DNA of 64,000 nt from Hasllibacter sp. MH4015. GTDB taxonomy: Bacteria; Pseudomonadota; Alphaproteobacteria; Rhodobacterales; Rhodobacteraceae. Shown here piece after piece: positions 1-64,000 of the stretch (positions are counted from its first letter, which is position 1; each line of letters opens with the position of its first letter). The stretch spans positions 2,477,875 through 2,541,874 of the forward strand of contig NZ_JAHTBK010000001.1 of assembly GCF_020177575.1 (NCBI RefSeq), in the 5' to 3' direction. A program made the translations under genes and the position numbers. The notes beneath the pieces were generated by a model. That model was not told where the DNA came from and searched no databases. It saw nothing but the letters and a program-made list of their open reading frames with translations.

Positions 1-517
1 CTGCGATCTCGATCGTGCCCTTTGGCCGGAAGCCGAGATTGCCCTTGGGTCGCCCGTATTTCCGGGTCAGCGCGATCAGGTGCAGCGCCGCCTCCGCCGC
101 GCCGCCTGCGGTGTTGAGCCGCGCGCCATCGGCCCGCTCCTCGGCCTGGTCGCGGTTTTCCACGGTGATGATCCCGTTGCCGATGCACAGCCCCTGCAAA
201 CCCAGCATCGTCAGCGCGCGGGAGCTTTCATTGACCACCACGTCGTAATGGCTCGTCGCGCCCCGGATCACGCAGCCGAGTGCCACGTAGCCGTCGAAAT
301 TGCTCAGGCGATGGGCGATCACTATTGCGGTCGGCACCTCCAGCGATCCCGGCACCTCGATGGTTTCGTGGCTGACCCCGGCGCGGTCCAGAACGTCGCG
401 CGCGGCGGCCAGCTGCGCCTCGGAAATCGAGGTGTAGTAGGGCGCGATCACGATCGCCACTTTCACCGGCCGGTCAAACTCCGGCAGCCCCAAATCGTTG
501 TCGGAATGTCCGGCCAT
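1..517 (-). CDS. ribH: 6,7-dimethyl-8-ribityllumazine synthase, 3' end missing
   Basis: Condenses 5-amino-6-ribitylamino-uracil with 3,4-dihydroxy-2-butanone 4-phosphate to form lumazine, the penultimate step of riboflavin synthesis in the cytosol. The visible 172 codons run from ATG at 517 off the left edge with no stop. They carry the family core: the PYYTSISEAQL segment, VPGSLEVPTA, a GCVIRGATSHYD stretch with the catalytic His region, and QAEERADG. The ATG overlaps the TAA of the upstream ribB gene by one base (TAATG), which implies translational coupling. Family members are near 150-185 residues, so only a short C-terminus is missing. Assignment is secure; the gene is partial only because of the window edge. 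Confidence 0.93.
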   Translation of the reverse strand, partial: MAGHSDNDLGLPEFDRPVKVAIVIAPYYTSISEAQLAAARDVLDRAGVSHETIEVPGSLEVPTAIVIAHRLSNFDGYVALGCVIRGATSHYDVVVNESSRALTMLGLQGLCIGNGIITVENRDQAEERADGARLNTAGGAAEAALHLIALTRKYGRPKGNLGFRPKGTIEIA

Positions 518-1647
518 TATCCAAGCTCCGAAATTTTGCGGGTGCCCACGATGGACAATCCGTAGGCATCCAGCCCCACGACCTTGGGCCGCGGCGAATT
601 GGTCAAAAGCACCATGTCACTGATCCCAAGCGAGGACAGGATCTGCGCGCCCAGCCCGTATTGGCGCAGGGTCTGGGGGCTGACCTCATCCTCTACGACC
701 AGCTTCATCGTCAGGTCGCGCAGCAACACCAGCACCCCGCGCCCCTCCTCCGCGATCAGCTTCATCGCGTCGCCGAATTCATCCGCCCGCCCGCGCGGGC
801 CTGTTCCCACTACGTCGAGGAGCGGGTCCATCGCATGCATCCGCACCAGCACCGGCGCCTCGCCCGAGATGTCGCCCTTGATCAGCACGATATGCTCCGC
901 GCCCTGCGTCTCATCAGTGTAGATCCGCATGGTCCACTGGCCGCCAAACTCGCTTTCGATGACCTCTTCCTGTTTCACCTTCACCAAATTGTCGTGGCGG
1001 CGGCGATAGGCGATCAGGTCGCTGATCGTGCCGATCTTGAGGTTGTGGCGCTGGGAAAACGCGATCAGGTCCGGCAGGCGCGCCATGGACCCGTCCTCGT
1101 TCATGATCTCGCAGATCACGCCCGCCGGCGTCAGGCCCGCAAGGCGGCTGATATCCACCGCGGCCTCCGTATGGCCGGCACGCACCAGAACGCCGCCATC
1201 GCGCGCGCGCAGGGGAAAGACGTGGCCCGGCGTCGCGATGTCCTGCGCGCCCTTGGACGCATCAATCGCCACCTGCACCGTCCGGGCGCGGTCGGCGGCG
1301 GAGATGCCCGTCGTCACCCCTTCGCGCGCTTCGATGGAGATGGTGAAGGCGGTTTCGTGGCGCGAAGAATTGTTGGTCGACATCAGCTGCAATCCCAGCT
1401 GATCCGCGCGGTCGGAGGTCATGGACAAGCAGATCAAGCCACGCCCGTGTGTCGCCATGAAGTTGATGACATCCGGCGTCGCCCATTGCGCGGGTATCAC
1501 CAGGTCGCCCTCATTCTCCCGGTCCTCGTGATCGACGAGGATGAACATCTTGCCGTTGCGCGCATCCTCCAGGATCTCCTCCACGGACGAGATCGCGTCG
1601 GACCACCCCTTCTCGACGGGGCCGGGCTCCTCAAACGGTTGATTCAT
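517..1647 (-). CDS. ribB: 3,4-dihydroxy-2-butanone 4-phosphate synthase with degenerate GTP cyclohydrolase II-like domain (RibBX type)
   Basis: Residues about 15-200 are a RibB domain that makes dihydroxybutanone phosphate from ribulose 5-phosphate: [11 protein letters not shown] at about 39-49, THGRGLICL, and the [22 protein letters not shown] region are intact. Residues about 205-376 align in outline with RibA, but where RibA has its zinc-binding cysteines after VRVHSE this protein reads [19 protein letters not shown], with no cysteine. GTP cyclohydrolase II activity is therefore unlikely, and the architecture matches the RibBX variant described in Proteobacteria. The ATG at 1647 is preferred to the one at 1656 because GAAAGGG sits about 9 bases upstream of the former and touches the latter. 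A separate ribA should exist elsewhere in the genome. 376 residues. Confidence 0.9.
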
Positions 1648-1722
1648 GGCGGGCATCCCTTTCGCGCGGCGCACAGGGGGGCAGATAATCCAACCTCGCG
1701 CGATTGGCCAGAGATGGTGGCG

Positions 1723-2292
1723 TCAAGACGCAGGCGCGCCCGGGAACATCACGTCACGCGCCACCGTGCCACCGAAGCCCGCATTGGCGGACCAGTCGCG
1801 TTCCAGCGTGGTGGCGGCCACAACGATCAACCCGTCGAACGGCACGTCGCCTCGCCGGGCTAGGTCGCGCAAACCTTCGCGCGCCTCCCGCCACGGGGTG
1901 AAGAGGCCCGGCGCGCGCCCCGTGGCCTCGAATCCGCCGCCCGCAAGTACCCGCTCCGGGTCCAGCGGTGGATGCAGGGCCGCGAGGCGTCGGGCCGCGC
2001 TGTCCAGATCGTCGAGCCGCGTCCGAGCGTCCACCGGCAACACGCCGTCGCGGCGCATCCCCAACGCATTGTCGGAAAACAGGAACCCCACGATGTCACG
2101 CCCGCTGACGGCGCGGATCGTGGCGTAGGTCTTGTAGGGCAGGCCCAGGCGTTGCGCCCGCTTCACGCGAAGGCGCACGACCTCCAGCGGCAGGGCCGGC
2201 ATCAGGGCCGTGCGCGCCTTGGTCCACGCGACTTTGCGAAACCCCGCGCCCCGCTCCATCGACGGCCCGCCATTATGTCCGATCCCGCTCAT
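1723..2292 (-). CDS. conserved hypothetical protein with N-terminal IGHNGGP motif
   Basis: A 189-residue protein of unknown function. It begins MSGIGHNGGP, an N-terminal tag I know from otherwise unrelated small alphaproteobacterial proteins, followed by a basic segment and an Ala/Arg/Leu-rich, mostly helical body. No signal peptide, membrane segment or catalytic motif is evident. It lies inside the riboflavin operon between ribE and ribB, and its ATG overlaps the TGA of the upstream small gene (ATGA, 4 bases), so it is very probably co-translated with it. A link to riboflavin metabolism is only suggested by position. Confidence 0.75.
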   Translation of the reverse strand: MSGIGHNGGPSMERGAGFRKVAWTKARTALMPALPLEVVRLRVKRAQRLGLPYKTYATIRAVSGRDIVGFLFSDNALGMRRDGVLPVDARTRLDDLDSAARRLAALHPPLDPERVLAGGGFEATGRAPGLFTPWREAREGLRDLARRGDVPFDGLIVVAATTLERDWSANAGFGGTVARDVMFPGAPAS

Positions 2293-2516
2293 GCCTCATC
2301 CTCCATCCAGCCGACACTCCCGTGCGCGTCGGCCCGTGCCGCGTCCGCGCTCGCGAACCCGTCCGCCCCGTGTCCCAAGACCCGCCAGCCATGGCGGTCT
2401 TCCGGGTCGCGTCGACATTCTGCCCAAGAAAACACTCCATCCGCCCCGCGCCGCAGATCGACGCAGCGTTGACCGGACCAATCCTCGATCGACTGCACCA
2501 CAATTGCCTTTTTCAT
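2289..2516 (-). CDS. small conserved hypothetical protein in riboflavin operon
   Basis: A 75-residue protein starting MKKAIVVQSIEDWSGQRC and ending WMEDEA, with conserved-looking Trp and Cys residues, acidic overall, no signal peptide. The ATG at 2516 is chosen over an in-frame ATG 33 bases upstream because the MKK start gives the more natural N-terminus. It overlaps the end of the next gene downstream by 4 bases and its start lies about 14 bases before the ribE stop (2530), so it sits tightly inside the ribE-to-ribH transcription unit. Function unknown. Clean coding and tight packing argue that it is real. Confidence 0.65.
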   Translation of the reverse strand: MKKAIVVQSIEDWSGQRCVDLRRGADGVFSWAECRRDPEDRHGWRVLGHGADGFASADAARADAHGSVGWMEDEA

Positions 2517-2529
2517 CGCACCCCGGTCC

Positions 2530-3120
2530 CTAACCCTTCCAATCGACAAGCCGGGCGACGTAACGCGCCAGCGTGTCGATCTCCAGGTTCACCGGATCGC
2601 CGATCTTGGCCCCGCCCCAGGTCGTCACCGATTTCGTGTGGGGGATGATGTTTACCCCGAAGTCCACCCCATCGACCTCATTCACGGTCAACGACGTCCC
2701 GTTCAGCGCGACGGAGCCCTTGGGCGCTATGAAACGGGCCAGATCCTTGGGCGCGCGGAACTTGAAGCGCGTCGAGTCCCCGTCGTCCTGCATCCCCACG
2801 ATCTCCGCCACGCCGTCCACATGGCCCGACACGATATGCCCGCCCAGCTCATCCCCCACTTTCAGCGCGCGCTCCAGGTTCAGGCGACCGCCCTCCGCCC
2901 AGCCGCCTACGTTGGTTTTCGATACCGTTTCCGCCGAAATATCGACATCGAACCAATCCGCGCCCATCGCCACCACCGTCAGGCACACGCCGTCACACGC
3001 GATGGAGGCGCCCATATCCACATTTTTCATGTCATAGGACGTGCCGATCCGCGCCCGCAGATCGCCGCGATGTTCCAGCGCGCGCACCGCGCCCAGATCG
3101 GTGATGATGCCTGTGAACAT
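2530..3120 (-). CDS. ribE: riboflavin synthase alpha subunit
   Basis: Dismutates two 6,7-dimethyl-8-ribityllumazine molecules to riboflavin and the pyrimidine precursor. The 196-residue product shows the two tandem lumazine-binding barrels: the N-terminal MFTGIITDLG start with CDGVCLTV at about 43-50, and the second with GHIVSGHVDG near residue 94 and LNGTSLTV near 139. Length is typical. It is the first gene of the minus-strand riboflavin group and is divergent from the KpsS-like gene across about 170 bp. I saw no FMN riboswitch motif in that gap, so its regulation is not evident. Confidence 0.95.
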   Translation of the reverse strand: MFTGIITDLGAVRALEHRGDLRARIGTSYDMKNVDMGASIACDGVCLTVVAMGADWFDVDISAETVSKTNVGGWAEGGRLNLERALKVGDELGGHIVSGHVDGVAEIVGMQDDGDSTRFKFRAPKDLARFIAPKGSVALNGTSLTVNEVDGVDFGVNIIPHTKSVTTWGGAKIGDPVNLEIDTLARYVARLVDWKG

Positions 3121-3229
3121 GGCCGTTCCCCTTGCCGTTTCCTTCCTCTACCGCGCCGGGGCGGGCAGCGTCCAGCGGCCCAGATGCCACGCCATCGCCA
3201 CAATCCCGCCCTGCCCCGGCCCAAGGGTT

Positions 3230-3259
3230 TTGCTCCTGTTCACGAAATGCGGCTATTAC
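3230..3259 (+). promoter_or_regulatory. possible promoter for capsule gene cluster
   Basis: TTGCTC at 3230-3235 and TATTAC at 3254-3259, 18 bp apart, give a moderate sigma-70-like match in front of the KpsS-like gene. It covers the in-frame ATG at 3247, which makes that ATG a poor start choice. Tentative. Confidence 0.35.
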
Positions 3260-3291
3260 GCCCTGCAACGTTGTTCCGAGTACCCCGCCCC

Positions 3292-4581
3292 ATGGCGCCA
3301 AGCCACGCCCACCGATCGTTCCTGTTCCTGCAAGGCCCCCACGGGCCCTTCTTCCGCCGCCTGGCGGAGATGATGGAACGTGCGGGTGCCGCGATCTGGC
3401 GGGTCGGGTTCAACCGCGGCGATCAGGCCTTCTGGCCCGACCGGGCGACCTACATCCCGTTCAACGACGCGGCCGATGCCTGGCCGGACCGCATTGCGGT
3501 GCTGCTTGACGAGAAGTCGATCACCGACCTGGTGCTCTACGGCGACACGCGCCCGATCCATGCCGAGGCGATCGAGGCGGCGCGCGCCCGCGGCATCACG
3601 GTCCATGTGTTCGAGGAGGGCTACCTGCGCCCCTATTGGGTCACGTATGAACGGGGCGGGGCCAATGGCCATTCCCGCTTGATGGAGACCTCCGTGGCGC
3701 AGATGCGCCGTGCGCTCAAGGATCTCGACCTCGACCTGCCCGACGCGCCCGCCAAATGGGGCGACATGCGCCAGCACGTCTTCTATGGCGCGGTCTATCA
3801 CGGCTTCGTCCTGCTGGCCAACAAGGCCTATGCCACCTTCCGCCCGCACCGTGCGCTGAGCGTGCGGCAGGAATTCCGCCTCTACCTGCGTCGCCTCGCC
3901 CTGATGCCGTTTTTGTGGATGGACCGGGTGCAGGCCACCTACCGGATCAAGACCGGCGGCTTCCCCTATCACCTTGCACTGCTGCAACTGGCCCACGACG
4001 CCAGCTTCCGCGACCACGGCCCGTTCGAGGATATGGCCGAATTTCTGGAGGTTCTGATTGCGGGCTTCGCCGATGGCGCACCGGCGCACCACCACCTTGT
4101 CTTCAAGGCGCATCCGCTGGAGGACGGCCGCACACCGATCCGGGCCGATATTCGCCGGATCGCCACGCGCCACGGCGTCAGCGACCGCATTCACTACGTG
4201 CGTGGCGGCAAGCTTGCGCGGCTCCTGAATGATGCACGGTCCGCCGTGACCGTGAACTCCACCGCCGCGCAGCAGGCGCTGTGGCGCGGACTTCCGCTCA
4301 AGGCCTTCGGGCAGGCCGTCTACCTCAAGCCGGAATTCGTCTCGGACCAGTCCTTGCCCGCATTTTTCCAGGAACCGACCCGTCCAGACAGCCGCGCCTA
4401 CCGCGATTATCGCCATTATCTGTTGGAGACGTCGCAGATTTCCGGCAGCTACTATTCGGCCCGCGGGCGCAGGCAGCTTTTGCGCCAGGTCGTGGACATG
4501 ATGCTCAGCTCCGAGGACCCCTATGATGCCCTTGACGCTGGCAGACCGGCACCAAGGCAACACCTTTCACTGGTTAAATAA
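3292..4581 (+). CDS. kpsS: KpsS-like capsule polysaccharide Kdo transferase/export protein
   Basis: Members of this family add the first Kdo to phosphatidylglycerol, the lipid anchor of group 2 type capsules, at the inner face of the cytoplasmic membrane. The product (429 residues from ATG at 3292) has the family hallmarks: FLFLQGPHGPFFRRLA at the N-terminus, LVLYGDTRPIH, VFEEGYLRPYWVTYE, FKAHPLEDGR, and a C-terminal VNSTAAQQALWRGLPLKAFG nucleotide-sugar binding region. An upstream in-frame ATG at 3247 overlaps a promoter-like sequence and was rejected. It is the first gene of a three-gene plus-strand set with a Wza-like protein and KpsC. The kpsMT transporter genes are not in the window. Confidence 0.85.
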   Translation: MAPSHAHRSFLFLQGPHGPFFRRLAEMMERAGAAIWRVGFNRGDQAFWPDRATYIPFNDAADAWPDRIAVLLDEKSITDLVLYGDTRPIHAEAIEAARARGITVHVFEEGYLRPYWVTYERGGANGHSRLMETSVAQMRRALKDLDLDLPDAPAKWGDMRQHVFYGAVYHGFVLLANKAYATFRPHRALSVRQEFRLYLRRLALMPFLWMDRVQATYRIKTGGFPYHLALLQLAHDASFRDHGPFEDMAEFLEVLIAGFADGAPAHHHLVFKAHPLEDGRTPIRADIRRIATRHGVSDRIHYVRGGKLARLLNDARSAVTVNSTAAQQALWRGLPLKAFGQAVYLKPEFVSDQSLPAFFQEPTRPDSRAYRDYRHYLLETSQISGSYYSARGRRQLLRQVVDMMLSSEDPYDALDAGRPAPRQHLSLVK

Positions 4582-4697
4582 ACCCGGGGGCTTCCCCGAT
4601 CGGGCGGATTTCGCTAATCTGCCCCAAAGCGAGGCAAAAACGCACTCGCCCACGAAAAAAGAGACCGAGGCAGTTTCAGGCTAAAGGAGCCATCCCC

Positions 4698-5855
4698 GTG
4701 ACATCGACGGTTCCCCGTTTCGCGCGCATGGCCGCGCTCATCACCTGTGTGGTGGCTGTTGGCGCGTGTGACGTCCTCACCCGCGTCCTGCCCTCCGCCG
4801 GGCCGACCCGCAACCAGATCCTCGAAGGATCGGTCCAACGACAGGGCGATGCCTTCGTGGTGGAGGTCAACCAGCGCGTGACCGCCGCAACATCGCTGGT
4901 CCCCGCGCTCGGCTTCCCGCAGGAATTGCTCAATGCGGGCGTCTCCAACACCGACGTGATCCGCCCCGGCGACACGCTGACCCTGACCGTGTTCGAGAAT
5001 GTCAGCGACGGCCTTCTGGCCAACGAGGGGGCCAATGCCTCCAGCCTCTCGACGCTTCAGGTGGACAGTTCCGGCTTCATCTTCATCCCCTATGCGGGCC
5101 GTATCCGCGCGGCGGGCAACACGCCCGAGCAATTGCGCGAAGTCATCACCCGCAGCCTCGATGAGCAGACCCCCGATCCCCAAGTGATCGTGGTGCGCGA
5201 GGCCGGAAATGGCGCCACCGTCGTTGTGGCCGGGGATGTGGCCAGCCAAGGCATCTTCCCCATCGAACAACCCACGCGCACGTTGTCGGGCATGTTGGCC
5301 GCCGCCGGTGGCACATCCGTGAATGACGAGATTGCGCGCGTCACCGTTGTGCGGGGCGGGCATTCCGGCACCGTCTGGTACCAGGACATCTTCCGCGATC
5401 CCTCCATCGACATCGCCCTGCGCCCCGATGACCGCATCCTGGTCGAAGAAGACAGCCGCCGCTTTACCGCCCTCGGGGCCACGGGCGCACAGACCGTCGT
5501 GCCCTTCGACACGCAAGTGATCTCCGCCATCGACGCGATCGCCTCCGTCGGTGGCCTCAGCCCGACGCAGGCCGACCCGACCGGCGTCTTCATCCTGCGC
5601 AACGAGCCGGAGGAGCTGGCCGAGCTGGTGCTGGCGCGCAATGACCTCACCGGCACCCAGCGCATGATCTACGTGTTGGACCTGACCGCGCCCACCGGCA
5701 TGTTCGAGGCGCGCGATTTCGTGATCCGCGATGGCGACACCGTTTACGTCACCTCCGCCCCCATCACGCAGTTCAACACCGCCATCTCGGCGCTGACCGG
5801 CACGCTCACCTCCGTGACCGGTGTGGGCGACGCGCTGCAAGGCACGTCGAACTGA
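4698..5855 (+). CDS. Wza-like polysaccharide export lipoprotein
   Basis: An outer-membrane auxiliary protein that would form the export channel for capsule or exopolysaccharide. The 385-residue product starts with GTG at 4698, with AAAGGAG 8 bases upstream, and has a lipoprotein signal ending in VAVGAC (lipidated Cys24). It contains the Poly_export domain (VIRPGDTLTLTVFENV..., about residues 85-165) followed by SLBB-like segments (VVAGDVASQGIFPIE and IDAIASVGGLSPTQADPTG). It lies between the KpsS-like and KpsC-like genes, 116 bp after the former and 4 bp before the latter, so its substrate is probably the polymer built on their Kdo linker. Confidence 0.88.
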   Translation: MTSTVPRFARMAALITCVVAVGACDVLTRVLPSAGPTRNQILEGSVQRQGDAFVVEVNQRVTAATSLVPALGFPQELLNAGVSNTDVIRPGDTLTLTVFENVSDGLLANEGANASSLSTLQVDSSGFIFIPYAGRIRAAGNTPEQLREVITRSLDEQTPDPQVIVVREAGNGATVVVAGDVASQGIFPIEQPTRTLSGMLAAAGGTSVNDEIARVTVVRGGHSGTVWYQDIFRDPSIDIALRPDDRILVEEDSRRFTALGATGAQTVVPFDTQVISAIDAIASVGGLSPTQADPTGVFILRNEPEELAELVLARNDLTGTQRMIYVLDLTAPTGMFEARDFVIRDGDTVYVTSAPITQFNTAISALTGTLTSVTGVGDALQGTSN

Positions 5856-5859
5856 CCCG

Positions 5860-7899
5860 ATGGGCGATCCCGGGCGACAGCCCTCGCGCCGGGCCTATCA
5901 CTACAACGCGGGTTTTCTGACGAATGCCCGCGTCCGGCGCATCCTGACCCTTGCGGGCTATGACCTGAAACTCGGAAAACCCGATGCCGACGACGACGTG
6001 GTCGTTTGGGGTCATTCTCCCTACGCCCCGCGCGGGGAAGCGGTGGCCAAGGCCACGGGCGCGCATCTGGTCCGCGTGGAAGACGCCTTCCTGCGCTCGC
6101 TCCATCCCGGTCGGTCGGGGGAGCCGCCGCTCGGCCTCGTCATCGACCGGACCGGCATCTATTTCGACGCCAGCGGGCCGTCCGATCTTGAGACGCTGCT
6201 CGCAACGCATCCCTTTGACGACACGGCCCTTTTGAACCGCTCCCGCGACGTGATCGCCCGGATGGCCGAAGCAAAGCTGTCGAAATACTCCGCCACCGAT
6301 CCGTCCCTGACGGCCCCCGATCCGGGCTATGTCCTGCTGATCGACCAGACCCGCGGCGATGCGTCCATCGAACTGGGCCAGGCCACGCCCGACAGCTTCG
6401 CGGAGGCGCTGACCTGGGCGCGGGAAGATCACCCCGACGCGCAGATCATCATCAAGACCCATCCCGAAACCCGCGACGGCCATCGCGCCGGGCATTTCGA
6501 CTCTGCCGCCTTGCCGCCCAATGTCACGCTTGATGATCGGCCGATCCCGCTGTGGCAGATGTTCGATAATGCGCGCGCCGTCTACACCGTCACCTCCCAG
6601 GCGGGGTTCGAGGCGATCCTGGCCGGCCACAAGCCCGTCACGTTTGGTGTGCCGTTCTATGCCGGTTGGGGCCTGACCGACGACCGCCGCCCGACGCCCG
6701 CGCGCCGTCAACGGGTCCTGACCCGCGCGCAACTCGCCGCCGGGGCGCTGCTGCTCCACCCCACTTGGTATGATCCCTATACCGATGCGCTGGGGGAGGC
6801 GGAGGATGTGATCGGCGCGCTGGAGGCGCAAGCGCGCACGTGGCGGGAGGATCGCGGCGGCTATGTCGCCGTCGGCATGCGCAGCTGGAAACGCGGCCAC
6901 CTCAAGGCGTTTTTCGGCAGCCAGGGCAAGATCAGCTTCACCGATCAGCCAGAACAGGCCGCCGCCGACGGACGTGGCGTCATGGTCTGGGCCGGGCGCG
7001 AGACGCAGGAGCTGCGCGCGGCCTGCGACGCCGCCGGTGTCAGCCTGTCGCTAGTGGAGGATGGCTTTCTGCGCTCCCGTGGATTGGGGGCGGAGCTTGT
7101 GCCGCCCCTGTCGCTTGTCCTGGATCACGGCGGCATCTACTACGATCCCTCCCGCCCCAATCGGCTGGAGGCGCTCATCGCCGCCGCCTCTGACCTGCCC
7201 CCCGCACGGCTGGACCGGGCCGAGCGCCTGATCCAGAGCCTGCGCCGCGCCGGGCTGACGAAATACAACCTCTCGGGCGGCACCATGCCCGATCTGCCGG
7301 AGGGTAAACCGGTCATCCTCGTCCCCGGTCAGGTGGAGGACGACGCCTCCATCCGGCTTGGCGCGGGCGATGTAAACACCAATGAGGAGCTTTTGCGCAC
7401 CGCGCGGCGGCTCAACCCGCAGGCCTTCGTCATCTACAAACCTCACCCCGATGTGGAGGCTGGATTGCGCGTCGGCACGCTTCCCGACACTGCCCGTGAC
7501 CTGGCCGATCACATCGCGGCTGAGACGGGGGCGGAGGCGCTTATGTCGATCGCCGACCGGGTCGTTACCATGACCTCCGCCATGGGGTTCGAGGCGTTGA
7601 TCCGGGGCATTCCCGTCACCACGCTCGGCGCGCCGTTCTATGCCGGGTGGGGCCTGACGAGCGACCTTGGTCCGGTGCCGGACCGTCGCACGGCGCGGCC
7701 TTCGCTCGCCGCCCTCGTCCACGCCGCGCTGATCGACTACCCGCGATACCTTGACCCCGTGACCGGCCTGCCCTGCCCGGTGGAAGTGGCCGTAACCCGC
7801 CTCGCCTCGGGCGAGGGGGTTCCACGCAAACCGAGCCTGCGCGCCTTGGCGAAACTGCAAGGTTGGTTCAGCAGTCAAAGCTGGCTTTGGCGACGGTGA
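5860..7899 (+). CDS. kpsC: KpsC-like dual-domain capsule Kdo transferase
   Basis: Extends the poly-Kdo linker of capsule glycolipids. The 679-residue product is an internal duplication. Residues about 1-330 and 335-679 repeat the same motif order: VEDAFLRS / VEDGFLRS, GLVIDRTGIYFDASGP / SLVLDHGGIYYDPSRP, KYS / KYN, DQTRGDASIELG / GQVEDDASIRLG, KTHPE / KPHPD, and PFYAGWGLTDD / PFYAGWGLTSD. This is the expected two-module KpsC arrangement, one module per Kdo linkage type. It follows the Wza-like gene by 4 bp; the ATG at 5860 starts directly after that stop. Its 3' neighbour ribD is convergent. Confidence 0.9.
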   Translation: MGDPGRQPSRRAYHYNAGFLTNARVRRILTLAGYDLKLGKPDADDDVVVWGHSPYAPRGEAVAKATGAHLVRVEDAFLRSLHPGRSGEPPLGLVIDRTGIYFDASGPSDLETLLATHPFDDTALLNRSRDVIARMAEAKLSKYSATDPSLTAPDPGYVLLIDQTRGDASIELGQATPDSFAEALTWAREDHPDAQIIIKTHPETRDGHRAGHFDSAALPPNVTLDDRPIPLWQMFDNARAVYTVTSQAGFEAILAGHKPVTFGVPFYAGWGLTDDRRPTPARRQRVLTRAQLAAGALLLHPTWYDPYTDALGEAEDVIGALEAQARTWREDRGGYVAVGMRSWKRGHLKAFFGSQGKISFTDQPEQAAADGRGVMVWAGRETQELRAACDAAGVSLSLVEDGFLRSRGLGAELVPPLSLVLDHGGIYYDPSRPNRLEALIAAASDLPPARLDRAERLIQSLRRAGLTKYNLSGGTMPDLPEGKPVILVPGQVEDDASIRLGAGDVNTNEELLRTARRLNPQAFVIYKPHPDVEAGLRVGTLPDTARDLADHIAAETGAEALMSIADRVVTMTSAMGFEALIRGIPVTTLGAPFYAGWGLTSDLGPVPDRRTARPSLAALVHAALIDYPRYLDPVTGLPCPVEVAVTRLASGEGVPRKPSLRALAKLQGWFSSQSWLWRR

Positions 7900-7938
7900 G
7901 TTACACATTCTCAATGCGAAGATGCGAAACCCACAGAC

Positions 7939-7947
7939 TTATCCACA
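7939..7947 (+). promoter_or_regulatory. perfect DnaA box
   Basis: TTATCCACA, identical to the consensus DnaA box, in the 69-bp gap between the convergent kpsC and ribD genes. A second identical copy is at 9609-9617. Function not shown. Confidence 0.4.
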
Positions 7948-7968
7948 GATTTTCCGCTCATTCATAAC

Positions 7969-9063
7969 CTATGCCGGATTACGCCGCCAATGGGCAAGGG
8001 CATCCGCTCCGACCCGTTCCACCCCGCGCAAGGTGAAACGCGGGGCCTCCGCCAAGGCCGCGATCCCCAGCGCTCCGATGGCCGGCACCCCTTCCGCCCC
8101 CAGCATCGCACCGCCGGAAAACACGCTCAAGTCATCAACCAGATCGGCCCCCAGAAGCGACGCGGCCAGCGACCCGCCGCCTTCGCAGAACACCCGCGTC
8201 AGCCCGGCCGCACCCAGAGCCTGCATCGCCGCGCCGACCTCCACCTGACCGCCTGCACCGGTCGCCACCTCGAACAGGCGCGCGCCCGCCGCGTGCCACG
8301 CATCGCGCGCCGCCTTAGGCGCGTCGGGGCCGTGGATCATCCAGACCGGAACGTCCCGCGCCGACCGCCCCAGCTTGCTCTCCACCGACACACCCAGCCG
8401 CCGGGACATCACCACCCGCCCCGGCTGCGCCACCGCCCCCATGCCCCGCACGGTGAGGGAGGGATCGTCGGCCCGCGCCGTGCCCGCCCCCACCAGCACC
8501 GCGTCGTGAACCATCCTCATGCCGTGAACCCGCCGCCGCGCCTCCGGTCCCGTGATCCACTGGCTCTCGCCCGACGCCGTCGCGATCCGCCCGTCCAGGG
8601 ACGTGGCGAGTTTCAGCGTCACCATCGGGCGACCCTCCTGGATGCGCGTGACGAACCCGCGATGGGCCTCCGCCGCCTGCGCCTCCAGCACCCCGCTCTC
8701 CACCGCAATCCCCGCCGCGCGCAACCGGTCAAGCCCGCCACCCGCCACCGGGTTCGGGTCCGCCATCGCCACGACCACCCGCGCCACGCCCGCGTCGATC
8801 AGGGCCTGCGCGCATGGCCCGGTCTGTCCTTGATGATTGCACGGCTCCAGCGTGACATAGGCGGTCGCGCCGCGCGCGGCGCCGCCGGCCTGTTGCAATG
8901 CCACGATTTCCGCGTGCGGCCTGCCGCCCGGTGCGGTCCAGCCGCGCCCGACCACGCGGCCCGCGCGCACCAGAACGCAGCCCACCGCCGGGTTCGGCCA
9001 GACCCGGCCAAGCCCGCGCGCGCCCAGACCCAGCGCCAGAGCCATCCAGCGCCGGTCCGACAT
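7969..9063 (-). CDS. ribD: bifunctional diaminohydroxyphosphoribosylaminopyrimidine deaminase / uracil reductase
   Basis: Catalyses deamination and then NADPH-dependent ribose side-chain reduction, the second and third steps of riboflavin synthesis. The 364-residue product has an N-terminal zinc deaminase (HAEIVAL; then EPCNHQGQTGPCAQAL, with His plus two Cys as ligands) and a C-terminal reductase (VTLKLATSLDGRIATASGESQWITG; VLVGAGTARADDPSLTVR; FCEGGGSLAASLL). GQTGPC replaces the common GRTPPC but keeps both cysteines. The ATG at 9063 lies one base after the nrdR stop, so it is co-transcribed with nrdR. It is cut off from ribE by the capsule genes. Confidence 0.94.
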   Translation of the reverse strand: MSDRRWMALALGLGARGLGRVWPNPAVGCVLVRAGRVVGRGWTAPGGRPHAEIVALQQAGGAARGATAYVTLEPCNHQGQTGPCAQALIDAGVARVVVAMADPNPVAGGGLDRLRAAGIAVESGVLEAQAAEAHRGFVTRIQEGRPMVTLKLATSLDGRIATASGESQWITGPEARRRVHGMRMVHDAVLVGAGTARADDPSLTVRGMGAVAQPGRVVMSRRLGVSVESKLGRSARDVPVWMIHGPDAPKAARDAWHAAGARLFEVATGAGGQVEVGAAMQALGAAGLTRVFCEGGGSLAASLLGADLVDDLSVFSGGAMLGAEGVPAIGALGIAALAEAPRFTLRGVERVGADALAHWRRNPA

Positions 9064-9064
9064 C

Positions 9065-9535
9065 TCAGCTCTCGGGTTCGGTCGCGGGCGGGCGCAGTTC
9101 CGACAAGAAGTCCTCGAAATCGCCGGTGGCCTGGAAGTTCTTGTAAACGCTCGCAAATCGCACGTATGCGACGGTGTCAATCGCGGCCAGGCGTTCCATC
9201 ACGATCTCACCGATGACCTTGGATTGAATGTCCGTCTCGCCCAGGCTTTCCAGCCGCCGCACCATGCCAGAGATCATCTGATCGACGCGGTCGGGGTCCA
9301 CGGGCCGCTTCTGCAACGCGATCCGGATGGAGCGTTCCAGCTTGTCGCGGTCGAAATCCTCCCGCTTCCCGGAGGATTTGATCACCACCAGATCGCGCAA
9401 TTGCACGCGCTCATAGGTCGTGAACCGGCCCGCACAGGCGGGGCAGAACCGCCGCCGCCGGATCGCGACGTGATCCTCCGCGGGACGCGAATCCTTAACC
9501 TGGGTGTCTACATTTCCGCAAAATGGGCAGCGCAT
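9065..9535 (-). CDS. nrdR: transcriptional repressor NrdR
   Basis: ATP/dATP-sensing repressor of ribonucleotide reductase genes. The 156-residue protein has the N-terminal zinc ribbon (MRCPFCGN and [14 protein letters not shown]) followed by an ATP-cone ([21 protein letters not shown] at about 50-70). Length is typical. It is the first gene of a pair with ribD, an arrangement common in proteobacteria. A perfect DnaA box lies about 75 bases upstream of the start. I saw no clear NrdR box in front of the gene. Confidence 0.95.
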
Positions 9536-9608
9536 GGCCGCGCCCTCCTGTCCTTGTCGCGCGAAGGGAGCCCTTGCGCCTGCCTCGTTCCTTGGGGCTG
9601 GTGCCCTC

Positions 9609-9617
9609 TTATCCACA
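9609..9617 (+). promoter_or_regulatory. perfect DnaA box upstream of nrdR
   Basis: TTATCCACA on the plus strand, 74-82 bases upstream of the nrdR start codon, in the 165-bp gap between nrdR and the YjbQ gene. Match is exact; function is inferred only. Confidence 0.4.
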
Positions 9618-9700
9618 GGCACTATACGAAGGCCCCTGCCGATTGGGTAGAGCCATTTACGCGCCACAGCATCTAGGTGTTGCACAGACGCCCCGGCGCC

Positions 9701-10117
9701 TCAAAACGCCATGAATGTCGCCGCGATCCGGCGCGAATGCGGGGCGTCGCGATGCTCGAACAGGTAAATCCCCTGCCACGTGCCCAGCCGCATCCGCCCG
9801 CCCGCCACCGGGATCTGCAACGACACCGGCAGGACCGACGCCTTGATGTGGGCGGGCATGTCGTCGGGGCCCTCCGCCACATGGGTCAGCCAGCCCATCG
9901 ACGGATCATCACCGCGCGGCACGAACCGCTCGAAGAAGTGCCGCAAATCCACCTGCACGTCCGGATCGGCATTCTCCTGGATCAGCAACGAGGCTGACGT
10001 GTGCCGCACCATAAGCGTCAAAACCCCGTCACCCGAACCGGCCACCCAGCGCGCCACGTCGCGGGTGAATTCGTACAATCCAGGCCCCCGTGTACTGATC
10101 TCGAATTCCGTCTGCAT
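9701..10117 (-). CDS. yjbQ: YjbQ/UPF0047 family protein
   Basis: A 138-residue single-domain protein of the YjbQ family, some members of which have weak thiamine-phosphate synthase activity; the true role is unsettled. Family motifs are present: LTLMVRHTSASLLIQENADPDV near residues 34-55, PVAGGRMRLGTWQGIYLFEHRD at the C-terminus, and metal-ligand type histidines in HTSAS, HFFERF and HV. The ATG at 10117 is taken; a GTG sits immediately before it in frame. It lies alone between nrdR and the DUF2161 gene on the same strand with gaps of 165 and about 100 bp. Confidence 0.87.
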   Translation of the reverse strand: MQTEFEISTRGPGLYEFTRDVARWVAGSGDGVLTLMVRHTSASLLIQENADPDVQVDLRHFFERFVPRGDDPSMGWLTHVAEGPDDMPAHIKASVLPVSLQIPVAGGRMRLGTWQGIYLFEHRDAPHSRRIAATFMAF

Positions 10118-10218
10118 CACCTTGTCCTTGCTTTATGCGACCGCAAGAACCGCCATCTGCCAGTCCAGGACCATCCGACCCGCGCGCACCTGCCTGAGCA
10201 GCATACGCCTAGGCCCCC

Positions 10219-10863
10219 TTAACCCGCGCTCGCAACGCTGCGGCCTGCGTCACTCAACCGATAGGTGCCGATCGTGACCTTCTCGAACCAGCCGTAATGG
10301 TTGTCGCGCATGATCGTGGTGGCCCGTGCCACGCCGGTCGACTTGGCCACCTCAGCCCCCCTGGCCTCCCCCGCCAGTGCAAGGAATTCCGCGCATAACG
10401 TCGCCTCCTGCCGGTAGGCCGTGACCCGCGCGCCGCGGATGCCGCCGAGGTTGGGATCGCCCTCGCGCCGCTCGAACTCGCGCAGCATCGCGCGCTTGCG
10501 ACGGGCCACCTTGCGCGGCGCATAGGGTCCCGGATCGCAATGGATTTCCACCAGCCCGGTCTCCATCCGCACGCTCATCAGCCCAAGGCCCAGCCGCCGG
10601 GCCAGTTTCACGTTCTCGCGCAGGGATTTCAGCCAGGGCCGCCCCTTGCCGCGCGCCACGCAGACATAGACGCAATCGCAGACCGCCAGCCGGGCGATCC
10701 CCTGGTGGAACAGCGCCAGCGAAAAGCCCCGCTTCAACTCCACGACCACCATGTCATCCCCGCGCAACCCCACCACGTCGGCCGCGCCGATCTCGGCCTT
10801 GACGTCGAAGCCCAGCGCCTCCAGGTGGGTCTTGACCGGCGGATACAGATCGCTTTCCTTCAT
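10219..10863 (-). CDS. DUF2161 family protein, PD-(D/E)XK phosphodiesterase-like
   Basis: A 214-residue protein. The N-terminal half resembles a PD-(D/E)XK nuclease fold, with a GFDVKAEIGAADVVGLRGDDMVVVELK pattern (Asp29 and the later ELK supplying the D...ExK core). The C-terminal part has YAPRKVARRKRAMLREFERREGDPN and a predicted helix-turn-helix-like tail ending in YGWFEKVTIGTYRLSDAG. This matches the DUF2161 family. Substrate and role are unknown. It is monocistronic, divergent from rpmB across about 195 bp. Confidence 0.75.
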   Translation of the reverse strand: MKESDLYPPVKTHLEALGFDVKAEIGAADVVGLRGDDMVVVELKRGFSLALFHQGIARLAVCDCVYVCVARGKGRPWLKSLRENVKLARRLGLGLMSVRMETGLVEIHCDPGPYAPRKVARRKRAMLREFERREGDPNLGGIRGARVTAYRQEATLCAEFLALAGEARGAEVAKSTGVARATTIMRDNHYGWFEKVTIGTYRLSDAGRSVASAG

Positions 10864-10924
10864 GCGGCGCAGCCTAGGGACAAACGCGGCGCCCGTGAAT
10901 CCCCCTTCGCGCCCGATTCCCGGC

Positions 10925-10953
10925 TTGACACCCCGCCCCCGCCTTCGTAATGC
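10925..10953 (+). promoter_or_regulatory. sigma-70-type promoter for rpmB
   Basis: TTGACA at 10925-10930 and TAATGC at 10948-10953 with a 17-bp spacer, about 105 bases upstream of the rpmB start, in a gap with no other gene. The -35 box is a perfect match; the -10 box is weaker. Confidence 0.5.
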
Positions 10954-11057
10954 CTGCCCTCAGTTTTCCGGGCGTGGGGCGTTGTCCCTCGCCCTTTTGG
11001 TTTCCGGCCCGGCAGGCCCCGCCTCCGCCCCGGTAGATGATGATGAGAGGAACGCCC

Positions 11058-11348
11058 ATGTCCCGCGTTTGCGAACTGACCGGCAAAGGCCCGATGACGG
11101 GCAACAACGTATCCCACGCCAACAACAAGACGAAGCGCCGCTTCCTGCCGAACCTGAGCGACGTGACCCTTGGCTCCGATATCCTGGATCGCCGATTCAA
11201 GCTGCGGATCTCCAACGCCGCCCTGCGCACGGTCGATCACCGCGGGGGCCTCGATGCCTTCATGGCGAAAGCCAAGGATGCGGAGTTGAGCGAACGCGCC
11301 CTGAAGATCAAGAAAGAGATCGCGAAGGCCCAGGCCGAACAGGCCTGA
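11058..11348 (+). CDS. rpmB: 50S ribosomal protein L28
   Basis: Component of the large ribosomal subunit. The 96-residue product begins [21 protein letters not shown], continues [12 protein letters not shown], and has the [21 protein letters not shown] block typical of alphaproteobacterial L28. The ATG at 11058 has GAGAGGA 6 bases upstream; earlier in-frame ATGs at 11037-11043 lie before that Shine-Dalgarno sequence and were rejected. Preceded by a TTGACA-type promoter and followed by a probable terminator, so monocistronic. Confidence 0.97.
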
Positions 11349-11373
11349 TCCCACCCGCATCCCCGATTGGCAC

Positions 11374-11415
11374 GCCCCGCCGGTGACAATACCGCGCGGG
11401 GCGTTCTCGTTTTTG
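11374..11415 (+). terminator. probable rho-independent terminator of rpmB
   Basis: A GC-rich imperfect stem (CGCCC at 11374 pairing with GGGCG ending at 11403, with further G-C pairs and an ACAATA loop) followed by TTCTCGTTTTT, 26 bases after the rpmB stop. Confidence 0.5.
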
Positions 11416-11457
11416 TGCCTTGGCCACCGATGGTCCGGGGCGCTACACCTGCCCCCG

Positions 11458-11811
11458 ATGATGATGCGCCTTCTCCTGACCGGCTTCCTGGCCGCCTGCC
11501 TGACGCTGACCGGCCTCTCGGCTGTCGTGGCGCAAACGCGCATGGCCGCGTCGGGGGGCTATTGCGGCACGGATGCGCCGCAGATTTTGCTGGATGCGGC
11601 GGGCCTTCCGGTCCTGGACGCGGGCGGCGAAACCATCACGGCCCCCGATTGCCCGCTCTGCCATCTGCCCGTGGTCCTGTCCGCCCCCGGAACCGCCCCC
11701 TCGGCCCCGCCCGAGACCCTGATCGGCGCAGCCCCTGCGCCCGCCACAACCGACCTCGCCCCCCGCGCTGTCCGTCTGACGGCCCAGGCCCGCGCGCCCC
11801 CGCGCGCCTGA
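11458..11811 (+). CDS. DUF2946-like secreted protein, copper-associated
   Basis: A 117-residue protein with an N-terminal signal peptide (MMMRLLLTGFLAACLTLTGLSAVVAQ), a central CGTDAPQILLDAAG segment, a CPLCH motif that resembles the Cys/His pattern of DUF2946 proteins, and a Pro/Ala-rich tail. It directly precedes a PCu(A)C copper chaperone gene (52-bp gap, same strand), the usual neighbourhood for DUF2946. A periplasmic copper-related role is inferred from the motif and neighbour. I see no strong ribosome-binding site, so the exact start among three consecutive ATGs is uncertain. Confidence 0.65.
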   Translation: MMMRLLLTGFLAACLTLTGLSAVVAQTRMAASGGYCGTDAPQILLDAAGLPVLDAGGETITAPDCPLCHLPVVLSAPGTAPSAPPETLIGAAPAPATTDLAPRAVRLTAQARAPPRA

Positions 11812-11862
11812 TCCAAGCCGACCTTCCATTTCCAGACGACACAGCAGCGAAAGAAGTTCCCC

Positions 11863-12390
11863 ATGCAGCTCAAATCCGCCCTTCTGGGCGCGGCCCTTGC
11901 CGTGCTCCCCGCCCTCGCCTCCGCCCATATGGTGATCGAGGATGCCTATGCCCGCGCCGCCAGCCCGCTGGCGCAGACCGCAGCCATCTACATGTCTGTC
12001 CGCAATCACTCGGACGCGGATGATCGCATGTTCCGCGTCGAAAGCGATGCGGCCGACAGGGTGGAAATCCACACCCATGTGCAGTCCGATGATGGCGTCA
12101 TGCGCATGGTCGAACTGGAGGACGGTATCTCCATCCCCGGTGGCGCAACCCACACCCTGCAACCGGGCGGGGATCATATCATGCTGCTCGGCCTGTCCGA
12201 ACCACTGGAGCAGGGCGATACGTTCGAGATGCTGGTCTTCTTCGACGTCTGGGTTCCGATGATCGTGACCGTCACCGTCGACAACGAGGCAGTGAATGCT
12301 ATGGTCGGTCACGGCGACGGTGATGGCGGGATAGACATGGATGGCGATGCCGGGGCCGACCATTCCGGCCACGGATCCTCTGACGGTTGA
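11863..12390 (+). CDS. PCu(A)C-type periplasmic copper chaperone
   Basis: A 175-residue periplasmic protein that would deliver Cu(I) to the CuA/CuB centres of cytochrome oxidase. It has a signal peptide cleaved after ALASA, then VIEDAYARAASPLAQTAAIYMSVRN, and the copper-site pattern HTHVQSDDGVMRMV ... HTLQPGGDHIMLLGL (His/Met ligands). The C-terminal tail after residue 150 is rich in His, Asp and Gly (GHGDGDGG...HSGHGSSDG), an extra metal-binding-like extension beyond the core domain. Forms a pair with the upstream DUF2946-like gene. Confidence 0.88.
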   Translation: MQLKSALLGAALAVLPALASAHMVIEDAYARAASPLAQTAAIYMSVRNHSDADDRMFRVESDAADRVEIHTHVQSDDGVMRMVELEDGISIPGGATHTLQPGGDHIMLLGLSEPLEQGDTFEMLVFFDVWVPMIVTVTVDNEAVNAMVGHGDGDGGIDMDGDAGADHSGHGSSDG

Positions 12391-12482
12391 CCGGTACGCG
12401 ATCTGCGCCGCGCCCGGATCTAGGGGCGGTGGGGTCGAGGCGGGTCGTCATCTCTCCAGGCTCAAACCGCTCCGGTGGCGCG

Positions 12483-13178
12483 TCACCCGCGCCCATCCAT
12501 CACCGTCGCAACCCAGCCCGGCACCACGTCCGTCGCCGGTCCGATCAAGCGCGCGTCGAACCGCCCGCCGGTGGCCTCCAGATTGATCTCCAGCGTCCGC
12601 GCCCCCGCCCTCCGTGCCTCCTCCACGAAGCCCGCCGCCGGGTAGACCTCCCCCGAGGTGCCGATGGCCACGAACAGGTCACATGCGGCAATCGCCTCCG
12701 CGATGCGCTCCATGTGATAGGGGAATTCGCCGAACCAGACGATGTCGGGGCGGCAGGGGCCCTTGCCGCAATCGGGGCAGGCATCGCCCGGCTCCATATC
12801 GCCTTGTTGCGCCCATGTCGCCCCGCACGCGGCACATAGCCCGCGCATCAACTCCCCGTGCATGTGGATCACATCCCGCGCCCCGGCGCGCTCGTGCAGG
12901 TCATCGACGTTCTGGGTCACGATCACGGCCCCCGCCGCGCCCAACCGCGCCAATGCAACATGGGCGGCATTCGGCGCAGCCTCCAGGGCGTTGCGCCGCC
13001 TGGCATTGTAGAACGCATGAACCTTGGCGGGATCGGCGGCGAAGCCTTCCGGCGTGGCCACCTCCGCCAGATCGTATTTCGTCCAAAGCCCGTCCTTGTC
13101 GCGGAACGTGCCCAGCCCGGATTCCGCCGACACCCCGGCCCCGGTCAGCACGACGATGCGGGACGGATCAACGGCCAC
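12483..13178 (-). CDS. cobB: NAD-dependent protein deacylase, sirtuin class III
   Basis: Removes acyl groups from protein lysines using NAD+. The 231-residue product has the Rossmann NAD motif GAGVSAESGLGTFRD, TQNVDDLHERAG, the catalytic His in HMHGE, and a zinc site made of CAAC and CPDCGKGPC. FYNARRR provides the Tyr-x-x-Arg pair that favours succinyl or malonyl lysine in this class. The start is a GTG at 13178 (MAVDPSRIVVLTGAG), preceded by GAGGTG, and it overlaps the stop of the upstream secreted-protein gene by 11 bases; no ATG gives a plausible N-terminus. Convergent with the copper chaperone gene. Confidence 0.92.
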   Translation of the reverse strand: MAVDPSRIVVLTGAGVSAESGLGTFRDKDGLWTKYDLAEVATPEGFAADPAKVHAFYNARRRNALEAAPNAAHVALARLGAAGAVIVTQNVDDLHERAGARDVIHMHGELMRGLCAACGATWAQQGDMEPGDACPDCGKGPCRPDIVWFGEFPYHMERIAEAIAACDLFVAIGTSGEVYPAAGFVEEARRAGARTLEINLEATGGRFDARLIGPATDVVPGWVATVMDGRG

Positions 13179-13758
13179 CGCATCGCACCTCGCCCGCGGG
13201 CACCTCGCAGATATCGGCCGCGTTGATGCGCGCGACATAGTCGATCAGCAATCCCGGGGGCGTGTCCGGCCCCATGATGAGGGAGGCGAAATGCATCCGC
13301 GTGGGCCCGCGTGCCGCAACCATCACATAGCTGGTTTCCGGAACGCCCTGCGCCGCATCCCCCGGACAGGTCAGGTTCAGCGTGTGGCTCGGCAAGGCGG
13401 CGACACCGCCCTCCTCCCGGTCCACCAGCCTGATATCGGGACACGCCTGCGCGGCGCCCTGCAACGCGAAATCCGCAAACCGCTCCGGCGTCATTGCGCT
13501 GTCCGGGTGCCCTTCCCACGTGGTCGAGATCTGGATCACGATTTGCACGTCATTGGCGGCCACGTCACCGATCACGTAAATCTCCGAATAGACACCGTCG
13601 TCCTGGTTTTCCTGAAGCAGCGCCGCGTCGTCGGTCAGGGCAAGGTCAAGCCGCTCGCCGGTTCTGTACCAACCCGGATCCTGCGCCGCCGCGGTCAGCG
13701 CCATCGCGCACCACAAAAGGCCGGCAGCGGCAAGAGCGGGTGTTTTCGGAAAAGTCAT
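13168..13758 (-). CDS. secreted hypothetical protein
   Basis: A 196-residue protein with a clear Sec signal peptide (MTFPKTPALAAAGLLWCAMALTAAAQ) and a mature part containing two well-spaced cysteines (QACPDIRL and NLTCPGD) plus a third near the end (ICEVPAGEVRC), suggesting disulfides in the periplasm. No family recognised. It overlaps the downstream cobB start by 11 bases and is divergent from the phosphatase gene, about 40 bp away. Function unknown. Confidence 0.7.
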   Translation of the reverse strand: MTFPKTPALAAAGLLWCAMALTAAAQDPGWYRTGERLDLALTDDAALLQENQDDGVYSEIYVIGDVAANDVQIVIQISTTWEGHPDSAMTPERFADFALQGAAQACPDIRLVDREEGGVAALPSHTLNLTCPGDAAQGVPETSYVMVAARGPTRMHFASLIMGPDTPPGLLIDYVARINAADICEVPAGEVRCGGR

Positions 13759-13797
13759 GTCTTGTCCTTCGTGTTACGGCGGGCGAGCTTACGTGGC

Positions 13798-14229
13798 ATG
13801 ACCCACTCTATCTTCGTTGTCTGTCTCGGCAATATCTGCCGCTCTCCCACCGCGGAAGCCGTGTTGCGCGCGCATTTTCCCGACCTGCGGATCGACAGCG
13901 CCGGAACCGGGGACTGGCATGTCGGCAAGCCCCCCTATCCGCCGGCGATCGAGGCCGCGTCCGCCCGTGGCTACAACCTGAGCGATCAACGTGCGCGCCA
14001 GATCACGCGCGCGGATTTCAACGATTTCGACCTGATCCTCGCCATGGACGAGTCCAACCTCGTCGACTTGCGAGAGATTGCGCCCGACAACGCCCGGATC
14101 GAACTGTTTCGCGCGCCAATGGGCGGCGGTGCGGTGCCGGATCCGTATTACACGGGCGATTTCGACGGCGCGCTCGACCTGATCGAAGAGGCGGCGGCGG
14201 CTTGGGCCAAGGCCCTCACGGCGCCGTAA
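13798..14229 (+). CDS. low molecular weight protein-tyrosine phosphatase
   Basis: A 143-residue cytosolic phosphatase. The N-terminal P-loop CLGNICRSP (Cys9 nucleophile, Arg15) and the general acid in DPYYTG (Asp115) are both present, so it should be active. Length and order are typical of the family. The ATG at 13798 is the natural start (MTHSIFVVCLGN). It stands alone between two minus-strand secreted-protein genes. In other bacteria such enzymes often act on tyrosine kinases of polysaccharide export, but no kinase is in the window. Confidence 0.92.
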   Translation: MTHSIFVVCLGNICRSPTAEAVLRAHFPDLRIDSAGTGDWHVGKPPYPPAIEAASARGYNLSDQRARQITRADFNDFDLILAMDESNLVDLREIAPDNARIELFRAPMGGGAVPDPYYTGDFDGALDLIEEAAAAWAKALTAP

Positions 14230-14244
14230 GCACCGCCAAATGCC

Positions 14245-14544
14245 TCAGCCGCAGCGTTGTTCGGCCAGGGTGGAGAATGTCCGCCACGCCTGCCACATCG
14301 CCTCGTCACTGGCGCGGTCCGACTGGCGCACATCCTGCGCGCGCTGCGGGTCGTCGAACCAGCGTGCGCCCTCGCGCATCTGGCTGCGCGACAGGGTGGC
14401 ATCCGCCGCCTCCCCGATGCACGAACAGGTGGCCCGGCTCGCATCGCGGTCGGACGCGTTACACGCCCTCTGGATCGGATTTGCGGAAACGGCGGTGGGA
14501 ACGGCCAGGAATACGGCCGCAAGGACGGGATAAATCAGTTTCAT
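14245..14544 (-). CDS. small secreted Cys-containing hypothetical protein
   Basis: A 99-residue protein with a signal peptide (MKLIYPVLAAVFLAVPTAVSA) and a helical mature part with four cysteines (RACNAS, ATCSCIGEAA, QRCG). ATG at 14544 has GAGGCG 8 bases upstream. Convergent with the phosphatase gene (16-bp gap). It looks like a small periplasmic disulfide protein; no family recognised. Confidence 0.62.
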   Translation of the reverse strand: MKLIYPVLAAVFLAVPTAVSANPIQRACNASDRDASRATCSCIGEAADATLSRSQMREGARWFDDPQRAQDVRQSDRASDEAMWQAWRTFSTLAEQRCG

Positions 14545-14694
14545 CAATGTCGCCTCGGATGGGGTGTTCGGGTCTTTTGCCCGGTTCTGCTCTGGCCGGA
14601 ATATGCCCCAAACCGGGCCGTTGGGTCAATTCACGTGTTTGTCGTTCGACTGCCTTGTCTTCCTTTTCGGCCACGGCTCTGCCACAACCTGCAA

Positions 14695-15456
14695 ATGTCT
14701 GACCTTGCGTCACTTCCCCGCCGCATCGCGGCCCGCGCCGTCGGCCACGCGCTGGCCTTCGTGGCGCGCTTCATCACCGCCGTGCGCGCCGATTGGCGCG
14801 GGATCGAACCGGTGGCCAAGCAACGCGTCTATTACGCCAACCATGTCTCCAACGGCGACATGCCGATGATCTGGACGGTCCTGCCCGGCCACATGCGCCG
14901 CCAGACGCGTCCCGTCGCCGCCGCCGATTACTGGCTCAAGAACAGGCTGCGCGCCTTTGTTGGCCCGGAAGTCTTCAACTGCGTCCTCATCGACCGCCGC
15001 CCCGAGGCGCGGGAGGAGGACCCGATGGCCAAGATCAACCAGGCGCTATCCGAAGGCTCCTCCCTCATCATCTTCCCCGAGGGCAATCGAAACATGACCG
15101 ACGACCCCCTGCTGCCCTTCCGCGCCGGGCTCTACAACATGGGCCGCGCCCATCCGGAGGTCGATCTGGTCCCCACCTGGGTCGCCAACCTCAACGAGAT
15201 CATGCCCAAGGGAGAGATCATTCCCCTGCCGCTCATCTGCACCGTCACCTTCGGCGCGCCGATCCATGTGGCGGAGGGGGAGGACAAGGACACGTTCCTC
15301 AAACGGGCCGCCGACGCGCTCGTGGCTCTCGCCCCGGAGGGGCGGTACGAACTTACTTCTCCGGAGGGGCGGTACGAGCTGGCTTCCCCGGAGGGGCGGG
15401 ATCAAAGCGCACCACCCGAGAAACGCGACCCAGACCAGGGGGCACCCGCCCCATGA
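14695..15456 (+). CDS. plsC: 1-acyl-sn-glycerol-3-phosphate acyltransferase (PlsC family) with repeated C-terminus
   Basis: Acylates lysophosphatidate at the membrane. The 253-residue product has the acyltransferase block I as YYANHVSNGDMP (HxxxxD form), block III FPEGNRN, and a conserved VPTWVANLNEIMPKGE. The last 40 residues are not part of the fold: they consist of three 9-residue repeats (PEGRYELTS, PEGRYELAS, PEGRDQSAP) encoded by a 27-bp tandem repeat. The stop overlaps the start of the next gene by 4 bases (ATGA). With that gene, a CdsA-like enzyme, it would convert lysophosphatidate to CDP-diacylglycerol. Confidence 0.87.
   Translation: MSDLASLPRRIAARAVGHALAFVARFITAVRADWRGIEPVAKQRVYYANHVSNGDMPMIWTVLPGHMRRQTRPVAAADYWLKNRLRAFVGPEVFNCVLIDRRPEAREEDPMAKINQALSEGSSLIIFPEGNRNMTDDPLLPFRAGLYNMGRAHPEVDLVPTWVANLNEIMPKGEIIPLPLICTVTFGAPIHVAEGEDKDTFLKRAADALVALAPEGRYELTSPEGRYELASPEGRDQSAPPEKRDPDQGAPAP
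15334..15414 (+). repeat. 27-bp tandem repeat inside plsC, three copies
   Basis: Copies begin at 15334, 15361 and 15388, each starting CCGGAGGGGCGG. The first two are nearly identical over their whole length; the third diverges after about 12 bases. The period is a multiple of three, so the frame is kept and the copies encode a 9-residue repeat at the protein C-terminus. Confidence 0.9.
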
Positions 15457-16397
15457 ACATGGACACGACCACCGATATCGTCCTTCTGGGCCTCGCCGTC
15501 TTCGGCATCCTCATTGCCTTCACCATCGCGGGCGAGGGCATGCGCGCCCGCCTGCCGCGCGGCGAAAGCAACCCGGTGGTGGAGGCCTTCGTGATGCGCG
15601 TCCACACCTGGTGGGGCCTCGCGATCCTGCTGACCCTCGCGCTGCTTCTGGGCCGGATCGGGATCATCCTGCTCTTCGCCTTCGCCTCCTTCGCGGCCTT
15701 GCGCGAATTCCTCACCTTCGCGCGCAAACGCCGGGCCGATCACCTGCCTTTGGCGCTGGGATGTTTCGTCATCCTGCCGCTGCAATACGTGTTCGTTGCG
15801 CTGGACTGGACCGCCCTTTTCACCGTCTTCATCCCCGTCTACGCTTTCCTGCTGCTCCCCATCGTCTCCGCGCTCCGCGGCGATGCCACCAACTTCATGG
15901 GCCGCGTGGCCGAGACGCAATGGGGCCTGATGATCTGCGTCTTCTGCATCTCCCACGTGCCCGCGCTCCTGACCTACGACATGCCCGACGGCTCCGACCG
16001 CTCGATCCTGCTGATCGTCTTCCTCGCCATGGTCGTGCAATTGGGCGACGTGTTCGAATATTACGCGGGCCGCCGCTTCGGCCGCCGCAAGATCGCCCCC
16101 GACCTGTCCCCCAAGACGGTCGAGGGGATGGTGGCGGGCGTGTTCGCCGCGGCACTCATCGGGGCCGTGCTCAGCTGGGTGACGCCCTTCGGCGTGCTCG
16201 GCGCGGCGGCGATGGCCGCGCTCTCCTTCATCGTCGGCATGTTCGGCAGCCTCGTCTTCGCCGCGATCAAACGCGACAAGGGCGTGAAGGACTGGTCCCA
16301 CCTAATCCCCGGCCAAGGAGGCCTTCTGGACCAGCTCGACAGCGTGATCTTCGCGGCCCCGATCTTCTACCATGTGACGCAGTTGGTGTGGTCCTAG
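15453..16397 (+). CDS. cdsA: phosphatidate cytidylyltransferase, variant signature
   Basis: Integral membrane enzyme that forms CDP-diacylglycerol from phosphatidate and CTP. The 314-residue product has about seven to eight hydrophobic segments and the CdsA C-terminal region (AIKRDKGVKDWSHLIPGQGG followed by LLDQLDS, residues about 268-296). The classical signature reads ...PGHGGxxDRxD; here His is replaced by Gln and Arg by Gln. It starts within the plsC stop (4-base overlap), so the two are coupled. The variant could mean altered kinetics or simply a divergent subfamily; the other motif residues (KR, KD, two Asp) are kept. Confidence 0.82.
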   Translation: MNMDTTTDIVLLGLAVFGILIAFTIAGEGMRARLPRGESNPVVEAFVMRVHTWWGLAILLTLALLLGRIGIILLFAFASFAALREFLTFARKRRADHLPLALGCFVILPLQYVFVALDWTALFTVFIPVYAFLLLPIVSALRGDATNFMGRVAETQWGLMICVFCISHVPALLTYDMPDGSDRSILLIVFLAMVVQLGDVFEYYAGRRFGRRKIAPDLSPKTVEGMVAGVFAAALIGAVLSWVTPFGVLGAAAMAALSFIVGMFGSLVFAAIKRDKGVKDWSHLIPGQGGLLDQLDSVIFAAPIFYHVTQLVWS

Positions 16398-16425
16398 TCA
16401 GTGCTACCGCGCCCGCGTGATGTCC

Positions 16426-16674
16426 TTAGTGCAATCGCGCCTGCGTCACGAACACCGTCACCCGCTCCTCCCCCAGCGCGCGCAGAGCCTCCAGCCGGTG
16501 ATACCCCTCCAAAAGCACATACCGCCCCTTCCCCTCCCGCACCCGGATGGGAGTCGTCTGCCCGTTCTCCAGAATGTCATTGGCCAGCGCCTCGACCTTC
16601 TCCGCCTCCAACGTCTTCTTCCGTTTGGCGGGCACATAGATGTCGTCGATGCGCAGGGGGATGGCATTGGGCAT
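16426..16674 (-). CDS. small ParB N-terminal domain-like protein
   Basis: An 82-residue protein consisting of little more than a ParB/Sulfiredoxin-like fold: IPLRIDDIYVPAKRKKTLEAEKVEALANDILENGQTTPIRVR followed by GRYVLLEGYHRLEALRALGEERVTVFV. The GxHRLEA box matches the nucleotide-binding GxRR region of ParB proteins. It lacks a helix-turn-helix domain and so is not a partition ParB. Role unknown. Convergent with cdsA and followed on its upstream side by two copies of the structured repeat. Confidence 0.78.
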   Translation of the reverse strand: MPNAIPLRIDDIYVPAKRKKTLEAEKVEALANDILENGQTTPIRVREGKGRYVLLEGYHRLEALRALGEERVTVFVTQARLH

Positions 16675-16754
16675 GGCGCGCGCTCCTTGGGGCTGGAGGG
16701 GGAGCGTAGCACGGGATTGGCAAGGGCCGGTGGGAATTCATGCGACATGAGATA

Positions 16755-16923
16755 GCCCCGCCATCGACGGGCCGGGGACTGTCGATCCAACGGCGCTTCG
16801 GAGCGGTTTATGCCCGCCAAGCTCTTCAATTTTATGACCGAAGCACCCAGCCTCATCAAATCGACAGGCCGCCGGACGGCCCGTCGATGGCGGGGCGGGC
16901 AAGCCCGCTGTTAACCCGCTTGG
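16755..16923 (+). repeat. structured palindromic repeat, copy 1 (plus orientation)
   Basis: About 170 bp. Outer arms GCCCCGCCATCGACGGGCC (16755-16773) and its exact reverse complement (16878-16896); inner arms CTGTCGAT (16779-16786) and ATCGACAG (16860-16867); a tail hairpin GCGGGC-AA-GCCCGC, then CTGTTAACCCGCTTGG. Four relatives are at 16949, 20966, 36627 and 41296. Confidence 0.9.
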
Positions 16924-16948
16924 ACGCCTGCAGTTCCGTTTACCTCAG

Positions 16949-17117
16949 GCGCCATTGTCGGGCCGCGGTTCGGCGATCCAACATTCGCGCAGTGGCACTT
17001 TATACCGGCCAAGCCAGCGCACCCAACGAACGGAGCACCCAGTCTAACCATATCGCCGTGCCGGGGGGCGGCCCGACGATGGCGCGGCGGCGCAAACGCC
17101 GCTGTTAACGCGCTTGG
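16949..17117 (+). repeat. structured palindromic repeat, copy 2 (plus orientation)
   Basis: Directly follows copy 1, 25 bp away. Outer arms GCGCCATTGTCGGGCC (16949-16964) and GGCCCGACGATGGCGC (17070-17085), pairing fully with one G-T wobble; inner arms CGGCGAT (16971-16977) and ATCGCCG (17052-17058); tail hairpin GCGGCG-CAAA-CGCCGC; then CTGTTAACGCGCTTGG. It abuts the 3' end of the minus-strand gene ending at 17124. Confidence 0.88.
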
Positions 17118-17123
17118 TGAATT

Positions 17124-18266
17124 TCACGTCAGGAGCTTCAGCCAGTCCTGAGCCAACGAGGTTAGCACTCGGATGTTCGCCGGGTTGAGTAGCCAAACCG
17201 AGAGACCAAAGGCCGCATTAGCGAAGATCGCGAGTCCGACAACCTCCGCAGGGGAATAGTCTCTTGTTTGGAGAAGCATATATCCGGCGTTAAGTGCTTC
17301 GATGGCTTCTTCAATGCTTTCAGCGTTTGGCTCGGAAGACGATGCTTGATTATGGAGAGTCCGGATTGCATTCCAAATGGCAGTTACTTGCTGCACGGCA
17401 TCGGAATTCAGTCCGGTTGGTTCCGGCGGGCAATTGCCACATATCCCGAACCGGGTATCAAGGTTTGCGCCCGAACCATCCTCGATCTCTTCGATCTTTG
17501 AGAGTACGGCAAACCGCGCTTCAATCCGTGCGATCTCCTCCGACACCGCCTCTGGCCCGGCCTCCCAAATGTCATCGGGGATTAGTGCTACAGCCGTCCG
17601 AATTTCCTTCGGCAACGGTTCCCCCAAGACGACACTCCGATAGTAGCGCTCCCAAAAGGTCCACGGACTGTCTGGATCGCATAGTCGCGAGCCACTCAGA
17701 TGTCGATCCGCTTCACCTTGAAACTGAGCGAAGGGAAAGGAGCTAAGGCTCAACAAAGAATGCAAATAATCCAGCGAGCCGGGATAATGGATCGAACGGT
17801 CTGAGATGGAGTCGCCGGAACCGGAGTGGGCAGTCGACGCAAACGCTGCACTTGTTGCCTCAGCACAACACAGGGCGATATTCGCATCAGCTTTATGTAC
17901 GATCGCAACTGCACCTGCTGCAGCATCGCAGGCATAGGCGAACCCGTGATCTGGCAATATTTCTGAGTATGCACCGTATGCCTTTGAGATCACTTGATTG
18001 AGTGACCGCGTGATCGAAGTCGCAATCTTCTCACAGAGGTCCACAAAATCGGTCGATGCATTCTCTTGCGCAAGGCCAGCCATCAGAAGCGACCGCGCGC
18101 ACAGCAACGCAAGTTGTTCGTTCCAACGGTCACTTTCTGAGGCCATCGCCAGAGGGAAGGCTTGAATTGTGGACTTGTAAGCAATCCAGCGTAAATCCTC
18201 CGCAGATTGGGTCGTCAGCTCTGAGAGCAATGCGCTTCGAAGACTCGAGTATGTTGAATCGACCAC
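17124..18266 (-). CDS. hypothetical protein with FWxRYY...LG.PL..E...ALI...IW.xGPxxV motif
   Basis: A 380-residue protein of unknown function. Around residues 205-255 it carries a pattern I recognise from many alphaproteobacterial proteins without assigned role: WTFWERYYRSVVLGEPLP, VALIPDDIWEAGPEAVSEEI and ARIEARF. The N-terminal half is Ala/Ser-rich and helical, with several cysteines; a hydrophobic stretch (VVGLAIFANAAFGLSVWLL) near the C-terminus could be a membrane helix. G+C is about half in sampled lines, clearly below the surrounding genes. The GTG start at 18266 touches the doc stop codon, so it looks like the third gene of the phd-doc operon. Copy 2 of the repeat abuts its 3' end. 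Confidence 0.6.
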   Translation of the reverse strand: MVDSTYSSLRSALLSELTTQSAEDLRWIAYKSTIQAFPLAMASESDRWNEQLALLCARSLLMAGLAQENASTDFVDLCEKIATSITRSLNQVISKAYGAYSEILPDHGFAYACDAAAGAVAIVHKADANIALCCAEATSAAFASTAHSGSGDSISDRSIHYPGSLDYLHSLLSLSSFPFAQFQGEADRHLSGSRLCDPDSPWTFWERYYRSVVLGEPLPKEIRTAVALIPDDIWEAGPEAVSEEIARIEARFAVLSKIEEIEDGSGANLDTRFGICGNCPPEPTGLNSDAVQQVTAIWNAIRTLHNQASSSEPNAESIEEAIEALNAGYMLLQTRDYSPAEVVGLAIFANAAFGLSVWLLNPANIRVLTSLAQDWLKLLT

Positions 18267-18644
18267 CTACTTCCCCACCTCCCGCAACCACCCCGCCATC
18301 TCCTCCGCGCTCATCGCCCCCTGCGCCAGCGCGATCACCTTTGGCCCCATAACCTCCGGCTCGAACGCCATCCGCACGCCATTTGCCTGCAACACCACAA
18401 CCATCACCTCGTAAGCCGTCCGCTTGTTCGCATCGTTGAAGCAATGCCCTTGCGAAACCGCTTCGCCGTAGGCCGCAGCAAGATCGAACACATCCGCAAT
18501 CATCCCGTAGGCGATCCGATGATCGACCCGCGCCAACGTACCCTCCAGTGACTTGTCCAAAGCCAAGCCCTGCAGCTCGCCCGGGTTCAGCACAGCATCA
18601 TGGATCGCCACGACCAATTCGGTCGGCAAAAGAACCCAGCTCAT
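18267..18644 (-). CDS. doc: Fic/Doc-type death-on-curing toxin
   Basis: A 125-residue Doc-family toxin; known members phosphorylate EF-Tu and stop translation. The active-site motif [11 protein letters not shown] (His67 to Arg75) matches HxFx(D/N)ANKR in full. Length is typical. It overlaps the upstream antitoxin gene by 4 bases (ATGA), the usual phd-doc coupling, and the following unknown gene starts immediately after its stop. Confidence 0.93.
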
Positions 18645-18898
18645 TTGTCTTTCAGGTAATCAAGCACCGGCTGGTCGATGTTCTTGCGGTCTTGGAGAAT
18701 GGACATAACCTCCTCCATCGTCGCAAACCGAGGCTCCCCCGCACCCGTGTCCTGCACAAACTCCGCCGGCACCAAATATGCCACCGGCTTCGAGTTCTTC
18801 AAAATCGCCACCGGCTTGCCGTTCGCCCGCGCCAAAACCTTCTGCGGCTCGCGCAATTCGGTGATCGAGGCAATCTCATTCGTCAGCAAACGTGTCAT
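18641..18898 (-). CDS. phd: Phd/YefM-type antitoxin
   Basis: An 85-residue antitoxin that would bind the operon promoter and neutralise Doc. The N-terminus has the Phd fold pattern: [37 protein letters not shown]. The C-terminal part ([22 protein letters not shown]) is the probable toxin-binding helix. GGAGGG lies 7 bases upstream of the ATG. Its promoter must lie in the 126-bp gap shared with the divergent lepA. Confidence 0.92.
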
Positions 18899-19024
18899 AT
18901 CCTACCCTCCAAATTACATATCTCTATACACAAAATCTCGCACATCCGCAACGTCGCCGCACCCCTTTCCCAAACCGCGCCCGTAAGCTACATCCATGCC
19001 CAAGCCCTTAGGACGCCGACGCAC

Positions 19025-20824
<1,800 letters not shown>

Positions 20825-20965
20825 GCGCAACCAGCCTTAGTCGCGCGACAGGGAATTTCCACCAGTGGGGGAAAGCGACTTTTGCTCGCAGAAGTCTGCG
20901 GCCCCACCCCCTCACCATTCCAGACGCACCGCCAGCCCCAAGCCCTCTCAAACGCCCACCACAAA

Positions 20966-21136
20966 GCCCCGCCATCGACGGGCCTGGGTCCGGCGATCCA
21001 ACGCCCGCGCTCTGGCACTTTATCCCAGCCACACCATCGCACCCAACGAATGGAGCGCCCAGCCTCACCAAATCGCCGGGCCCCGGACAGGCCCGTCGAT
21101 GGCGGGGCGGGCGCTGCCCGCTGTTAACCCGCTTGG
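20966..21136 (+). repeat. structured palindromic repeat, copy 3 (plus orientation)
   Basis: Outer arms GCCCCGCCATCGACGGGCC (20966-20984) and exact complement (21090-21108); inner arms CCGGCGAT (20990-20997) and ATCGCCGG (21072-21079); tail hairpin GCGGGC-GCT-GCCCGC; ends CTGTTAACCCGCTTGG. It lies between lepA and the low-GC DUF5343 gene. Confidence 0.9.
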
Positions 21137-21180
21137 AACTAGGCATTGAAAACCGGATGTCGCGCCTTTACGGTCAACCT

Positions 21181-21831
21181 ATGGCACAAAAACTACCCTA
21201 TTTGGCGACCCCGGGAACTGTTCCAAAGGTTCTTGACAAAATTATTGAGGCAAAAACGCCTGAGCGATTCACAATTGATTTCCTAGGGACGCGACTCGGT
21301 TTCAAAGGAGGAAACGCGCGTCCAATCATACCGCTACTCAAGCGGATTGGCCTTTTAACAGAGGACGGAACCCCAACTGAACTCTACCGGAAATTTAGAA
21401 CCGAGGGTGGGCGCGGCAATGCAATGGCGAGCGCCATCAAGCAAGGTTACGACGAGCTATTTATAAGGAATGAATATGCTCATGATCTATCAAAGAATGA
21501 CCTGAAAGACTTGGTCTACGAAATTACTGGAGCGGAGAAAGGTAACACCGCGACCGAGTGCGTGATCTCTACATTCCTAAACTTAAAGGAATATGCCGAC
21601 TTTGAGTCTGACGCTATTGCTCAGACCGAAACCGATGCATACGAAGGCCGCACCGATACAATCGCGACCTCTGAACACGAAGACGTGCCGGGTCAAAACC
21701 CTTCTGACCAGCCATCAAACCAGAGAACTTTTGGACTTTCTTATACAATCAACATCAATCTTCCTGAAACCAAGGATGTTGAAGTATACAATGCCATCTT
21801 TGAGGCCATTGAGCGAAAGCTCCTCAAATAA
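21181..21831 (+). CDS. DUF5343 domain protein
   Basis: A 216-residue protein. The N-terminal 120 residues match the DUF5343 pattern: LPYLATPGTVPKVLDKIIEA, TIDFLGTRLGFKGGNARPII, PLLKRIGLLTEDGTPTELYRKFR, then the segment with IKQGYDELF. This looks like a winged-helix-type fold. The C-terminal part is acidic and polar, ending in a strand-helix segment (YTININLPETKDVEVYNAIFEAIERKLL). G+C is about 48% in sampled lines. The ATG at 21181 is chosen; another in frame at 21157 is possible. The next gene starts at the base after its stop (TAAATG). The pairing with a HEPN protein suggests a defence or toxin-antitoxin unit; this is inference. Confidence 0.75.
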   Translation: MAQKLPYLATPGTVPKVLDKIIEAKTPERFTIDFLGTRLGFKGGNARPIIPLLKRIGLLTEDGTPTELYRKFRTEGGRGNAMASAIKQGYDELFIRNEYAHDLSKNDLKDLVYEITGAEKGNTATECVISTFLNLKEYADFESDAIAQTETDAYEGRTDTIATSEHEDVPGQNPSDQPSNQRTFGLSYTININLPETKDVEVYNAIFEAIERKLLK

Positions 21832-22431
21832 ATGCCAATCAATCACAACCATCGCTATTTTGGGCTGAATAGTCTTTCGTTGGAAGCGGCAGTTCAAGAG
21901 GTGCAGCAGCGGCTCGGCTTAAGTCTCGGACCATCTCACAGCGATAAGTCATCCAGCGCAGCTAGTATGGACGCAACCTTTTACCCGCAGTTTTCGGAAA
22001 GAATTAGAACTGATGCGGAACGGATGGCGCGGAATTACATTCTCTTCTACAGTCTTGAAAATGCAATCCGAGATCTGATTGATGACGTTCTTTTCGACGC
22101 TATTGGTCCCGATTGGTGGGAAGAACCTGATGTAGTTCCCGAACCAGTTCACAAGAATGCGGATAAGAATAAGAAAAAAGAAGATGGCACCGGCGTCACG
22201 CCCAGGTCCGATCGGATGCTGGACTATACCAACTTTGGAGAACTTGGAGAAATCATAAAATCGAATTGGACGAATTTCGGAGATATCTTTCGCGATCGCA
22301 GGGCGGTTGAACGGATCATCGCAAATCTCAATACCTTGCGCGCTTCAATTGCACACTGCACTGCGCTTTCGGAAGACGAGGAACTTCGTCTTCATCTTTC
22401 TCTGAGAGACTGGTTCCGTCAACAGGCGTAG
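21832..22431 (+). CDS. Swt1-type HEPN domain protein (putative RNase)
   Basis: A 199-residue protein. Residues about 65-199 fit the Swt1-family HEPN domain: RNYILFYSLENAIRDLIDDVL, WWEEP, LDYTNFGELGEIIKSNW and the HEPN catalytic motif Rx4H as R170-ASIA-H175, followed by HLSLRDWF. HEPN domains with this motif are usually metal-independent RNases used in toxin-antitoxin and phage-defence systems. A Lys-rich loop (KNADKNKKKEDG) is inserted at about 108-118. Low GC like its partner. The start codon immediately follows the stop of the DUF5343 gene, so they form a two-gene unit. Its neighbour downstream is a normal-GC lipoprotein gene. Confidence 0.78.
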   Translation: MPINHNHRYFGLNSLSLEAAVQEVQQRLGLSLGPSHSDKSSSAASMDATFYPQFSERIRTDAERMARNYILFYSLENAIRDLIDDVLFDAIGPDWWEEPDVVPEPVHKNADKNKKKEDGTGVTPRSDRMLDYTNFGELGEIIKSNWTNFGDIFRDRRAVERIIANLNTLRASIAHCTALSEDEELRLHLSLRDWFRQQA

Positions 22432-22464
22432 GACTTCCCATCTTTTGCGTCTCTGCCTCCCCAC

Positions 22465-22812
22465 ATGCGCCTTCTCCTCGCCCTCCCGCTCCTCCTCCTC
22501 CCCGCCTGCGACGCGGGCCATCTCGGCAATCCGCTGCTCCTGCCCATCACAGGCCTCGCCACCGCCGTGGAGAACACCTCCTTCAACGCCCACCGCGCCC
22601 GCGTCTCCGACCTCCTCGCCGCCAACCAGCCCGCCGTCATGGCCGAGGCCCTCTCCACCCCCGGCCCTGCCCTCGCCGCCCTCTACCAGACCGCCCAGAT
22701 CCCCCCGGCCAGCCAACCCGCCATCCTCCGCGACCTGGCCGAGATCTCCGCCGCCCCGCCAGCCGATTGGGTCGAGCGCGCCACAACCATCGCCATGGTC
22801 CACTCCATTTAA
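22465..22812 (+). CDS. small putative lipoprotein
   Basis: A 115-residue protein with a lipoprotein signal (MRLLLALPLLLLPAC, lipidated Cys15) and an Ala-rich helical mature part without recognisable domain. Start ATG at 22465. Base composition returns to the high-GC norm here, so it probably is not part of the preceding low-GC pair despite being only 33 bp downstream. Function unknown. Confidence 0.6.
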   Translation: MRLLLALPLLLLPACDAGHLGNPLLLPITGLATAVENTSFNAHRARVSDLLAANQPAVMAEALSTPGPALAALYQTAQIPPASQPAILRDLAEISAAPPADWVERATTIAMVHSI

Positions 22813-22850
22813 CCTAAGGCTCCCATCCGCCGCCCCCACCCAACCCGCGT

Positions 22851-22894
22851 CTATACCAAACCTATACCAACCCTATACCCGTCCTATATCCGGC
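22851..22894 (+). repeat. four tandem 11-bp repeats
   Basis: CTATACC occurs at 22851, 22862 and 22873, and CTATATC at 22884, each followed by a 4-bp spacer (AAAC, AACC, CGTC, CGGC). The exact 11-bp spacing puts the motifs on nearly the same face of the helix. Confidence 0.85.
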
Positions 22895-23259
22895 ACCGAT
22901 TCAATATCTTGTAGGCCGTGATTCTGCACCCACGCCCCGAAAACCCCGCCCCGTCCGCTCAAATCGACCACGCCCGCACCCGCTCCTCCACAGGGTGAGA
23001 AAAACGTTAACGCTCAACCTTCTGGAGAGTGCATCCCCCTGCGCCACACAGGGTTCTCAACACTTTCATCCACAAGAAATCAGGCCCCCGTCGCGTTATT
23101 TCGTTGCCCGCCCGCTGCACTTGGGGAACAGTGATCTCACCGCAGCGAAGGACCTGTCCGACGCGGCGGGCGCCACGGCCTCCGAAGGTCGGAAGCGCGC
23201 CAGGTGGAGCTTCGGTTCAAACCAGCACGTGGAAGATCGAGGGCTTGGAAGACGGCTGG

Positions 23260-23449
23260 CAAGTCATTGACGTGCAAGTCATTTTCGAAGCAGCAGACCA
23301 TGGTGGGGCGTATAGGGAACCGCAAGGGGACCAAGCGTCAAGTAGGGACCCGCAAGGGTACCCGCGCACCGGAGAGGGAACGTGCAAGCGGACCTGATCC
23401 ATTCGAAGGCGTCAGGGTGGGGGCAACCCCAATGCATGGACCGCGTCCG
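23260..23449 (+). other. possible structured non-coding RNA segment
   Basis: Contains direct repeats at 23260/23275 and 23313/23343, then a potential long hairpin: CGGAC (23389) with GTCCG (23445), CCAT with ATGG, and a perfect TGGGG-GCAA-CCCCA stem with a GNRA tetraloop at 23418-23431. No known RNA family recognised; transcription is not shown. Confidence 0.25.
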
Positions 23450-23653
23450 AGCACCTGGCGCCTTCACCTTTTCCACACACGTGACACGAGAAAAAGGGCC
23501 CGGAACCTCAACGGCCCGAGCCCTCGCATCAGGAATGCAATCCGCGTCCATGCACCTGTGCGGTTTGCCTAACCCGCGCGTGCGGCCCGATCAAGCGCGT
23601 CGGGCCGATCTCGGGCCGTCCGCAACATTTACGCAACACCGCGCGGGCGGACA

Positions 23654-24415
23654 CTATTTCTGGGCCTCCGCGTCCAGAAACGCCCGGCACGCCGCCTCGA
23701 ATTCCCGCGGTTTCTCCGCGTGGAGCCAATGGCCTGCGCCCGGGATCTTCGCGAAGCGTGCGGCCGGGAAAAGCCGTTTGAATTCAGGCCGATGTTCCCG
23801 CGTAACGTATTCCGACGCCGCCCCCGACAGGACCAGAACCGGCCCGTCGAAGTGGCCTGGGACGTCCGGAAACCCCAAGATCGCCGCCATATCGGCCTCC
23901 AACTGATCCAGGTTCAGCCGCCAGGCCCGCGCCTTCACGTCCAGGGATTGCAACAGGAACGCCCGAACCCCTTGTTCCGAAATGACTTTTGCAAGCAGCC
24001 GGTCCGCATCCCCCCGCGTGGCGACCGCGCCCAGATCCACCGACCGCATCGCGTCGATCATCCCTTGCTGCGTGTGGGAATACGCCACAGGCGCAATATC
24101 CGCCACCACCAACCGCTTGACGAGATTGGGAAATTTCAGCGCAAGGACCATCGCGGCCTTGCCCCCCATGGAATGCCCGATGACCTCCGCGACGCCGCCA
24201 TAGGCCCCGATCACCTCGGCCAGATCCTCGGCCATCGCGTCATAGGAATGAGGCGCGGCCCAAGGACTGCTCCCATGATTGCGCATATCGACCGCGATCA
24301 CCCGGCGCGTATCGCTCAGCCGTTTGGCGATCACGCCCCAGTTCCGCGCCGAACCGAAAAGCCCGTGCACGATGATGAGGGGCGCACCTTGCCCGTATTC
24401 GACGACGCTCAACAT
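23654..24415 (-). CDS. alpha/beta-fold hydrolase, YbfF-type esterase
   Basis: A 253-residue esterase close to E. coli YbfF. It has the oxyanion segment VHGLFGSARNW, VDMRNHGSSP, the nucleophile elbow GHSMGGKAA, and a C-terminal GAGHWLH that supplies the catalytic His. No signal peptide, so cytosolic, acting on short acyl esters or thioesters. The ATG at 24415 gives MLSVVEYGQGAP. Monocistronic; its 3' end faces the gene-poor stretch at 22.8-23.65 kb. Confidence 0.9.
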   Translation of the reverse strand: MLSVVEYGQGAPLIIVHGLFGSARNWGVIAKRLSDTRRVIAVDMRNHGSSPWAAPHSYDAMAEDLAEVIGAYGGVAEVIGHSMGGKAAMVLALKFPNLVKRLVVADIAPVAYSHTQQGMIDAMRSVDLGAVATRGDADRLLAKVISEQGVRAFLLQSLDVKARAWRLNLDQLEADMAAILGFPDVPGHFDGPVLVLSGAASEYVTREHRPEFKRLFPAARFAKIPGAGHWLHAEKPREFEAACRAFLDAEAQK

Positions 24416-24514
24416 GGGCCGAGCCTAGGGCGAAACGCGCGGAATACCAACGGGTTGAGCGATGGGCGTCCGAGCGGTATCCTGGCCGGGTTCAAAGGCT
24501 GGGGGGCCGATTCC

Positions 24515-24886
24515 ATGGACCACGCGCGCTATATCGAAGTGACCGACGATCTTCGTGACCTGATCGCCGAACGCCTGTCGATCCGCGCGAAAAGCTTCCC
24601 CAGGGCAGTGCGAAAGGCCGGGCGGTTGTTGCCGCCCAATGCCCGCGCCGCGGCGGACGCCCTGATACAGCTTGAACCTCGCGTATCGCATCCCAAGCTC
24701 GCCGTCCGCACCGACCCTGCACAGGTCGACCACGCGGCGGAGACGATCCGCACCGCCCTTTCGGCCCACCGCCCCGGCGCGCGCGCCAGCCGTCAGCGCA
24801 GCTTGTTCATGGCGGAAGTCGGGTTTCGGGCCCTGGTCCTCATCGGGGCGGGGCTCGCATTTCTTCAGTGGCACAGCCCGGTCTGA
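24515..24886 (+). CDS. conserved hypothetical protein with C-terminal membrane helix
   Basis: A 123-residue protein. The soluble N-terminal part (MDHARYIEVTDDLRDLIAERLSIRAKSF...RKAGRLLPPNARAAADALIQLE) is helical and basic, and the last 20 residues (ALVLIGAGLAFLQWHSPV) form one hydrophobic helix. It is therefore probably a tail-anchored or single-pass membrane protein. No enzyme motif. Divergent from the esterase gene, with convergent pirin downstream. Gene packing and codon use look real. Confidence 0.62.
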   Translation: MDHARYIEVTDDLRDLIAERLSIRAKSFPRAVRKAGRLLPPNARAAADALIQLEPRVSHPKLAVRTDPAQVDHAAETIRTALSAHRPGARASRQRSLFMAEVGFRALVLIGAGLAFLQWHSPV

Positions 24887-24956
24887 CCCGGCATTCTTTA
24901 TGGATCGGCGGAGCGGAGGACCTGTCCCCCGCTCTGCACCTGTCACATGACCCGCC

Positions 24957-25868
24957 TCAGTGGGCGGGCTGGATGAACGTCCCGTTGCGCAGATCCTGCA
25001 TGGCCTGTTGCAGCTCGGCCTGGGTATTCATCACGATGGGTCCGTGCCAGGCCACCGGCTCCTCGATGGGGGCGCCGGAGACGAGCAGGAAGCGCACCCC
25101 GTCGGGGCCGGCCTGAACCGTCACCTCGTCGCCTGAGCCGAAGCGGATCAGGGTGCGGTCGCCGGAAAGGTCGCGGATATTCACCTCCTGCCCCATGACC
25201 TCCTTTTCGAGCAGCACGCCCGAGGGCGCGGAGGCGTCAGTGAATGTCGCAGAGCCTTGGAAGACATAGGCAAAGGCGCGGCGATAGGTGTCGATCCGAA
25301 AGGTCTTGCGGACGCCCGCAGGCACGGAGATGTCGAGGTATTGGGGATCGGCGGCGATGCCATCGACCGGGCCACGCTTGCCCCAGAACTCTCCCGTGAT
25401 CACGCGCACATGGGTGCCGTCATCGTCGGTCACTTCGGGAATGTCGGCGCCCTGGATGTCTTGGTACCGCGGGGCGGTCATCTTCTGGCTGCCGGGTAGA
25501 TTCCCCCAGAGCTGGAACCCATGCATCTGCCCCTTGGCGTTCCCGAGCGGCATTTCCTGATGCATGATGCCGGAGCCTGCCGTCATCCACTGGACCGATC
25601 CCGGCCCAAGCCGACCCGTGTTCCCGAGGCTGTCGGAATGTTCCACCGTGCCTTCCAGCACGTAGGTGATCGTCTCGATCCCCCGGTGGGGGTGCCACGG
25701 GAACCCCTTGGCGTAAAAGGCCGGGTCGTCGTTGCGGAAATCATCGAACAGAAGGAAGGGATCAAGCTCCGACGGGTCCTGGAACCCGAAGGCGCGGTGC
25801 AGGTGAACGCCGGCTCCTTCCATGGTGGGCATGGCCGGGCGCGTTTCCAGAATGGGACGAATGGACAT
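24957..25868 (-). CDS. pirin family protein
   Basis: A 303-residue bicupin. The N-terminal cupin has the pirin metal site and neighbourhood: DPFLLFDDFRND, FPWHPHRGIETITYVLEGTVEHSDS and GSGIMHQEMP, with His, His, His and Glu as iron ligands. The C-terminal cupin covers about residues 170-290. Bacterial pirins act as quercetin dioxygenase-like enzymes or redox-sensitive regulators; which applies here cannot be read. Monocistronic. An 88-bp gap separates it from the divergent membrane-protein gene. Confidence 0.92.
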   Translation of the reverse strand: MSIRPILETRPAMPTMEGAGVHLHRAFGFQDPSELDPFLLFDDFRNDDPAFYAKGFPWHPHRGIETITYVLEGTVEHSDSLGNTGRLGPGSVQWMTAGSGIMHQEMPLGNAKGQMHGFQLWGNLPGSQKMTAPRYQDIQGADIPEVTDDDGTHVRVITGEFWGKRGPVDGIAADPQYLDISVPAGVRKTFRIDTYRRAFAYVFQGSATFTDASAPSGVLLEKEVMGQEVNIRDLSGDRTLIRFGSGDEVTVQAGPDGVRFLLVSGAPIEEPVAWHGPIVMNTQAELQQAMQDLRNGTFIQPAH

Positions 25869-25956
25869 ATCAAGGCCTCCTTGCGGCGTGTCTTGCCCCT
25901 AGGTAGGACGGGCGAGACCCTGCGCCTAGTCTGCATGGGTCCACGGAAGGTGTGCG

Positions 25957-26469
25957 ATGGCGCGGAAGAAGAAGATCGACCCGAACGAGGTTCTCGCCTC
26001 CATCACCCCCAAACCGGCGCGGCGCGTCGTGGCGGTCGGCATGATCGTGGCGCTCGGGCTGATCGTGCTGAGCGTGGCCATCGCCCGGCCCCCGGCGGCG
26101 CTTGGCTGGATGCTGTTCCTGACGTTTTTCGGTGCGGGCTGCATGTGGCTGGCCTGGGCCATGTGGCAGGCGACCGGGCGGCGGATCGAGCTGACACGCT
26201 CGGAATTGCGCGAGGTGGGCGAGGATGGCCGCGTCCTTTGCACGATCGAGAACCTCGCCAAGGTGGATCGGGGCATGTTCGCCTACAAACCGGCGGGCGG
26301 GTTCGTGGTGCGCCTGAAAGAACCGATGAGCCGTGTCTACGCGCCCGGCATGTGGTCGCGCTTCGGGCGGACGCTGTCGGTGGGCGGGGCCAGCGGGCGG
26401 CGCGATTGCAAGGAAGTGGCCGACCTGATGATCGTGTTGATGGTGGAGCGGGACGGCGGCCTTTCCTGA
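25957..26469 (+). CDS. hypothetical membrane protein with two transmembrane helices
   Basis: A 170-residue protein: a lysine-rich cytosolic start (MARKKKIDPNEVLASITPK), two membrane helices at about residues 22-43 and 47-70, and a C-terminal domain of about 95 residues (ATGRRIELTRSELREVGEDGRVLCTIENLAKVDRGMFAYKP) resembling small PH-like domains found in bacterial membrane proteins. No function assigned. Convergent with the glutamate dehydrogenase gene. Confidence 0.68.
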   Translation: MARKKKIDPNEVLASITPKPARRVVAVGMIVALGLIVLSVAIARPPAALGWMLFLTFFGAGCMWLAWAMWQATGRRIELTRSELREVGEDGRVLCTIENLAKVDRGMFAYKPAGGFVVRLKEPMSRVYAPGMWSRFGRTLSVGGASGRRDCKEVADLMIVLMVERDGGLS

Positions 26470-26526
26470 CAAGACCGCCGCGCGGGGCGCGCTAGAAGGC
26501 GCATTCCCCTTACCGCCCCGCCCGGG

Positions 26527-27960
26527 TCAGATCCCCTTGGCCTGGTAGCTTGCCGCGACCCGGTTGATGGAGACGAGGAAGCCAGCCGTCCGCAGGTCCG
26601 TAACCTCATCGCGGGTGTGCCAGACCTCCCGCATTGCGGCGTAGGCCTCCCGCATCGTGTCGTCGAGGCCGGACCGGACAAGCTCCAACTCTCCCGCGCC
26701 GCGCAGGTACTTCGTCTTAAAGTTTGGCGACAGGGTCCAGTTGATCGAGCTGTCCTTGGAGATCCGTTCCAATTCGTCCACGATCAATTGGTGGCGCGCC
26801 TCCTCCTGCCGGCGCTGCATCCGCCCGAACCGGATATGGCTGAGGTTCTTGACCCATTCGAAATAGGACACCGTCACACCACCCGCATTGGCATAGAGGT
26901 CGGGGATAATCACCGTGCCTTTTTCCATCAAGATGTCGTTGGCCCCCGCGGTTACGGGGCCGTTGGCCGCCTCGATGATAAGGGGCGCCTTCACGTCATT
27001 GGCGTTCGACAGGTTGATCACGCCTTCCAGCGCGGCGGGTATCAGGATGTCGCAATCCTCCGTCAGGCAAGACGACCCGTCCTCGACATAAGTGCCGTGG
27101 GGATAGCCCTTCACACCCTGGTGGTCCGCGATCCAGTGGCGAAGGCCCTCCACGTCGATACCGTTCGGGTCATGGATCGCACCGTCGCGTTCGATCACAT
27201 GGGTGATGATCGACCCGTCCTCCTCGCTCAGGAACTTGGCGGCGTGGTAGCCCACATTGCCGAGGCCCTGCACGATCACGCGCTTGCCGTCGAGCGACCC
27301 GCTCAGCCCCGCCTTGGCGATATCCTCGGGGTGGCGGAAGAATTCCTGGAGCGCGTATTGAACGCCGCGCCCCGTCGCCTCCACCCGGCCCTGGATGCCG
27401 CCCGCATGGGGGGGCTTGCCGGTCACGCAGGCGCGCGCGTTGATGTCGGTGGTGTTCATGCGCGCGTATTGGTCGGCCATGATCGCCATCTCCCGCTCGC
27501 CCGTGCCCATGTCGGGGGCGGGGACGTTCTGGGCCGGGTCGATCAGGTCACGCTTGATCAGCTCATAGGCGAAACGGCGGGTGATCTTCTCGATCTCGTC
27601 CTGGTCATATTCGCGGGGGTCGATGCGCAGGCCCCCCTTCGATCCGCCGAAGGGCGCTTCGACAAGGGCGCATTTGTAGGTCATCAGGGCCGCCAGCGCC
27701 TCAACCTCGTCCTGGTTGACGCCCATGGAATAGCGGATGCCGCCTTTGACCGGTTCCGTATGCTCGGAATGCACCGACCGGTATCCCGTGAAGGTCTGGA
27801 CTTTGCCGCGCAGTTTCACACCGAAGCGCACGGTGTAGGTGGAGTTGCAGACGCGGATCTTCTCTTCCAGCCCCGGGGGCAGATCCAGAAGGGCGGCCGC
27901 CCGGTTGAACATCAGGTCTACGGATTCGCGGAAACTGGGCTCGGCCCGGTTGGTCGTCAT
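26527..27960 (-). CDS. gdhA: glutamate dehydrogenase (Glu/Leu/Phe/Val family)
   Basis: Interconverts glutamate and 2-oxoglutarate plus ammonia. The 477-residue product has the catalytic segment PVKGGIRYSMGVNQDEVEALA, ALVEAPFGGSKGGLRIDP with the active-site Lys, PAPDMGTGEREMAIMADQY, and the Rossmann motif VIVQGLGNVGYHAAKFL. The long C-terminus with YFEWVKNLSHIRFGRMQRRQ resembles mid-length NAD-dependent forms, so ammonia release is the likely direction; this is not proven. AAAGGGAG lies 8 bases upstream of the ATG at 27960, ruling out longer in-frame starts. Monocistronic, with a 272-bp upstream gap. Confidence 0.93.
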   Translation of the reverse strand: MTTNRAEPSFRESVDLMFNRAAALLDLPPGLEEKIRVCNSTYTVRFGVKLRGKVQTFTGYRSVHSEHTEPVKGGIRYSMGVNQDEVEALAALMTYKCALVEAPFGGSKGGLRIDPREYDQDEIEKITRRFAYELIKRDLIDPAQNVPAPDMGTGEREMAIMADQYARMNTTDINARACVTGKPPHAGGIQGRVEATGRGVQYALQEFFRHPEDIAKAGLSGSLDGKRVIVQGLGNVGYHAAKFLSEEDGSIITHVIERDGAIHDPNGIDVEGLRHWIADHQGVKGYPHGTYVEDGSSCLTEDCDILIPAALEGVINLSNANDVKAPLIIEAANGPVTAGANDILMEKGTVIIPDLYANAGGVTVSYFEWVKNLSHIRFGRMQRRQEEARHQLIVDELERISKDSSINWTLSPNFKTKYLRGAGELELVRSGLDDTMREAYAAMREVWHTRDEVTDLRTAGFLVSINRVAASYQAKGI

Positions 27961-28232
27961 GGCGCTTCTCCCTTTCGCCGTCGCCTCGCACACAGAGGCA
28001 GGGACGCCAGGGGTCCCCGGACGCCCGGGAGCAGAAGGACACAAGGTCGTTGGTTTCGCAACCGAAGCTTGCGCCGCGGCGCAGCACATCAACGGGGCGG
28101 GGAATTTGCAGATGACCACTTGTCTTCACGCCCCTGCCCCATTTCTGCCTTGCTTGGCCCGGATAACGACCAACGGCGATATGTGTCCGTAAGAGCCATA
28201 CGCCGAGGGTATTATTTTGTGGAGTAGAGGCC

Positions 28233-29942
28233 ATGACGGGCCTTTTGGCAAAAATGGCGACCTCTGCCAGCGCGATGGCCGCGCGGCTGTCGCCCCGGCG
28301 CTTCGCACGCCGCGAAGACGGCACCGTGACCGCGTTCGCGGTGATGATGTTCATCCTGATGGTCAGCGTCAGCGGTATCGCGATCGACGTCATGCGCTAC
28401 GAAACGCAGCGCGCACAGCTTCAATATACATTGGACCGCGCGATCCTCGCCGCCGCCTCGCTCACGCAGCCCTATGACCCCGAAGGCGTGGTGCGCGACT
28501 ATTTCGCGATTTCCGGGCTGACCGAGTATCGCCTCGATATCCGCGTGGAGGAGGGGCTGAATTTCCGCCGCGTCCACGCCTATGCCGAGACCGAGTTGCG
28601 CCCCCACTTCATGCAATTGTTCGGTGTGCGCATGATGACCTCCCCCGCGATCGGCGCGGCGGAGGAGCGGATGGATTACATCGAAGTCTCCATGGTCCTC
28701 GATATCTCGGGCTCCATGGGCGACAACAATCGCATGGTGAACCTGCAACCGGCCGCGCGTGAATTCGTGACGGAGGTTTTGACCGCAAACGGCACCGACG
28801 CGGAGGAGAACCTCGTATCGGTCTCCATCGTGCCCTATAACGGCCGGGTGAATGCCGGTGCGCTGATCGGCAGCGTCTTCACCTTCGACGACGTCCACAA
28901 TTATTCGAACTGCGCCCGTTTCCTGCCCGCGGATTACCTGACGACTGCCATTGACCCGGCTGTCCCGATCCGCCGCCTGGCCCATTGGGACCGCGACAAC
29001 GAAGACGACGATCAGCTGTTCGAAACCCCCCATTGCCAGACCGACCAATACGGCGCGATCCTGCCTTGGCAGCACGACGAGACCACGCTGCACAACGCGA
29101 TCAACGCCCTCTCGACCGGTGGCTGGACGGCCATCGACGTCGGTATGCGCTGGGGCGTGGCCCTGCTGGACCCCGCGGCGCTGCCGGCGGTCAACGGCCT
29201 GATCGCCTCGGGCGACGTGCATCCCGATTTCGCGCAACGTCCCGCCCCCTACCGCGACGGGATCGAGTCGACGCGCCGCGACGACGAGACGATCAAGGTG
29301 GTCGTCCTGATGACGGACGGCGACAACACCAACCAATATGACCTGCGCGATGCCTATCGCACCGGCTATGCCCCGATCTTCTACCATCCCGGGGACGATC
29401 AGTACTCGGTCTGGTGGGAAGACCAGGGACAGTTCTGGCTTCCGGCCGACGACCCGCGCGATGCAAGCGGTTCTTGGCAGAATTCGCCCCATGGCGGGTG
29501 GAGTGCCTATGGCATGACCTCCGCAGAATTTACCACCGACGGCCCCAACGCCTATGACGGTGGCAGCCATACGGGTGAGGTCCTGCTCTGGGCCGACCTC
29601 TGGGCCGCCTATACCGCCGAATACATCGCGGAGGAATGGCTGGAGGAACCGGCCCGCGCCTCCGGCCATTGGGCGTTCCACAACGCCGTCGCGGACGATG
29701 CTAGCTATCGCTATGCCGCCCGGACCGAGGCCGATACGAACCTCTACAATATCTGCGACCAGGCCCGTGCCGCCGGCATCATTGTCTTCTCCATCGCCTT
29801 CGAGGCGCCCGAGGGCGGCCAGGACGTGCTGGAATACTGCGCCACGACCGAGTCCCACTACTATGACGTGGACGGGTTGGAGATTAACCAGGCCTTCGCC
29901 TCCATCGCGCGGACCATCAACCAGTTGCGGCTGATCCACTGA
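28233..29942 (+). CDS. TadG-like pilus/Flp-associated protein with VWA domain
   Basis: A 569-residue protein with an N-terminal TadE-like helix (GTVTAFAVMMFILMVSVSGIAID...) preceded by basic residues, then a von Willebrand A domain with an intact MIDAS, DISGSMG (157-163), TDGDN in the second metal-coordination loop, and a long aromatic/acidic insertion (FYHPGDDQYSVWWEDQGQFW...) between the second half strands. Such proteins are surface-exposed partners of Tad pili. It heads a three-gene set; the first overlap (TGATG) couples it to the next gene. The Tad ATPase, secretin and prepilin genes are not in the window. Confidence 0.85.
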   Translation: MTGLLAKMATSASAMAARLSPRRFARREDGTVTAFAVMMFILMVSVSGIAIDVMRYETQRAQLQYTLDRAILAAASLTQPYDPEGVVRDYFAISGLTEYRLDIRVEEGLNFRRVHAYAETELRPHFMQLFGVRMMTSPAIGAAEERMDYIEVSMVLDISGSMGDNNRMVNLQPAAREFVTEVLTANGTDAEENLVSVSIVPYNGRVNAGALIGSVFTFDDVHNYSNCARFLPADYLTTAIDPAVPIRRLAHWDRDNEDDDQLFETPHCQTDQYGAILPWQHDETTLHNAINALSTGGWTAIDVGMRWGVALLDPAALPAVNGLIASGDVHPDFAQRPAPYRDGIESTRRDDETIKVVVLMTDGDNTNQYDLRDAYRTGYAPIFYHPGDDQYSVWWEDQGQFWLPADDPRDASGSWQNSPHGGWSAYGMTSAEFTTDGPNAYDGGSHTGEVLLWADLWAAYTAEYIAEEWLEEPARASGHWAFHNAVADDASYRYAARTEADTNLYNICDQARAAGIIVFSIAFEAPEGGQDVLEYCATTESHYYDVDGLEINQAFASIARTINQLRLIH

Positions 29943-30487
29943 TGCTGATGTACGAGCTGAAAAACGCGCTGCGCCGCTTCCGCGACGATGAAAGTGCCAC
30001 GGCGACGATGGAACTCGTCATCGTGTTCCCGTTGCTGCTTCTGGTCTTCATCGCCGCGTTCGAGACGGCGATGATCCTGACCCGGCAGATCATGCTGGAA
30101 CGGACACTCGACATGGCGGTGCGCGTGTTGCGCCTGACGCGCGGCGAGTTGACCGACGCTGACGAGGTGCGCAATGCGATGTGCAGCAACACCTCGCTCC
30201 TGCCCAATTGCGAGACGCTGTTGTCCATCGACCTCTACGTCATCGACGACGACACGTACGACATGCCGTCCAACGACGAGATCTGCGCCGACCGCGGCAA
30301 TGACATCGTGATCGCCCCCAGCAACGAGTTCTCGCCAGGCAGCAACGATAGTTTCCTGCTGGTGCGGACCTGCCTGATCGTGGACCGTATCCTGCCGATT
30401 TCGGGATGGGGCCTGAACCTCGCGCGCGACGATTCCGGGGGGATGCACATGATGGCCTCCACGATCTTCGTGAACGAACGGAATTGA
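29942..30487 (+). CDS. TadE-like minor pseudopilin
   Basis: A 181-residue protein with a short cytosolic start, the TadE-type motif ESATATMELVIVFPLLLLVFIAAFE (Glu at the position after the processing site) and an extracytoplasmic domain with three cysteines (AMCSN, LPNCETL, EICADRGND) plus one near the end. It starts on the last base of the VWA gene stop codon. Likely an assembly partner of the VWA protein in a Tad-type surface structure. Confidence 0.8.
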   Translation: MLMYELKNALRRFRDDESATATMELVIVFPLLLLVFIAAFETAMILTRQIMLERTLDMAVRVLRLTRGELTDADEVRNAMCSNTSLLPNCETLLSIDLYVIDDDTYDMPSNDEICADRGNDIVIAPSNEFSPGSNDSFLLVRTCLIVDRILPISGWGLNLARDDSGGMHMMASTIFVNERN

Positions 30488-30500
30488 GAGGAGACCTGAT

Positions 30501-31049
30501 ATGAAACAGCTTCTGTCCCGGTTCTGGTCCGACACCTCCGCCGCCGTCGCCTTCGAATCCGTGATCGTCATGCCGCTCCTGATCTGGGCATGGGTCGGCA
30601 CGTTCACCTTCTTCGACGCGTATCGCACGTACAATACGTCGGTGAAGGCCACTTACACGGTGGCCGACCTTCTGTCGCGCCAGACCGATATCCAGTACCC
30701 GTCCGACATCGACGGCATGTCCGCCATGCTCGACGCGATGATCCGCAACAATGACGGGGTGGAGGTGCGGGTGACACAGATCCTGCGCACGACGACCGAC
30801 ACCTATTCCGTCGACTGGAGCCACGCTACCGGCACATTGGCCGCGCTCGCCACGCCCAACCTGACCGCGATCGAGGCGCAATTGCCCGCGATGGCCCAGG
30901 GGGAACGGGTCGTGTTGGTGGAAAGCTTCATCAACTACGTGCCGACCTTCAACATGGGCCTGCTGGACCTGACCTTCGAGAATTTCACTCTCACCCGCCC
31001 CCGCTATGCCGGGCAGGTGCGCTATGACCCGGTGCAACCGACCAGCTGA
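30501..31049 (+). CDS. TadE/TadF-like pseudopilin
   Basis: A 182-residue protein with the same layout: basic start, SAAVAFESVIVMPLLIWAWVGTFTFFDAYRTYN hydrophobic N-terminal helix with a glutamate in the E5-like position, and a soluble domain without cysteines. GAGAGGAG lies 6-7 bases upstream of the ATG. It ends the VWA-TadE-TadE trio, 13 bp after the previous gene. Confidence 0.8.
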   Translation: MKQLLSRFWSDTSAAVAFESVIVMPLLIWAWVGTFTFFDAYRTYNTSVKATYTVADLLSRQTDIQYPSDIDGMSAMLDAMIRNNDGVEVRVTQILRTTTDTYSVDWSHATGTLAALATPNLTAIEAQLPAMAQGERVVLVESFINYVPTFNMGLLDLTFENFTLTRPRYAGQVRYDPVQPTS

Positions 31050-31174
31050 TCCGGCGACACGTCGCGCCCCGCAAGCCGCATGTCGCGGACGGGCTTTCGG
31101 TTGCGCGGACCCTGGTTTAACGTGGTGCAACAGCCCTCCGATCCGGGGGGCTTTGCTGCGACCGAGGGGGCGAC

Positions 31175-32428
31175 ATGCGCTATTCCGGGCTTGGGGTTCT
31201 GTGGCAGGGCCTGACAGGCAACACAGGCTGGCGCCCGGCATGGCGCGATCCGGAGCCGAAATCCGAATATGACATCGTCATCATCGGCGGCGGCGGTCAC
31301 GGATTGGCAACGGCCTATTACCTTGCCGCCGAGCACGGGCTGACCAATGTCGCGGTTCTCGAAAAAGGGTATCTGGGTGGCGGCAATATCGGCCGGAACA
31401 CCACCATCGTGCGCGCCAATTACGGGCTTCCCGGCAATTCCGAATTCTACTCCCACTCCCTCAAGCTCTGGGAAGGGCTGGAGCAGGAGTTGAACTATAA
31501 CGTGATGCATTCCCAACGCGGCATCATCAACCTGTTCCATTCCGACGGTCAGCGCGATGCCTTCGCCCGGCGCGGCAATGCGATGATAAACCAGGGCGAC
31601 GATGCGATCCTTCTGGACCGCGCGGGCGTGCGCAAGATGCTGCCCTATCTCGACTACGAACAGACGCGCTTCCCGATCTATGGCGGGCTTTACCATCCGC
31701 GCGGCGGCTCGGCCCGGCACGACGCTGTCGCATGGGGCTTCGCGCGCGGCGCGGACCGGCGCGGGGTGGATTTGATCCAGAATTGCGAAGTGACCGGGAT
31801 CGACATCGAAGGCGGTGCGGTGCGCGGTGTGCAAACGACGCGCGGGGCGATCCGGGCGAAGAAGGTCGGGATCATCGTGGCGGGCCGCTCGTCACAGGTG
31901 GCGGCCATGGCCGGAATGCGCCTGCCGATTGAAAGCCACGTCTTGCAGGCCTTCGTAACCGAGGGGCTGAAGCCCGTCATTGACCATGTCGTGACCTACG
32001 GGATGGGCCATTTCTATATCAGCCAGTCCGACAAGGGCGGGCTGGTGTTCGGCGGCGATCTGGATTTCTACGCCTCCTACGCCGCGCGGGGGAACCTGCC
32101 GATGGCCGAACATGTGGTGGAGGCGGGCATGACCCTGATGCCGATGATCGGGAAGGCCAAGATGCTGCGGTCGTGGGGCGGGATCATGGACATGTCGTCC
32201 GACGGCTCCCCCATCATCGACAAGACCCATATCGACGGGCTCTATTTCAACGGCGGCTGGTGCTATGGCGGGTTCAAGGCGGTGCCGGGATCGGGCCATT
32301 GCATGGCGCATCTGATGGCCACCGACCGCCCGCACGAGGCCGCCGCGCGTCACCGGCTGGATCGGTTCACAACAGGGAAAGGGTTGATGGATGAAGAGGC
32401 TACGGGCTCTCAGCACAATCTGCATTAG
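31175..32428 (+). CDS. soxB: sarcosine oxidase subunit beta
   Basis: Flavoprotein subunit of heterotetrameric sarcosine oxidase, which oxidises sarcosine to glycine and passes the methylene group to tetrahydrofolate. The 417-residue product has DIVIIGGGGHGLATAYYLA (FAD Rossmann motif, 33-51), RNTTIVRANYG, a HDAVAWG motif with His182 at the covalent-flavin position, and a C-terminal FNGGWCYGGFKAVPGSG. First gene of the sox operon. The downstream gene overlaps its 3' end by 38 bases. Confidence 0.96.
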   Translation: MRYSGLGVLWQGLTGNTGWRPAWRDPEPKSEYDIVIIGGGGHGLATAYYLAAEHGLTNVAVLEKGYLGGGNIGRNTTIVRANYGLPGNSEFYSHSLKLWEGLEQELNYNVMHSQRGIINLFHSDGQRDAFARRGNAMINQGDDAILLDRAGVRKMLPYLDYEQTRFPIYGGLYHPRGGSARHDAVAWGFARGADRRGVDLIQNCEVTGIDIEGGAVRGVQTTRGAIRAKKVGIIVAGRSSQVAAMAGMRLPIESHVLQAFVTEGLKPVIDHVVTYGMGHFYISQSDKGGLVFGGDLDFYASYAARGNLPMAEHVVEAGMTLMPMIGKAKMLRSWGGIMDMSSDGSPIIDKTHIDGLYFNGGWCYGGFKAVPGSGHCMAHLMATDRPHEAAARHRLDRFTTGKGLMDEEATGSQHNLH

Positions 32429-32867
32429 CGCGATGCTGTGTTCCGGTGCTGCCGATGCGCAGGGCTTTCCCGCAGGTTGTTTCGTGCGGGATTACAGCCC
32501 CGAGCACCTTGCGACCCACCCCGAACAGGGGATCGCGGGCCTGCGTATGCTGTTCGATACTGCCGACCTGACGGTCTCCATCGTGGCTGTCACCTCCTAC
32601 GGGGGTCAGGCGCTGCGCGACGGGGTGCCGGGGCGCTTGCTGATCGCGAATGCCCTGTGCGACAGCGATGGGCGCTGCGACATTCCCTGCAACGGCGGTG
32701 GCTTCTGGCTGCACCGGGATGAGGGGGAGACGATCCTGATCCGCACGGACGGTGCGCGCGTCGCGGAACGGACCTGCGATCCGGACGCATCGGGCACCGA
32801 CCTGGTCGAAGTGCCGGGCGAAGTCACAACCTACCGTCTGACCCGTGTTCCCCTCGAAAGCTGTTAG
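32391..32867 (+). CDS. secreted hypothetical protein within sarcosine oxidase operon
   Basis: A 158-residue protein with a signal peptide (MKRLRALSTICISAMLCSGAADA) and a Cys-rich mature domain (GCFVRD, ALCDSDGRCDIPCNGGGFW, ERTCDPDA, LESC). The even number and spacing suggest disulfides in the periplasm. It begins inside soxB (38-base overlap), with a GGGAAAGGG stretch in front of the ATG, and ends 8 bp before soxD, so it is embedded in the sox transcription unit though no sarcosine oxidase subunit is exported. Function unknown. Confidence 0.72.
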   Translation: MKRLRALSTICISAMLCSGAADAQGFPAGCFVRDYSPEHLATHPEQGIAGLRMLFDTADLTVSIVAVTSYGGQALRDGVPGRLLIANALCDSDGRCDIPCNGGGFWLHRDEGETILIRTDGARVAERTCDPDASGTDLVEVPGEVTTYRLTRVPLESC

Positions 32868-32875
32868 AGGCCGCT

Positions 32876-33139
32876 ATGCAAATCCCCTGCCCCCTTTGCG
32901 GTGATCGAGACCTGCGCGAGTTTTCCATCCGCGGCCATGCGCTTGGCGCCAAGCGGCCCGAAGGCGAGACGTGGAGCGCGGATTGGGACGATTTCATCCA
33001 CAATCGCGACAACCCCGCCGGCCGGACGGAGGAGTTGTGGTTTCACGGCGGTGGCTGCTCTGCCTGGCTGATCGTGGACCGCGATACCGTCACGCATGAG
33101 GTGTTCGGCGCGCACCTCGCCTCGGAGGGCGGGCAATGA
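32876..33139 (+). CDS. soxD: sarcosine oxidase subunit delta
   Basis: Small zinc-binding subunit of heterotetrameric sarcosine oxidase. The 87-residue product has the zinc ligands CPLCGDRD near the N-terminus and HGGGCSAWL later, with EFSIRGHALGAKRP between. Length is typical. Overlaps soxA by 4 bases (ATGA). Confidence 0.95.
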   Translation: MQIPCPLCGDRDLREFSIRGHALGAKRPEGETWSADWDDFIHNRDNPAGRTEELWFHGGGCSAWLIVDRDTVTHEVFGAHLASEGGQ

Positions 33140-36063
33140 GGCTGGATGGCAAGGGCCTGATCGACCGTGACACGCCCGTCCGGTTCCACTTCGACGGCAA
33201 GGCTTACGAAGGCTTCAGGGGCGACACCGTCGCCTCCGCCCTGCTGGCCAATGGCGTCAAGCTGATGGGCCGCTCGTTCAAGTATCACCGCCCGCGCGGC
33301 GTGATGACCGCCGGGTCGGAAGAACCCAACGCCCTGATCCAGGTCGGCGCGGGCGACGCGATGTTGCCCAATGTCCGTGCGACGGTGCAGGAGATCTTCA
33401 CCGGTCTTGAGACGCGCAGCCAGAACCGCGTCGGCCCCCTCGACCGCGATCTGATGAGCGTGAATGACCTGCTGTGGCCCTGGCTCGGCGCGGGCTTCTA
33501 TTACAAGACGTTCATGTGGCCCCGCGCCTTCTGGGAAAAGGTCTATGAACCGACGATCCGCCGCGCCGCAGGCCTAGGCCGGATGACGAAGGGCGCCTCC
33601 CCCGAGGAAAGCGAACGCGCCTTCGCGTTTTGCGACGTGCTGGTGATCGGCGGCGGCCCGGCGGGCCTGATGGCGGCACTGACCGCGGCACGCTCCGGCG
33701 CGGACGTGATTTTGCTGGAGGAGAGCGCGGAACTGGGCGGGCGGCTCCTGTCCGACGGCGAGGATGTCGACGGCCTGCCCGGCCCGGTCTGGGTTCAGGA
33801 CATCCGCGACGCCTTGGAAGAGACCGGTCGCGTCCGCATCATGACGCGCACCACCGCAACCGGAATCTATGACGGCCTCACCTTCGGCGCGGTGGAGCGG
33901 GTCGGCAACCACCTGCCGCGCGCGCAAGATCTTCCACAAGAATGCTTCTGGCGCATCCGGGCGGGTCAGGCCGTGCTCGCCGCAGGCGCATTGGAGCGCC
34001 CCATCGCCTTCCCGATGAATGACCGCCCCGGCATCATGCTCGCCTCCGCCATCCGGACCTATGTGAATCGCTACGGCGTCACGCCCGGCGAAAACGTGAC
34101 GCTCTTCACCACCAACGATGACGCGCATCGTACGGCGGTGGAACTGGTAGATGCAGGGATCAAGGTCACGCTTCTCGACAGCCGGGTCGGGACGGAGGCG
34201 AAGGGCGATTACCGCGTAATCGACGGCGCGCAGGTGATCGGCACCACGGGCCGCCGCGCGCTCACGGAAATCACCTACCGCACCGCCTCCGGCACCCATA
34301 AGCTCGAAACGGATTGCCTTGGCGTGTCGGGCGGCTGGAACCCCTCCGTCCACCTGACTTGCCACACGGGCGCGCGGCCTGTCTGGGACGAGGCGATCCA
34401 CGCCTTCGTCCCCGCTCAAAACGCGATCAAGGGTCTGCATGTGGCGGGTGCATGCACCGGCGCGTTCTCCACCACCGACGCCCTGACACAAGGCGTGGAG
34501 GCCGCCAGCGCGGCCCTCAAGGCTCTCGGCAAACGGGTCCGCAAGCCGGATCTGCCCCAAGCCAGCGACGAGGCAGGCACCACCTCCGCGCTCTGGAGCG
34601 TCGAGGGCAAAGGCCGCGCCTGGCTCGATTTCGCCAATGACGTCACAACCAAGGACGTCAGGCAATCGGCCCGCGAGGGTTTCAAATCCGTCGAACATAT
34701 GAAGCGCTACACCACGCAGGGCATGGCACCGGACCAGGGCAAAAGCTCCAATATCGGCGCGCTGGCGGTGCTGGCCGATGCCACCGGCCGCGGCATTCCC
34801 GAGACCGGAACCACCACCTACCGCCCGCCCTTCACGCCCGTGGCGCTTGGCACGATGGCCGCAGGCGCGCAGGGCAAGGGCTTTTCGCCCGAACGCTTCA
34901 CAACCTCCCACAAGGCCGTCACCGCGCGCGGCGCGCCGATGATCGAGGCGGGCCTGTGGTATCGCCCCTCCTACCTGCCCGCGCCGGGTGAAACCCACTG
35001 GCGCCAAAGCTGCGACCGCGAGGTCAATATGGTCCGCAACGCCGTGGGCGTGGTCGATGTCTCGACCCTTGGCAAGATCGAGATCATGGGCAAGGATGCC
35101 GGGGCCTTCCTCGATTTCTTGTATACGAACATGTTCTCCACCCTGAAGCCGGGCCGTGTCCGCTATGGCCTGATGCTGCGCGAAGACGGGCACGTCATGG
35201 ATGACGGCACCACGGCCTGCCTCGGCGAGGGCCACTACGTCATGACCACGACCACCGCCGCCGCCGGGCAGGTCATGGCGCATATGGAATTCGTCTCTCA
35301 GGTCCTGCGCCCCGATTGGGACGTGCGGTTTGTGTCAGTGACAGAGCAATGGGCGCAATTCTCCGTCGCCGGGCCACGGGCGCGGGACCTGCTCAACGGC
35401 GTACTCGACACGCCCATCGACAATGACACCTTCCCCTTCATGCAATGCGGCACCGCCCGCATTCACGGCATCGACGGCCGCCTCTTCCGCATCTCCTTCT
35501 CCGGCGAACATGCCTATGAGATCGCGGTGCCAAGCACCTATGGCGACGCGCTCTACCGCGATCTGGTTGCCCGGGCCGAGGCGCTTGGCGGCGGCGGCTA
35601 TGGGATGGAGGCGCTGAATGTCCTCAGGATCGAGAAGGGCTTCATCACCCATTCCGAAATCCACGGGCGGGTGACGGCCTTCGATATTGGCATGCAGGGC
35701 ATGCTGTCGAAGAAGAAGGATTTCATCGGCAAGGCGGCAGCCACCCGCCCCGGCCTGCTGGAGGAGGATCGCGAGCGGCTGATCGGCCTGAAACCGGTAG
35801 GCGCGGTCAAGGAACTCACCGCCGGGGCGCACCTGTTTGAACAAGATGCCGAGGCCACGCGCGTCAACGATCTGGGTTATGTCACGTCCGTCGGGTACTC
35901 GCCCACGCTGGGGCATTTCATCGGGCTGGGGTTCCTGCGCGACGGGCCAAGCCGCATCGGGCACCACATGAAAATGGTCGACCATCTGCGCGGCGTGACG
36001 GCGGAGGTTGAGATCTGCGATCCGGTGTTCCTCGAGCCGGAAGGAGGACGCGCCCGTGGCTAA
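33136..36063 (+). CDS. soxA: sarcosine oxidase subunit alpha
   Basis: Large subunit, 975 residues. N-terminal ferredoxin-like segment (FHFDGKAYEGFRGDTVASALL; SFKYHRPRGVMTAGSEEPN), a Rossmann NAD-binding domain (VLVIGGGPAGLMAALTAARSG, about residues 171-191), and a C-terminal aminomethyltransferase-like folate domain (MVRNAVGVVDVSTLGKIEIMG; GLMLREDGHVMDDGTT; GYGMEALNVLRIEKGFITHS). It accepts the methylene group from the beta subunit onto tetrahydrofolate. Overlaps soxD at its start and soxG at its end. Confidence 0.97.
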   Translation: MRLDGKGLIDRDTPVRFHFDGKAYEGFRGDTVASALLANGVKLMGRSFKYHRPRGVMTAGSEEPNALIQVGAGDAMLPNVRATVQEIFTGLETRSQNRVGPLDRDLMSVNDLLWPWLGAGFYYKTFMWPRAFWEKVYEPTIRRAAGLGRMTKGASPEESERAFAFCDVLVIGGGPAGLMAALTAARSGADVILLEESAELGGRLLSDGEDVDGLPGPVWVQDIRDALEETGRVRIMTRTTATGIYDGLTFGAVERVGNHLPRAQDLPQECFWRIRAGQAVLAAGALERPIAFPMNDRPGIMLASAIRTYVNRYGVTPGENVTLFTTNDDAHRTAVELVDAGIKVTLLDSRVGTEAKGDYRVIDGAQVIGTTGRRALTEITYRTASGTHKLETDCLGVSGGWNPSVHLTCHTGARPVWDEAIHAFVPAQNAIKGLHVAGACTGAFSTTDALTQGVEAASAALKALGKRVRKPDLPQASDEAGTTSALWSVEGKGRAWLDFANDVTTKDVRQSAREGFKSVEHMKRYTTQGMAPDQGKSSNIGALAVLADATGRGIPETGTTTYRPPFTPVALGTMAAGAQGKGFSPERFTTSHKAVTARGAPMIEAGLWYRPSYLPAPGETHWRQSCDREVNMVRNAVGVVDVSTLGKIEIMGKDAGAFLDFLYTNMFSTLKPGRVRYGLMLREDGHVMDDGTTACLGEGHYVMTTTTAAAGQVMAHMEFVSQVLRPDWDVRFVSVTEQWAQFSVAGPRARDLLNGVLDTPIDNDTFPFMQCGTARIHGIDGRLFRISFSGEHAYEIAVPSTYGDALYRDLVARAEALGGGGYGMEALNVLRIEKGFITHSEIHGRVTAFDIGMQGMLSKKKDFIGKAAATRPGLLEEDRERLIGLKPVGAVKELTAGAHLFEQDAEATRVNDLGYVTSVGYSPTLGHFIGLGFLRDGPSRIGHHMKMVDHLRGVTAEVEICDPVFLEPEGGRARG

Positions 36064-36601
36064 TCTGACTGCAAAGACCGCCTTTGACGACCTGCTGCCG
36101 ATCACAAATGGCGATGTGACGCTGAGCGAAATCCCCTTCGATACCATAACCTGGGTCGCGCCCTACAACGGCAAGGCTGCCGCCGTTTCCAAGGCGTTGG
36201 ACAAGCAGATCGGGGCGGATTTCCCCGGACCGAACCGCACAACCTGCAGCGCCGATGCGCGGGCGGTCTGGACCGGGCCGGAGCAGGCCTTCGTCCTCGG
36301 CAAGCCGCTCAAGCCCATCACCGGGGCCGCGATGGCGGATCAGACCAGCGCCTGGGCCGCCTGCGCCCTCGAAGGGGATCACGCGGCGGAGGTTCTGGCC
36401 CGGCTGATGCCGATCGACCTGCGCGAGGAGGTCTTCGCCGTCGGCCATGCCGCGCGGACGGTTCTTGGCCACATGAACTGCGTGCTGATGCGCACGGGCG
36501 CGGCGCGCTACGAGATCATGGTGTTTTGGTCCATGGCATCCACCTGCGCCCACGAGATCGAACGCGCGATGCGGATGGTCGCGGCGCGGGCAGACGCCTG
36601 A
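36056..36601 (+). CDS. soxG: sarcosine oxidase subunit gamma
   Basis: Structural gamma subunit, 181 residues, with the family pattern WTGPEQAFVLG, TSAWAACALEGDHAAEVLARLMPIDL and HMNCVLMRTGAARYEIMVFWSMASTCAHEIERAM. The start is GTG at 36056, with AAGGAGG 8 bases upstream, overlapping the soxA stop by 8 bases. Last gene of the sox operon; copy 4 of the structured repeat begins 26 bp after the stop. Confidence 0.93.
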   Translation: MANLTAKTAFDDLLPITNGDVTLSEIPFDTITWVAPYNGKAAAVSKALDKQIGADFPGPNRTTCSADARAVWTGPEQAFVLGKPLKPITGAAMADQTSAWAACALEGDHAAEVLARLMPIDLREEVFAVGHAARTVLGHMNCVLMRTGAARYEIMVFWSMASTCAHEIERAMRMVAARADA

Positions 36602-36626
36602 GCGCAGTCCGCCAAGCCGACGACAA

Positions 36627-36792
36627 AAGCGGGTTAACAGCGGCGCAGCCGCCCCGCTATCGACGGGCCGTCTGGCGGCCTGTCGATTTGGATGCGCTTG
36701 ATGCATCCTTCGTTGGGTGGAGGGGCTTGGCTGGGATCAAGTGCTCCGAACCGGCGTTGGATCGACAGTCCCCGGCCCGTCGATAGCGGAGC
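36627..36792 (-). repeat. structured palindromic repeat, copy 4 (minus orientation)
   Basis: Reverse-oriented relative. Outer arms GCCCCGCTATCGACGGGCC (36651-36669) and GGCCCGTCGATAGCGGAGC (36774-36792), 18 of 19 paired; inner arms CTGTCGAT (36680-36687) and ATCGACAG (36761-36768); tail AAGCGGGTTAACAGCGG at 36627. Lies between soxG and dnaG. Confidence 0.88.
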
Positions 36793-36891
36793 TCCACGAC
36801 ACACACCCAATTCTCCAACCCGTCCAACCGGTTAACCAAACGCCCGTTTCGCCATCTGGACACTCCCCCGGCGCGCCCCGATATTGGTCCC

Positions 36892-38838
36892 ATGAGCCTG
36901 CCCCCCGGATTCCTTGATGAGCTTCGAAACCGCACCTCGCTGGCGCAGGTCGTAGGCCGCAAGGTCGTCTGGGACAATCGCAAATCCAACCAGGCCAAGG
37001 GCGACATGTGGGCGCCCTGCCCGTTCCATCAGGAAAAGACGGCCAGCTTCCACGTGGAGGACCGCAAGGGCTTCTATTATTGCTTCGGATGTCACGCGAA
37101 GGGCGACATGATCTCTTTCGTACGCGAGACGGAGAATGTGGGATTCATGGAAGCCGTCGAAATCCTCGCCCGGGAAGCCGGCATGACGATGCCCGAACGC
37201 GACCCGAAGGCGCAGGAGAAGGCGGATCGGAACGCGGAATTGGCGAAAGTGACGGAGGCCGCGGTTTCCCATTTCCGCCTGCAACTGAAGACCCAGGCGG
37301 CGGCCGAGGCGCGCGCCTATCTGGAACGGCGCGGCATGGACGAGGCGACGCTGGATCGGTTCGAGATCGGCTTCGCCCCCAATGCCCGCGACGCCACCTT
37401 TCAGGCCCTGACCGGCAAGGGCCTCAACCCCGAGCATCTGGTCGAGGCGAACATCGCCGCGCAACCCGACGATGGTGGCGCGCCCTATGATGCGTTCCGC
37501 GACCGGATCATCTTCCCGATCCGCGATCCCCGCGGCCGCTGCATCGGGTTCGGTGGCCGGGCGATGGACCCGAACGCGCGCGCCAAATACCTGAACAGCC
37601 GCGAAACCCCGCTCTTCGACAAGGGCCGCGCGCTCTACAATCACGGCCCCGCGCGGGAAGCGGCGGGCAAAGGCCAGCCGTTGATCGTGGCCGAAGGCTA
37701 CATGGATGTCATCGCGCTGGTGAAAGCCGGGTTCGAGGCCGCCGTCGCCCCCCTCGGGACGGCGATCACCGAGGATCAGCTGCGGCTGCTCTGGCGCATT
37801 TCCGACGAACCCATCGTGGCTTTGGATGGCGACAAGGCGGGGCTGCGGGCGGCGATGCGGCTGGTCGATCTGGCCCTGCCCCTTCTGGAAGGCGGCAAGT
37901 CCCTGCGTTTCGTGATCCTGCCCGAAGGCCAGGACCCCGATGATCTGATCCGGGCGCGGGGCGCGGGCGCGATGCAGGCGCTGCTCGACAAGGCCATGCC
38001 GATGGTCCACCTGCTCTGGCAGCGGGAAACGGAGGGGCAGGTCTTCGACAGCCCCGAACGCCGCTCCGCCCTCGACGCCCGCCTGCGCGAGGCGCTCAAG
38101 CGGATCGGTGATCCCGGCCTGCGCCGCCACTACGCCGATGCGATCGCGGAGATGCGCCGCGCGCTGTTCCGTCCGCAATGGAACGGTCCGCAACGGCGGG
38201 GCGGACGGCCGGGCCAGTGGAAGGGCCGTGGTTTCGCCGAGGCTCAGGCCCCGCTGGCCGCCACCCGCGCCAAGGCCGGCGCCCTGAACGGAGAGGTTTT
38301 GCGCACCGGGCTGATCATCGCCACGCTGATCCGGTTCCCCGACCTCATCGACGCCTATGAAGCGGAACTGGACCGCCTGTCACCGCGCAATCCCGACCAT
38401 CGCGCGCTGGCCCGGCACCTGCTTGGCACCACAACCCGCGACCCAGGCACGCTTTTCGACGAAATTTCCGCCTCTCCCCTGCGCGCGGCTCTTGAAAGCC
38501 TGATGGGGCTTTCCCACTTGGCGATCACACCGTTCCTTCTGGGTGAGGGCGATCCCGACCGTGCGGCCACTTGCCTGGCCGAGGAATTCGTCAAAATCGA
38601 CGCCGCTCGCGCGATCGAGGAGGAGATGGTGGAAGCCGCCCAGGACTTGGGCGATGTCACCGATGACGAGGATCACACGCTTGCCTTCCGCCTGACCGAG
38701 GCGGTGCGCGGAAAACACGCCGCGCTGCACCCCAAGGGAGAGGAGAATGCAGAGCAATTCGGCGAAACCGCCGAGGCACGCTCTGCCTTCCACCAGTTGC
38801 TCTCCTCCGCCGGACAGGGCAAGAAAACAAGGAACTAG
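36892..38838 (+). CDS. dnaG: DNA primase
   Basis: Synthesises RNA primers for replication. The 648-residue product has the N-terminal zinc ribbon (C43-P-F-H46 and C64-F-G-C67), the RNA polymerase core, and the TOPRIM motif with VAEGYMDVIAL at about residues 265-275 and ALDGDKAG. The C-terminal helicase-binding region is present. ATG at 36892. Followed after 94 bp by rpoD, the classic macromolecular-synthesis order. Copy 4 of the repeat lies 99 bp upstream. Confidence 0.97.
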   Translation: MSLPPGFLDELRNRTSLAQVVGRKVVWDNRKSNQAKGDMWAPCPFHQEKTASFHVEDRKGFYYCFGCHAKGDMISFVRETENVGFMEAVEILAREAGMTMPERDPKAQEKADRNAELAKVTEAAVSHFRLQLKTQAAAEARAYLERRGMDEATLDRFEIGFAPNARDATFQALTGKGLNPEHLVEANIAAQPDDGGAPYDAFRDRIIFPIRDPRGRCIGFGGRAMDPNARAKYLNSRETPLFDKGRALYNHGPAREAAGKGQPLIVAEGYMDVIALVKAGFEAAVAPLGTAITEDQLRLLWRISDEPIVALDGDKAGLRAAMRLVDLALPLLEGGKSLRFVILPEGQDPDDLIRARGAGAMQALLDKAMPMVHLLWQRETEGQVFDSPERRSALDARLREALKRIGDPGLRRHYADAIAEMRRALFRPQWNGPQRRGGRPGQWKGRGFAEAQAPLAATRAKAGALNGEVLRTGLIIATLIRFPDLIDAYEAELDRLSPRNPDHRALARHLLGTTTRDPGTLFDEISASPLRAALESLMGLSHLAITPFLLGEGDPDRAATCLAEEFVKIDAARAIEEEMVEAAQDLGDVTDDEDHTLAFRLTEAVRGKHAALHPKGEENAEQFGETAEARSAFHQLLSSAGQGKKTRN

Positions 38839-38844
38839 GCCTTT

Positions 38845-38905
38845 CCGAATCACTGATTCGGGTTAGAGTCAGTTGCAGATGCAAGGAAACGACTCACCCC
38901 GAATC
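38845..38905 (+). promoter_or_regulatory. cluster of five GANTC (CcrM) sites with a 17-bp palindrome
   Basis: GAATC at 38847, GATTC at 38855, GAGTC at 38866, GACTC at 38891 and GAATC at 38901. The first two lie inside the perfect palindrome CCGAATCA-C-TGATTCGG (38845-38861). Located between the dnaG stop and the rpoD start. Confidence 0.6.
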
Positions 38906-38932
38906 GTTTTCAAGCCCAAGGGAATGGACCGC

Positions 38933-40945
38933 ATGGCCAAAGACACCGACGATCGAAAACAGGACGGCGACGACCAGGAACTTGGTCTCGACATGAGCCA
39001 GACCGCCGTCAAGAAGATGATCGCCGACGCCCGAACGAAGGGCTACATCACCTACGATCAGCTCAACACGGTCCTCCCGCCCGAACAGGTCTCCTCCGAA
39101 CAGATCGAGGACGTGATGTCGATGCTCAGCGAGATGGGCATCAACATCATCGAGGATGAAGAGGCCGAGGAAGGCGAGGACACCAAGGGCTCCACCGATG
39201 TGGTGGAAACCTCCGGCTCACGCGAAGTGGCCGTCGCCGCGACGGAAACGGAGAAGCTGGACCGCACCGACGACCCCGTGCGCATGTACCTGCGCGAGAT
39301 GGGTTCCGTTGAACTCCTCTCGCGCGAGGGGGAGATCGCGATTGCCAAGCGGATCGAGGCCGGGCGCAACACGATGATCGCGGGCCTGTGCGAAAGCCCG
39401 CTCACTTTCCAGGCTATCACGATCTGGCGCGACGAACTTCTGGACGAAGACATCTTGCTGCGCGACGTGATCGACCTCGACACCACCTTCGGCCGCCAGA
39501 TGGGCGAGGAAAGCGACACCCCCGTGGTGCAGCCGGGCTCCAACCCCGCGCCCGCCCCCGGTGCCGCCCCCGCCGCCGCGCCCGAGGCCAAGAAGGAAGA
39601 GCCCGAGCAGGAACTCGACGCCGACGGCAACCCCATCCAGAAGGATGAGGACGAGGATGAGGACGAGGCCGCGAACATGTCGCTGGCCGCGATGGAGGCC
39701 GCGCTGAAGCCGCAGGTCCTTGCCACGCTCGACCGCATCGCGGGCGATTACATCAAGCTCAGCGAAATGCAGGACAGCCGGATTTCGGCGACCCTTAATG
39801 AGGATGACAGCTTCTCCGCCAAGGCCGAGAAGGAATATCAGCACCTGCGCTCCGAGATCGTGGAACTGGTCAACGAGTTGCACCTGCACAACAACCGGAT
39901 CGAGGCGTTGGTCGATCAGCTTTACGGCATCAACCGCCGGATCATGTCCATCGACTCGTCCATGGTGAAACTCGCCGACCAGGCCCGCATCAACCGCCGC
40001 GAATTTATCGAGGAATATCGCGGGCAGGAACTTGATCCCACCTGGATGGAGCGCATGGGCGAGAAGTCCGGGCGCGGCTGGCAGGCGCTGATGGAACGCT
40101 CCTCCGGCAAGATCGAAGAATTGCGCGGTGACATGGCCCAGGTCGGCCAATATGTCGGCCTCGACATCCCCGAATTCCGCCGCATCGTGAACCAGGTCCA
40201 GAAGGGCGAGAAAGAAGCCCGCCAGGCCAAGAAGGAAATGGTGGAGGCCAACCTGCGCCTCGTGATTTCCATCGCGAAGAAATACACCAATCGCGGGTTG
40301 CAATTCCTAGACCTGATCCAGGAAGGCAACATCGGCCTGATGAAGGCCGTCGACAAATTCGAATACCGCCGCGGTTACAAGTTTTCCACCTACGCGACGT
40401 GGTGGATCCGTCAGGCGATCACGCGGAGCATCGCCGACCAGGCCCGCACGATCCGCATCCCGGTCCACATGATCGAGACGATCAACAAGCTGGTTCGCAC
40501 CGGCCGCCAGATGCTCCACGAAATCGGCCGCGAGCCGACGCCGGAAGAACTGGCCGAAAAGCTGCAGATGCCGCTGGAGAAGGTCCGCAAAGTGATGAAG
40601 ATCGCCAAGGAGCCGATTTCGCTGGAGACGCCGATTGGCGACGAGGAAGACTCACAGCTTGGCGATTTCATTGAGGACAAGAACGCCGTCCTGCCGCTCG
40701 ATTCGGCCATTCAGGAGAACCTGAAAGAGACGACGACGCGGGTTCTGGCGAGCTTGACGCCGCGTGAGGAGCGGGTTCTGCGGATGCGCTTCGGTATCGG
40801 TATGAATACGGACCACACGCTTGAGGAAGTGGGCCAGCAGTTCAGCGTGACCCGCGAGCGTATCCGGCAGATCGAGGCGAAAGCGCTGCGGAAGCTGAAG
40901 CATCCGTCGCGGAGCCGGAAGTTGCGGTCGTTCTTGGATCAGTAG
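38933..40945 (+). CDS. rpoD: RNA polymerase sigma factor RpoD (sigma-70)
   Basis: Primary sigma factor, 670 residues from ATG at 38933. Region 1.2 ([30 protein letters not shown]), a non-conserved segment holding a low-complexity Pro/Ala run ([19 protein letters not shown]) and an acidic run ([11 protein letters not shown]), region 2 ([36 protein letters not shown]), region 3, and region 4 ([27 protein letters not shown]). An upstream in-frame ATG at 38873 would place the GANTC cluster inside the coding region; AAGGGA in front of 38933 and the family N-terminus favour the shorter form. Confidence 0.96.
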
Positions 40946-40948
40946 AAA

Positions 40949-41107
40949 ATGGCCAAGTCTGACGCCGCCGTTTCGCAACTCATTCATGATTTGGTTGGCC
41001 TGATTGAGGCTAAGCATCTTGCTACGAGTCAAGCAATTCAGCTCTTGGCCTACGCGATTGAGCAAATGAGGCGACCCGGCTTCCAGTTGGATAGGCCAAT
41101 GAGCTAG
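40949..41107 (+). CDS. small hypothetical protein downstream of rpoD
   Basis: A 52-residue reading frame (MAKSDAAVSQLIHDLVGLIE...IEQMRRPGFQLDRPMS) starting 3 bases after the rpoD stop. Composition is helical and lower in GC than rpoD. The next frame (+2, open from about 41090 to the TAG at 41214) continues in similar style (ELDKLRLGNEMMTDDNDVF...LISNLKDE), so the pair could be one gene broken by a frameshift. No family recognised. Confidence 0.35.
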   Translation: MAKSDAAVSQLIHDLVGLIEAKHLATSQAIQLLAYAIEQMRRPGFQLDRPMS

Positions 41108-41295
41108 ACAAGTTGCGTCTCGGCAATGAGATGATGACGGACGATAACGATGTATTCCGGCAGCGTGTTTCGGAAGCACTCGGCGAGTTAATTTCGAATC
41201 TGAAAGACGAATAGCGCCCGACGTCGCGTTTAAATTGGGATCGACCAAGCCGCGGTACGGACAGGAGCACGCCAAGCTTCGCACATTGTTCCCTA
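41108..41295 (+). pseudogene. possible frameshifted 3' part of the small post-rpoD gene
   Basis: A reading frame ending at the TAG at 41212-41214 (EMMTDDNDVFRQRVSEALGELISNLKDE) has a coding-like helical character but only a 25-residue ATG-started form. It may be the displaced tail of the preceding 52-residue gene. The rest, up to the repeat at 41296, shows nothing else. Weakly supported. Confidence 0.2.
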
Positions 41296-41463
41296 GGGCG
41301 GGTTAACAGCGGCGCAGCCGCCCCGCCATCGTCGGGCCTCCCCACGGCCCGGCGATTTGGCTGCCGCACCCACTCCGCCCGTTAAGTCACAAAGACCTGG
41401 CCACCATAAACTGCCAAACACGACCTGTCCGGATCGCCGCACCGAGGCCCGACACCGCCTTGG
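41296..41463 (-). repeat. structured palindromic repeat, copy 5 (minus orientation, partly decayed)
   Basis: Tail GGGCGGGTTAACAGCGG at 41296; arm GCCCCGCCATCGTCGGGCC (41320-41338), of which only GTCGGGCC still pairs with GGCCCGAC (41446-41453); inner arms CCGGCGAT (41349-41356) with ATCGCCG (41433-41439) intact. Confidence 0.8.
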
Positions 41464-41609
41464 CTCATCAATCCAGCTTGACGCCGATCGTCGCCGAAAA
41501 ACCGCTGCGCCATCTGCCGTAGCGCGGATCGGAAGCCGCAACCGCCAAACATGCTTAATCAAACGTAAACGAAATTCTGTTTATCGAATGATTCCAGCAT
41601 CTTGACCCA

Positions 41610-41629
41610 CTTGTGCACGCGTGCACAAG
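41610..41629. promoter_or_regulatory. 20-bp perfect palindrome upstream of HlyU-like gene
   Basis: CTTGTGCACGCGTGCACAAG is its own reverse complement over all 20 bases, 71 bases upstream of the proposed HlyU-like start. Its length and symmetry suit a dimeric regulator binding site. The regulator is unknown. Confidence 0.5.
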
Positions 41630-41700
41630 CGCCTCATCTTCCCCTCCCCACCCCATCGCGCTACCTTCCCTCGCAACCCGAACGAACCGGAGCGCCGCCC

Positions 41701-41979
41701 ATTTCCTTCCTCTCCAAGCTTTTCGGTGGCGGCTCCAACGCCGCCAAATCTTCCACCCCCGCCGAGGAGCATGAGGGCTACCGGATCTACCCTGCCCCGA
41801 CCAAGGAAAGCGGCGGCTACCGGATCGGCGCGCGGATCGAGAAGGATATCGACGGGGAGACGAAGGTGCACCACCTGATCCGGGCCGATCAATGCCAGTC
41901 GCCGGAGGAGGCGGAGAAGATTTCCGTCCTCAAGGCCAAGCAGATGATCAAGGAACAGGGCGACGGGATCTTTCGTTAG
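41701..41979 (+). CDS. HlyU family protein, probable ATT start
   Basis: A 92-residue protein of the HlyU family (small proteins annotated as transcriptional activators). The natural family start SFLSKLFGGG is preceded by ATT, not ATG, at 41701, and GGAG lies exactly 8 bases before it (41689-41692). The only in-frame ATG (41602) would add 33 Pro-rich residues unlike the family and would lie upstream of the ribosome-binding site and just before the palindrome. Core features: EGYRIYPAPTKESGGYRIGARIEKDIDGE and HHLIRADQ, then SPEEAEKISVLKAKQMIKEQGD. Followed by the DCC-family gene on the same strand. Confidence 0.8.
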   Translation: MSFLSKLFGGGSNAAKSSTPAEEHEGYRIYPAPTKESGGYRIGARIEKDIDGETKVHHLIRADQCQSPEEAEKISVLKAKQMIKEQGDGIFR

Positions 41980-42038
41980 GCCGACCCGGTGACCTTGCGC
42001 CGCATCCCATGGCCGCGCGGGCACGCTACCGTCGGGTC

Positions 42039-42500
42039 ATGGCCAAGGTCTCCGATCTTCCCCCATCCTTACAGGCGCGTCTGGCAGGCCGCGACCTGAT
42101 CGTTTTTGACGGCGAATGCGTACTCTGCTCCGGCTTTTTCCGCTTCATCACCCGCGTGGATCGCGCCGAGCGGTTCCATTTCGCCCATGCCCAATCCGCC
42201 CTTGGCACGGACCTGTTCATCGCGCTCGACCTGCCGACCGACGACTTCCAGACCAATCTCATCATCGTCGACGGCGTGATCTACACCCATCTTGACAGTT
42301 TCGCCGCCGCGATGCGGGCGCTTGGCTGGCCCTACCGCGCGCTCGGTGTGGTACGCATCTTGCCGGGACCGCTGAAGACCTTCCTCTACAACCGCATCGC
42401 AAGGAACCGTTATGCGTTGTTCGGGCGCTACGACATCTGCATGATGCCCGAACCGGCGCTGATGGCCCGGTTCATCGACCGCGGAACGGAGGCCGCCTGA
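42039..42500 (+). CDS. DCC family (DUF393) thiol-disulfide oxidoreductase-like protein
   Basis: A 153-residue protein with the DCC signature DGECVLCSGFFRFITRVD (DxxCxxC, residues about 24-30), FHFAHAQSALG and the ending RYALFGRYDICMMP. The family is predicted to have a thioredoxin-like fold with a CxxC redox pair; substrates are unknown. Start ATG at 42039. Its stop overlaps the next start by one base (TGATG), coupling it to the DUF4166 gene. Confidence 0.88.
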   Translation: MAKVSDLPPSLQARLAGRDLIVFDGECVLCSGFFRFITRVDRAERFHFAHAQSALGTDLFIALDLPTDDFQTNLIIVDGVIYTHLDSFAAAMRALGWPYRALGVVRILPGPLKTFLYNRIARNRYALFGRYDICMMPEPALMARFIDRGTEAA

Positions 42501-43030
42501 TGCTCTATCCCGATGCCATGGGCGCCGCCTTTGACGACTTACCCGAGGCGTTGCAGGTGTTTCATGCGGTGGAGGACAGTCACCTCTACAAGGGTCTCGT
42601 CACGGTCAGCCATGGCGGTGCATTGGCGCGCCGGGTCGCGAAATCGGGCGGGATGCCGGGCAAATCGGGCGAGATGCCCTTCAGCTTCCGCGCCACCCGC
42701 GACGGCGATCATGAGATTTGGGAGCGGAACTTCGACGGGCACGTGACCCGCTCGCTGCAATGGCTTCACGCGCCGGGGGTGGTGGCGGAACGGGTCGGGA
42801 CCAGCGAATTCCTGATGGCACCCGAGGTGCGGGATGAGCGTTTGCACATCCCCATCACCGGGGTGACGGCATTCGGCCTGAAACTTCCCCCCGGTGTCCT
42901 GCGCAGTTGCGAGGGGGTGGAGCATGTGACGGAGGATGGCGGGATCGCCTTCGATGTCCATGCGGAGGTGAAGGGGCTGGGGCTGATCATCCGCTACCGC
43001 GGTGTGCTTTACGGGCCGGTCGAGGGCTGA
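42500..43030 (+). CDS. DUF4166 domain protein
   Basis: A 176-residue protein matching DUF4166: LPEALQVFHAVEDSHLYKGLVTVSHGG, WERNFDGHVTRSLQW, and RLHIPITGVTAFGLKLPPGVLRSCEG. DUF4166 is usually found alone or fused to NAD-binding or DCC-type domains, and here it is coupled to a DCC protein, which supports a joint role. Biochemical function unknown. Convergent with meaB. Confidence 0.82.
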   Translation: MLYPDAMGAAFDDLPEALQVFHAVEDSHLYKGLVTVSHGGALARRVAKSGGMPGKSGEMPFSFRATRDGDHEIWERNFDGHVTRSLQWLHAPGVVAERVGTSEFLMAPEVRDERLHIPITGVTAFGLKLPPGVLRSCEGVEHVTEDGGIAFDVHAEVKGLGLIIRYRGVLYGPVEG

Positions 43031-43032
43031 AA

Positions 43033-44025
43033 TCAGTCGGGCGGCGCGCCCACGCCGAGGCGTTGAAGGATCTCCCGCGCCGCGGCGCTTGGGGTTGCCG
43101 TCCCCTCCGCCACGTCGCGCGACCGCTCCGCCATTGCGGCGCGCAGGTCGGGATCGTCGCGCAGTTGCGCCAGAAGCCCCTCCCGCACTTCGTAATCGAA
43201 CCAATGGGCCGCCTGCGCGGCGCGGCTGTGATCCCAATGCCCCTCGTCGCGGCGCCATTGGGCGAGGGCCTGCATCTCCGCCCATGCCTGGGTAAGGCCG
43301 CGCCCTTCGGTGGCGGAGACCGCCATGGCTTTCGGAAAATCCTCCGGATCCTGGGGCCGTTTGCGCAACAGGCGCAGCGCCCCGGCGTAGTCCGCGACCG
43401 TCCGCGTCGCCGTCGACTTCAATTCGCCATCGGCCTTGTTGATGAGGATCAGATCCGCCATTTCCATGATGCCGCGCTTCACCCCTTGCAGCTCATCCCC
43501 GCCTGCGGGCGCAAGGAGTAGCACGAACAGGTCGCACATCTGGGCCACCATCGTCTCGGACTGGCCGACGCCCACGGTCTCGATCAGGACCACGTCGAAA
43601 TTGGCGGCTTCGCACAGGCTGATCGCCTCCCGCGTGCGGCGGGCGACGCCACCCAGTGCGGCGGAGGAGGGCGAGGGGCGGATAAAGGCCCCCTTCTCAC
43701 GGCTGAGGCGATCCATGCGGGTCTTGTCGCCCAGGATCGACCCGCCCGAGCGAGCCGATGATGGGTCGACCGCCAGAACCGCGACCGTCAGGCCCGCCGC
43801 GATCAGTTGCATTCCGAAGGCCTCGATAAAGGTCGACTTGCCGACCCCCGGTGTCCCCGACAGACCGATGCGCAGGGACTGCCGGTTGAGCCCGCGCAGC
43901 CGCTCCAGCAGATCCGCGGCCTCCGCCCGGTGATCGGCGCGGGTGCTTTCCACAAGCGTTACCGCGCGCGCCAGCGCCCGCCTGTTGCCCGCCGCGATCT
44001 GGTCTGCAAGCTCCACCACATTCAT
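43033..44025 (-). CDS. meaB: methylmalonyl-CoA mutase accessory GTPase MeaB
   Basis: G-protein chaperone that protects and reactivates B12-dependent acyl-CoA mutases (methylmalonyl-CoA or ethylmalonyl-CoA mutase). The 330-residue product has the P-loop GTPGVGKST (57-65), AVDPSSARSGGSILGDKTRM, ETVGVGQSE, and NKAD. The ATG at 44025 gives MNVVELADQI; longer in-frame starts would run back into hrpB territory. The mutase gene is not in the window. Divergent from hrpB, 93 bp away. Confidence 0.93.
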   Translation of the reverse strand: MNVVELADQIAAGNRRALARAVTLVESTRADHRAEAADLLERLRGLNRQSLRIGLSGTPGVGKSTFIEAFGMQLIAAGLTVAVLAVDPSSARSGGSILGDKTRMDRLSREKGAFIRPSPSSAALGGVARRTREAISLCEAANFDVVLIETVGVGQSETMVAQMCDLFVLLLAPAGGDELQGVKRGIMEMADLILINKADGELKSTATRTVADYAGALRLLRKRPQDPEDFPKAMAVSATEGRGLTQAWAEMQALAQWRRDEGHWDHSRAAQAAHWFDYEVREGLLAQLRDDPDLRAAMAERSRDVAEGTATPSAAAREILQRLGVGAPPD

Positions 44026-44118
44026 CCTTGCGCTGCCGTTGCGCGCAGTTGAACCCGGTGCGGCCCCGGCTGTCCAGCCGTTGACGCCCAAGCGCCCGCC
44101 ACCTATCGCAGGGGCATC

Positions 44119-46527
44119 ATGGACCTTCCCATCGACGCCATCCTGCCGGAGCTTCTGGGCGCCCTTGCACACGAGGGCCGCGCGGTCCTGCAAGCGCCGC
44201 CGGGTGCGGGCAAGACGACGCGGGTTCCCCTGGCCCTGCTGTCTCGGGTCGAGGGGCGCATCCTGATGCTCGAACCGCGGCGTCTGGCCACCCGTGCGGC
44301 GGCGGAACGGATGGCGGAGACCTTGGGGGAACGTGTCGGGGAGACTATCGGCTACCGCGTCCGGGGTGACAGCGCCGTGGGGCCGCACACCCGGGTGGAG
44401 GTCGTGACCGAGGGCATCCTGACCCGCATGGTGCAATCGGATCCGGAGCTTGCGGGCGTCGGCGCGGTGATCTTCGATGAATTCCACGAACGCTCGTTGA
44501 ATGCCGATCTCGGCCTTGCCCTCACATGGGAGGTGCGCGGGGCCCTGCGCCCGGATCTGTGGCTCGTCGTGATGTCGGCAACGCTCGACGCTGCACCGGT
44601 GGCCGCAATGCTGGACGATGCGCCACTCATCTCCTCCGACGGGCGGGCGTTCGAGGTGGAGACCCATTGGCTGCCCAAACCCCTTCCCACGGATACGCGG
44701 CTGGAACGGGCGGTGGCGGATCAGGTGCTGGACGCCATGGCGGCCCATGCTGGGGGCTGCCTCGTCTTCCTGCCGGGCGAGGGCGAGATCCGGCGCTGTG
44801 CCGCCGCGCTGGAAGGGCGATTGCCGGAAGATGTTCACCTGCGGCCGCTTTTCGGGGCGATGAAACTGGCAGATCAGCGCGCCGCCATCCGGCCGGAGGC
44901 GCAGGGGCGCAAATTGGTGCTGGCCACATCCATCGCCGAGACCTCGCTGACCATCGAGGACATTCGGATCGTCGTGGATGCGGGCCGCGCACGGCGCGCG
45001 CGCTTCGATCCGGGGTCGGGCATGGCGCGGCTGGTGACGGAGCCGGTCAGCCGGGCGGAGGCCGCGCAGCGGCGGGGCCGCGCGGGCCGCGTTGCACCAG
45101 GCGTATGCTACAGGCTGTGGACGAAAGGCGCAGAGGGTGCACTACCTGCTTTCCCACCCGCAGAGATCGAGGCGGCGGACCTTGCGCCCCTGGCGCTGGA
45201 ACTGGCGCTTTGGGGTGCGGATGATGGGCTTGCCTTCCTGACCCCGCCACCCGAGGGCGCACTGGCGGAGGCCCGCGCGCTTTTGCGGAGCCTTGACGCG
45301 CTGGACATTCAGGATCGGATCACCGCCCATGGCCGCCGCTTGGCGAGCCTGCCCCTGCATCCGCGGCTCGCCCATATGCTGAGCATCGGCGGGCGCGGGA
45401 CCGCGCGTCTGGCAGCGCTGATGTCGGAACGCGACCCCATGCGGGGCGCGGGCGTCGATCTGGCCAAACGCCTGAAGGCGCTGGACAATCCCAAGGCCTA
45501 TCATGCCGATCCCGGTGCCATCGCGCAGATCCGGGCGGAGGCCAAGCGCCTGCAGAAGTTCGAGGGCGGCGCGCCGCGCAATCCCGGAGCGCAAGCGGCC
45601 CTGGCCTATCCCGACCGGATCGGATTGCGCCGCAAGGGCAGCGATCCGCGCTATGTCCTGTCGGGCGGCAAGGGTGCGGTCCTGCCCGATGGCGACACGC
45701 TTGGCGGGGCGCGGCTGATCGTGGCGACGGATCTTGACGGCAACCCGACGGAAGCGCGCATCCGCGCCGCCCTTCCGGTGACGGAGGCAGAGATCCGGGA
45801 CGTGTTTGCCGGCCGGATCGCGTGGCACGATGTCTGTACCTGGTCCAAACGCCACCGCCGGGTGGAGGCGCGGCAGCAGGAACGCCTTGGCGCGCTTGTG
45901 CTGGATGACCGCATCTGGGCCGACGCGCCGCAGGACGCCATGACAGGGGCGCTGTTGGACGGGATACGCGACCTCGGCATCGGCGCGCTTGGCTGGTCGA
46001 AACGCGCGCGGCTGTTGCGGGCACGGGTGGCGTTTTCGGGCCTGCGGGACGTGTCGGACACGGCGCTGCTGGACAATCTGGAGGATTGGGCCGCGCCTTT
46101 CCTTCATGGGATGAAGACGGCGGCCGACCTGTCCCGGTTCGACCCCGCCCCGGCCCTGGAGGCGTGGCTGGGTTGGGACCTGCTGCAGCAGGTGGGCAAG
46201 CTGGCCCCGGACCATTGGCAGACGCCGTTGGGTCGGAAAGCGGCGATAGATTACTCCGGCGATGCACCGGAAATCGCGCTTCGCCTGCAGGAGGTGTTCG
46301 GGACCACGACGCATCCGCGCATCGGACCGGACAAGCTGCCGCTCAGGATGGTGCTGCTGTCACCCGCGCAACGGCCCGTTCAGGTCACGAACGATCTGCC
46401 GGGGTTCTGGGACGGCTCCTACAGCGAGGTGCGCAAGGAGATGCGGGCGAAATATCCGCGCCATCCCTGGCCCGAGGACCCAAGACAGGCCGATCCGACC
46501 TTGCGCGCCAAGCCGCGCGGGACCTGA
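44119..46527 (+). CDS. hrpB: ATP-dependent helicase HrpB
   Basis: DEAH-box type RNA helicase of 802 residues. Walker A APPGAGKTT (26-34), DEFHERS in motif II, SATLD in motif III, ATSIAETSLTIEDIR and QRRGRAGR in motifs V-VI, then the HrpB-specific C-terminal domain (FPPHP-like end reads KYPRHPWPEDP). In other proteobacteria the role is in RNA processing or decay and remains vague. Convergent with the DUF2235 gene, only 2 bp apart. Confidence 0.95.
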   Translation: MDLPIDAILPELLGALAHEGRAVLQAPPGAGKTTRVPLALLSRVEGRILMLEPRRLATRAAAERMAETLGERVGETIGYRVRGDSAVGPHTRVEVVTEGILTRMVQSDPELAGVGAVIFDEFHERSLNADLGLALTWEVRGALRPDLWLVVMSATLDAAPVAAMLDDAPLISSDGRAFEVETHWLPKPLPTDTRLERAVADQVLDAMAAHAGGCLVFLPGEGEIRRCAAALEGRLPEDVHLRPLFGAMKLADQRAAIRPEAQGRKLVLATSIAETSLTIEDIRIVVDAGRARRARFDPGSGMARLVTEPVSRAEAAQRRGRAGRVAPGVCYRLWTKGAEGALPAFPPAEIEAADLAPLALELALWGADDGLAFLTPPPEGALAEARALLRSLDALDIQDRITAHGRRLASLPLHPRLAHMLSIGGRGTARLAALMSERDPMRGAGVDLAKRLKALDNPKAYHADPGAIAQIRAEAKRLQKFEGGAPRNPGAQAALAYPDRIGLRRKGSDPRYVLSGGKGAVLPDGDTLGGARLIVATDLDGNPTEARIRAALPVTEAEIRDVFAGRIAWHDVCTWSKRHRRVEARQQERLGALVLDDRIWADAPQDAMTGALLDGIRDLGIGALGWSKRARLLRARVAFSGLRDVSDTALLDNLEDWAAPFLHGMKTAADLSRFDPAPALEAWLGWDLLQQVGKLAPDHWQTPLGRKAAIDYSGDAPEIALRLQEVFGTTTHPRIGPDKLPLRMVLLSPAQRPVQVTNDLPGFWDGSYSEVRKEMRAKYPRHPWPEDPRQADPTLRAKPRGT

Positions 46528-46529
46528 CC

Positions 46530-47609
46530 TCAGCTGGCCGGTGTGGCGTCCGGGTCCGGGGTTTCGGTGACGGGGACCCGCCCCCTGTCGCGCACGGTGG
46601 GATGAAATGCCTCTGACGGGTCCTGCCCGGTGCGGCGGCGGCGGCGCATCCACAGCAGCTTGCCAAAGCCGCCGAATGTCCCGACCGAGGGCGCATCCGC
46701 ATCCGCCGGGAAGCGCGTCGTCCACCCCTCTGGCAGGTACAGGCCCGCCGCCTCCGCCTCTGCCAGCATCCAGTTGAGGGTCAGGTTGGACCGGGGCCGC
46801 GCAGCGTGATGTCCGTTGAGGTGGCCGCCGATGTCACCGTGGCTGCCCGCGAACCACATCTGGACCACATCCTGCCCGGCCAGCGGGCGGTTGGTGTTCC
46901 ACAGCACCGGCGCATAGGCCACCCGCGTCTCATCAAGCGCAAGCGCGTGGCGGGCGACGACCACATGGGGGCCAAGCGCGTGGTTATGGTAGGGGTGCGG
47001 CAGGGGCAGCATGCGCCAGAATACCGGCCAGCGGATGCCGAGGGCGCGCACGGTGTCATAGACGCCCAGAAACGCGATCGGGATCGCATCGCCGCAGAAT
47101 TGCCGCCGCATCGCATCGGCGGCGGGGCTGTCGGGGTCTTCGCGGTAGAGGTCGTAGAGCGCCTCCACCCGCTGCTGATTGAGCGCGCCCGTGCGCATCA
47201 GGCCCATCCGGTCGATGAACCCGCCAAGCGAGCGCACCGCATAGGACCCGCGCGAATAGCCCATCAAGACCACGCGGTCGCCTGGTTTCCAGCCCTGGGA
47301 CAACCAAACATAGGCGCGGCGGATCTGGCGGTTGATGCCGATCCCCGCCATCACCTCATGGGCGCGGGACACACCGCGCCACTGGATGCCCGGCTCGTAG
47401 TAAAGACGTATCCCGGTATCCGGCGGCAGCTCCTTTAACAGGCGATAGGTCAGGCCGATATTGGTCTCGTGACCCGGTGAGAGGGACGACATCGTACCGT
47501 CGAGCAAGATCACATGGGTGCAGCCGCTGGTTTGCGGCTCCTGCGCCGGTGGATCGGCCTGTCGCAGCCCGCGCAGCCACGCCCATATGCCCCCCTTACT
47601 CCGCGGCAA
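46530..47609 (-). CDS. DUF2235 family putative hydrolase
   Basis: A 359-residue alpha/beta-hydrolase-like protein: ILLDGTMSSLSPGHETNI, YEPGIQWRG, the nucleophile elbow GYSRGS (117-122), FLGVYDTVRALG, and FAGSHGDIGG, all typical of DUF2235. Related proteins include type VI secretion phospholipase effectors, but no T6SS gene is nearby and there is no signal peptide. Its start overlaps the end of the CoxL-like gene by 14 bases, so it is probably co-transcribed with that gene. Confidence 0.85.
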   Translation of the reverse strand: MPRSKGGIWAWLRGLRQADPPAQEPQTSGCTHVILLDGTMSSLSPGHETNIGLTYRLLKELPPDTGIRLYYEPGIQWRGVSRAHEVMAGIGINRQIRRAYVWLSQGWKPGDRVVLMGYSRGSYAVRSLGGFIDRMGLMRTGALNQQRVEALYDLYREDPDSPAADAMRRQFCGDAIPIAFLGVYDTVRALGIRWPVFWRMLPLPHPYHNHALGPHVVVARHALALDETRVAYAPVLWNTNRPLAGQDVVQMWFAGSHGDIGGHLNGHHAARPRSNLTLNWMLAEAEAAGLYLPEGWTTRFPADADAPSVGTFGGFGKLLWMRRRRRTGQDPSEAFHPTVRDRGRVPVTETPDPDATPAS

Positions 47610-49893
47610 TGGCCTCTGCGTCCTTCAGCATCTTCCAGACCCGTGCAGGCGTGAACGGCATGTCCACTTGCCGCAGGCCAAGGGGCCACATCGCATCTTG
47701 CACGGCGTTGGCGACCGCCCCCAGAGCGCCGACCGTTCCGGCCTCCCCACAGCCTTTCATGCCAAGCGGATTGGCGGTGGAGGGCACTTCCTCGGTGTAA
47801 AACGCGATGAAGGGCGTGTCCTCGGCGCGCGGCATGCCGTAATCCATGAAAGTCGCGGTCAGAAGTTGGCCATCGGCGTCGAAGACCGTGTGTTCCATGA
47901 TCGCTTGTCCGATGCCTTGCACGACGCCGCCATGGACCTGACCTTCGGCCAGCATCGGGTTCATCAGGACGCCGAAATCATCGACCACGGTGTAACGGTC
48001 CACGCGCGTCTCACCGGTGTCGCGGTCAATCTCCACCTCCGCGATGTGGCAGCCATTGGGGTAGGAGCGGCCGTCAAGCGTGGTGGTGCGTGAGGCGGTC
48101 GCAAGCTCCGCCTGTCCCGCCGCGCGGGCGCGGTCGGCCGCCTCCAGCAGGGTCACGACCACGTTCGAGCCGGGGGCGCGGAACACGCCCTCCTCTGTGT
48201 CGAATGTCATGTCGGGCGTATCCATGTCAGCCTCAAGAAACGCGGTCAGTTGCGAGATTAGCATATCCGCCATGGCCCGCATCGCCGTTCCCTGAACCGT
48301 GACCGACCGTGATCCGCCGGTGCCGCCGCCCTTGGCGATCCGGTCGCTGTCGCCCTGCACAACCTCGATCTGGTCAAACGGCAGGCCGGTCTGATCATGC
48401 AGGATCTGGCGATAGACCGTCTCGTGCCCCTGCCCGTTGGATTGGGTGCCGACATAGAGCGTGGCACCGCCATCCGTCAGCTCGACCTTCGCGGTTTCCT
48501 CGGGATCGCCGAGGATGCTTTCGATGTAATAGGCAATCCCCAGCCCGCGCAGTTTCCCCGCGCTTTCGGACGCTTCGCGGCGGGCGGGGAACCCGGCCAG
48601 ATCGCCCTCCGCCTCCGCCCGGCGCAGGACACGGTCGAAATCGCCGACATCGTAAAGCTCCCCCGTCGCGGAGCGGTAGGGAAAGGCGTCCGGCGCGATG
48701 AAGTTGATGCGGCGCAGCTCCACCGGAGAGACCTGCAGTTCCCGCGCCGCGAAATCCATCACACGCTCCAGCGCGTAGATCGCTTCGGGTCGCCCCGCGC
48801 CGCGATAGGCGTCGACCTGCGTGGTGTTGGTGAAGATGCCGCGGTTGCGGAAATACGTGGTCTGGATGTCGTAGGGCCCACATAACACGCGGGAAAACAG
48901 TTGCGATTGAATGGCTTGGGCGAATTGCGAATTATATCCGCCCATGTTGGACAGGCTGTCGACCTTGTAGGCCGTGATCCGGTTGTCGGCGTCGAAGCCA
49001 AGCGTGCAGGTGACGTCCAGATCGCGGCCGGAATTGTCCGACAGCATGGATTCCGTGCGTTCCCCGATCCAGCGCACCGGTTGTCCGGTCTGTTTCGTGG
49101 CGAAGGCGACGAGCAATTGTTCGGGATACCCCATCGCCTTCATGCCAAAGCCGCCGCCCACATCGGGGTTCGTCACACGCACGTCGCCCTCGTCCAGGCC
49201 AAGTGTCCGCGCCACGTCCGATTTCGTGCCCCAGACACCTTGCCCGTTCACCGCGACATGGAGACGGTCCCCCTCCAGCTCCGCGTAGCATCCGCGCGGT
49301 TCCATCGCGTTCACGATCACGCGGTTGTCGTGGGAGGTGAGCGTCACGACCCTATGGGCAGCAGAGAGCGCGGCATCGGTCGCGTCCTCATCCCCCAATC
49401 CGAAATCGTAGACTACGTTGTCGGGTGCGCTGTTGTGGATGACCGGCCCGCCTGGGGCAAGGTCCAGCTTCACTGGCAGGTCGTCGATGTCCAGCTCTAT
49501 CAGCTCCGCCGCGTCCTTGGCCTGGGCGAGCGTGTCGGCCACGATGAAGGCCAATGCGTCGCCCACGAACCGCACGCGACCCTCCGCCAGGATCGGGCGT
49601 GGCGCGCGGTTGCCCTTGGACCCGTCGCGGTTCTTGACGGTGGAAAAGCGCATCTCGTTCGCCACGCCCGCCGTCGCAAGGTCCGCAGCCGTCAGCACCA
49701 GATGGACCCCGGGTGCCTCCCGCGCCGCGTCCACGTCCAGCGCCGCAATCTCACCGTGGGCGACCGGAGAGCGCAGGACATAACCGTGGAGCGCATCGGC
49801 GGGCGCGAGGTCATCGACGTAACGCCCTTCCCCGGTCAGGAAACGGGTGTCTTCGAACCGAAGGACGGATTGGCTGGAGCCGAATTTCGACAT
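47596..49893 (-). CDS. CO/xanthine dehydrogenase-type molybdopterin-binding subunit (form II CoxL-like)
   Basis: A 765-residue large subunit of the xanthine oxidase family: FLTGEGRYVDDL, the a/b hammerhead domain, DVGGGFGMKAMGYPEQLL, VDAYRGAGRPEA (362-373), GQGHETVYRQIL, and GCGEAGTVGALGAVANA with the catalytic Glu. AYRGAGR is the form II version of the active-site loop; true CO-oxidising form I enzymes have AYxCSFR, so CO may not be the substrate. No small (iron-sulfur) or medium (FAD) subunit gene is adjacent, which is unusual. ATG at 49893. Overlaps the DUF2235 gene. Confidence 0.9.
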   Translation of the reverse strand: MSKFGSSQSVLRFEDTRFLTGEGRYVDDLAPADALHGYVLRSPVAHGEIAALDVDAAREAPGVHLVLTAADLATAGVANEMRFSTVKNRDGSKGNRAPRPILAEGRVRFVGDALAFIVADTLAQAKDAAELIELDIDDLPVKLDLAPGGPVIHNSAPDNVVYDFGLGDEDATDAALSAAHRVVTLTSHDNRVIVNAMEPRGCYAELEGDRLHVAVNGQGVWGTKSDVARTLGLDEGDVRVTNPDVGGGFGMKAMGYPEQLLVAFATKQTGQPVRWIGERTESMLSDNSGRDLDVTCTLGFDADNRITAYKVDSLSNMGGYNSQFAQAIQSQLFSRVLCGPYDIQTTYFRNRGIFTNTTQVDAYRGAGRPEAIYALERVMDFAARELQVSPVELRRINFIAPDAFPYRSATGELYDVGDFDRVLRRAEAEGDLAGFPARREASESAGKLRGLGIAYYIESILGDPEETAKVELTDGGATLYVGTQSNGQGHETVYRQILHDQTGLPFDQIEVVQGDSDRIAKGGGTGGSRSVTVQGTAMRAMADMLISQLTAFLEADMDTPDMTFDTEEGVFRAPGSNVVVTLLEAADRARAAGQAELATASRTTTLDGRSYPNGCHIAEVEIDRDTGETRVDRYTVVDDFGVLMNPMLAEGQVHGGVVQGIGQAIMEHTVFDADGQLLTATFMDYGMPRAEDTPFIAFYTEEVPSTANPLGMKGCGEAGTVGALGAVANAVQDAMWPLGLRQVDMPFTPARVWKMLKDAEAIAAE

Positions 49894-49966
49894 CACGCGC
49901 GCCTTTCATTGGGCAAGGGGTTGGTCGGGACATTAGGGGCATGGTGGCGCGTGTCCAGTGCGCCCC

Positions 49967-52120
49967 TCATCGCGCGCCGAGCGTCCGATCCGCGGTGATC
50001 GTTCCGATCCGGCGCGCATCGGGCAAAGCGTCCATAACCGCGCGCGCCTTGTCCTCAGGGATCGCCGCCAGAAGCCCGCCTGCGGTTTGCGGATCGAAGA
50101 GCAGATCGCCAAGCGGCGTTTCGGGGGCGTCCATCCCGGCGCTCGCGCGGTTCTGCGCCCAGAGGGAGGAGCGGACGCCACCCTCCGCAAGCGCCACTGC
50201 GCCGGGCAGAACGGGTATGTCGGCCAGGTCGATTTGGGCACCGACGCCGGACGCCGTGCAGATATTGGCCAGATGTCCCGCAAGGCCGAAGCCCGTGACA
50301 TCCGTCATGGCGTGGGCATGGGGCGCGAGGATACTCGATTGCCTGGCCGACGGGGCGGACATCGCCGCCCAACAGGCCAGCACGTCGTCGCCCGCGGCGC
50401 GGGCCTGCATCTCGGCGGCCAGAACCACGCCGGTGCCGATGGGTTTGGTCAGGATCAGGGCATCGCCGGCCTGCGCCCCTGACAGGGTGATCGCGTCGCG
50501 CTCCAGCAGACCGGTTACGGTGAAGCCCACGACCAGCTCCGCCCCTTCGGTGGAGTGGCCGCCCGCGATTGCCACGCCCTCGTCCCTGAAGACGGCGCCG
50601 GCGGCCTCCATCACCTCCGCCAGCCAGACGCCCTGCAACCGTGGCGCTGCTCGGGGCAGGATGATCTGCGCCAGGGCCGCCTGTGGTATAGCCCCCATCG
50701 CCCAGATATCGCCAAGCGCGTGGATCGCGGCCACACGCGCGACAAGCGCCGGGTCGAGCGCGAAGCCGCGCAGGTGATCGGTGCTGATGACCTGCCGTGC
50801 CTTCCCGACCCGCAGAACGGCGGCATCGTCGCCGGGCAAAGCGGATATGTCCAGCCGGGTTGCCCCCGGCGACGCGGAGATGATTCCAACCAATGCCTCC
50901 GCTCCCAGCTTCGCGCCGCAGCCGCCGCAGGGCGCGGGGCCTTGCAGCGCCGCGGCCACACCTTTCGCGGCTCCTTTGGGCGGGGCGGGTACCTCCATCC
51001 GTGGCAAATCGCGGAACCGATCCATGAACCGCTGGTCGATACGATCCTTCAATCGCCAGAGCCGGGGGCCCGACAGCGCAAGGCCGCGCTTCTCACCGAC
51101 CGCATCCTTGGCACCCATCGAAATCAGCTTGAGGAAATCCTTTTGCGGACGGAAGGCCTTGCGTTGCTGACCCAGCAGGTCGGCCCGGAGATTGTGGGCG
51201 AGGATCGGGGCCGCGCGCACGGCATAGACGCCCGCCTTGGGGCGCGGATCATGACGAAGATGCGCGCAGTCGCCCGCGGCATAGACCGACGGGTCGGCGG
51301 TGGAGCGAAGGTGCGCGTCGACATCCAGAAACCCATCCGTGCAAGGCAGACCGCTCTCTGCGACCCAAGCCTGCGGGGTGGCCCCGGCCGTGCCTATGGT
51401 CAGGTCCGACGGGACGCGCCTTTGGTCGCTCAGCACGACGGCATCGGCCTCCACGGCGACGGGGTCGGTATTCTCGATCAGCGCCACCCCGTGTTCGGAC
51501 AGCGCCGCCATCAGCTTCCGGCGGGCGGCGGGGGCCACGCTGGACAGCACCTGTCCCCGGTCGATAACGGACACCGCCACGTCGCGCCCCAGATCTCGCA
51601 TCCGGTGCGTTGCGGCCATGGCAACCTCGCACCCCGCCACGCCGCCGCCAAGGATCGCGATGCGGATCGGCCCGTCTCCGGCGCAGGTCTTGGCCCAGAT
51701 ATCGGCGAACCGCCCTAGAGGCTTTGCTGGCACACCATGCTCCGCGAAGCCGGGCAGAACCGGCATCTCCGCCGTGATCCCGACATCTAACGACACGATG
51801 TCATAAGCAACGCGACGCCCGGAGCCGAGGCGGATCACCTTTTCAGCGGGGTCCAGCGCGACAGCCCGGTCCACGATCAGACGCGCGCCCGCGAAGCGCG
51901 CCAGGCGGACAAGGTCGATGTCGAGATCCTGTCGCGTGTAGTGACCGGCGATATGACCCGGCAGCATCCCCGAATAGGGCGCCGTCGCACCGGGATTGAT
52001 CAGCGTCAGACGCGCGCCGGGTACCGGGCGCATCCCCCATCTGCGCAGAACAAGCGCGTGGGTATGGCCCCCGCCGACAAGGACGACCTCTTGCACGATG
52101 GGGACGGGGGTCTGCTCCAT
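49967..52120 (-). CDS. selD: fusion of NADH dehydrogenase-like flavoprotein and selenide, water dikinase
   Basis: A 717-residue two-domain protein. Residues about 1-370 are a pyridine-nucleotide/FAD oxidoreductase (VVLVGGGHTHALVLRRWG; AILGGGVAGCEVAMAA; SVYAAGDCAHL). Residues about 390-717 are SelD, which makes selenophosphate from selenide and ATP: GGCGAKLGAEALVG holds the active-site Cys and Lys, then LPGDDAAVL, STDHLRGF, IHALGDIWAMGA, AGGHSTEGAELVVG, DVTGFGLAGHL, FDPQTAGGLL. The flavoprotein part might supply reduced selenium; this is inference. ATG at 52120; the 5' end overlaps the truA stop region. No selA, selB or selU in the window. Confidence 0.92.
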   Translation of the reverse strand: MEQTPVPIVQEVVLVGGGHTHALVLRRWGMRPVPGARLTLINPGATAPYSGMLPGHIAGHYTRQDLDIDLVRLARFAGARLIVDRAVALDPAEKVIRLGSGRRVAYDIVSLDVGITAEMPVLPGFAEHGVPAKPLGRFADIWAKTCAGDGPIRIAILGGGVAGCEVAMAATHRMRDLGRDVAVSVIDRGQVLSSVAPAARRKLMAALSEHGVALIENTDPVAVEADAVVLSDQRRVPSDLTIGTAGATPQAWVAESGLPCTDGFLDVDAHLRSTADPSVYAAGDCAHLRHDPRPKAGVYAVRAAPILAHNLRADLLGQQRKAFRPQKDFLKLISMGAKDAVGEKRGLALSGPRLWRLKDRIDQRFMDRFRDLPRMEVPAPPKGAAKGVAAALQGPAPCGGCGAKLGAEALVGIISASPGATRLDISALPGDDAAVLRVGKARQVISTDHLRGFALDPALVARVAAIHALGDIWAMGAIPQAALAQIILPRAAPRLQGVWLAEVMEAAGAVFRDEGVAIAGGHSTEGAELVVGFTVTGLLERDAITLSGAQAGDALILTKPIGTGVVLAAEMQARAAGDDVLACWAAMSAPSARQSSILAPHAHAMTDVTGFGLAGHLANICTASGVGAQIDLADIPVLPGAVALAEGGVRSSLWAQNRASAGMDAPETPLGDLLFDPQTAGGLLAAIPEDKARAVMDALPDARRIGTITADRTLGAR

Positions 52121-52122
52121 GC

Positions 52123-52905
52123 TCAATCGCGCCACCCTTCCGCGAAGGGGTCATCCGCGTATCCGACCCGCGTCAGGTATAGGCCCTGGGGCGGGGCAAC
52201 GGGGCCGCAAGCCGCGCGGTCGCGCGCCTCAAGCGCAATTCGCACATCACCCGGCGCGAGTGATCCCGCCCCGACCCGTTCCAGCGTCCCGACGATGGAG
52301 CGGACCTGGTTGTGCAGGAATGACCGCGCGCTGAGGTGGAAGCGGATTTCACGCCCGGCGGGCAGCGCCACCTCCTCGACCCCTATCTCATCGAGCGTTT
52401 TGATCGGCGACTGCGCCTGGCAATGGGTGGCGCGGAAGGTGGTGAAATCGTGCTTGCCGATAAGGTGTTGCGCACCCGCCCGCATCGCGTCCGCATCCAG
52501 ATCGGCGCGCAACGCCCAGACCGTGCCGTCTTCGTGGACCATCGGCGCACGGCGACAGATCAGACGATAGGTATAACTGCGCGACAAGGCGGAGAAGCGG
52601 GCGTGGAAATCATCGGCCACTCGCGCGCAGGCCGTGATCGCAACGGGCGCAGGTTTCAGGTGCCAATTCAGCGCCTCCGCCAGCCGGAACGCATCCCAGT
52701 CGCGGGCCAGATCCACACTTGCCACCTGCCCCAGCGCGTGGACGCCCGCATCGGTGCGCCCCGCGGCCGCGATCGTAGGGACGTCCGCCTCCAGCCGACG
52801 CAGCGCCGCCTCCACCGCGCCTTGCACGCTTGGCACGTTGGCCTGGCGCTGCCACCCGGCAAAGGGTGCGCCGTGATATTCGATGCGAAGGGCATAGCGG
52901 GGCAT
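52123..52905 (-). CDS. truA: tRNA pseudouridine(38-40) synthase
   Basis: Isomerises U38-U40 in the anticodon stem-loop of tRNAs. The 260-residue product has [12 protein letters not shown], the catalytic-Asp motif [29 protein letters not shown] and [17 protein letters not shown]. Length is typical. It is upstream of and nearly overlapping selD (a GTG start for SelD would lie inside it), so the two form a unit. Divergent from ycjX. Confidence 0.96.
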
Positions 52906-53001
52906 ATCAGGGGGGCTAAACGATCACGGCTTCCCCGTCCATCGCCCCTCGAAACCTTTGACCGGAATGGCTATGTCTCAACCGGTCACAAGCGCGAGAG
53001 G

Positions 53002-54423
53002 ATGCCCCCCTTGGTTATCGGAGCCATTGCAGACACCCTTGGCCGGGGCATTGAAGGCGTGACGGATGCGGTGTCGGAGACGTTCTTCGAGCCGGTGATC
53101 CGCCTTGGCGTGACCGGGCTTGCGCGGTCCGGCAAGACGGTCTTCATCACATCGCTGGTGGCGAACCTGCTGGATCGGGGCCGCATGGCGGGGCTGGAGG
53201 CGGCGGCCTCGGGCCGGATCGAGGCGGCGTTCCTGCAACCGCAACCCGACGACACCGTGCCGCGCTTTGAATTCGAGAACCACCTGTCCGCGATGACCGG
53301 GCCTGAGCCGTTCTGGCCGGACAGCACCCGCTCCGTCTCGGAATTGCGGGTCTCGCTTCGGGTGCGGCCCACGGGGCTGCTATCGGGTCTGCAGGGGCCG
53401 CGCACGGTCCATCTGGATATTGTCGATTATCCGGGAGAATGGCTGCTGGATCTGGGCCTGTTGGACATGGATTTCGCGCGCTGGTCCGAACAGGCCCTGT
53501 CGAAAGCGGACGCGCGAAGCGAAGGCGTGGCCTATCTGGCGCAGGTGCGCGAGATGGACACGCAGGCCAAGCTGGACGAGGTCGCGGCGAAGGCGCTCGC
53601 CGATGGCTGGACAGCCTACCTGCGCGCCGCGCGCGATGCCGGGTTCTCCGATTGCACGCCGGGCCGGTTCCTCTTGCCGGGCGATCTGGAAGGCTCCCCT
53701 GCCTTGACCTTCGCACCCCTGCCGCCGGGTGCCACGCCCCGCGGATCGCTGGCCCGCGAATTCCAGCGCCGGTTCGAGGCCTACAAATCCCAGGTCGTGA
53801 AGCCATTCTTCCGCTCCCACTTTTCGCGCATCGACCGGCAAGTGGTGTTGGTGGACGCGTTGGGCGCGATCCATTCCGGTCCGCAAGCGTTGGAGGACCT
53901 GCGCCAGGCCCTGTCGAGCATCCTTGGCGCGTTCCGTCCCGGTCAGAACACCTTCCTGACCTCCATCCTCGGGCGGCGGGTCGACAAGATCCTGTTCGCC
54001 GCGACCAAGGCCGATCACCTGCACCACGAGCAACATGCGCGACTTCAGGCGATCATCGAGGCGCTGGTGAGCGATGCGCGGCGGCGGGCGGATTTTTCGG
54101 GCGCGACCACCGGGGCCATGGCCATCGCATCCCTGCGCGCCACGGTGGAGGAGACGCGGCGCGCGGGCGGCAAGGATCTGGGCGTCGTGCGGGGCCGATT
54201 GCTTGCCGATGGGCGCCAGGCCGCGCTGCATCCCGGCGATCTGCCCGCTGACCCGGCCGCCCTTTTGTCGCCCGCCCGCAGCGGGGCGGAGGCGTGGCTG
54301 GATGCCGAATACGACGTCATGCGGTTCGCGCCCGCGCCCCTGTCGCTGCGCAATGGCGAAGGTCCGCCCCATATCCGGCTGGACCGGGCGGCGGAATTCC
54401 TGATCGGAGACAAGCTGCGATGA
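53002..54423 (+). CDS. ycjX: YcjX family P-loop protein
   Basis: A GTP/ATP-binding protein of the YcjX (DUF463) family associated with envelope or heat stress. The 473-residue product has TGLARSGKTVFITSLVANLL (P-loop), VDYPGEWLLDLGLL, VDALGAIHSGPQAL and KADHLHHEQHARL. The ATG at 53002 sits directly against GAGAGG; a TTG at 53011 (giving MVIGAIADTLGRG) has the better 10-base spacing and the more usual family N-terminus, so the true start may be 9 bases later. Its stop overlaps ycjF by 4 bases. Confidence 0.9.
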   Translation: MPPLVIGAIADTLGRGIEGVTDAVSETFFEPVIRLGVTGLARSGKTVFITSLVANLLDRGRMAGLEAAASGRIEAAFLQPQPDDTVPRFEFENHLSAMTGPEPFWPDSTRSVSELRVSLRVRPTGLLSGLQGPRTVHLDIVDYPGEWLLDLGLLDMDFARWSEQALSKADARSEGVAYLAQVREMDTQAKLDEVAAKALADGWTAYLRAARDAGFSDCTPGRFLLPGDLEGSPALTFAPLPPGATPRGSLAREFQRRFEAYKSQVVKPFFRSHFSRIDRQVVLVDALGAIHSGPQALEDLRQALSSILGAFRPGQNTFLTSILGRRVDKILFAATKADHLHHEQHARLQAIIEALVSDARRRADFSGATTGAMAIASLRATVEETRRAGGKDLGVVRGRLLADGRQAALHPGDLPADPAALLSPARSGAEAWLDAEYDVMRFAPAPLSLRNGEGPPHIRLDRAAEFLIGDKLR

Positions 54424-55424
54424 ACGATCGAAACGGCCCGGTCCTCTTTGAACTGGACGACGCGCCCCAAGCGGGCCCCGAGGCCGCGGCACCCGTGCCC
54501 GATGATGCCATGCCGCTGCCCGATGGCCGCGCGATGCAGATGGTCGCCACCTTGGGCGCGGGCCGCCCGTCGCGGTTGGGCCGGTTCTTCTGGGCCGCCC
54601 TGCTCAGCCTTCTGGGTTTTGTCGTGTCGCTGGCGGCGTGGAATTTCGTCACCGGCCTTCTGGCCGACAACCCGACCCTGGGCTGGATCGCAACCGCCCT
54701 GATCGGAGCGGTTGTCCTTGCTCTTTTGCTGATCTGCCTGCGCGAGCTGGCGGCGTTTTCGCGGCTTGGGCGGCTGGACCGGGTGCATCAGGCGGCAGAG
54801 GCGGCCCTTGCTTCCGGCGATCTGACGGCGGCCCGCGACGTGGTTGCCCGAATCTCGACCCTCTATGCCGGGCGGTCGGAATTGCGGCTGGGGCGGGAGG
54901 CGCTGGACCGTCAGCGGGAAGAGATGTTCGAGCCCGCCAGCCTGTTCGCTCTGGCCGAGGCGGAACTGATGGCGCCGCTCGACCGCGCCGCCGAGCGGGA
55001 GGTGGAGGCCGCCGCACGGCAGGTTGCAACCGTCACGGCCCTTGTCCCCTTGGCGCTTGCCGATGTCATCACCGCGCTGACCGCGAACCTGCGCATGATC
55101 CGGCGCATCGCGGAGATCTATGGTGGCCGTGCCGGCACGCTGGGGTCGTGGCGCTTGACGCGCGCCGTGATGACCCATCTTGTCGCCACGGGGGCCGTTG
55201 CCATCGGGGATGATCTTCTGGGATCGGCACTGGGGGGATCGGTCCTGTCGAAGGTGTCGCGCAGGTTCGGGGAAGGCGTCGTGAACGGCGCGCTGACCGC
55301 GCGAGTCGGTGTGGCCACGATGGAAGTCTGCCGCCCCCTTCCCTTCGGCACCCGCGCCCGCCCGTCCGTGACCGGTTTGATCCGGCGCGCATTGACGGGA
55401 TTGTTTGGAAAGAAGGAAGGGTAA
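54420..55424 (+). CDS. ycjF: YcjF/TIGR01620 family inner membrane protein
   Basis: A 334-residue membrane protein with a Pro/Ala/Asp-rich cytosolic start, two hydrophobic helices (LSLLGFVVSLAAWNFVTGLL and GWIATALIGAVVLALLLICL, about residues 60-105) and a C-terminal DUF697 region (RQVATVTALVPLALADVITALTANLRMIRRIAEIYGGR). It is the standard partner of YcjX; the start overlaps the ycjX stop (ATGA). Function still poorly defined. Confidence 0.9.
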   Translation: MNDRNGPVLFELDDAPQAGPEAAAPVPDDAMPLPDGRAMQMVATLGAGRPSRLGRFFWAALLSLLGFVVSLAAWNFVTGLLADNPTLGWIATALIGAVVLALLLICLRELAAFSRLGRLDRVHQAAEAALASGDLTAARDVVARISTLYAGRSELRLGREALDRQREEMFEPASLFALAEAELMAPLDRAAEREVEAAARQVATVTALVPLALADVITALTANLRMIRRIAEIYGGRAGTLGSWRLTRAVMTHLVATGAVAIGDDLLGSALGGSVLSKVSRRFGEGVVNGALTARVGVATMEVCRPLPFGTRARPSVTGLIRRALTGLFGKKEG

Positions 55425-55427
55425 GCC

Positions 55428-57053
55428 ATGGAAACGCTGGCCGATGATCTGCGCACGATGGTGCGTACCCCGCTGGAGGCATCCCACGTCGCCGCCCTGC
55501 GCAAGGCGGGCAGCGTGGAAGTGATCGAGGCGGGCGATTACCTGGCACGCGCGGGCGATCATGCGAACCGGTTCTGCTACCTCGTGGAGGGAGAGATCGA
55601 GGCGGTCGATCCCACCACCGGCGAACGCTACGGGGATGGCGCCACCCTGGGCCCGACGCAGTTCACCGGAGATATCTCATTCCTTTCGGGCGGCGTCATC
55701 ACCTTCGGGCTGCGCGCGGTGCAGCGTACCGAATTGCTGTGCGTGGACCGCCCGGCGATGCTCGACCTGATGTCCCGCATCCCCGAGATGTCGGATATCG
55801 TCATCACGGTTCTGGCCGCGCGGCGCCGGGGACAACTCGAACGCGGTGCCTCCGCGCTTACGCTGATCGGGGCGGAGGTGGATCGCAATATCCGCCAGAT
55901 TTCCGCCTTTGCGGGGCGCAATCGCATCCCCGTCCGGTCCCTCACCCTGGACGAGGCGGAGGCGGAAGCGGTGGCCCATGCCTGCTCCATCGCGCCGCGG
56001 GAACCGGCGGTGATCTTCGGCAAAGGAGAGGTGATCGAAGACCCGAGCCCGCGTACGGTCGCCAGCCGCCTTGGGCTGGACCTGAATTTCGAGGAGGACG
56101 AGCTACACGACGTGCTGATCGTGGGCGGTGGCCCCGCCGGTGTGGCCGCCGCCGTCTATGCCGGATCGGAAGGGTTGAGCGCGCTGGTGATCGAGGACCT
56201 CGCGATTGGCGGGCAGGCCGGAACTTCCAGCCGGATCGAGAATTACATGGGCTTTCCCACGGGCATTTCCGGCGCGGACCTGTGTTGGCGGGGCGAAGTG
56301 CAGGCGATGAAATTCGGCACGCGCTTTGCCGTGCCCCGGCGCGCGGCGGAGTTGCAGCGCAAGGACGACGGCACGTTCCACGTGATCCTCGATGACGGGG
56401 CGGAGACCTGCGCCCGTGCCCTCGTCGTGGCGACGGGCGTGCAATACAGGCGCTTGCCCATAGACCGGCTGGAAGAGTTCGAGAATGCGGGCATCTATTA
56501 TGCCGCCACCGACGTGGAGGCGCGCTATTGCAGGGATACGGAAGTCGTGGTGATCGGCGGCGGCAATTCCGCCGGGCAGGCCGCGATGTTCCTCAGCCGA
56601 ACGGCGAAACATGTCCACCTTCTGGTCCGGGGCCGCAGCCTTGCCGCGTCGATGTCCCATTACCTGACCGACCGGTTGGAAGCCCATCCGAGGATCACCA
56701 TCCACTACCAATCCGAAATCCGCGAATTGCACGGCGAGGCGGAGCTTGACGGCATCACGATCTACGAGAAATCCGCGGCACAGCCATGGCGCATCAACAC
56801 CCGGGCCGTTTTCGTGATGGTCGGTGCCGCGCCGAATACCGATTGGCTGTCCAACCTGGTGGAACTGGACGAAGGGGGTTTCGTCAAGACGGGTCAGGCG
56901 GTTGGTGGCGCGAATGCCTATGCCACGTCCTGCCCCGGCATCTTCGCCGTGGGCGACGTGCGCGCCGGAAGCGTGAAGCGGGTGGCAAGCGCGGTGGGCG
57001 AAGGCTCCGTCGTGATCAGCCGGGTCTGGGATTACCTCAACGCGGACACCTAG
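55428..57053 (+). CDS. cyclic nucleotide-binding domain fused to thioredoxin reductase-like flavoprotein
   Basis: 541 residues. The first 130 or so form a cNMP-binding-like beta-roll (EVIEAGDYLARAGDHANRFCYLVEGEIEAV; FTGDISFLSGG). Residues about 225-541 are a thioredoxin reductase-like FAD/NAD(P)H domain: LIVGGGPAGVAAAVYAGSEGL, GGQAGTSSRIENYMGFP, VVIGGGNSAGQAAMFLS, and FAVGDVRAGSVKRVASAVGEG. The redox CxxC expected after YYA is absent (YYAATDVEARYC), so it is not a classical thioredoxin reductase. AGGAAGG precedes the ATG; 3 bp after ycjF. Substrate unknown. Confidence 0.85.
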   Translation: METLADDLRTMVRTPLEASHVAALRKAGSVEVIEAGDYLARAGDHANRFCYLVEGEIEAVDPTTGERYGDGATLGPTQFTGDISFLSGGVITFGLRAVQRTELLCVDRPAMLDLMSRIPEMSDIVITVLAARRRGQLERGASALTLIGAEVDRNIRQISAFAGRNRIPVRSLTLDEAEAEAVAHACSIAPREPAVIFGKGEVIEDPSPRTVASRLGLDLNFEEDELHDVLIVGGGPAGVAAAVYAGSEGLSALVIEDLAIGGQAGTSSRIENYMGFPTGISGADLCWRGEVQAMKFGTRFAVPRRAAELQRKDDGTFHVILDDGAETCARALVVATGVQYRRLPIDRLEEFENAGIYYAATDVEARYCRDTEVVVIGGGNSAGQAAMFLSRTAKHVHLLVRGRSLAASMSHYLTDRLEAHPRITIHYQSEIRELHGEAELDGITIYEKSAAQPWRINTRAVFVMVGAAPNTDWLSNLVELDEGGFVKTGQAVGGANAYATSCPGIFAVGDVRAGSVKRVASAVGEGSVVISRVWDYLNADT

Positions 57054-57091
57054 TGGCTGACAAGCGCGTCACGCCGTGCGATTGAGGCCTC

Positions 57092-58021
57092 ATGACCGTC
57101 GGGACCGCCTCATCTGCTGACAGACCGCTTCTGGGCATCTTGCTGATGGTCGGGTTCTGCGCGGTCATCCCGTTTGCCGATGCCCTCGCCAAGTTGCTGG
57201 GGGAGGATTTTCCCCTGATGCAGCTTGTTGCGGTCCGCTTCGCCACGCAGTCACTTCTGTTCGCGCCGATGGCGATGCTGGCCGGTGCGGCGCTGTTTCC
57301 CACGCGCCGGGTCGTGGCGCTGACGCTGGCGCGGTCGGTGTTGCAGATCATCGGCCTGTTGCTGATGTTCTCAGCCCTGCGGGTCCTGCCGCTTGCCGAT
57401 GCCGTGGCCATCGCCTTCGTCATGCCGTTCATCATGTTGATCCTGGGCCGTGTTTTTCTGGACGAGGAGGTCGGAACGCGCCGCCTGATCGCCTGTGCCG
57501 TGGGCTTCGTGGGTACGCTGATGGTCGTGCAACCCAGCTTCGTCGCGGTTGGCTGGGGCGCGCTGCTGCCGATTGGTGTGGCTTTCGCTTTCGCCTTTTT
57601 CATGCTGGTCACGCGCGCCATGGCGAAGGAAATCGACCCGCTGGCCTTGCAGGGCGCATCGGGGTTGTTGGCCCTGCCGCTTGTGGTGCCGCTGATCTTC
57701 CTGCCCGTCGCCGAGACCGCGCCGCTGGTGGGCTGGATCACGCCCGCGGGACCGGAGATCTGGCTGTTCGTGGCCCTGGGCGTCTTCGGGTCCATCGGGC
57801 ATCTGCTGATGACATGGTCGCTGCGGTTCGCGCCCTCGGCCACGCTGGCCCCGATGCAGTATCTGGAAATCCCGATGGCCACGCTGGTGGGTTTCCTGAT
57901 GTTCAGCGAATGGCCCAACGGGCTCGCCGCGGCGGGCATCGGGGTCACCATCGCGGCAGGGCTCTATATTGTGATGCGGGAGCGGGCGGTGAGCCGGGCG
58001 GCAGCACCGCCTGCGGCGTGA
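57092..58021 (+). CDS. DMT superfamily transporter (two EamA domains)
   Basis: A 309-residue inner-membrane protein with ten hydrophobic segments in two EamA repeats (VGFCAVIPFADALAKLLGEDF...ALRVLPLADAVAIAFVMPFIMLILGRVFLDEEVG and LPIGVAFAFAFFMLVTRAMA...APMQYLEIPMATLVGFLMFSEWP). Likely exports a metabolite; substrate cannot be read. Located 38 bp after the flavoprotein gene, possibly co-transcribed. Followed by an 97-bp convergent gap with two inverted repeats. Confidence 0.88.
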   Translation: MTVGTASSADRPLLGILLMVGFCAVIPFADALAKLLGEDFPLMQLVAVRFATQSLLFAPMAMLAGAALFPTRRVVALTLARSVLQIIGLLLMFSALRVLPLADAVAIAFVMPFIMLILGRVFLDEEVGTRRLIACAVGFVGTLMVVQPSFVAVGWGALLPIGVAFAFAFFMLVTRAMAKEIDPLALQGASGLLALPLVVPLIFLPVAETAPLVGWITPAGPEIWLFVALGVFGSIGHLLMTWSLRFAPSATLAPMQYLEIPMATLVGFLMFSEWPNGLAAAGIGVTIAAGLYIVMRERAVSRAAAPPAA

Positions 58022-58028
58022 GGCCTAT

Positions 58029-58103
58029 GTTATCACGCTTGATAACAGGGGTTAAACCGTTGATTCAAGAAGACAACGCTGAAAAACTTAACCATTTGTT
58101 AAG
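58029..58103. promoter_or_regulatory. two short inverted repeats in convergent gap
   Basis: GTTATCA-CGCT-TGATAAC (58029-58046) and CTTAAC-CATTT-GTTAAG (58087-58103), both perfect. AT-rich relative to the surroundings. They could be weak bidirectional terminators or protein sites; no long T-run follows. Confidence 0.4.
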
Positions 58104-58118
58104 GTCTGAAATGCCCCG

Positions 58119-59309
58119 TCACCCGCCCCGCACGTCCAGCGCGGCCATGGGCGGCACCAGATCCCCACAGACCAGCCGCGTCAGGATCGAGGTGACGGGC
58201 CAGGTGCGCGACATCGGCGCAAGCACGCGGTCGCGGATCACGGGTAATGCGCGGCTGTCGGATTGGTATTGCGGCGTGAACGACGCCGACAGCAGCTGGT
58301 AGAGCCAGACGTGCCAGCGCCGGGCCATGGCGTAGCGGCGCAAGGCCTCCTCCCCCCGTGCCTGACGCAGCGCCCGTTGCAGCGCGCGGGCATCCAGCAG
58401 CGCCATGTTCGCCCCCTGCCCCAATTGCGGAGAGGCGCGGTGCGCCGCATCGCCGATATGGACCAATCCGTCGTCATAAGGCCGCTTCAGGGTGCCGTGG
58501 GTATAGGTGGCGCGGGTGAATTGGCCATGGTCAAGGCTGTCGGGAAGGAAGGCTTTGAACGCGGGCCAGAGCGCCTCGGCCTCCGCGCGCCAATCCGCGA
58601 AGGGTCGCGCATAATGGGCGTCGATCGCTTCGGCTTTCAGGGAGTAGAAAATCGCGGCGAGGCGCGTGTCGGGCGCTTCTCGCAGGGTGCCTACGGGCAA
58701 TACACCCAACATCCGGTCCGCGCGGCGATACCGTTGGGTCAGGCGATCCTCGGGGAACGGCGCATCGGATGGCCAAGGCACGGTGGCCCAGACAGCCCCA
58801 TAGGGCAGCGGTCGGGAGGTGAGCGGCGAAAGCGCCGAGCCCGCCCCGAGGGCGTCGACGATCAGGTCGAACGGGCCGTCGCGGCGATTGGCGATAATCA
58901 GGTATTGCCCATCGCGCCCAGAAACGGGGCTGGACGGGATGATCCGCGCGCCCGCTTCAAGCGCCGCGTCATAGAGGGATTGGAACAGGGCCGCCCGATG
59001 AATGCCAAGACCTTGGCGGTCGGCGGCAGCGCCGTAGCTGACGGAGAGGACGGTGCGGTTCCGCGCGACCTCATCCCCGAACATGGTCGCGATGGGGGTG
59101 CCGTGGTCCTGCGCCTGCCGCGCGGCACCGGCGGCGCGCAGAACCTCCATTCCCACCGGCTGGATCACGAGCCCTGACCCCACGGGGCGCGGCGCATCGA
59201 ACTTGTCGTAGACACATACCTCATGGCCGTCCCTTGCCAGCAGGGCGGCCGCGGCCAGCCCACCGATCCCTGCGCCCGCAACGGCAATCGTCATCGTCTT
59301 TCGCGTCAT
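58119..59309 (-). CDS. FAD-dependent monooxygenase
   Basis: A 396-residue flavoprotein hydroxylase of the UbiH/salicylate hydroxylase type: IAVAGAGIGGLAAAALLARDGH (FAD Rossmann), DALGAGSALSPL (DG-like motif), and HIGDAAHRASPQLGQGANMALLDA (GD motif). The C-terminal part is compact (VWLYQLLSASFTPQYQSD). Substrate unknown. ATG at 59309 (MTRKTMTIAVAG) taken; MTIAVAG at 59294 is possible. Convergent with the transporter gene. Confidence 0.87.
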   Translation of the reverse strand: MTRKTMTIAVAGAGIGGLAAAALLARDGHEVCVYDKFDAPRPVGSGLVIQPVGMEVLRAAGAARQAQDHGTPIATMFGDEVARNRTVLSVSYGAAADRQGLGIHRAALFQSLYDAALEAGARIIPSSPVSGRDGQYLIIANRRDGPFDLIVDALGAGSALSPLTSRPLPYGAVWATVPWPSDAPFPEDRLTQRYRRADRMLGVLPVGTLREAPDTRLAAIFYSLKAEAIDAHYARPFADWRAEAEALWPAFKAFLPDSLDHGQFTRATYTHGTLKRPYDDGLVHIGDAAHRASPQLGQGANMALLDARALQRALRQARGEEALRRYAMARRWHVWLYQLLSASFTPQYQSDSRALPVIRDRVLAPMSRTWPVTSILTRLVCGDLVPPMAALDVRGG

Positions 59310-59454
59310 GGGGCGGACTTTAGCGTTCGCGCCCGCCCCGCCCATGCGGCATCGCGCCCGAAGGTCGGGGAGCTGCGGGGAAACCGCCATTGCCGGATGG
59401 GCCGGTTACGTGGTTCCTTGCACGTGCCCCTTCACGAATTCCCGGACCCGTCCC

Positions 59455-59760
59455 ATGCAAATGTCTGACCTGACCACCCTGTCGAAAGTCGCCATCGGCC
59501 TCGCCGTCGCGGGCTTCTTCGTCAGTTTTTCGACGCTCAACACCTCCACCGTGAACGGGGTGGGGACGTGTGACTTCCTGGATTACGGAAAGCTGATCCT
59601 TGGCGGCCTTGCGGTGATCGTCGGCGGATTGGGGGAGGTCACGGCGTTGCGCATGGGATCTGAGGCGCGGATACCGAACCTTCTTGCGTCAGGCGGGGCC
59701 TCCGTCGTGGGCATCTTCCACATCCTCATGGGCCTGGGGGTGATCGGCGGCCCGTGCTGA
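59455..59760 (+). CDS. small membrane protein, hypothetical
   Basis: A 101-residue protein with two or three hydrophobic helices (VAIGLAVAGFFVSFSTL, LILGGLAVIVGGLGEVTAL, SVVGIFHILMGLGVIGG) and short loops; one Cys in the middle (VGTCDFLDYG) and one at the C-terminus. ATG at 59455 or 59461. No family recognised. Plus strand, 40 bp before the ileS promoter region. Confidence 0.6.
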   Translation: MQMSDLTTLSKVAIGLAVAGFFVSFSTLNTSTVNGVGTCDFLDYGKLILGGLAVIVGGLGEVTALRMGSEARIPNLLASGGASVVGIFHILMGLGVIGGPC

Positions 59761-59764
59761 ACCT

Positions 59765-59793
59765 TTGACCTTCCCCGCGGGCGGGCGTATACC
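59765..59793 (+). promoter_or_regulatory. sigma-70 promoter of ileS
   Basis: TTGACC at 59765-59770 and TATACC at 59788-59793, spacer exactly 17 bp. Transcription would start near 59799-59801, at the ATG of the short leader frame. Confidence 0.65.
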
Positions 59794-59800
59794 GCGCGCC

Positions 59801-59851
59801 ATGGGATATCGCATGAGTTTCATCATTCGAATTAGCCGCCCGGCCCTCTGA
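59801..59851 (+). CDS. possible leaderless leader peptide of ileS
   Basis: A 16-codon frame, MGYRMSFIIRISRPAL, whose ATG falls at the predicted transcription start. It contains three Ile codons in a four-codon window (ATC ATT CGA ATT) and lies 98 bp upstream of ileS. Its stop codon lies inside a perfect CCTCTG-ATCCC-CAGAGG hairpin. Interpretation as an attenuation peptide is inference. Confidence 0.45.
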   Translation: MGYRMSFIIRISRPAL

Positions 59852-59897
59852 TCCCCAGAGGCGTCGGGATTTCTGCTGCTTATGGGGCTTGAGCCCC
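59845..59897 (+). promoter_or_regulatory. leader hairpins between leader peptide and ileS
   Basis: CCTCTG-ATCCC-CAGAGG overlapping the leader stop codon at about 59845-59861, and GGGGCT-TG-AGCCCC at 59884-59897. Neither is followed by a T-run, so any control would be translational or rho-linked, not a classical intrinsic attenuator. Confidence 0.4.
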
Positions 59898-59949
59898 GGC
59901 GCGGCCCTGCTACACCCCAATCAACATTCGAATACGAGGAGCGCCCCAG

Positions 59950-62907
59950 ATGTGCGCCGATGAAACTGCTGTCGATTACAAAGACACGCTGAACCTGCCC
60001 AAGACCGATTTCCCCATGCGCGCGGGCCTGCCCAAGCGAGAGCCAGAGTGGCTGGCGCGGTGGGAGCAAATCGGGGTCTACGACCGGTTGCGAGAGAAAG
60101 CGGCCCGGGTCCGGACGAACGCAAATGAGCAAGCGCGCGAGAGCTTCACGCTCCATGACGGGCCGCCCTATGCCAACGGGCACCTGCATATTGGCCACGC
60201 GCTCAACAAGACGATCAAGGACATGATCGTGCGCAGCCACCAGATGCTGGGATATGACAGCCGCTACATCCCCGGCTGGGACTGCCACGGCCTGCCGATC
60301 GAATGGAAGATCGAGGAGCAGTACCGCAAGAAGGGCAAGAACAAGGATGACGTGGATATCGTCGAGTTCCGGCAGGAATGTCGGGAGTTCGCGGACCACT
60401 GGGTCGGCGTCCAGCGCGAGGAATTCAAGCGGTTGGGCATCACGGGGACGTGGGACAAGCCCTACCTCACGATGGATTTCCACGCCGAGCGGGTGATCGC
60501 GGAGGAGTTCCAGAAGTTCCTGATGAACGGGACGCTCTATCAGGGGTCCAAGCCCGTGATGTGGTCGCCCATCGAGCAGACGGCACTCGCCGAGGCGGAG
60601 GTGGAGTACCACGACAAGGACAGCTTCACGATCTGGGTGAAGTTCGGGGTTGGCGTGTCAGGTGGGGACACTGAACAAGAAGCCACGGACCTCCTTGGAG
60701 CGTATGTTGTGATTTGGACAACAACGCCGTGGACTATCCCCTCGAATAAGGCAGTCGCCTTCGGTGAGGACATCGCCTACGGCCTCTACGAAGTCACTGG
60801 CATACCAAACGAATGTTGGGCCTCGGTAGGTGACAGATACCTCTTGGCCGATACCCGCGCAGCGGATGTCATGGCGCGCGCTCGTCTCGAAGACGGGCAA
60901 TGGAAGCGTGTCCGGGACGTGAGCACTGCGGAGCTTGAGGAAATCCTCTTGACCCACCCCCTGGCCCAAGCCGAAGGAGCAGAGGGCGAATGGGACGACC
61001 TGCGTGATTTCCGCCATGGCGATTTCGTGTCCGATGAGGAAGGCACGGGCTTCGTCCATTGCGCGCCGTCGCACGGGATGGAGGAATACGAGCTTTACCG
61101 TGACCTCGGGATGCTGGAGCAGGTCATCACCTATAACGTGATGGATGACGGCTCTTTCCGGGCCGACCTGCCGTTCTTCGGTGGCACGTACATCCTCAGC
61201 CGCAAGGGCGGTGAGGGGGATGCCAACAAGGCGGTCATCGACAAGCTGGCTGAGGTGGGCGGACTTCTGGCGCGGGGCAAGATCCACCATTCCTACCCCC
61301 ATTCGTGGCGGTCGAAGGCCCCGGTGATCTACCGCAACACGCCGCAATGGTTCGCCGCCATCGACAAGAAGATGAGGGTTGGCGACGACGAATTCACCAT
61401 CCGCGACCGCGCGCTGGCGGAGATCGACCGCGTGAACTGGACCCCGAAATCGGGGCGCAACCGCCTGCATTCGATGATGGAGGCGCGGCCCGACTGGGTG
61501 CTCTCGCGCCAGCGGGCGTGGGGCGTGCCGCTGACCTGTTTCACCAAGAAAGGCGCGCTGCCGACGGACCCGGATTACCTGCTGCGCAACGAGGCGGTGA
61601 ACGCCCGCATCTTGGAGGCGTTCGAGGCCGAGGGGGCGGATGCGTGGTACAAGCAGGGCGCGAAGGAGCGGTTCCTGGGCAATGACGTGGACCCGAATGA
61701 TTACGACCAGGTCTTCGACATCCTCGATGTGTGGTTTGACTCCGGCTCCACCCACGCTTTCGTGCTGCGCGACCGCGAGGACGGGACCGAAGACGGCATC
61801 GCGGATGTCTACATGGAAGGCACCGACCAGCATCGCGGGTGGTTCCATTCCTCGCTGCTGCAATCGGTCGGCACAACGGGCCGTGCGCCCTACCGCAACG
61901 TGGTGACACACGGCTTCACGCTCGACGAGAAGGGCATGAAGATGTCCAAGAGCATCGGCAACACGATCGTGCCCGAGGAGGTCGTGAAGCAATACGGGGC
62001 CGACATCCTGCGGTTGTGGGTGGCGCAAACTGACTACACCGCCGACCAGCGGATCGGGCCGGAGATCCTGAAGGGGACGGCGGACAGCTATCGTCGCCTG
62101 CGCAACACGATGCGGTTTCTTTTGGGCTCGCTGAGCGATTTCAGTGAGGCGGATCGGATGGACCCGGCGGACATGCCGGAATTGGAGCGCTGGGTGCTGC
62201 ATCGCTTGGCCGAACTGGATCAAGTGGTGCGCGACGGCTACCGCGCCTTCGATTTCCAGGGCGTGTTCCAGGCGGTTTTCACTTTCGCCACCACGGACCT
62301 CTCGGCCTTCTACTTCGATATCCGCAAGGACGCGCTTTACTGCGATGGCGACACGGCGCGGCGGCGGGCGGCACGAACGGTGCTGGATCTGCTGTTCCAC
62401 CGGCTGACCACGTGGCTGGCCCCGATCCTTGTCTTCACGATGGAGGAGGTGTGGCTGGAACGCTTCCCGGGCGAGGACTCGTCAGTGCATCTGGTCGACA
62501 TCCCCGAAACGCCCACCGATTGGGCCGACACGGCGTTGGCCGCGAAATGGGCGAAGGTCCGCTCCGCCCGGCGCGTGGTGACGGCGGCCTTGGAGGTGCA
62601 GCGGCGCGACAAGGTGATCGGCGCCTCGCTCGAGGCCGCGCCGGTGGTCCATGTGGAAGATGGCACGGCACTGGAGGCGTTGAAATCGGTGGCGTTCGAG
62701 GATATGGCAATCACGTCCGACATCTCACTGACGGCCGACCCCGCCCCGGCGGAGGCGTTCCGCCTGCCCGAGATCGAGGGGATCGGCGTCGTCTTCGAAA
62801 AGGCCGAGGGGCAGAAATGCCAACGCTGCTGGAAGATCCTGCCCGACGTGGGCACCCATACCCATGAAGGTGTGTGCGGGCGGTGTGACGCGGCGCTTTC
62901 GGCCTGA
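59950..62907 (+). CDS. ileS: isoleucyl-tRNA synthetase
   Basis: Charges tRNA-Ile with isoleucine and edits valine. The 985-residue product has HIGH at 80-83 (NGHLHIGHALNK), WDCHGLPIEWKIE, the editing domain with TTTPWTIPSN, KMSKS at 664-668, and a C-terminal zinc site (CQRCWKIL and CGRCDAAL). GAGGAG precedes the ATG at 59950. A patch of about 180 bp in the editing domain (60661-60840) is lower in GC than the rest. Ends with a strong terminator. Confidence 0.97.
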   Translation: MCADETAVDYKDTLNLPKTDFPMRAGLPKREPEWLARWEQIGVYDRLREKAARVRTNANEQARESFTLHDGPPYANGHLHIGHALNKTIKDMIVRSHQMLGYDSRYIPGWDCHGLPIEWKIEEQYRKKGKNKDDVDIVEFRQECREFADHWVGVQREEFKRLGITGTWDKPYLTMDFHAERVIAEEFQKFLMNGTLYQGSKPVMWSPIEQTALAEAEVEYHDKDSFTIWVKFGVGVSGGDTEQEATDLLGAYVVIWTTTPWTIPSNKAVAFGEDIAYGLYEVTGIPNECWASVGDRYLLADTRAADVMARARLEDGQWKRVRDVSTAELEEILLTHPLAQAEGAEGEWDDLRDFRHGDFVSDEEGTGFVHCAPSHGMEEYELYRDLGMLEQVITYNVMDDGSFRADLPFFGGTYILSRKGGEGDANKAVIDKLAEVGGLLARGKIHHSYPHSWRSKAPVIYRNTPQWFAAIDKKMRVGDDEFTIRDRALAEIDRVNWTPKSGRNRLHSMMEARPDWVLSRQRAWGVPLTCFTKKGALPTDPDYLLRNEAVNARILEAFEAEGADAWYKQGAKERFLGNDVDPNDYDQVFDILDVWFDSGSTHAFVLRDREDGTEDGIADVYMEGTDQHRGWFHSSLLQSVGTTGRAPYRNVVTHGFTLDEKGMKMSKSIGNTIVPEEVVKQYGADILRLWVAQTDYTADQRIGPEILKGTADSYRRLRNTMRFLLGSLSDFSEADRMDPADMPELERWVLHRLAELDQVVRDGYRAFDFQGVFQAVFTFATTDLSAFYFDIRKDALYCDGDTARRRAARTVLDLLFHRLTTWLAPILVFTMEEVWLERFPGEDSSVHLVDIPETPTDWADTALAAKWAKVRSARRVVTAALEVQRRDKVIGASLEAAPVVHVEDGTALEALKSVAFEDMAITSDISLTADPAPAEAFRLPEIEGIGVVFEKAEGQKCQRCWKILPDVGTHTHEGVCGRCDAALSA

Positions 62908-62929
62908 CCCATCCCGCGATGCCTCAAGG

Positions 62930-62962
62930 AACCGCGCCCCGCACCGGGCGCGGTTTTTCTTT
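62930..62962 (+). terminator. rho-independent terminator of ileS
   Basis: Perfect 8-bp stem CCGCGCCC (62932-62939) with GGGCGCGG (62946-62953), 6-base loop, then TTTTTCTTTT, 23 bases after the ileS stop. Confidence 0.9.
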
Positions 62963-63084
62963 TCGCGTTGGGGTTCGGCAGCACACCGAGCCAAAGGCGC
63001 GCGCCAGCGCGGCCGTTGTGCCTTGGGTTTGTCGGGAGAGCGGCCTAGGTTTCCATGAAACGGAACCGCGAGGAGGCTGCAGCG

Positions 63085-63951
63085 ATGGCACGTCAGGAAG
63101 AATATACCCCGCCCAAGGTTTGGACCTGGGACAAGGAGAACGGGGGCGAATGGGCATCGCTCAACCGGCCCATCGCGGGCGCGACCCATGAGAAGGAGCT
63201 GCCGGTCGGCGAGCATCCGTTTCAGCTTTATTCCCTTGGCACACCCAACGGCGTGAAGGTCACGGTCCTGTTCGAGGAATTGTTGGAGGCGGGCTATTCC
63301 GATGCGGAATACGACGCGTGGCTGATCCGCATCGGGGATGGCGACCAATTCAGCAGCGGCTTCGTGGAGATCAATCCCAATTCCAAGATCCCCGCGCTGG
63401 TGGATCGCAGCGGGCCGTCGCCCGTGCGCGTCTTCGAGAGCGTCGCGATCATGCTGCACCTGGCCGAGAAGTTCGATGCCTTCCTCGGGCCCGCCGAGGC
63501 ACGGCCCGAATTGCTGTCCTGGCTGATGTGGCAGATGGGGTCCGCGCCGTTTCTGGGCGGCGGGTTCGGGCATTTCTACGCCTACGCGCCCTATCCGATG
63601 GAATATCCAATCAACCGCTACGCGATGGAGACCAAGCGGCAACTGGACGTGCTGAACCGGCATCTGGCCGAGAATGAGTGGATGGCGGGCGGCGCATACA
63701 CCATCGCCGATATGGCGATCTGGCCGTGGTACGGGCGCACGGTGATGGGCGAAAGCTACGACGCGGGGGAATTCCTGTCGGTGCATGAATACGAGCATGT
63801 CATCGAATGGGCCAAGCGGATCGAGGCGCGCCCGGGGGCCGCGCGCGGCAAGATGGTGAACCGCACTTCCGGCGAGCCGAGCGAGCAGCTGCGGGAGCGA
63901 CACTCGGCCGAGGATTTCGAGACGAAGACGCAGGACAAGATTGGATCGTGA
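63085..63951 (+). CDS. yghU: YghU-type glutathione S-transferase / disulfide oxidoreductase
   Basis: A 288-residue GST of the Nu/YghU class, which reduces disulfides using two glutathiones. It has the long class-specific N-terminus (YTPPKVWTWDKENGGEWASLNRPIAG), the thioredoxin-fold segment FQLYSLGTPNGVKVTVLFEEL, INPNSKIPALVD, and an all-helical C-terminal domain with YTIADMAIWPWYG. AGGAGG lies 8 bases upstream of ATG 63085, ruling out the in-frame ATG at 63055. Its last codons overlap the start of the next gene. Confidence 0.93.
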   Translation: MARQEEYTPPKVWTWDKENGGEWASLNRPIAGATHEKELPVGEHPFQLYSLGTPNGVKVTVLFEELLEAGYSDAEYDAWLIRIGDGDQFSSGFVEINPNSKIPALVDRSGPSPVRVFESVAIMLHLAEKFDAFLGPAEARPELLSWLMWQMGSAPFLGGGFGHFYAYAPYPMEYPINRYAMETKRQLDVLNRHLAENEWMAGGAYTIADMAIWPWYGRTVMGESYDAGEFLSVHEYEHVIEWAKRIEARPGAARGKMVNRTSGEPSEQLRERHSAEDFETKTQDKIGS

Positions 63952-64000
63952 CCGCGCGATCGCCGAGGCGCTGATGCGCCTTGCCGCGGAAAGGGCGGGG
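63941..64000 (+). CDS. start of a further gene, possibly DUF3253 family
   Basis: From a TTG at 63941, overlapping the yghU stop by 11 bases, a frame stays open to the window end (MDRDRAIAEALMRLAAERAG). It resembles the N-terminus of small DUF3253 proteins, but 20 codons are too few to be sure. Confidence 0.35.
   Translation, partial: MDRDRAIAEALMRLAAERAG

Follow-up and report, generated by a model that had tools for sequence, protein, structure and literature searches.

We found that a stretch of 64,000 nucleotides (the window) carries five copies of a repeat in which one internal strand, Y, can pair with strand X at the 5' end of the element and also with strand Z at its 3' end, an arrangement that is new here. 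Our data suggest, with a probability of about one half, that the family consists of non-autonomous, non-coding mobile repeats resembling ERICs and MITEs, with the folded strand as the substrate for spreading. We favor this reading because of the covariation in a broad alignment (A3), the pairing of both X-Y and Y-Z, an excess of G-U over A-C, sharp ends and an uneven copy number. It is favored further because copies at shared sites can lie in opposite orientations, because Y and Z form matched classes in one genome (G030), because a mixed set of copies avoids genes and favors convergent sites, and because recent orthologues show no stem constraint.

A sequence-only reading had reported the five copies, and we confirmed their places and strands; the copies align along their full length with a mean column identity of 78%:

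16754..16923, plus strand: repeat copy 1, from the alignment and model R1
16945..17117, plus strand: repeat copy 2, 21 nt past copy 1 on the same strand
20965..21136, plus strand: repeat copy 3, between lepA (19025-20824, plus) and a DUF5343 gene (21133, plus)
36625..36793, minus strand: repeat copy 4, between a GCV_T-domain gene (36056-36601, plus) and dnaG (36892, plus)
41294..41465, minus strand: repeat copy 5, downstream of the gene for the main sigma-70 factor (38924-40945, plus), which is rpoD by its Pfam domains

Model R1, trained on 18 copies including these five, matched all five with E values from 2.1e-29 to 1.9e-25 and also matched 26 genomes outside its training; the five copies are therefore not due to chance. 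Neither blastn nor R1 found a sixth copy within the window. Alignment A2 comprised 18 of the 21 places that blastn found in the window's genome (L015, L028 and L029 were left out).

The paired differences described between copies were present in the outer helix (GCCATCGAC/GTCGATGGC in copies 1 and 3, GCTATCGAC/GTCGATAGC in copy 4, GTCGGGCC/GGCCCGAC in copies 2 and 5), in the inner helix (CTGTCGAT/ATCGACAG in copies 1 and 4, GGCGAT/ATCGCC in copies 2, 3 and 5) and in the tail hairpin (GCGGGC/GCCCGC in copies 1 and 3, GCGGCG/CGCCGC in copy 2), which is shorter in copies 4 and 5. The CTGTTAACxCGC end, thought to be invariant, does occur in 5/5 copies but marks only the subfamily of the window, the majority end of the wider family being TTGATTCCGCGC. 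The central spacer varies more than claimed, since copies 1, 4 and 5 depart from GGCACTTTAT. When predicted folding of the element's plus strand was compared with shuffles for copies 1, 2 and 3, the z scores were -4.55, -2.54 and -5.98, respectively. In copy 3 the opposite strand has a strong predicted fold too (z -4.38), because the element is palindromic.

The element is about 170 nt long and non-coding, with a conserved one-strand fold made up of helices P1 and P2, a tail hairpin and core boxes. In copy 3 the parts lie as follows:

20966..20985, plus strand: outer helix P1, 5' arm, whose first bases GCCCCGC are strand X (sequence and pair counts)
20986..20997, plus strand: inner helix P2, 5' arm (sequence and pair counts)
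21014..21023, plus strand: core box GGCACTTTAT, conserved across A3
21067..21077, plus strand: box ACCAAATCGCC, conserved across A3, its last bases forming P2
21072..21083, plus strand: inner helix P2, 3' arm (sequence and pair counts)
21089..21108, plus strand: outer helix P1, 3' arm (sequence and pair counts)
21102..21106, plus strand: strand Y (GCGGG), with potential to pair with X or Z (pair counts)
21107..21121, plus strand: tail hairpin GCGGGC-GCT-GCCCGC (sequence)
21128..21132, plus strand: strand Z (CCCGC), close to the 3' end of the element (pair counts)

X and Z are direct repeats, and no inverted repeat joins the outermost ends. Some copies carry extra hairpins and internal deletions, showing that the sequence is liable to rearrange.

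The covariation seen in five copies had been read as selection on the fold, and a broad set of copies supports this. Alignment A3 comprised 92 diverse copies: 91 drawn from 118 that were full-length and non-redundant, and L009, which was included by hand. The other 27 were left out, mostly ones with inserts or weak ones. We found 290 two-sided compensated cells against 81.2 in shuffled data, spread over 20 of 30 pairs, and pairing of 92.7% against 34-45% when the helices were slid. Paired cells numbered 1113/1196 in P1, 931/1011 in P2 and 512/550 in Y-Z. The 27 left-out copies, when added back, were paired at 87-94% per helix (P1 294/338, P2 278/295, Y-Z 151/162). Replacing Y-Z with X-Y gave 276 compensated cells against 90.0 shuffled, in 19/30 pairs. 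Counting at least five of six positions as paired, X-Y forms in 78 of the 92 copies and Y-Z in 86.

G-U outnumbered A-C in A3, 48 to 14 in P1 and 75 to 13 in P2. This points to the plus strand of the sequence-only reading as the folded strand. The signal is less clear in G030, where A-C exceeds G-U (85 to 38) over all 30 pairs and G-U prevails (27 to 17) in the well-paired core. These counts bear on whether compensated changes could arise without selection, through template switching that corrects imperfect DNA palindromes and leaves the repeat a passive relic. GC-rich palindromes are expected to undergo such correction, and the proneness to rearrangement of some copies agrees with it, as does the A-C surplus over the 30 pairs of G030. 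Template switching predicts no strand asymmetry, however, which is at odds with the ratios in A3 and in the G030 core, and it leaves the conserved core boxes and the at least 149 matches in G030 unexplained. We therefore consider a passive relic quite improbable. Matched paired changes have preserved the fold, most likely because it enables spread. In a mobile repeat, the folded plus strand, as RNA or single-stranded DNA, would be recognized by a factor supplied in trans during copying. Y would mark the two ends by pairing with either of them, and a change in Y would persist only if the ends changed to match. Copies would be tolerated mainly in intergenic regions, where they would then evolve largely by drift.

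The relation of Y to the two ends could be followed within G030, where copies fall into two classes, each with its own compensated Y/Z pair (C-G in 60, G-C in 60). X-Y is paired in 60/61 copies of one class and absent from 57/58 of the other. A view taken from 13 stretches, that G030 had lost X-Y altogether, was ruled out, as about half of 125 copies keep it. Neighboring copies were on the same strand in 37/37 pairs and of the same class in all 36 classifiable pairs; GTAG hairpins, a separate repeat, sit between 27/37 paired copies. No near-identical copies were found in G030, the closest pair being 93% identical. That one internal guide defines both ends of a mobile element by alternative pairing, with guide and ends co-evolving into separate classes within a genome, is a tentative extension of the mobile-repeat reading that we hold to be possible rather than probable.

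Selection on each copy at its own site was not borne out in recent orthologues. Five recent orthologous pairs had changes at 16/299 paired and 33/593 unpaired positions, indicating no extra constraint on stems. These were five of eight G009/G010 pairs, those left out being rpoD (an insert in G009), L259/L256 (5' part non-orthologous) and L251/L252 (opposite orientation). Among older pairs, stems changed less than the remainder: 1/60 against 13/118 between the window's genome and G010 at dnaG (p 0.04), 10/60 against 37/120 at lepA (p 0.05) and 24/360 against 192/721 over six pairs at rpoD. Fewer stem changes in older orthologous or same-site pairs suit a function in place. Selection may instead act on the ability to spread and not on a job at the site.

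A function in place could be that of an RNA switch or 3' UTR element acting in cis, with X-Y and Y-Z as alternative folds, one of which would sequester the 3' hairpin and so control how the upstream transcript is terminated or processed, or how stable it is. Mutually exclusive covarying helices that share one strand are consistent with this, as are the G-U excess on one strand, the conserved core boxes and the constraint at older sites. In a mixed set of 149 copies, with genes called by a home-made codon model, 44 were convergent and 7 divergent, 26 lay in sense and 48 in antisense, 2 fell within genes and 22 were at locus edges, so that 2 of 127 placed copies overlapped a called gene. The preference for convergent over divergent sites would fit a 3' UTR element. 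Antisense copies outnumber sense copies in tandem pairs, however, and thus 55 of 125 intergenic copies have no upstream gene reading the plus strand. These counts, together with Pfam/NCBIfam gene assignment, ruled out that every copy follows a gene in the sense orientation. Further against cis-acting RNA, the consensus 3' hairpin is not followed by a U-run (132 copies), one G030 class lacks X-Y almost throughout and recent orthologues lack stem constraint; we judge this explanation unlikely. In G030 itself, 30 copies were convergent and 25 divergent, 33 lay in sense and 25 in antisense, 11 overlapped a called gene and 3 were at edges; avoidance of genes and of divergent sites was not seen.

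The ends of the element were sharp in 132 copies, the wider family reading AAG-CCGCGC ... CCGCGC-NGGGG. In these copies the 60 bases preceding the 5' end have no sequence conserved among them, and hence no shared promoter. The same 132 copies showed no flanking duplication: the twelve strongest signals were X and Z themselves, and the strongest of 11,250 tests outside the element lay about 30 bases off (3-mers, 13/132 against 2.9). For 104 G030 copies the strongest signal was 12 against 3.5 (3-mers). Comparison of Pseudosulfitobacter pseudonitzschiae, Sulfitobacter and Ruegeria plasmids and of G009/G010 yielded no clean empty site whose junctions were exact to the base; at the candidates compared, the differences in insert size and flanks exceeded the element, or a remnant lay at the other site. 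The same region upstream of isocitrate dehydrogenase is occupied in opposite orientation in G009 and G010, where the elements are identical at 111/158 positions and the flanks match at 87-91%. Upstream of dnaG, the G007 element is opposite in orientation to those of the window's genome, G009 and G010. Flank similarity ended at the element end in 3/7 aligned G009/G010 pairs (L189/L191, L259/L256, L253/L254).

One enzyme that could move such an element is a Y1 (HUH) transposase, either REP-associated or of the IS200/IS605 type, with Y as guide. A guide that pairs close to the ends, a single folded strand and the lack of flanking duplication would suit it. REP-associated transposases are encoded in G030, G021, G003 and G008 (NF047646, 161.9-183.8 bits, cut-off 80), and a broken remnant of one adjoins the copy at C1:258273 in the window's genome. 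That genome had no match to PF01797 at E 1e-3 but may still encode a Y1 transposase, as this model also puts the G030 enzyme below its cut-off. A general absence of Y1 transposases from element-rich genomes was ruled out, G030 and G021 each having one; the Pfam model under-scores REP-associated transposases. Within the flanks examined, the element was found at 0/4 intact transposase loci, and the G003 and G030 enzymes are flanked instead by GTAG-tagged hairpins, whereas the element has no GTAG end. Orientation was biased against the leading strand (36/55 after tandem collapse, p 0.03), with 20/30 copies in the window's genome, 15/20 in G021 (20 listed of 33) and 5/9 in G001 (9 listed of 10). 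Since GC skew in the window's genome was too weak for locating the origin and the terminus, gidA was used, with skew added for the G021 terminus. Local skew agreed with strand in 57/97 G030 copies. The replication-strand bias is weak and suggestive only, and its sign is opposite to the lagging-template rule of IS200/IS605. Mobilization by a Y1 transposase is accordingly doubtful. The mobile-repeat reading itself has to accommodate several observations: no clean empty site, no copy at the four transposase loci, stem constraint at older sites, and in G030 neither near-identical copies nor avoidance of genes.

With a better model the host genome had 29 matches. All 13 Roseicyclus genomes (the inferred host genus) were positive, as were 14/36 other genomes of the family and 0/32 from other families; a draw of 289 genomes from the class gave three matches, all within Rhodobacteraceae. 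Positive genomes had 1 to 34 matches, and G030, a relative, at least 149. As far as tested, the family is confined to Rhodobacteraceae. No phage record contained the element by blastn, and IMG/VR had no match to one exact gapped pattern of it. A multi-copy family of trans-acting small RNAs, which the defined length, fold and conserved core would suit, is very unlikely in view of the wide spread in copy number, the lack of a shared promoter and the lack of recent stem constraint.

The repeat family is large, apparently undescribed and dispersed, mainly in intergenic regions, through marine and related bacteria. That no named family matches it agrees with Rfam, which had no match in the window at gathering score and, in a permissive search of 16000-42000, a single unrelated sub-threshold match (AsrC, E 0.098, 19042-19104). 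The literature searched, supplements being outside its scope, likewise held no description of the element, including the available portions of PMC2864571, PMC8632094, PMC4809877, PMC2267715 and PMC3733652.

Descriptively, the element is an ERIC-like interspersed palindromic repeat, being dispersed, mostly intergenic, non-coding and present in many genomes of the clade. ERIC/IRU and RU-type small mobile repeats of enterobacteria (PMC2759123, PMC2229807) are similar in being 100-170 bp, intergenic, palindromic and dispersed, like the element with no long open reading frame known. The element differs in sequence and host bacteria, in its conserved core and in having one internal strand that covaries in alternative pairings with both ends. 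REP/REPIN sequences with their REP-associated tyrosine transposases (PMC2817692, PMC3116915, PMC3733652) share with it intergenic high-copy hairpins, mosaic arrays and a near-end hairpin; PMC3733652 gives REPs as 20-40 bp ending in a GTAG or CGTC tag. Unlike these, the element is about 170 nt, has the ends AAG...NGGGG and does not lie beside the four intact transposases. MITEs (PMC10969869, PMC5896051) are also short, non-autonomous and dispersed; the element lacks their terminal inverted repeats and target-site duplication. Its ends, read by eye, are not those of an integron attC site, GTTAAC occurring only in the window's subfamily and only on the 3' side. The attC ends are RYYYAAC and GTTRRRY. 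IS200/IS605 elements likewise have hairpins, an internal guide that pairs close to the ends, and no target duplication. Each of their ends has its own guide, whereas here one strand serves both, with no linked transposase known.

If true, single-guide end marking would differ from that one-guide-per-end rule, and it may be an RNA-borne form of mobility. The element bears on annotation and rearrangement, as flank similarity can end at its ends. It would give a well-studied bacterial group another large structured repeat family, and because guide and ends vary together over many copies, it provides a natural experiment in which the question of recognition and copying is directly testable.

We aligned the five stretches of the window that the sequence-only reading had placed in one structured repeat family, and all five are indeed copies of a single repeat. 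Searches with two covariance models, R1 (trained on alignment A2, 18 copies from the Hasllibacter sp. MH4015 genome) and R2 (trained on A3, 92 diverse copies), found no sixth copy in the window. In the whole genome R1 gave 31 element-strand matches with E values up to 1.6e-4, including a partial one; after these came only weak echoes of known copies, read on their opposite strand. R2 gave 29 matches at E 1e-7. One listed match sits on the second contig (29 kb), a presumed plasmid.

From 5' to 3' the element consists of AAG, strand X, the outer (P1) and inner (P2) helix arms, a core, the returning P2 and P1 arms, strand Y, a tail hairpin, a linker, strand Z and NGGGG. The core boxes CACTTTAT, GCCAA and ACCAAATCG are conserved. 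Y, which can pair with either X or Z, runs on from the P1 3' arm without a break, and the linker of about 6 bases between tail hairpin and Z is TTGATT in the wider family and TGTTAA in the window's subfamily. Across 132 de-duplicated copies conservation starts sharply at AAG and stops sharply at NGGGG. The twelve strongest duplication signals in these copies were X and Z themselves (59 identical 6-mers versus 27.5 expected). Among 11,250 tests beyond the element's limits, the strongest signal lay about 30 bases away (3-mers, 13/132 versus 2.9), with none stronger adjoining the ends.

Visual inspection showed an additional hairpin within the P1 3' arm of several copies (L084, L087, L092, L093, L109, L127, L129, L138, L145, L146, L148 and L149), of about three kinds: CATGCC..GGCATG, CACATTGC..GCAATGTG and CTCTCGGC..GCCTGCCGGGC. 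Two Pseudosulfitobacter pseudonitzschiae plasmids (L170, L171) hold a short, coreless element with P1 and tail at a place that a full copy occupies in a related plasmid. An intergenic sequence of the GCGGAAAGGGCTC form follows the element in seven Sulfitobacter/Pseudosulfitobacter stretches (L089, L104, L105, L108, L129, L131 and L172), mostly with TTCGCTGC slightly beyond it.

A copy-rich relative, G030, holds at least 149 copies (150 candidates scored). We aligned 125 G030 copies, from forty 20-kb windows picked around known copies, to R2 (alignment A5). One Y-Z pair was C-G in 60 copies, G-C in 60, other in 2 and gapped in 3. In the first of these two classes X and Y paired at no fewer than 8 of 9 positions in 60/61 copies, and in the second at 5 or fewer in 57/58, with 3 copies lacking a class and 3 unscorable left out. 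Diversity in A5, which is fitted to the model's structure, was 0.092 where bases pair and 0.277 at the other element positions.

All 37 neighbour pairs of G030 copies no more than 500 bp apart were on the same strand, and all 36 with both classes known shared a class (23 and 13); start-to-start distance was 229-297 bp in 31/37. Identity within pairs was 0.866, versus 0.833 and 0.845 between members of different pairs. Since partners are barely more alike than non-partners, the pairs are not fresh duplications. A separate REP-like GTAG-type hairpin of the GTAGGGTGGGTTTCCAACCCACC type lies in 27/37 pair spacers, in the same direction as the element (L304-L343); exact GTAGGGTGGG occurs in 25/37 in that direction and on the other strand in 2.

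R1 matched 27/81 genomes: all 13 of the genus (own included), 14/36 other family members and 0/32 from other families. R2 matched 3/289 genomes drawn class-wide (own, G081 and G187, all within the family), with nine candidates scored per genome, so that weak matches were possibly missed; two further listed family members had no match, and 266 non-matching genomes were of unstated kinship. A gapped-pattern search of named genomes returned 77 stretches with the element, from Roseovarius, Sulfitobacter, Pseudosulfitobacter, Lentibacter, Litoreibacter, Pseudooceanicola and other genera, which we take to be Rhodobacterales. Among plasmids 87 records carried it, all Pseudosulfitobacter by the first word of the record name, and a different query copy added two Salipiger abyssi plasmids. 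No copy was found in phage records, or in IMG/VR with one exact pattern.

Occupancy and orientation differ at sites shared within the genus. Upstream of dnaG a copy is present in the same orientation in the own genome, G009 and G010, and in the opposite one in G007, adjoining the upstream gene's end; none was found there in nine other genus genomes. Downstream of rpoD there are full-length copies in the own genome, G010, G005 and G007, an insert-bearing copy in G009 and two weak matches in G011, with flanks mostly unalignable between genomes. Upstream of isocitrate dehydrogenase (NF006156) the G009 and G010 elements are opposite in orientation and identical at 111/158 positions, between flanks matching at 87-91%; either the two inserted independently, or an inversion took place and rapid change came after it. 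Five same-orientation G009/G010 pairs, in two of which one flank was unmatched, differed at 16/299 paired versus 33/593 unpaired positions (odds ratio 0.96), which suits copies drifting after insertion. Older pairs had fewer differences in stems, which could reflect either a role at the site or independent insertions drawn from a pool that keeps the fold.

Of 149 non-redundant copies, 44 lay between convergent and 7 between divergent genes; in tandem gene pairs 26 were sense and 48 antisense; 2 overlapped a called gene and 22 fell at a locus edge. A sense-strand mRNA role is not apparent. Of 127 G030 copies, 30 lay between convergent and 25 between divergent genes, 33 were sense and 25 antisense, 11 overlapped a called gene and 3 fell at an edge; either avoidance of genes and divergent sites is not seen there, or gene calls are poorer. 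Orientation is weakly biased against the leading strand (36/55), a trend that we note and do not rely on. Adjoining window copies 1 and 2 is a 380-aa open frame that matched nothing in Pfam (17124-18266, minus), beside a Fic/DOC-domain gene (18267-18644, minus); both are present in part of the genus only, mostly at low identity.

In size, location and palindromic nature the element is like ERIC- and RU-type repeats, and membership tests placed it in none of the REP, MITE, attC or Rfam families. REP-associated tyrosine transposases occur in G030, G021, G003 and G008 (NF047646, 161.9-183.8 bits), the G030 protein being below cut-off with Pfam PF01797. None of these four intact loci carries the element, and GTAG hairpins flank those of G003 and G030. 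Two of these loci, and a remnant in the own genome, are placed as follows.

L344:1396-1890, plus strand, REP-associated tyrosine transposase gene of G030, with GTAG-tagged hairpins (GTAGGGTGCGTGC...) alongside
L165:1378-1851, minus strand, REP-associated tyrosine transposase gene of G003, with GTAG-tagged hairpins (GTAGGGTGCACATTC...) alongside
L003:1390-1488, near position 258273 of own-genome contig C1, minus strand, broken C-terminal remnant of a REP-associated transposase, ending about 10-15 bases from an element copy

By presence alone, these transposases are candidate mobilisers only.

We favour the reading that the element is a non-autonomous mobile repeat. The data show its fold, its pairing logic, its ends, its distribution and the variation in occupancy and orientation between genomes at shared sites, and we infer mobility as the reason. 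The folded plus strand would be the substrate for a trans-acting factor; Y would mark both element ends, a guide logic alike in outline to that of IS200/IS605.
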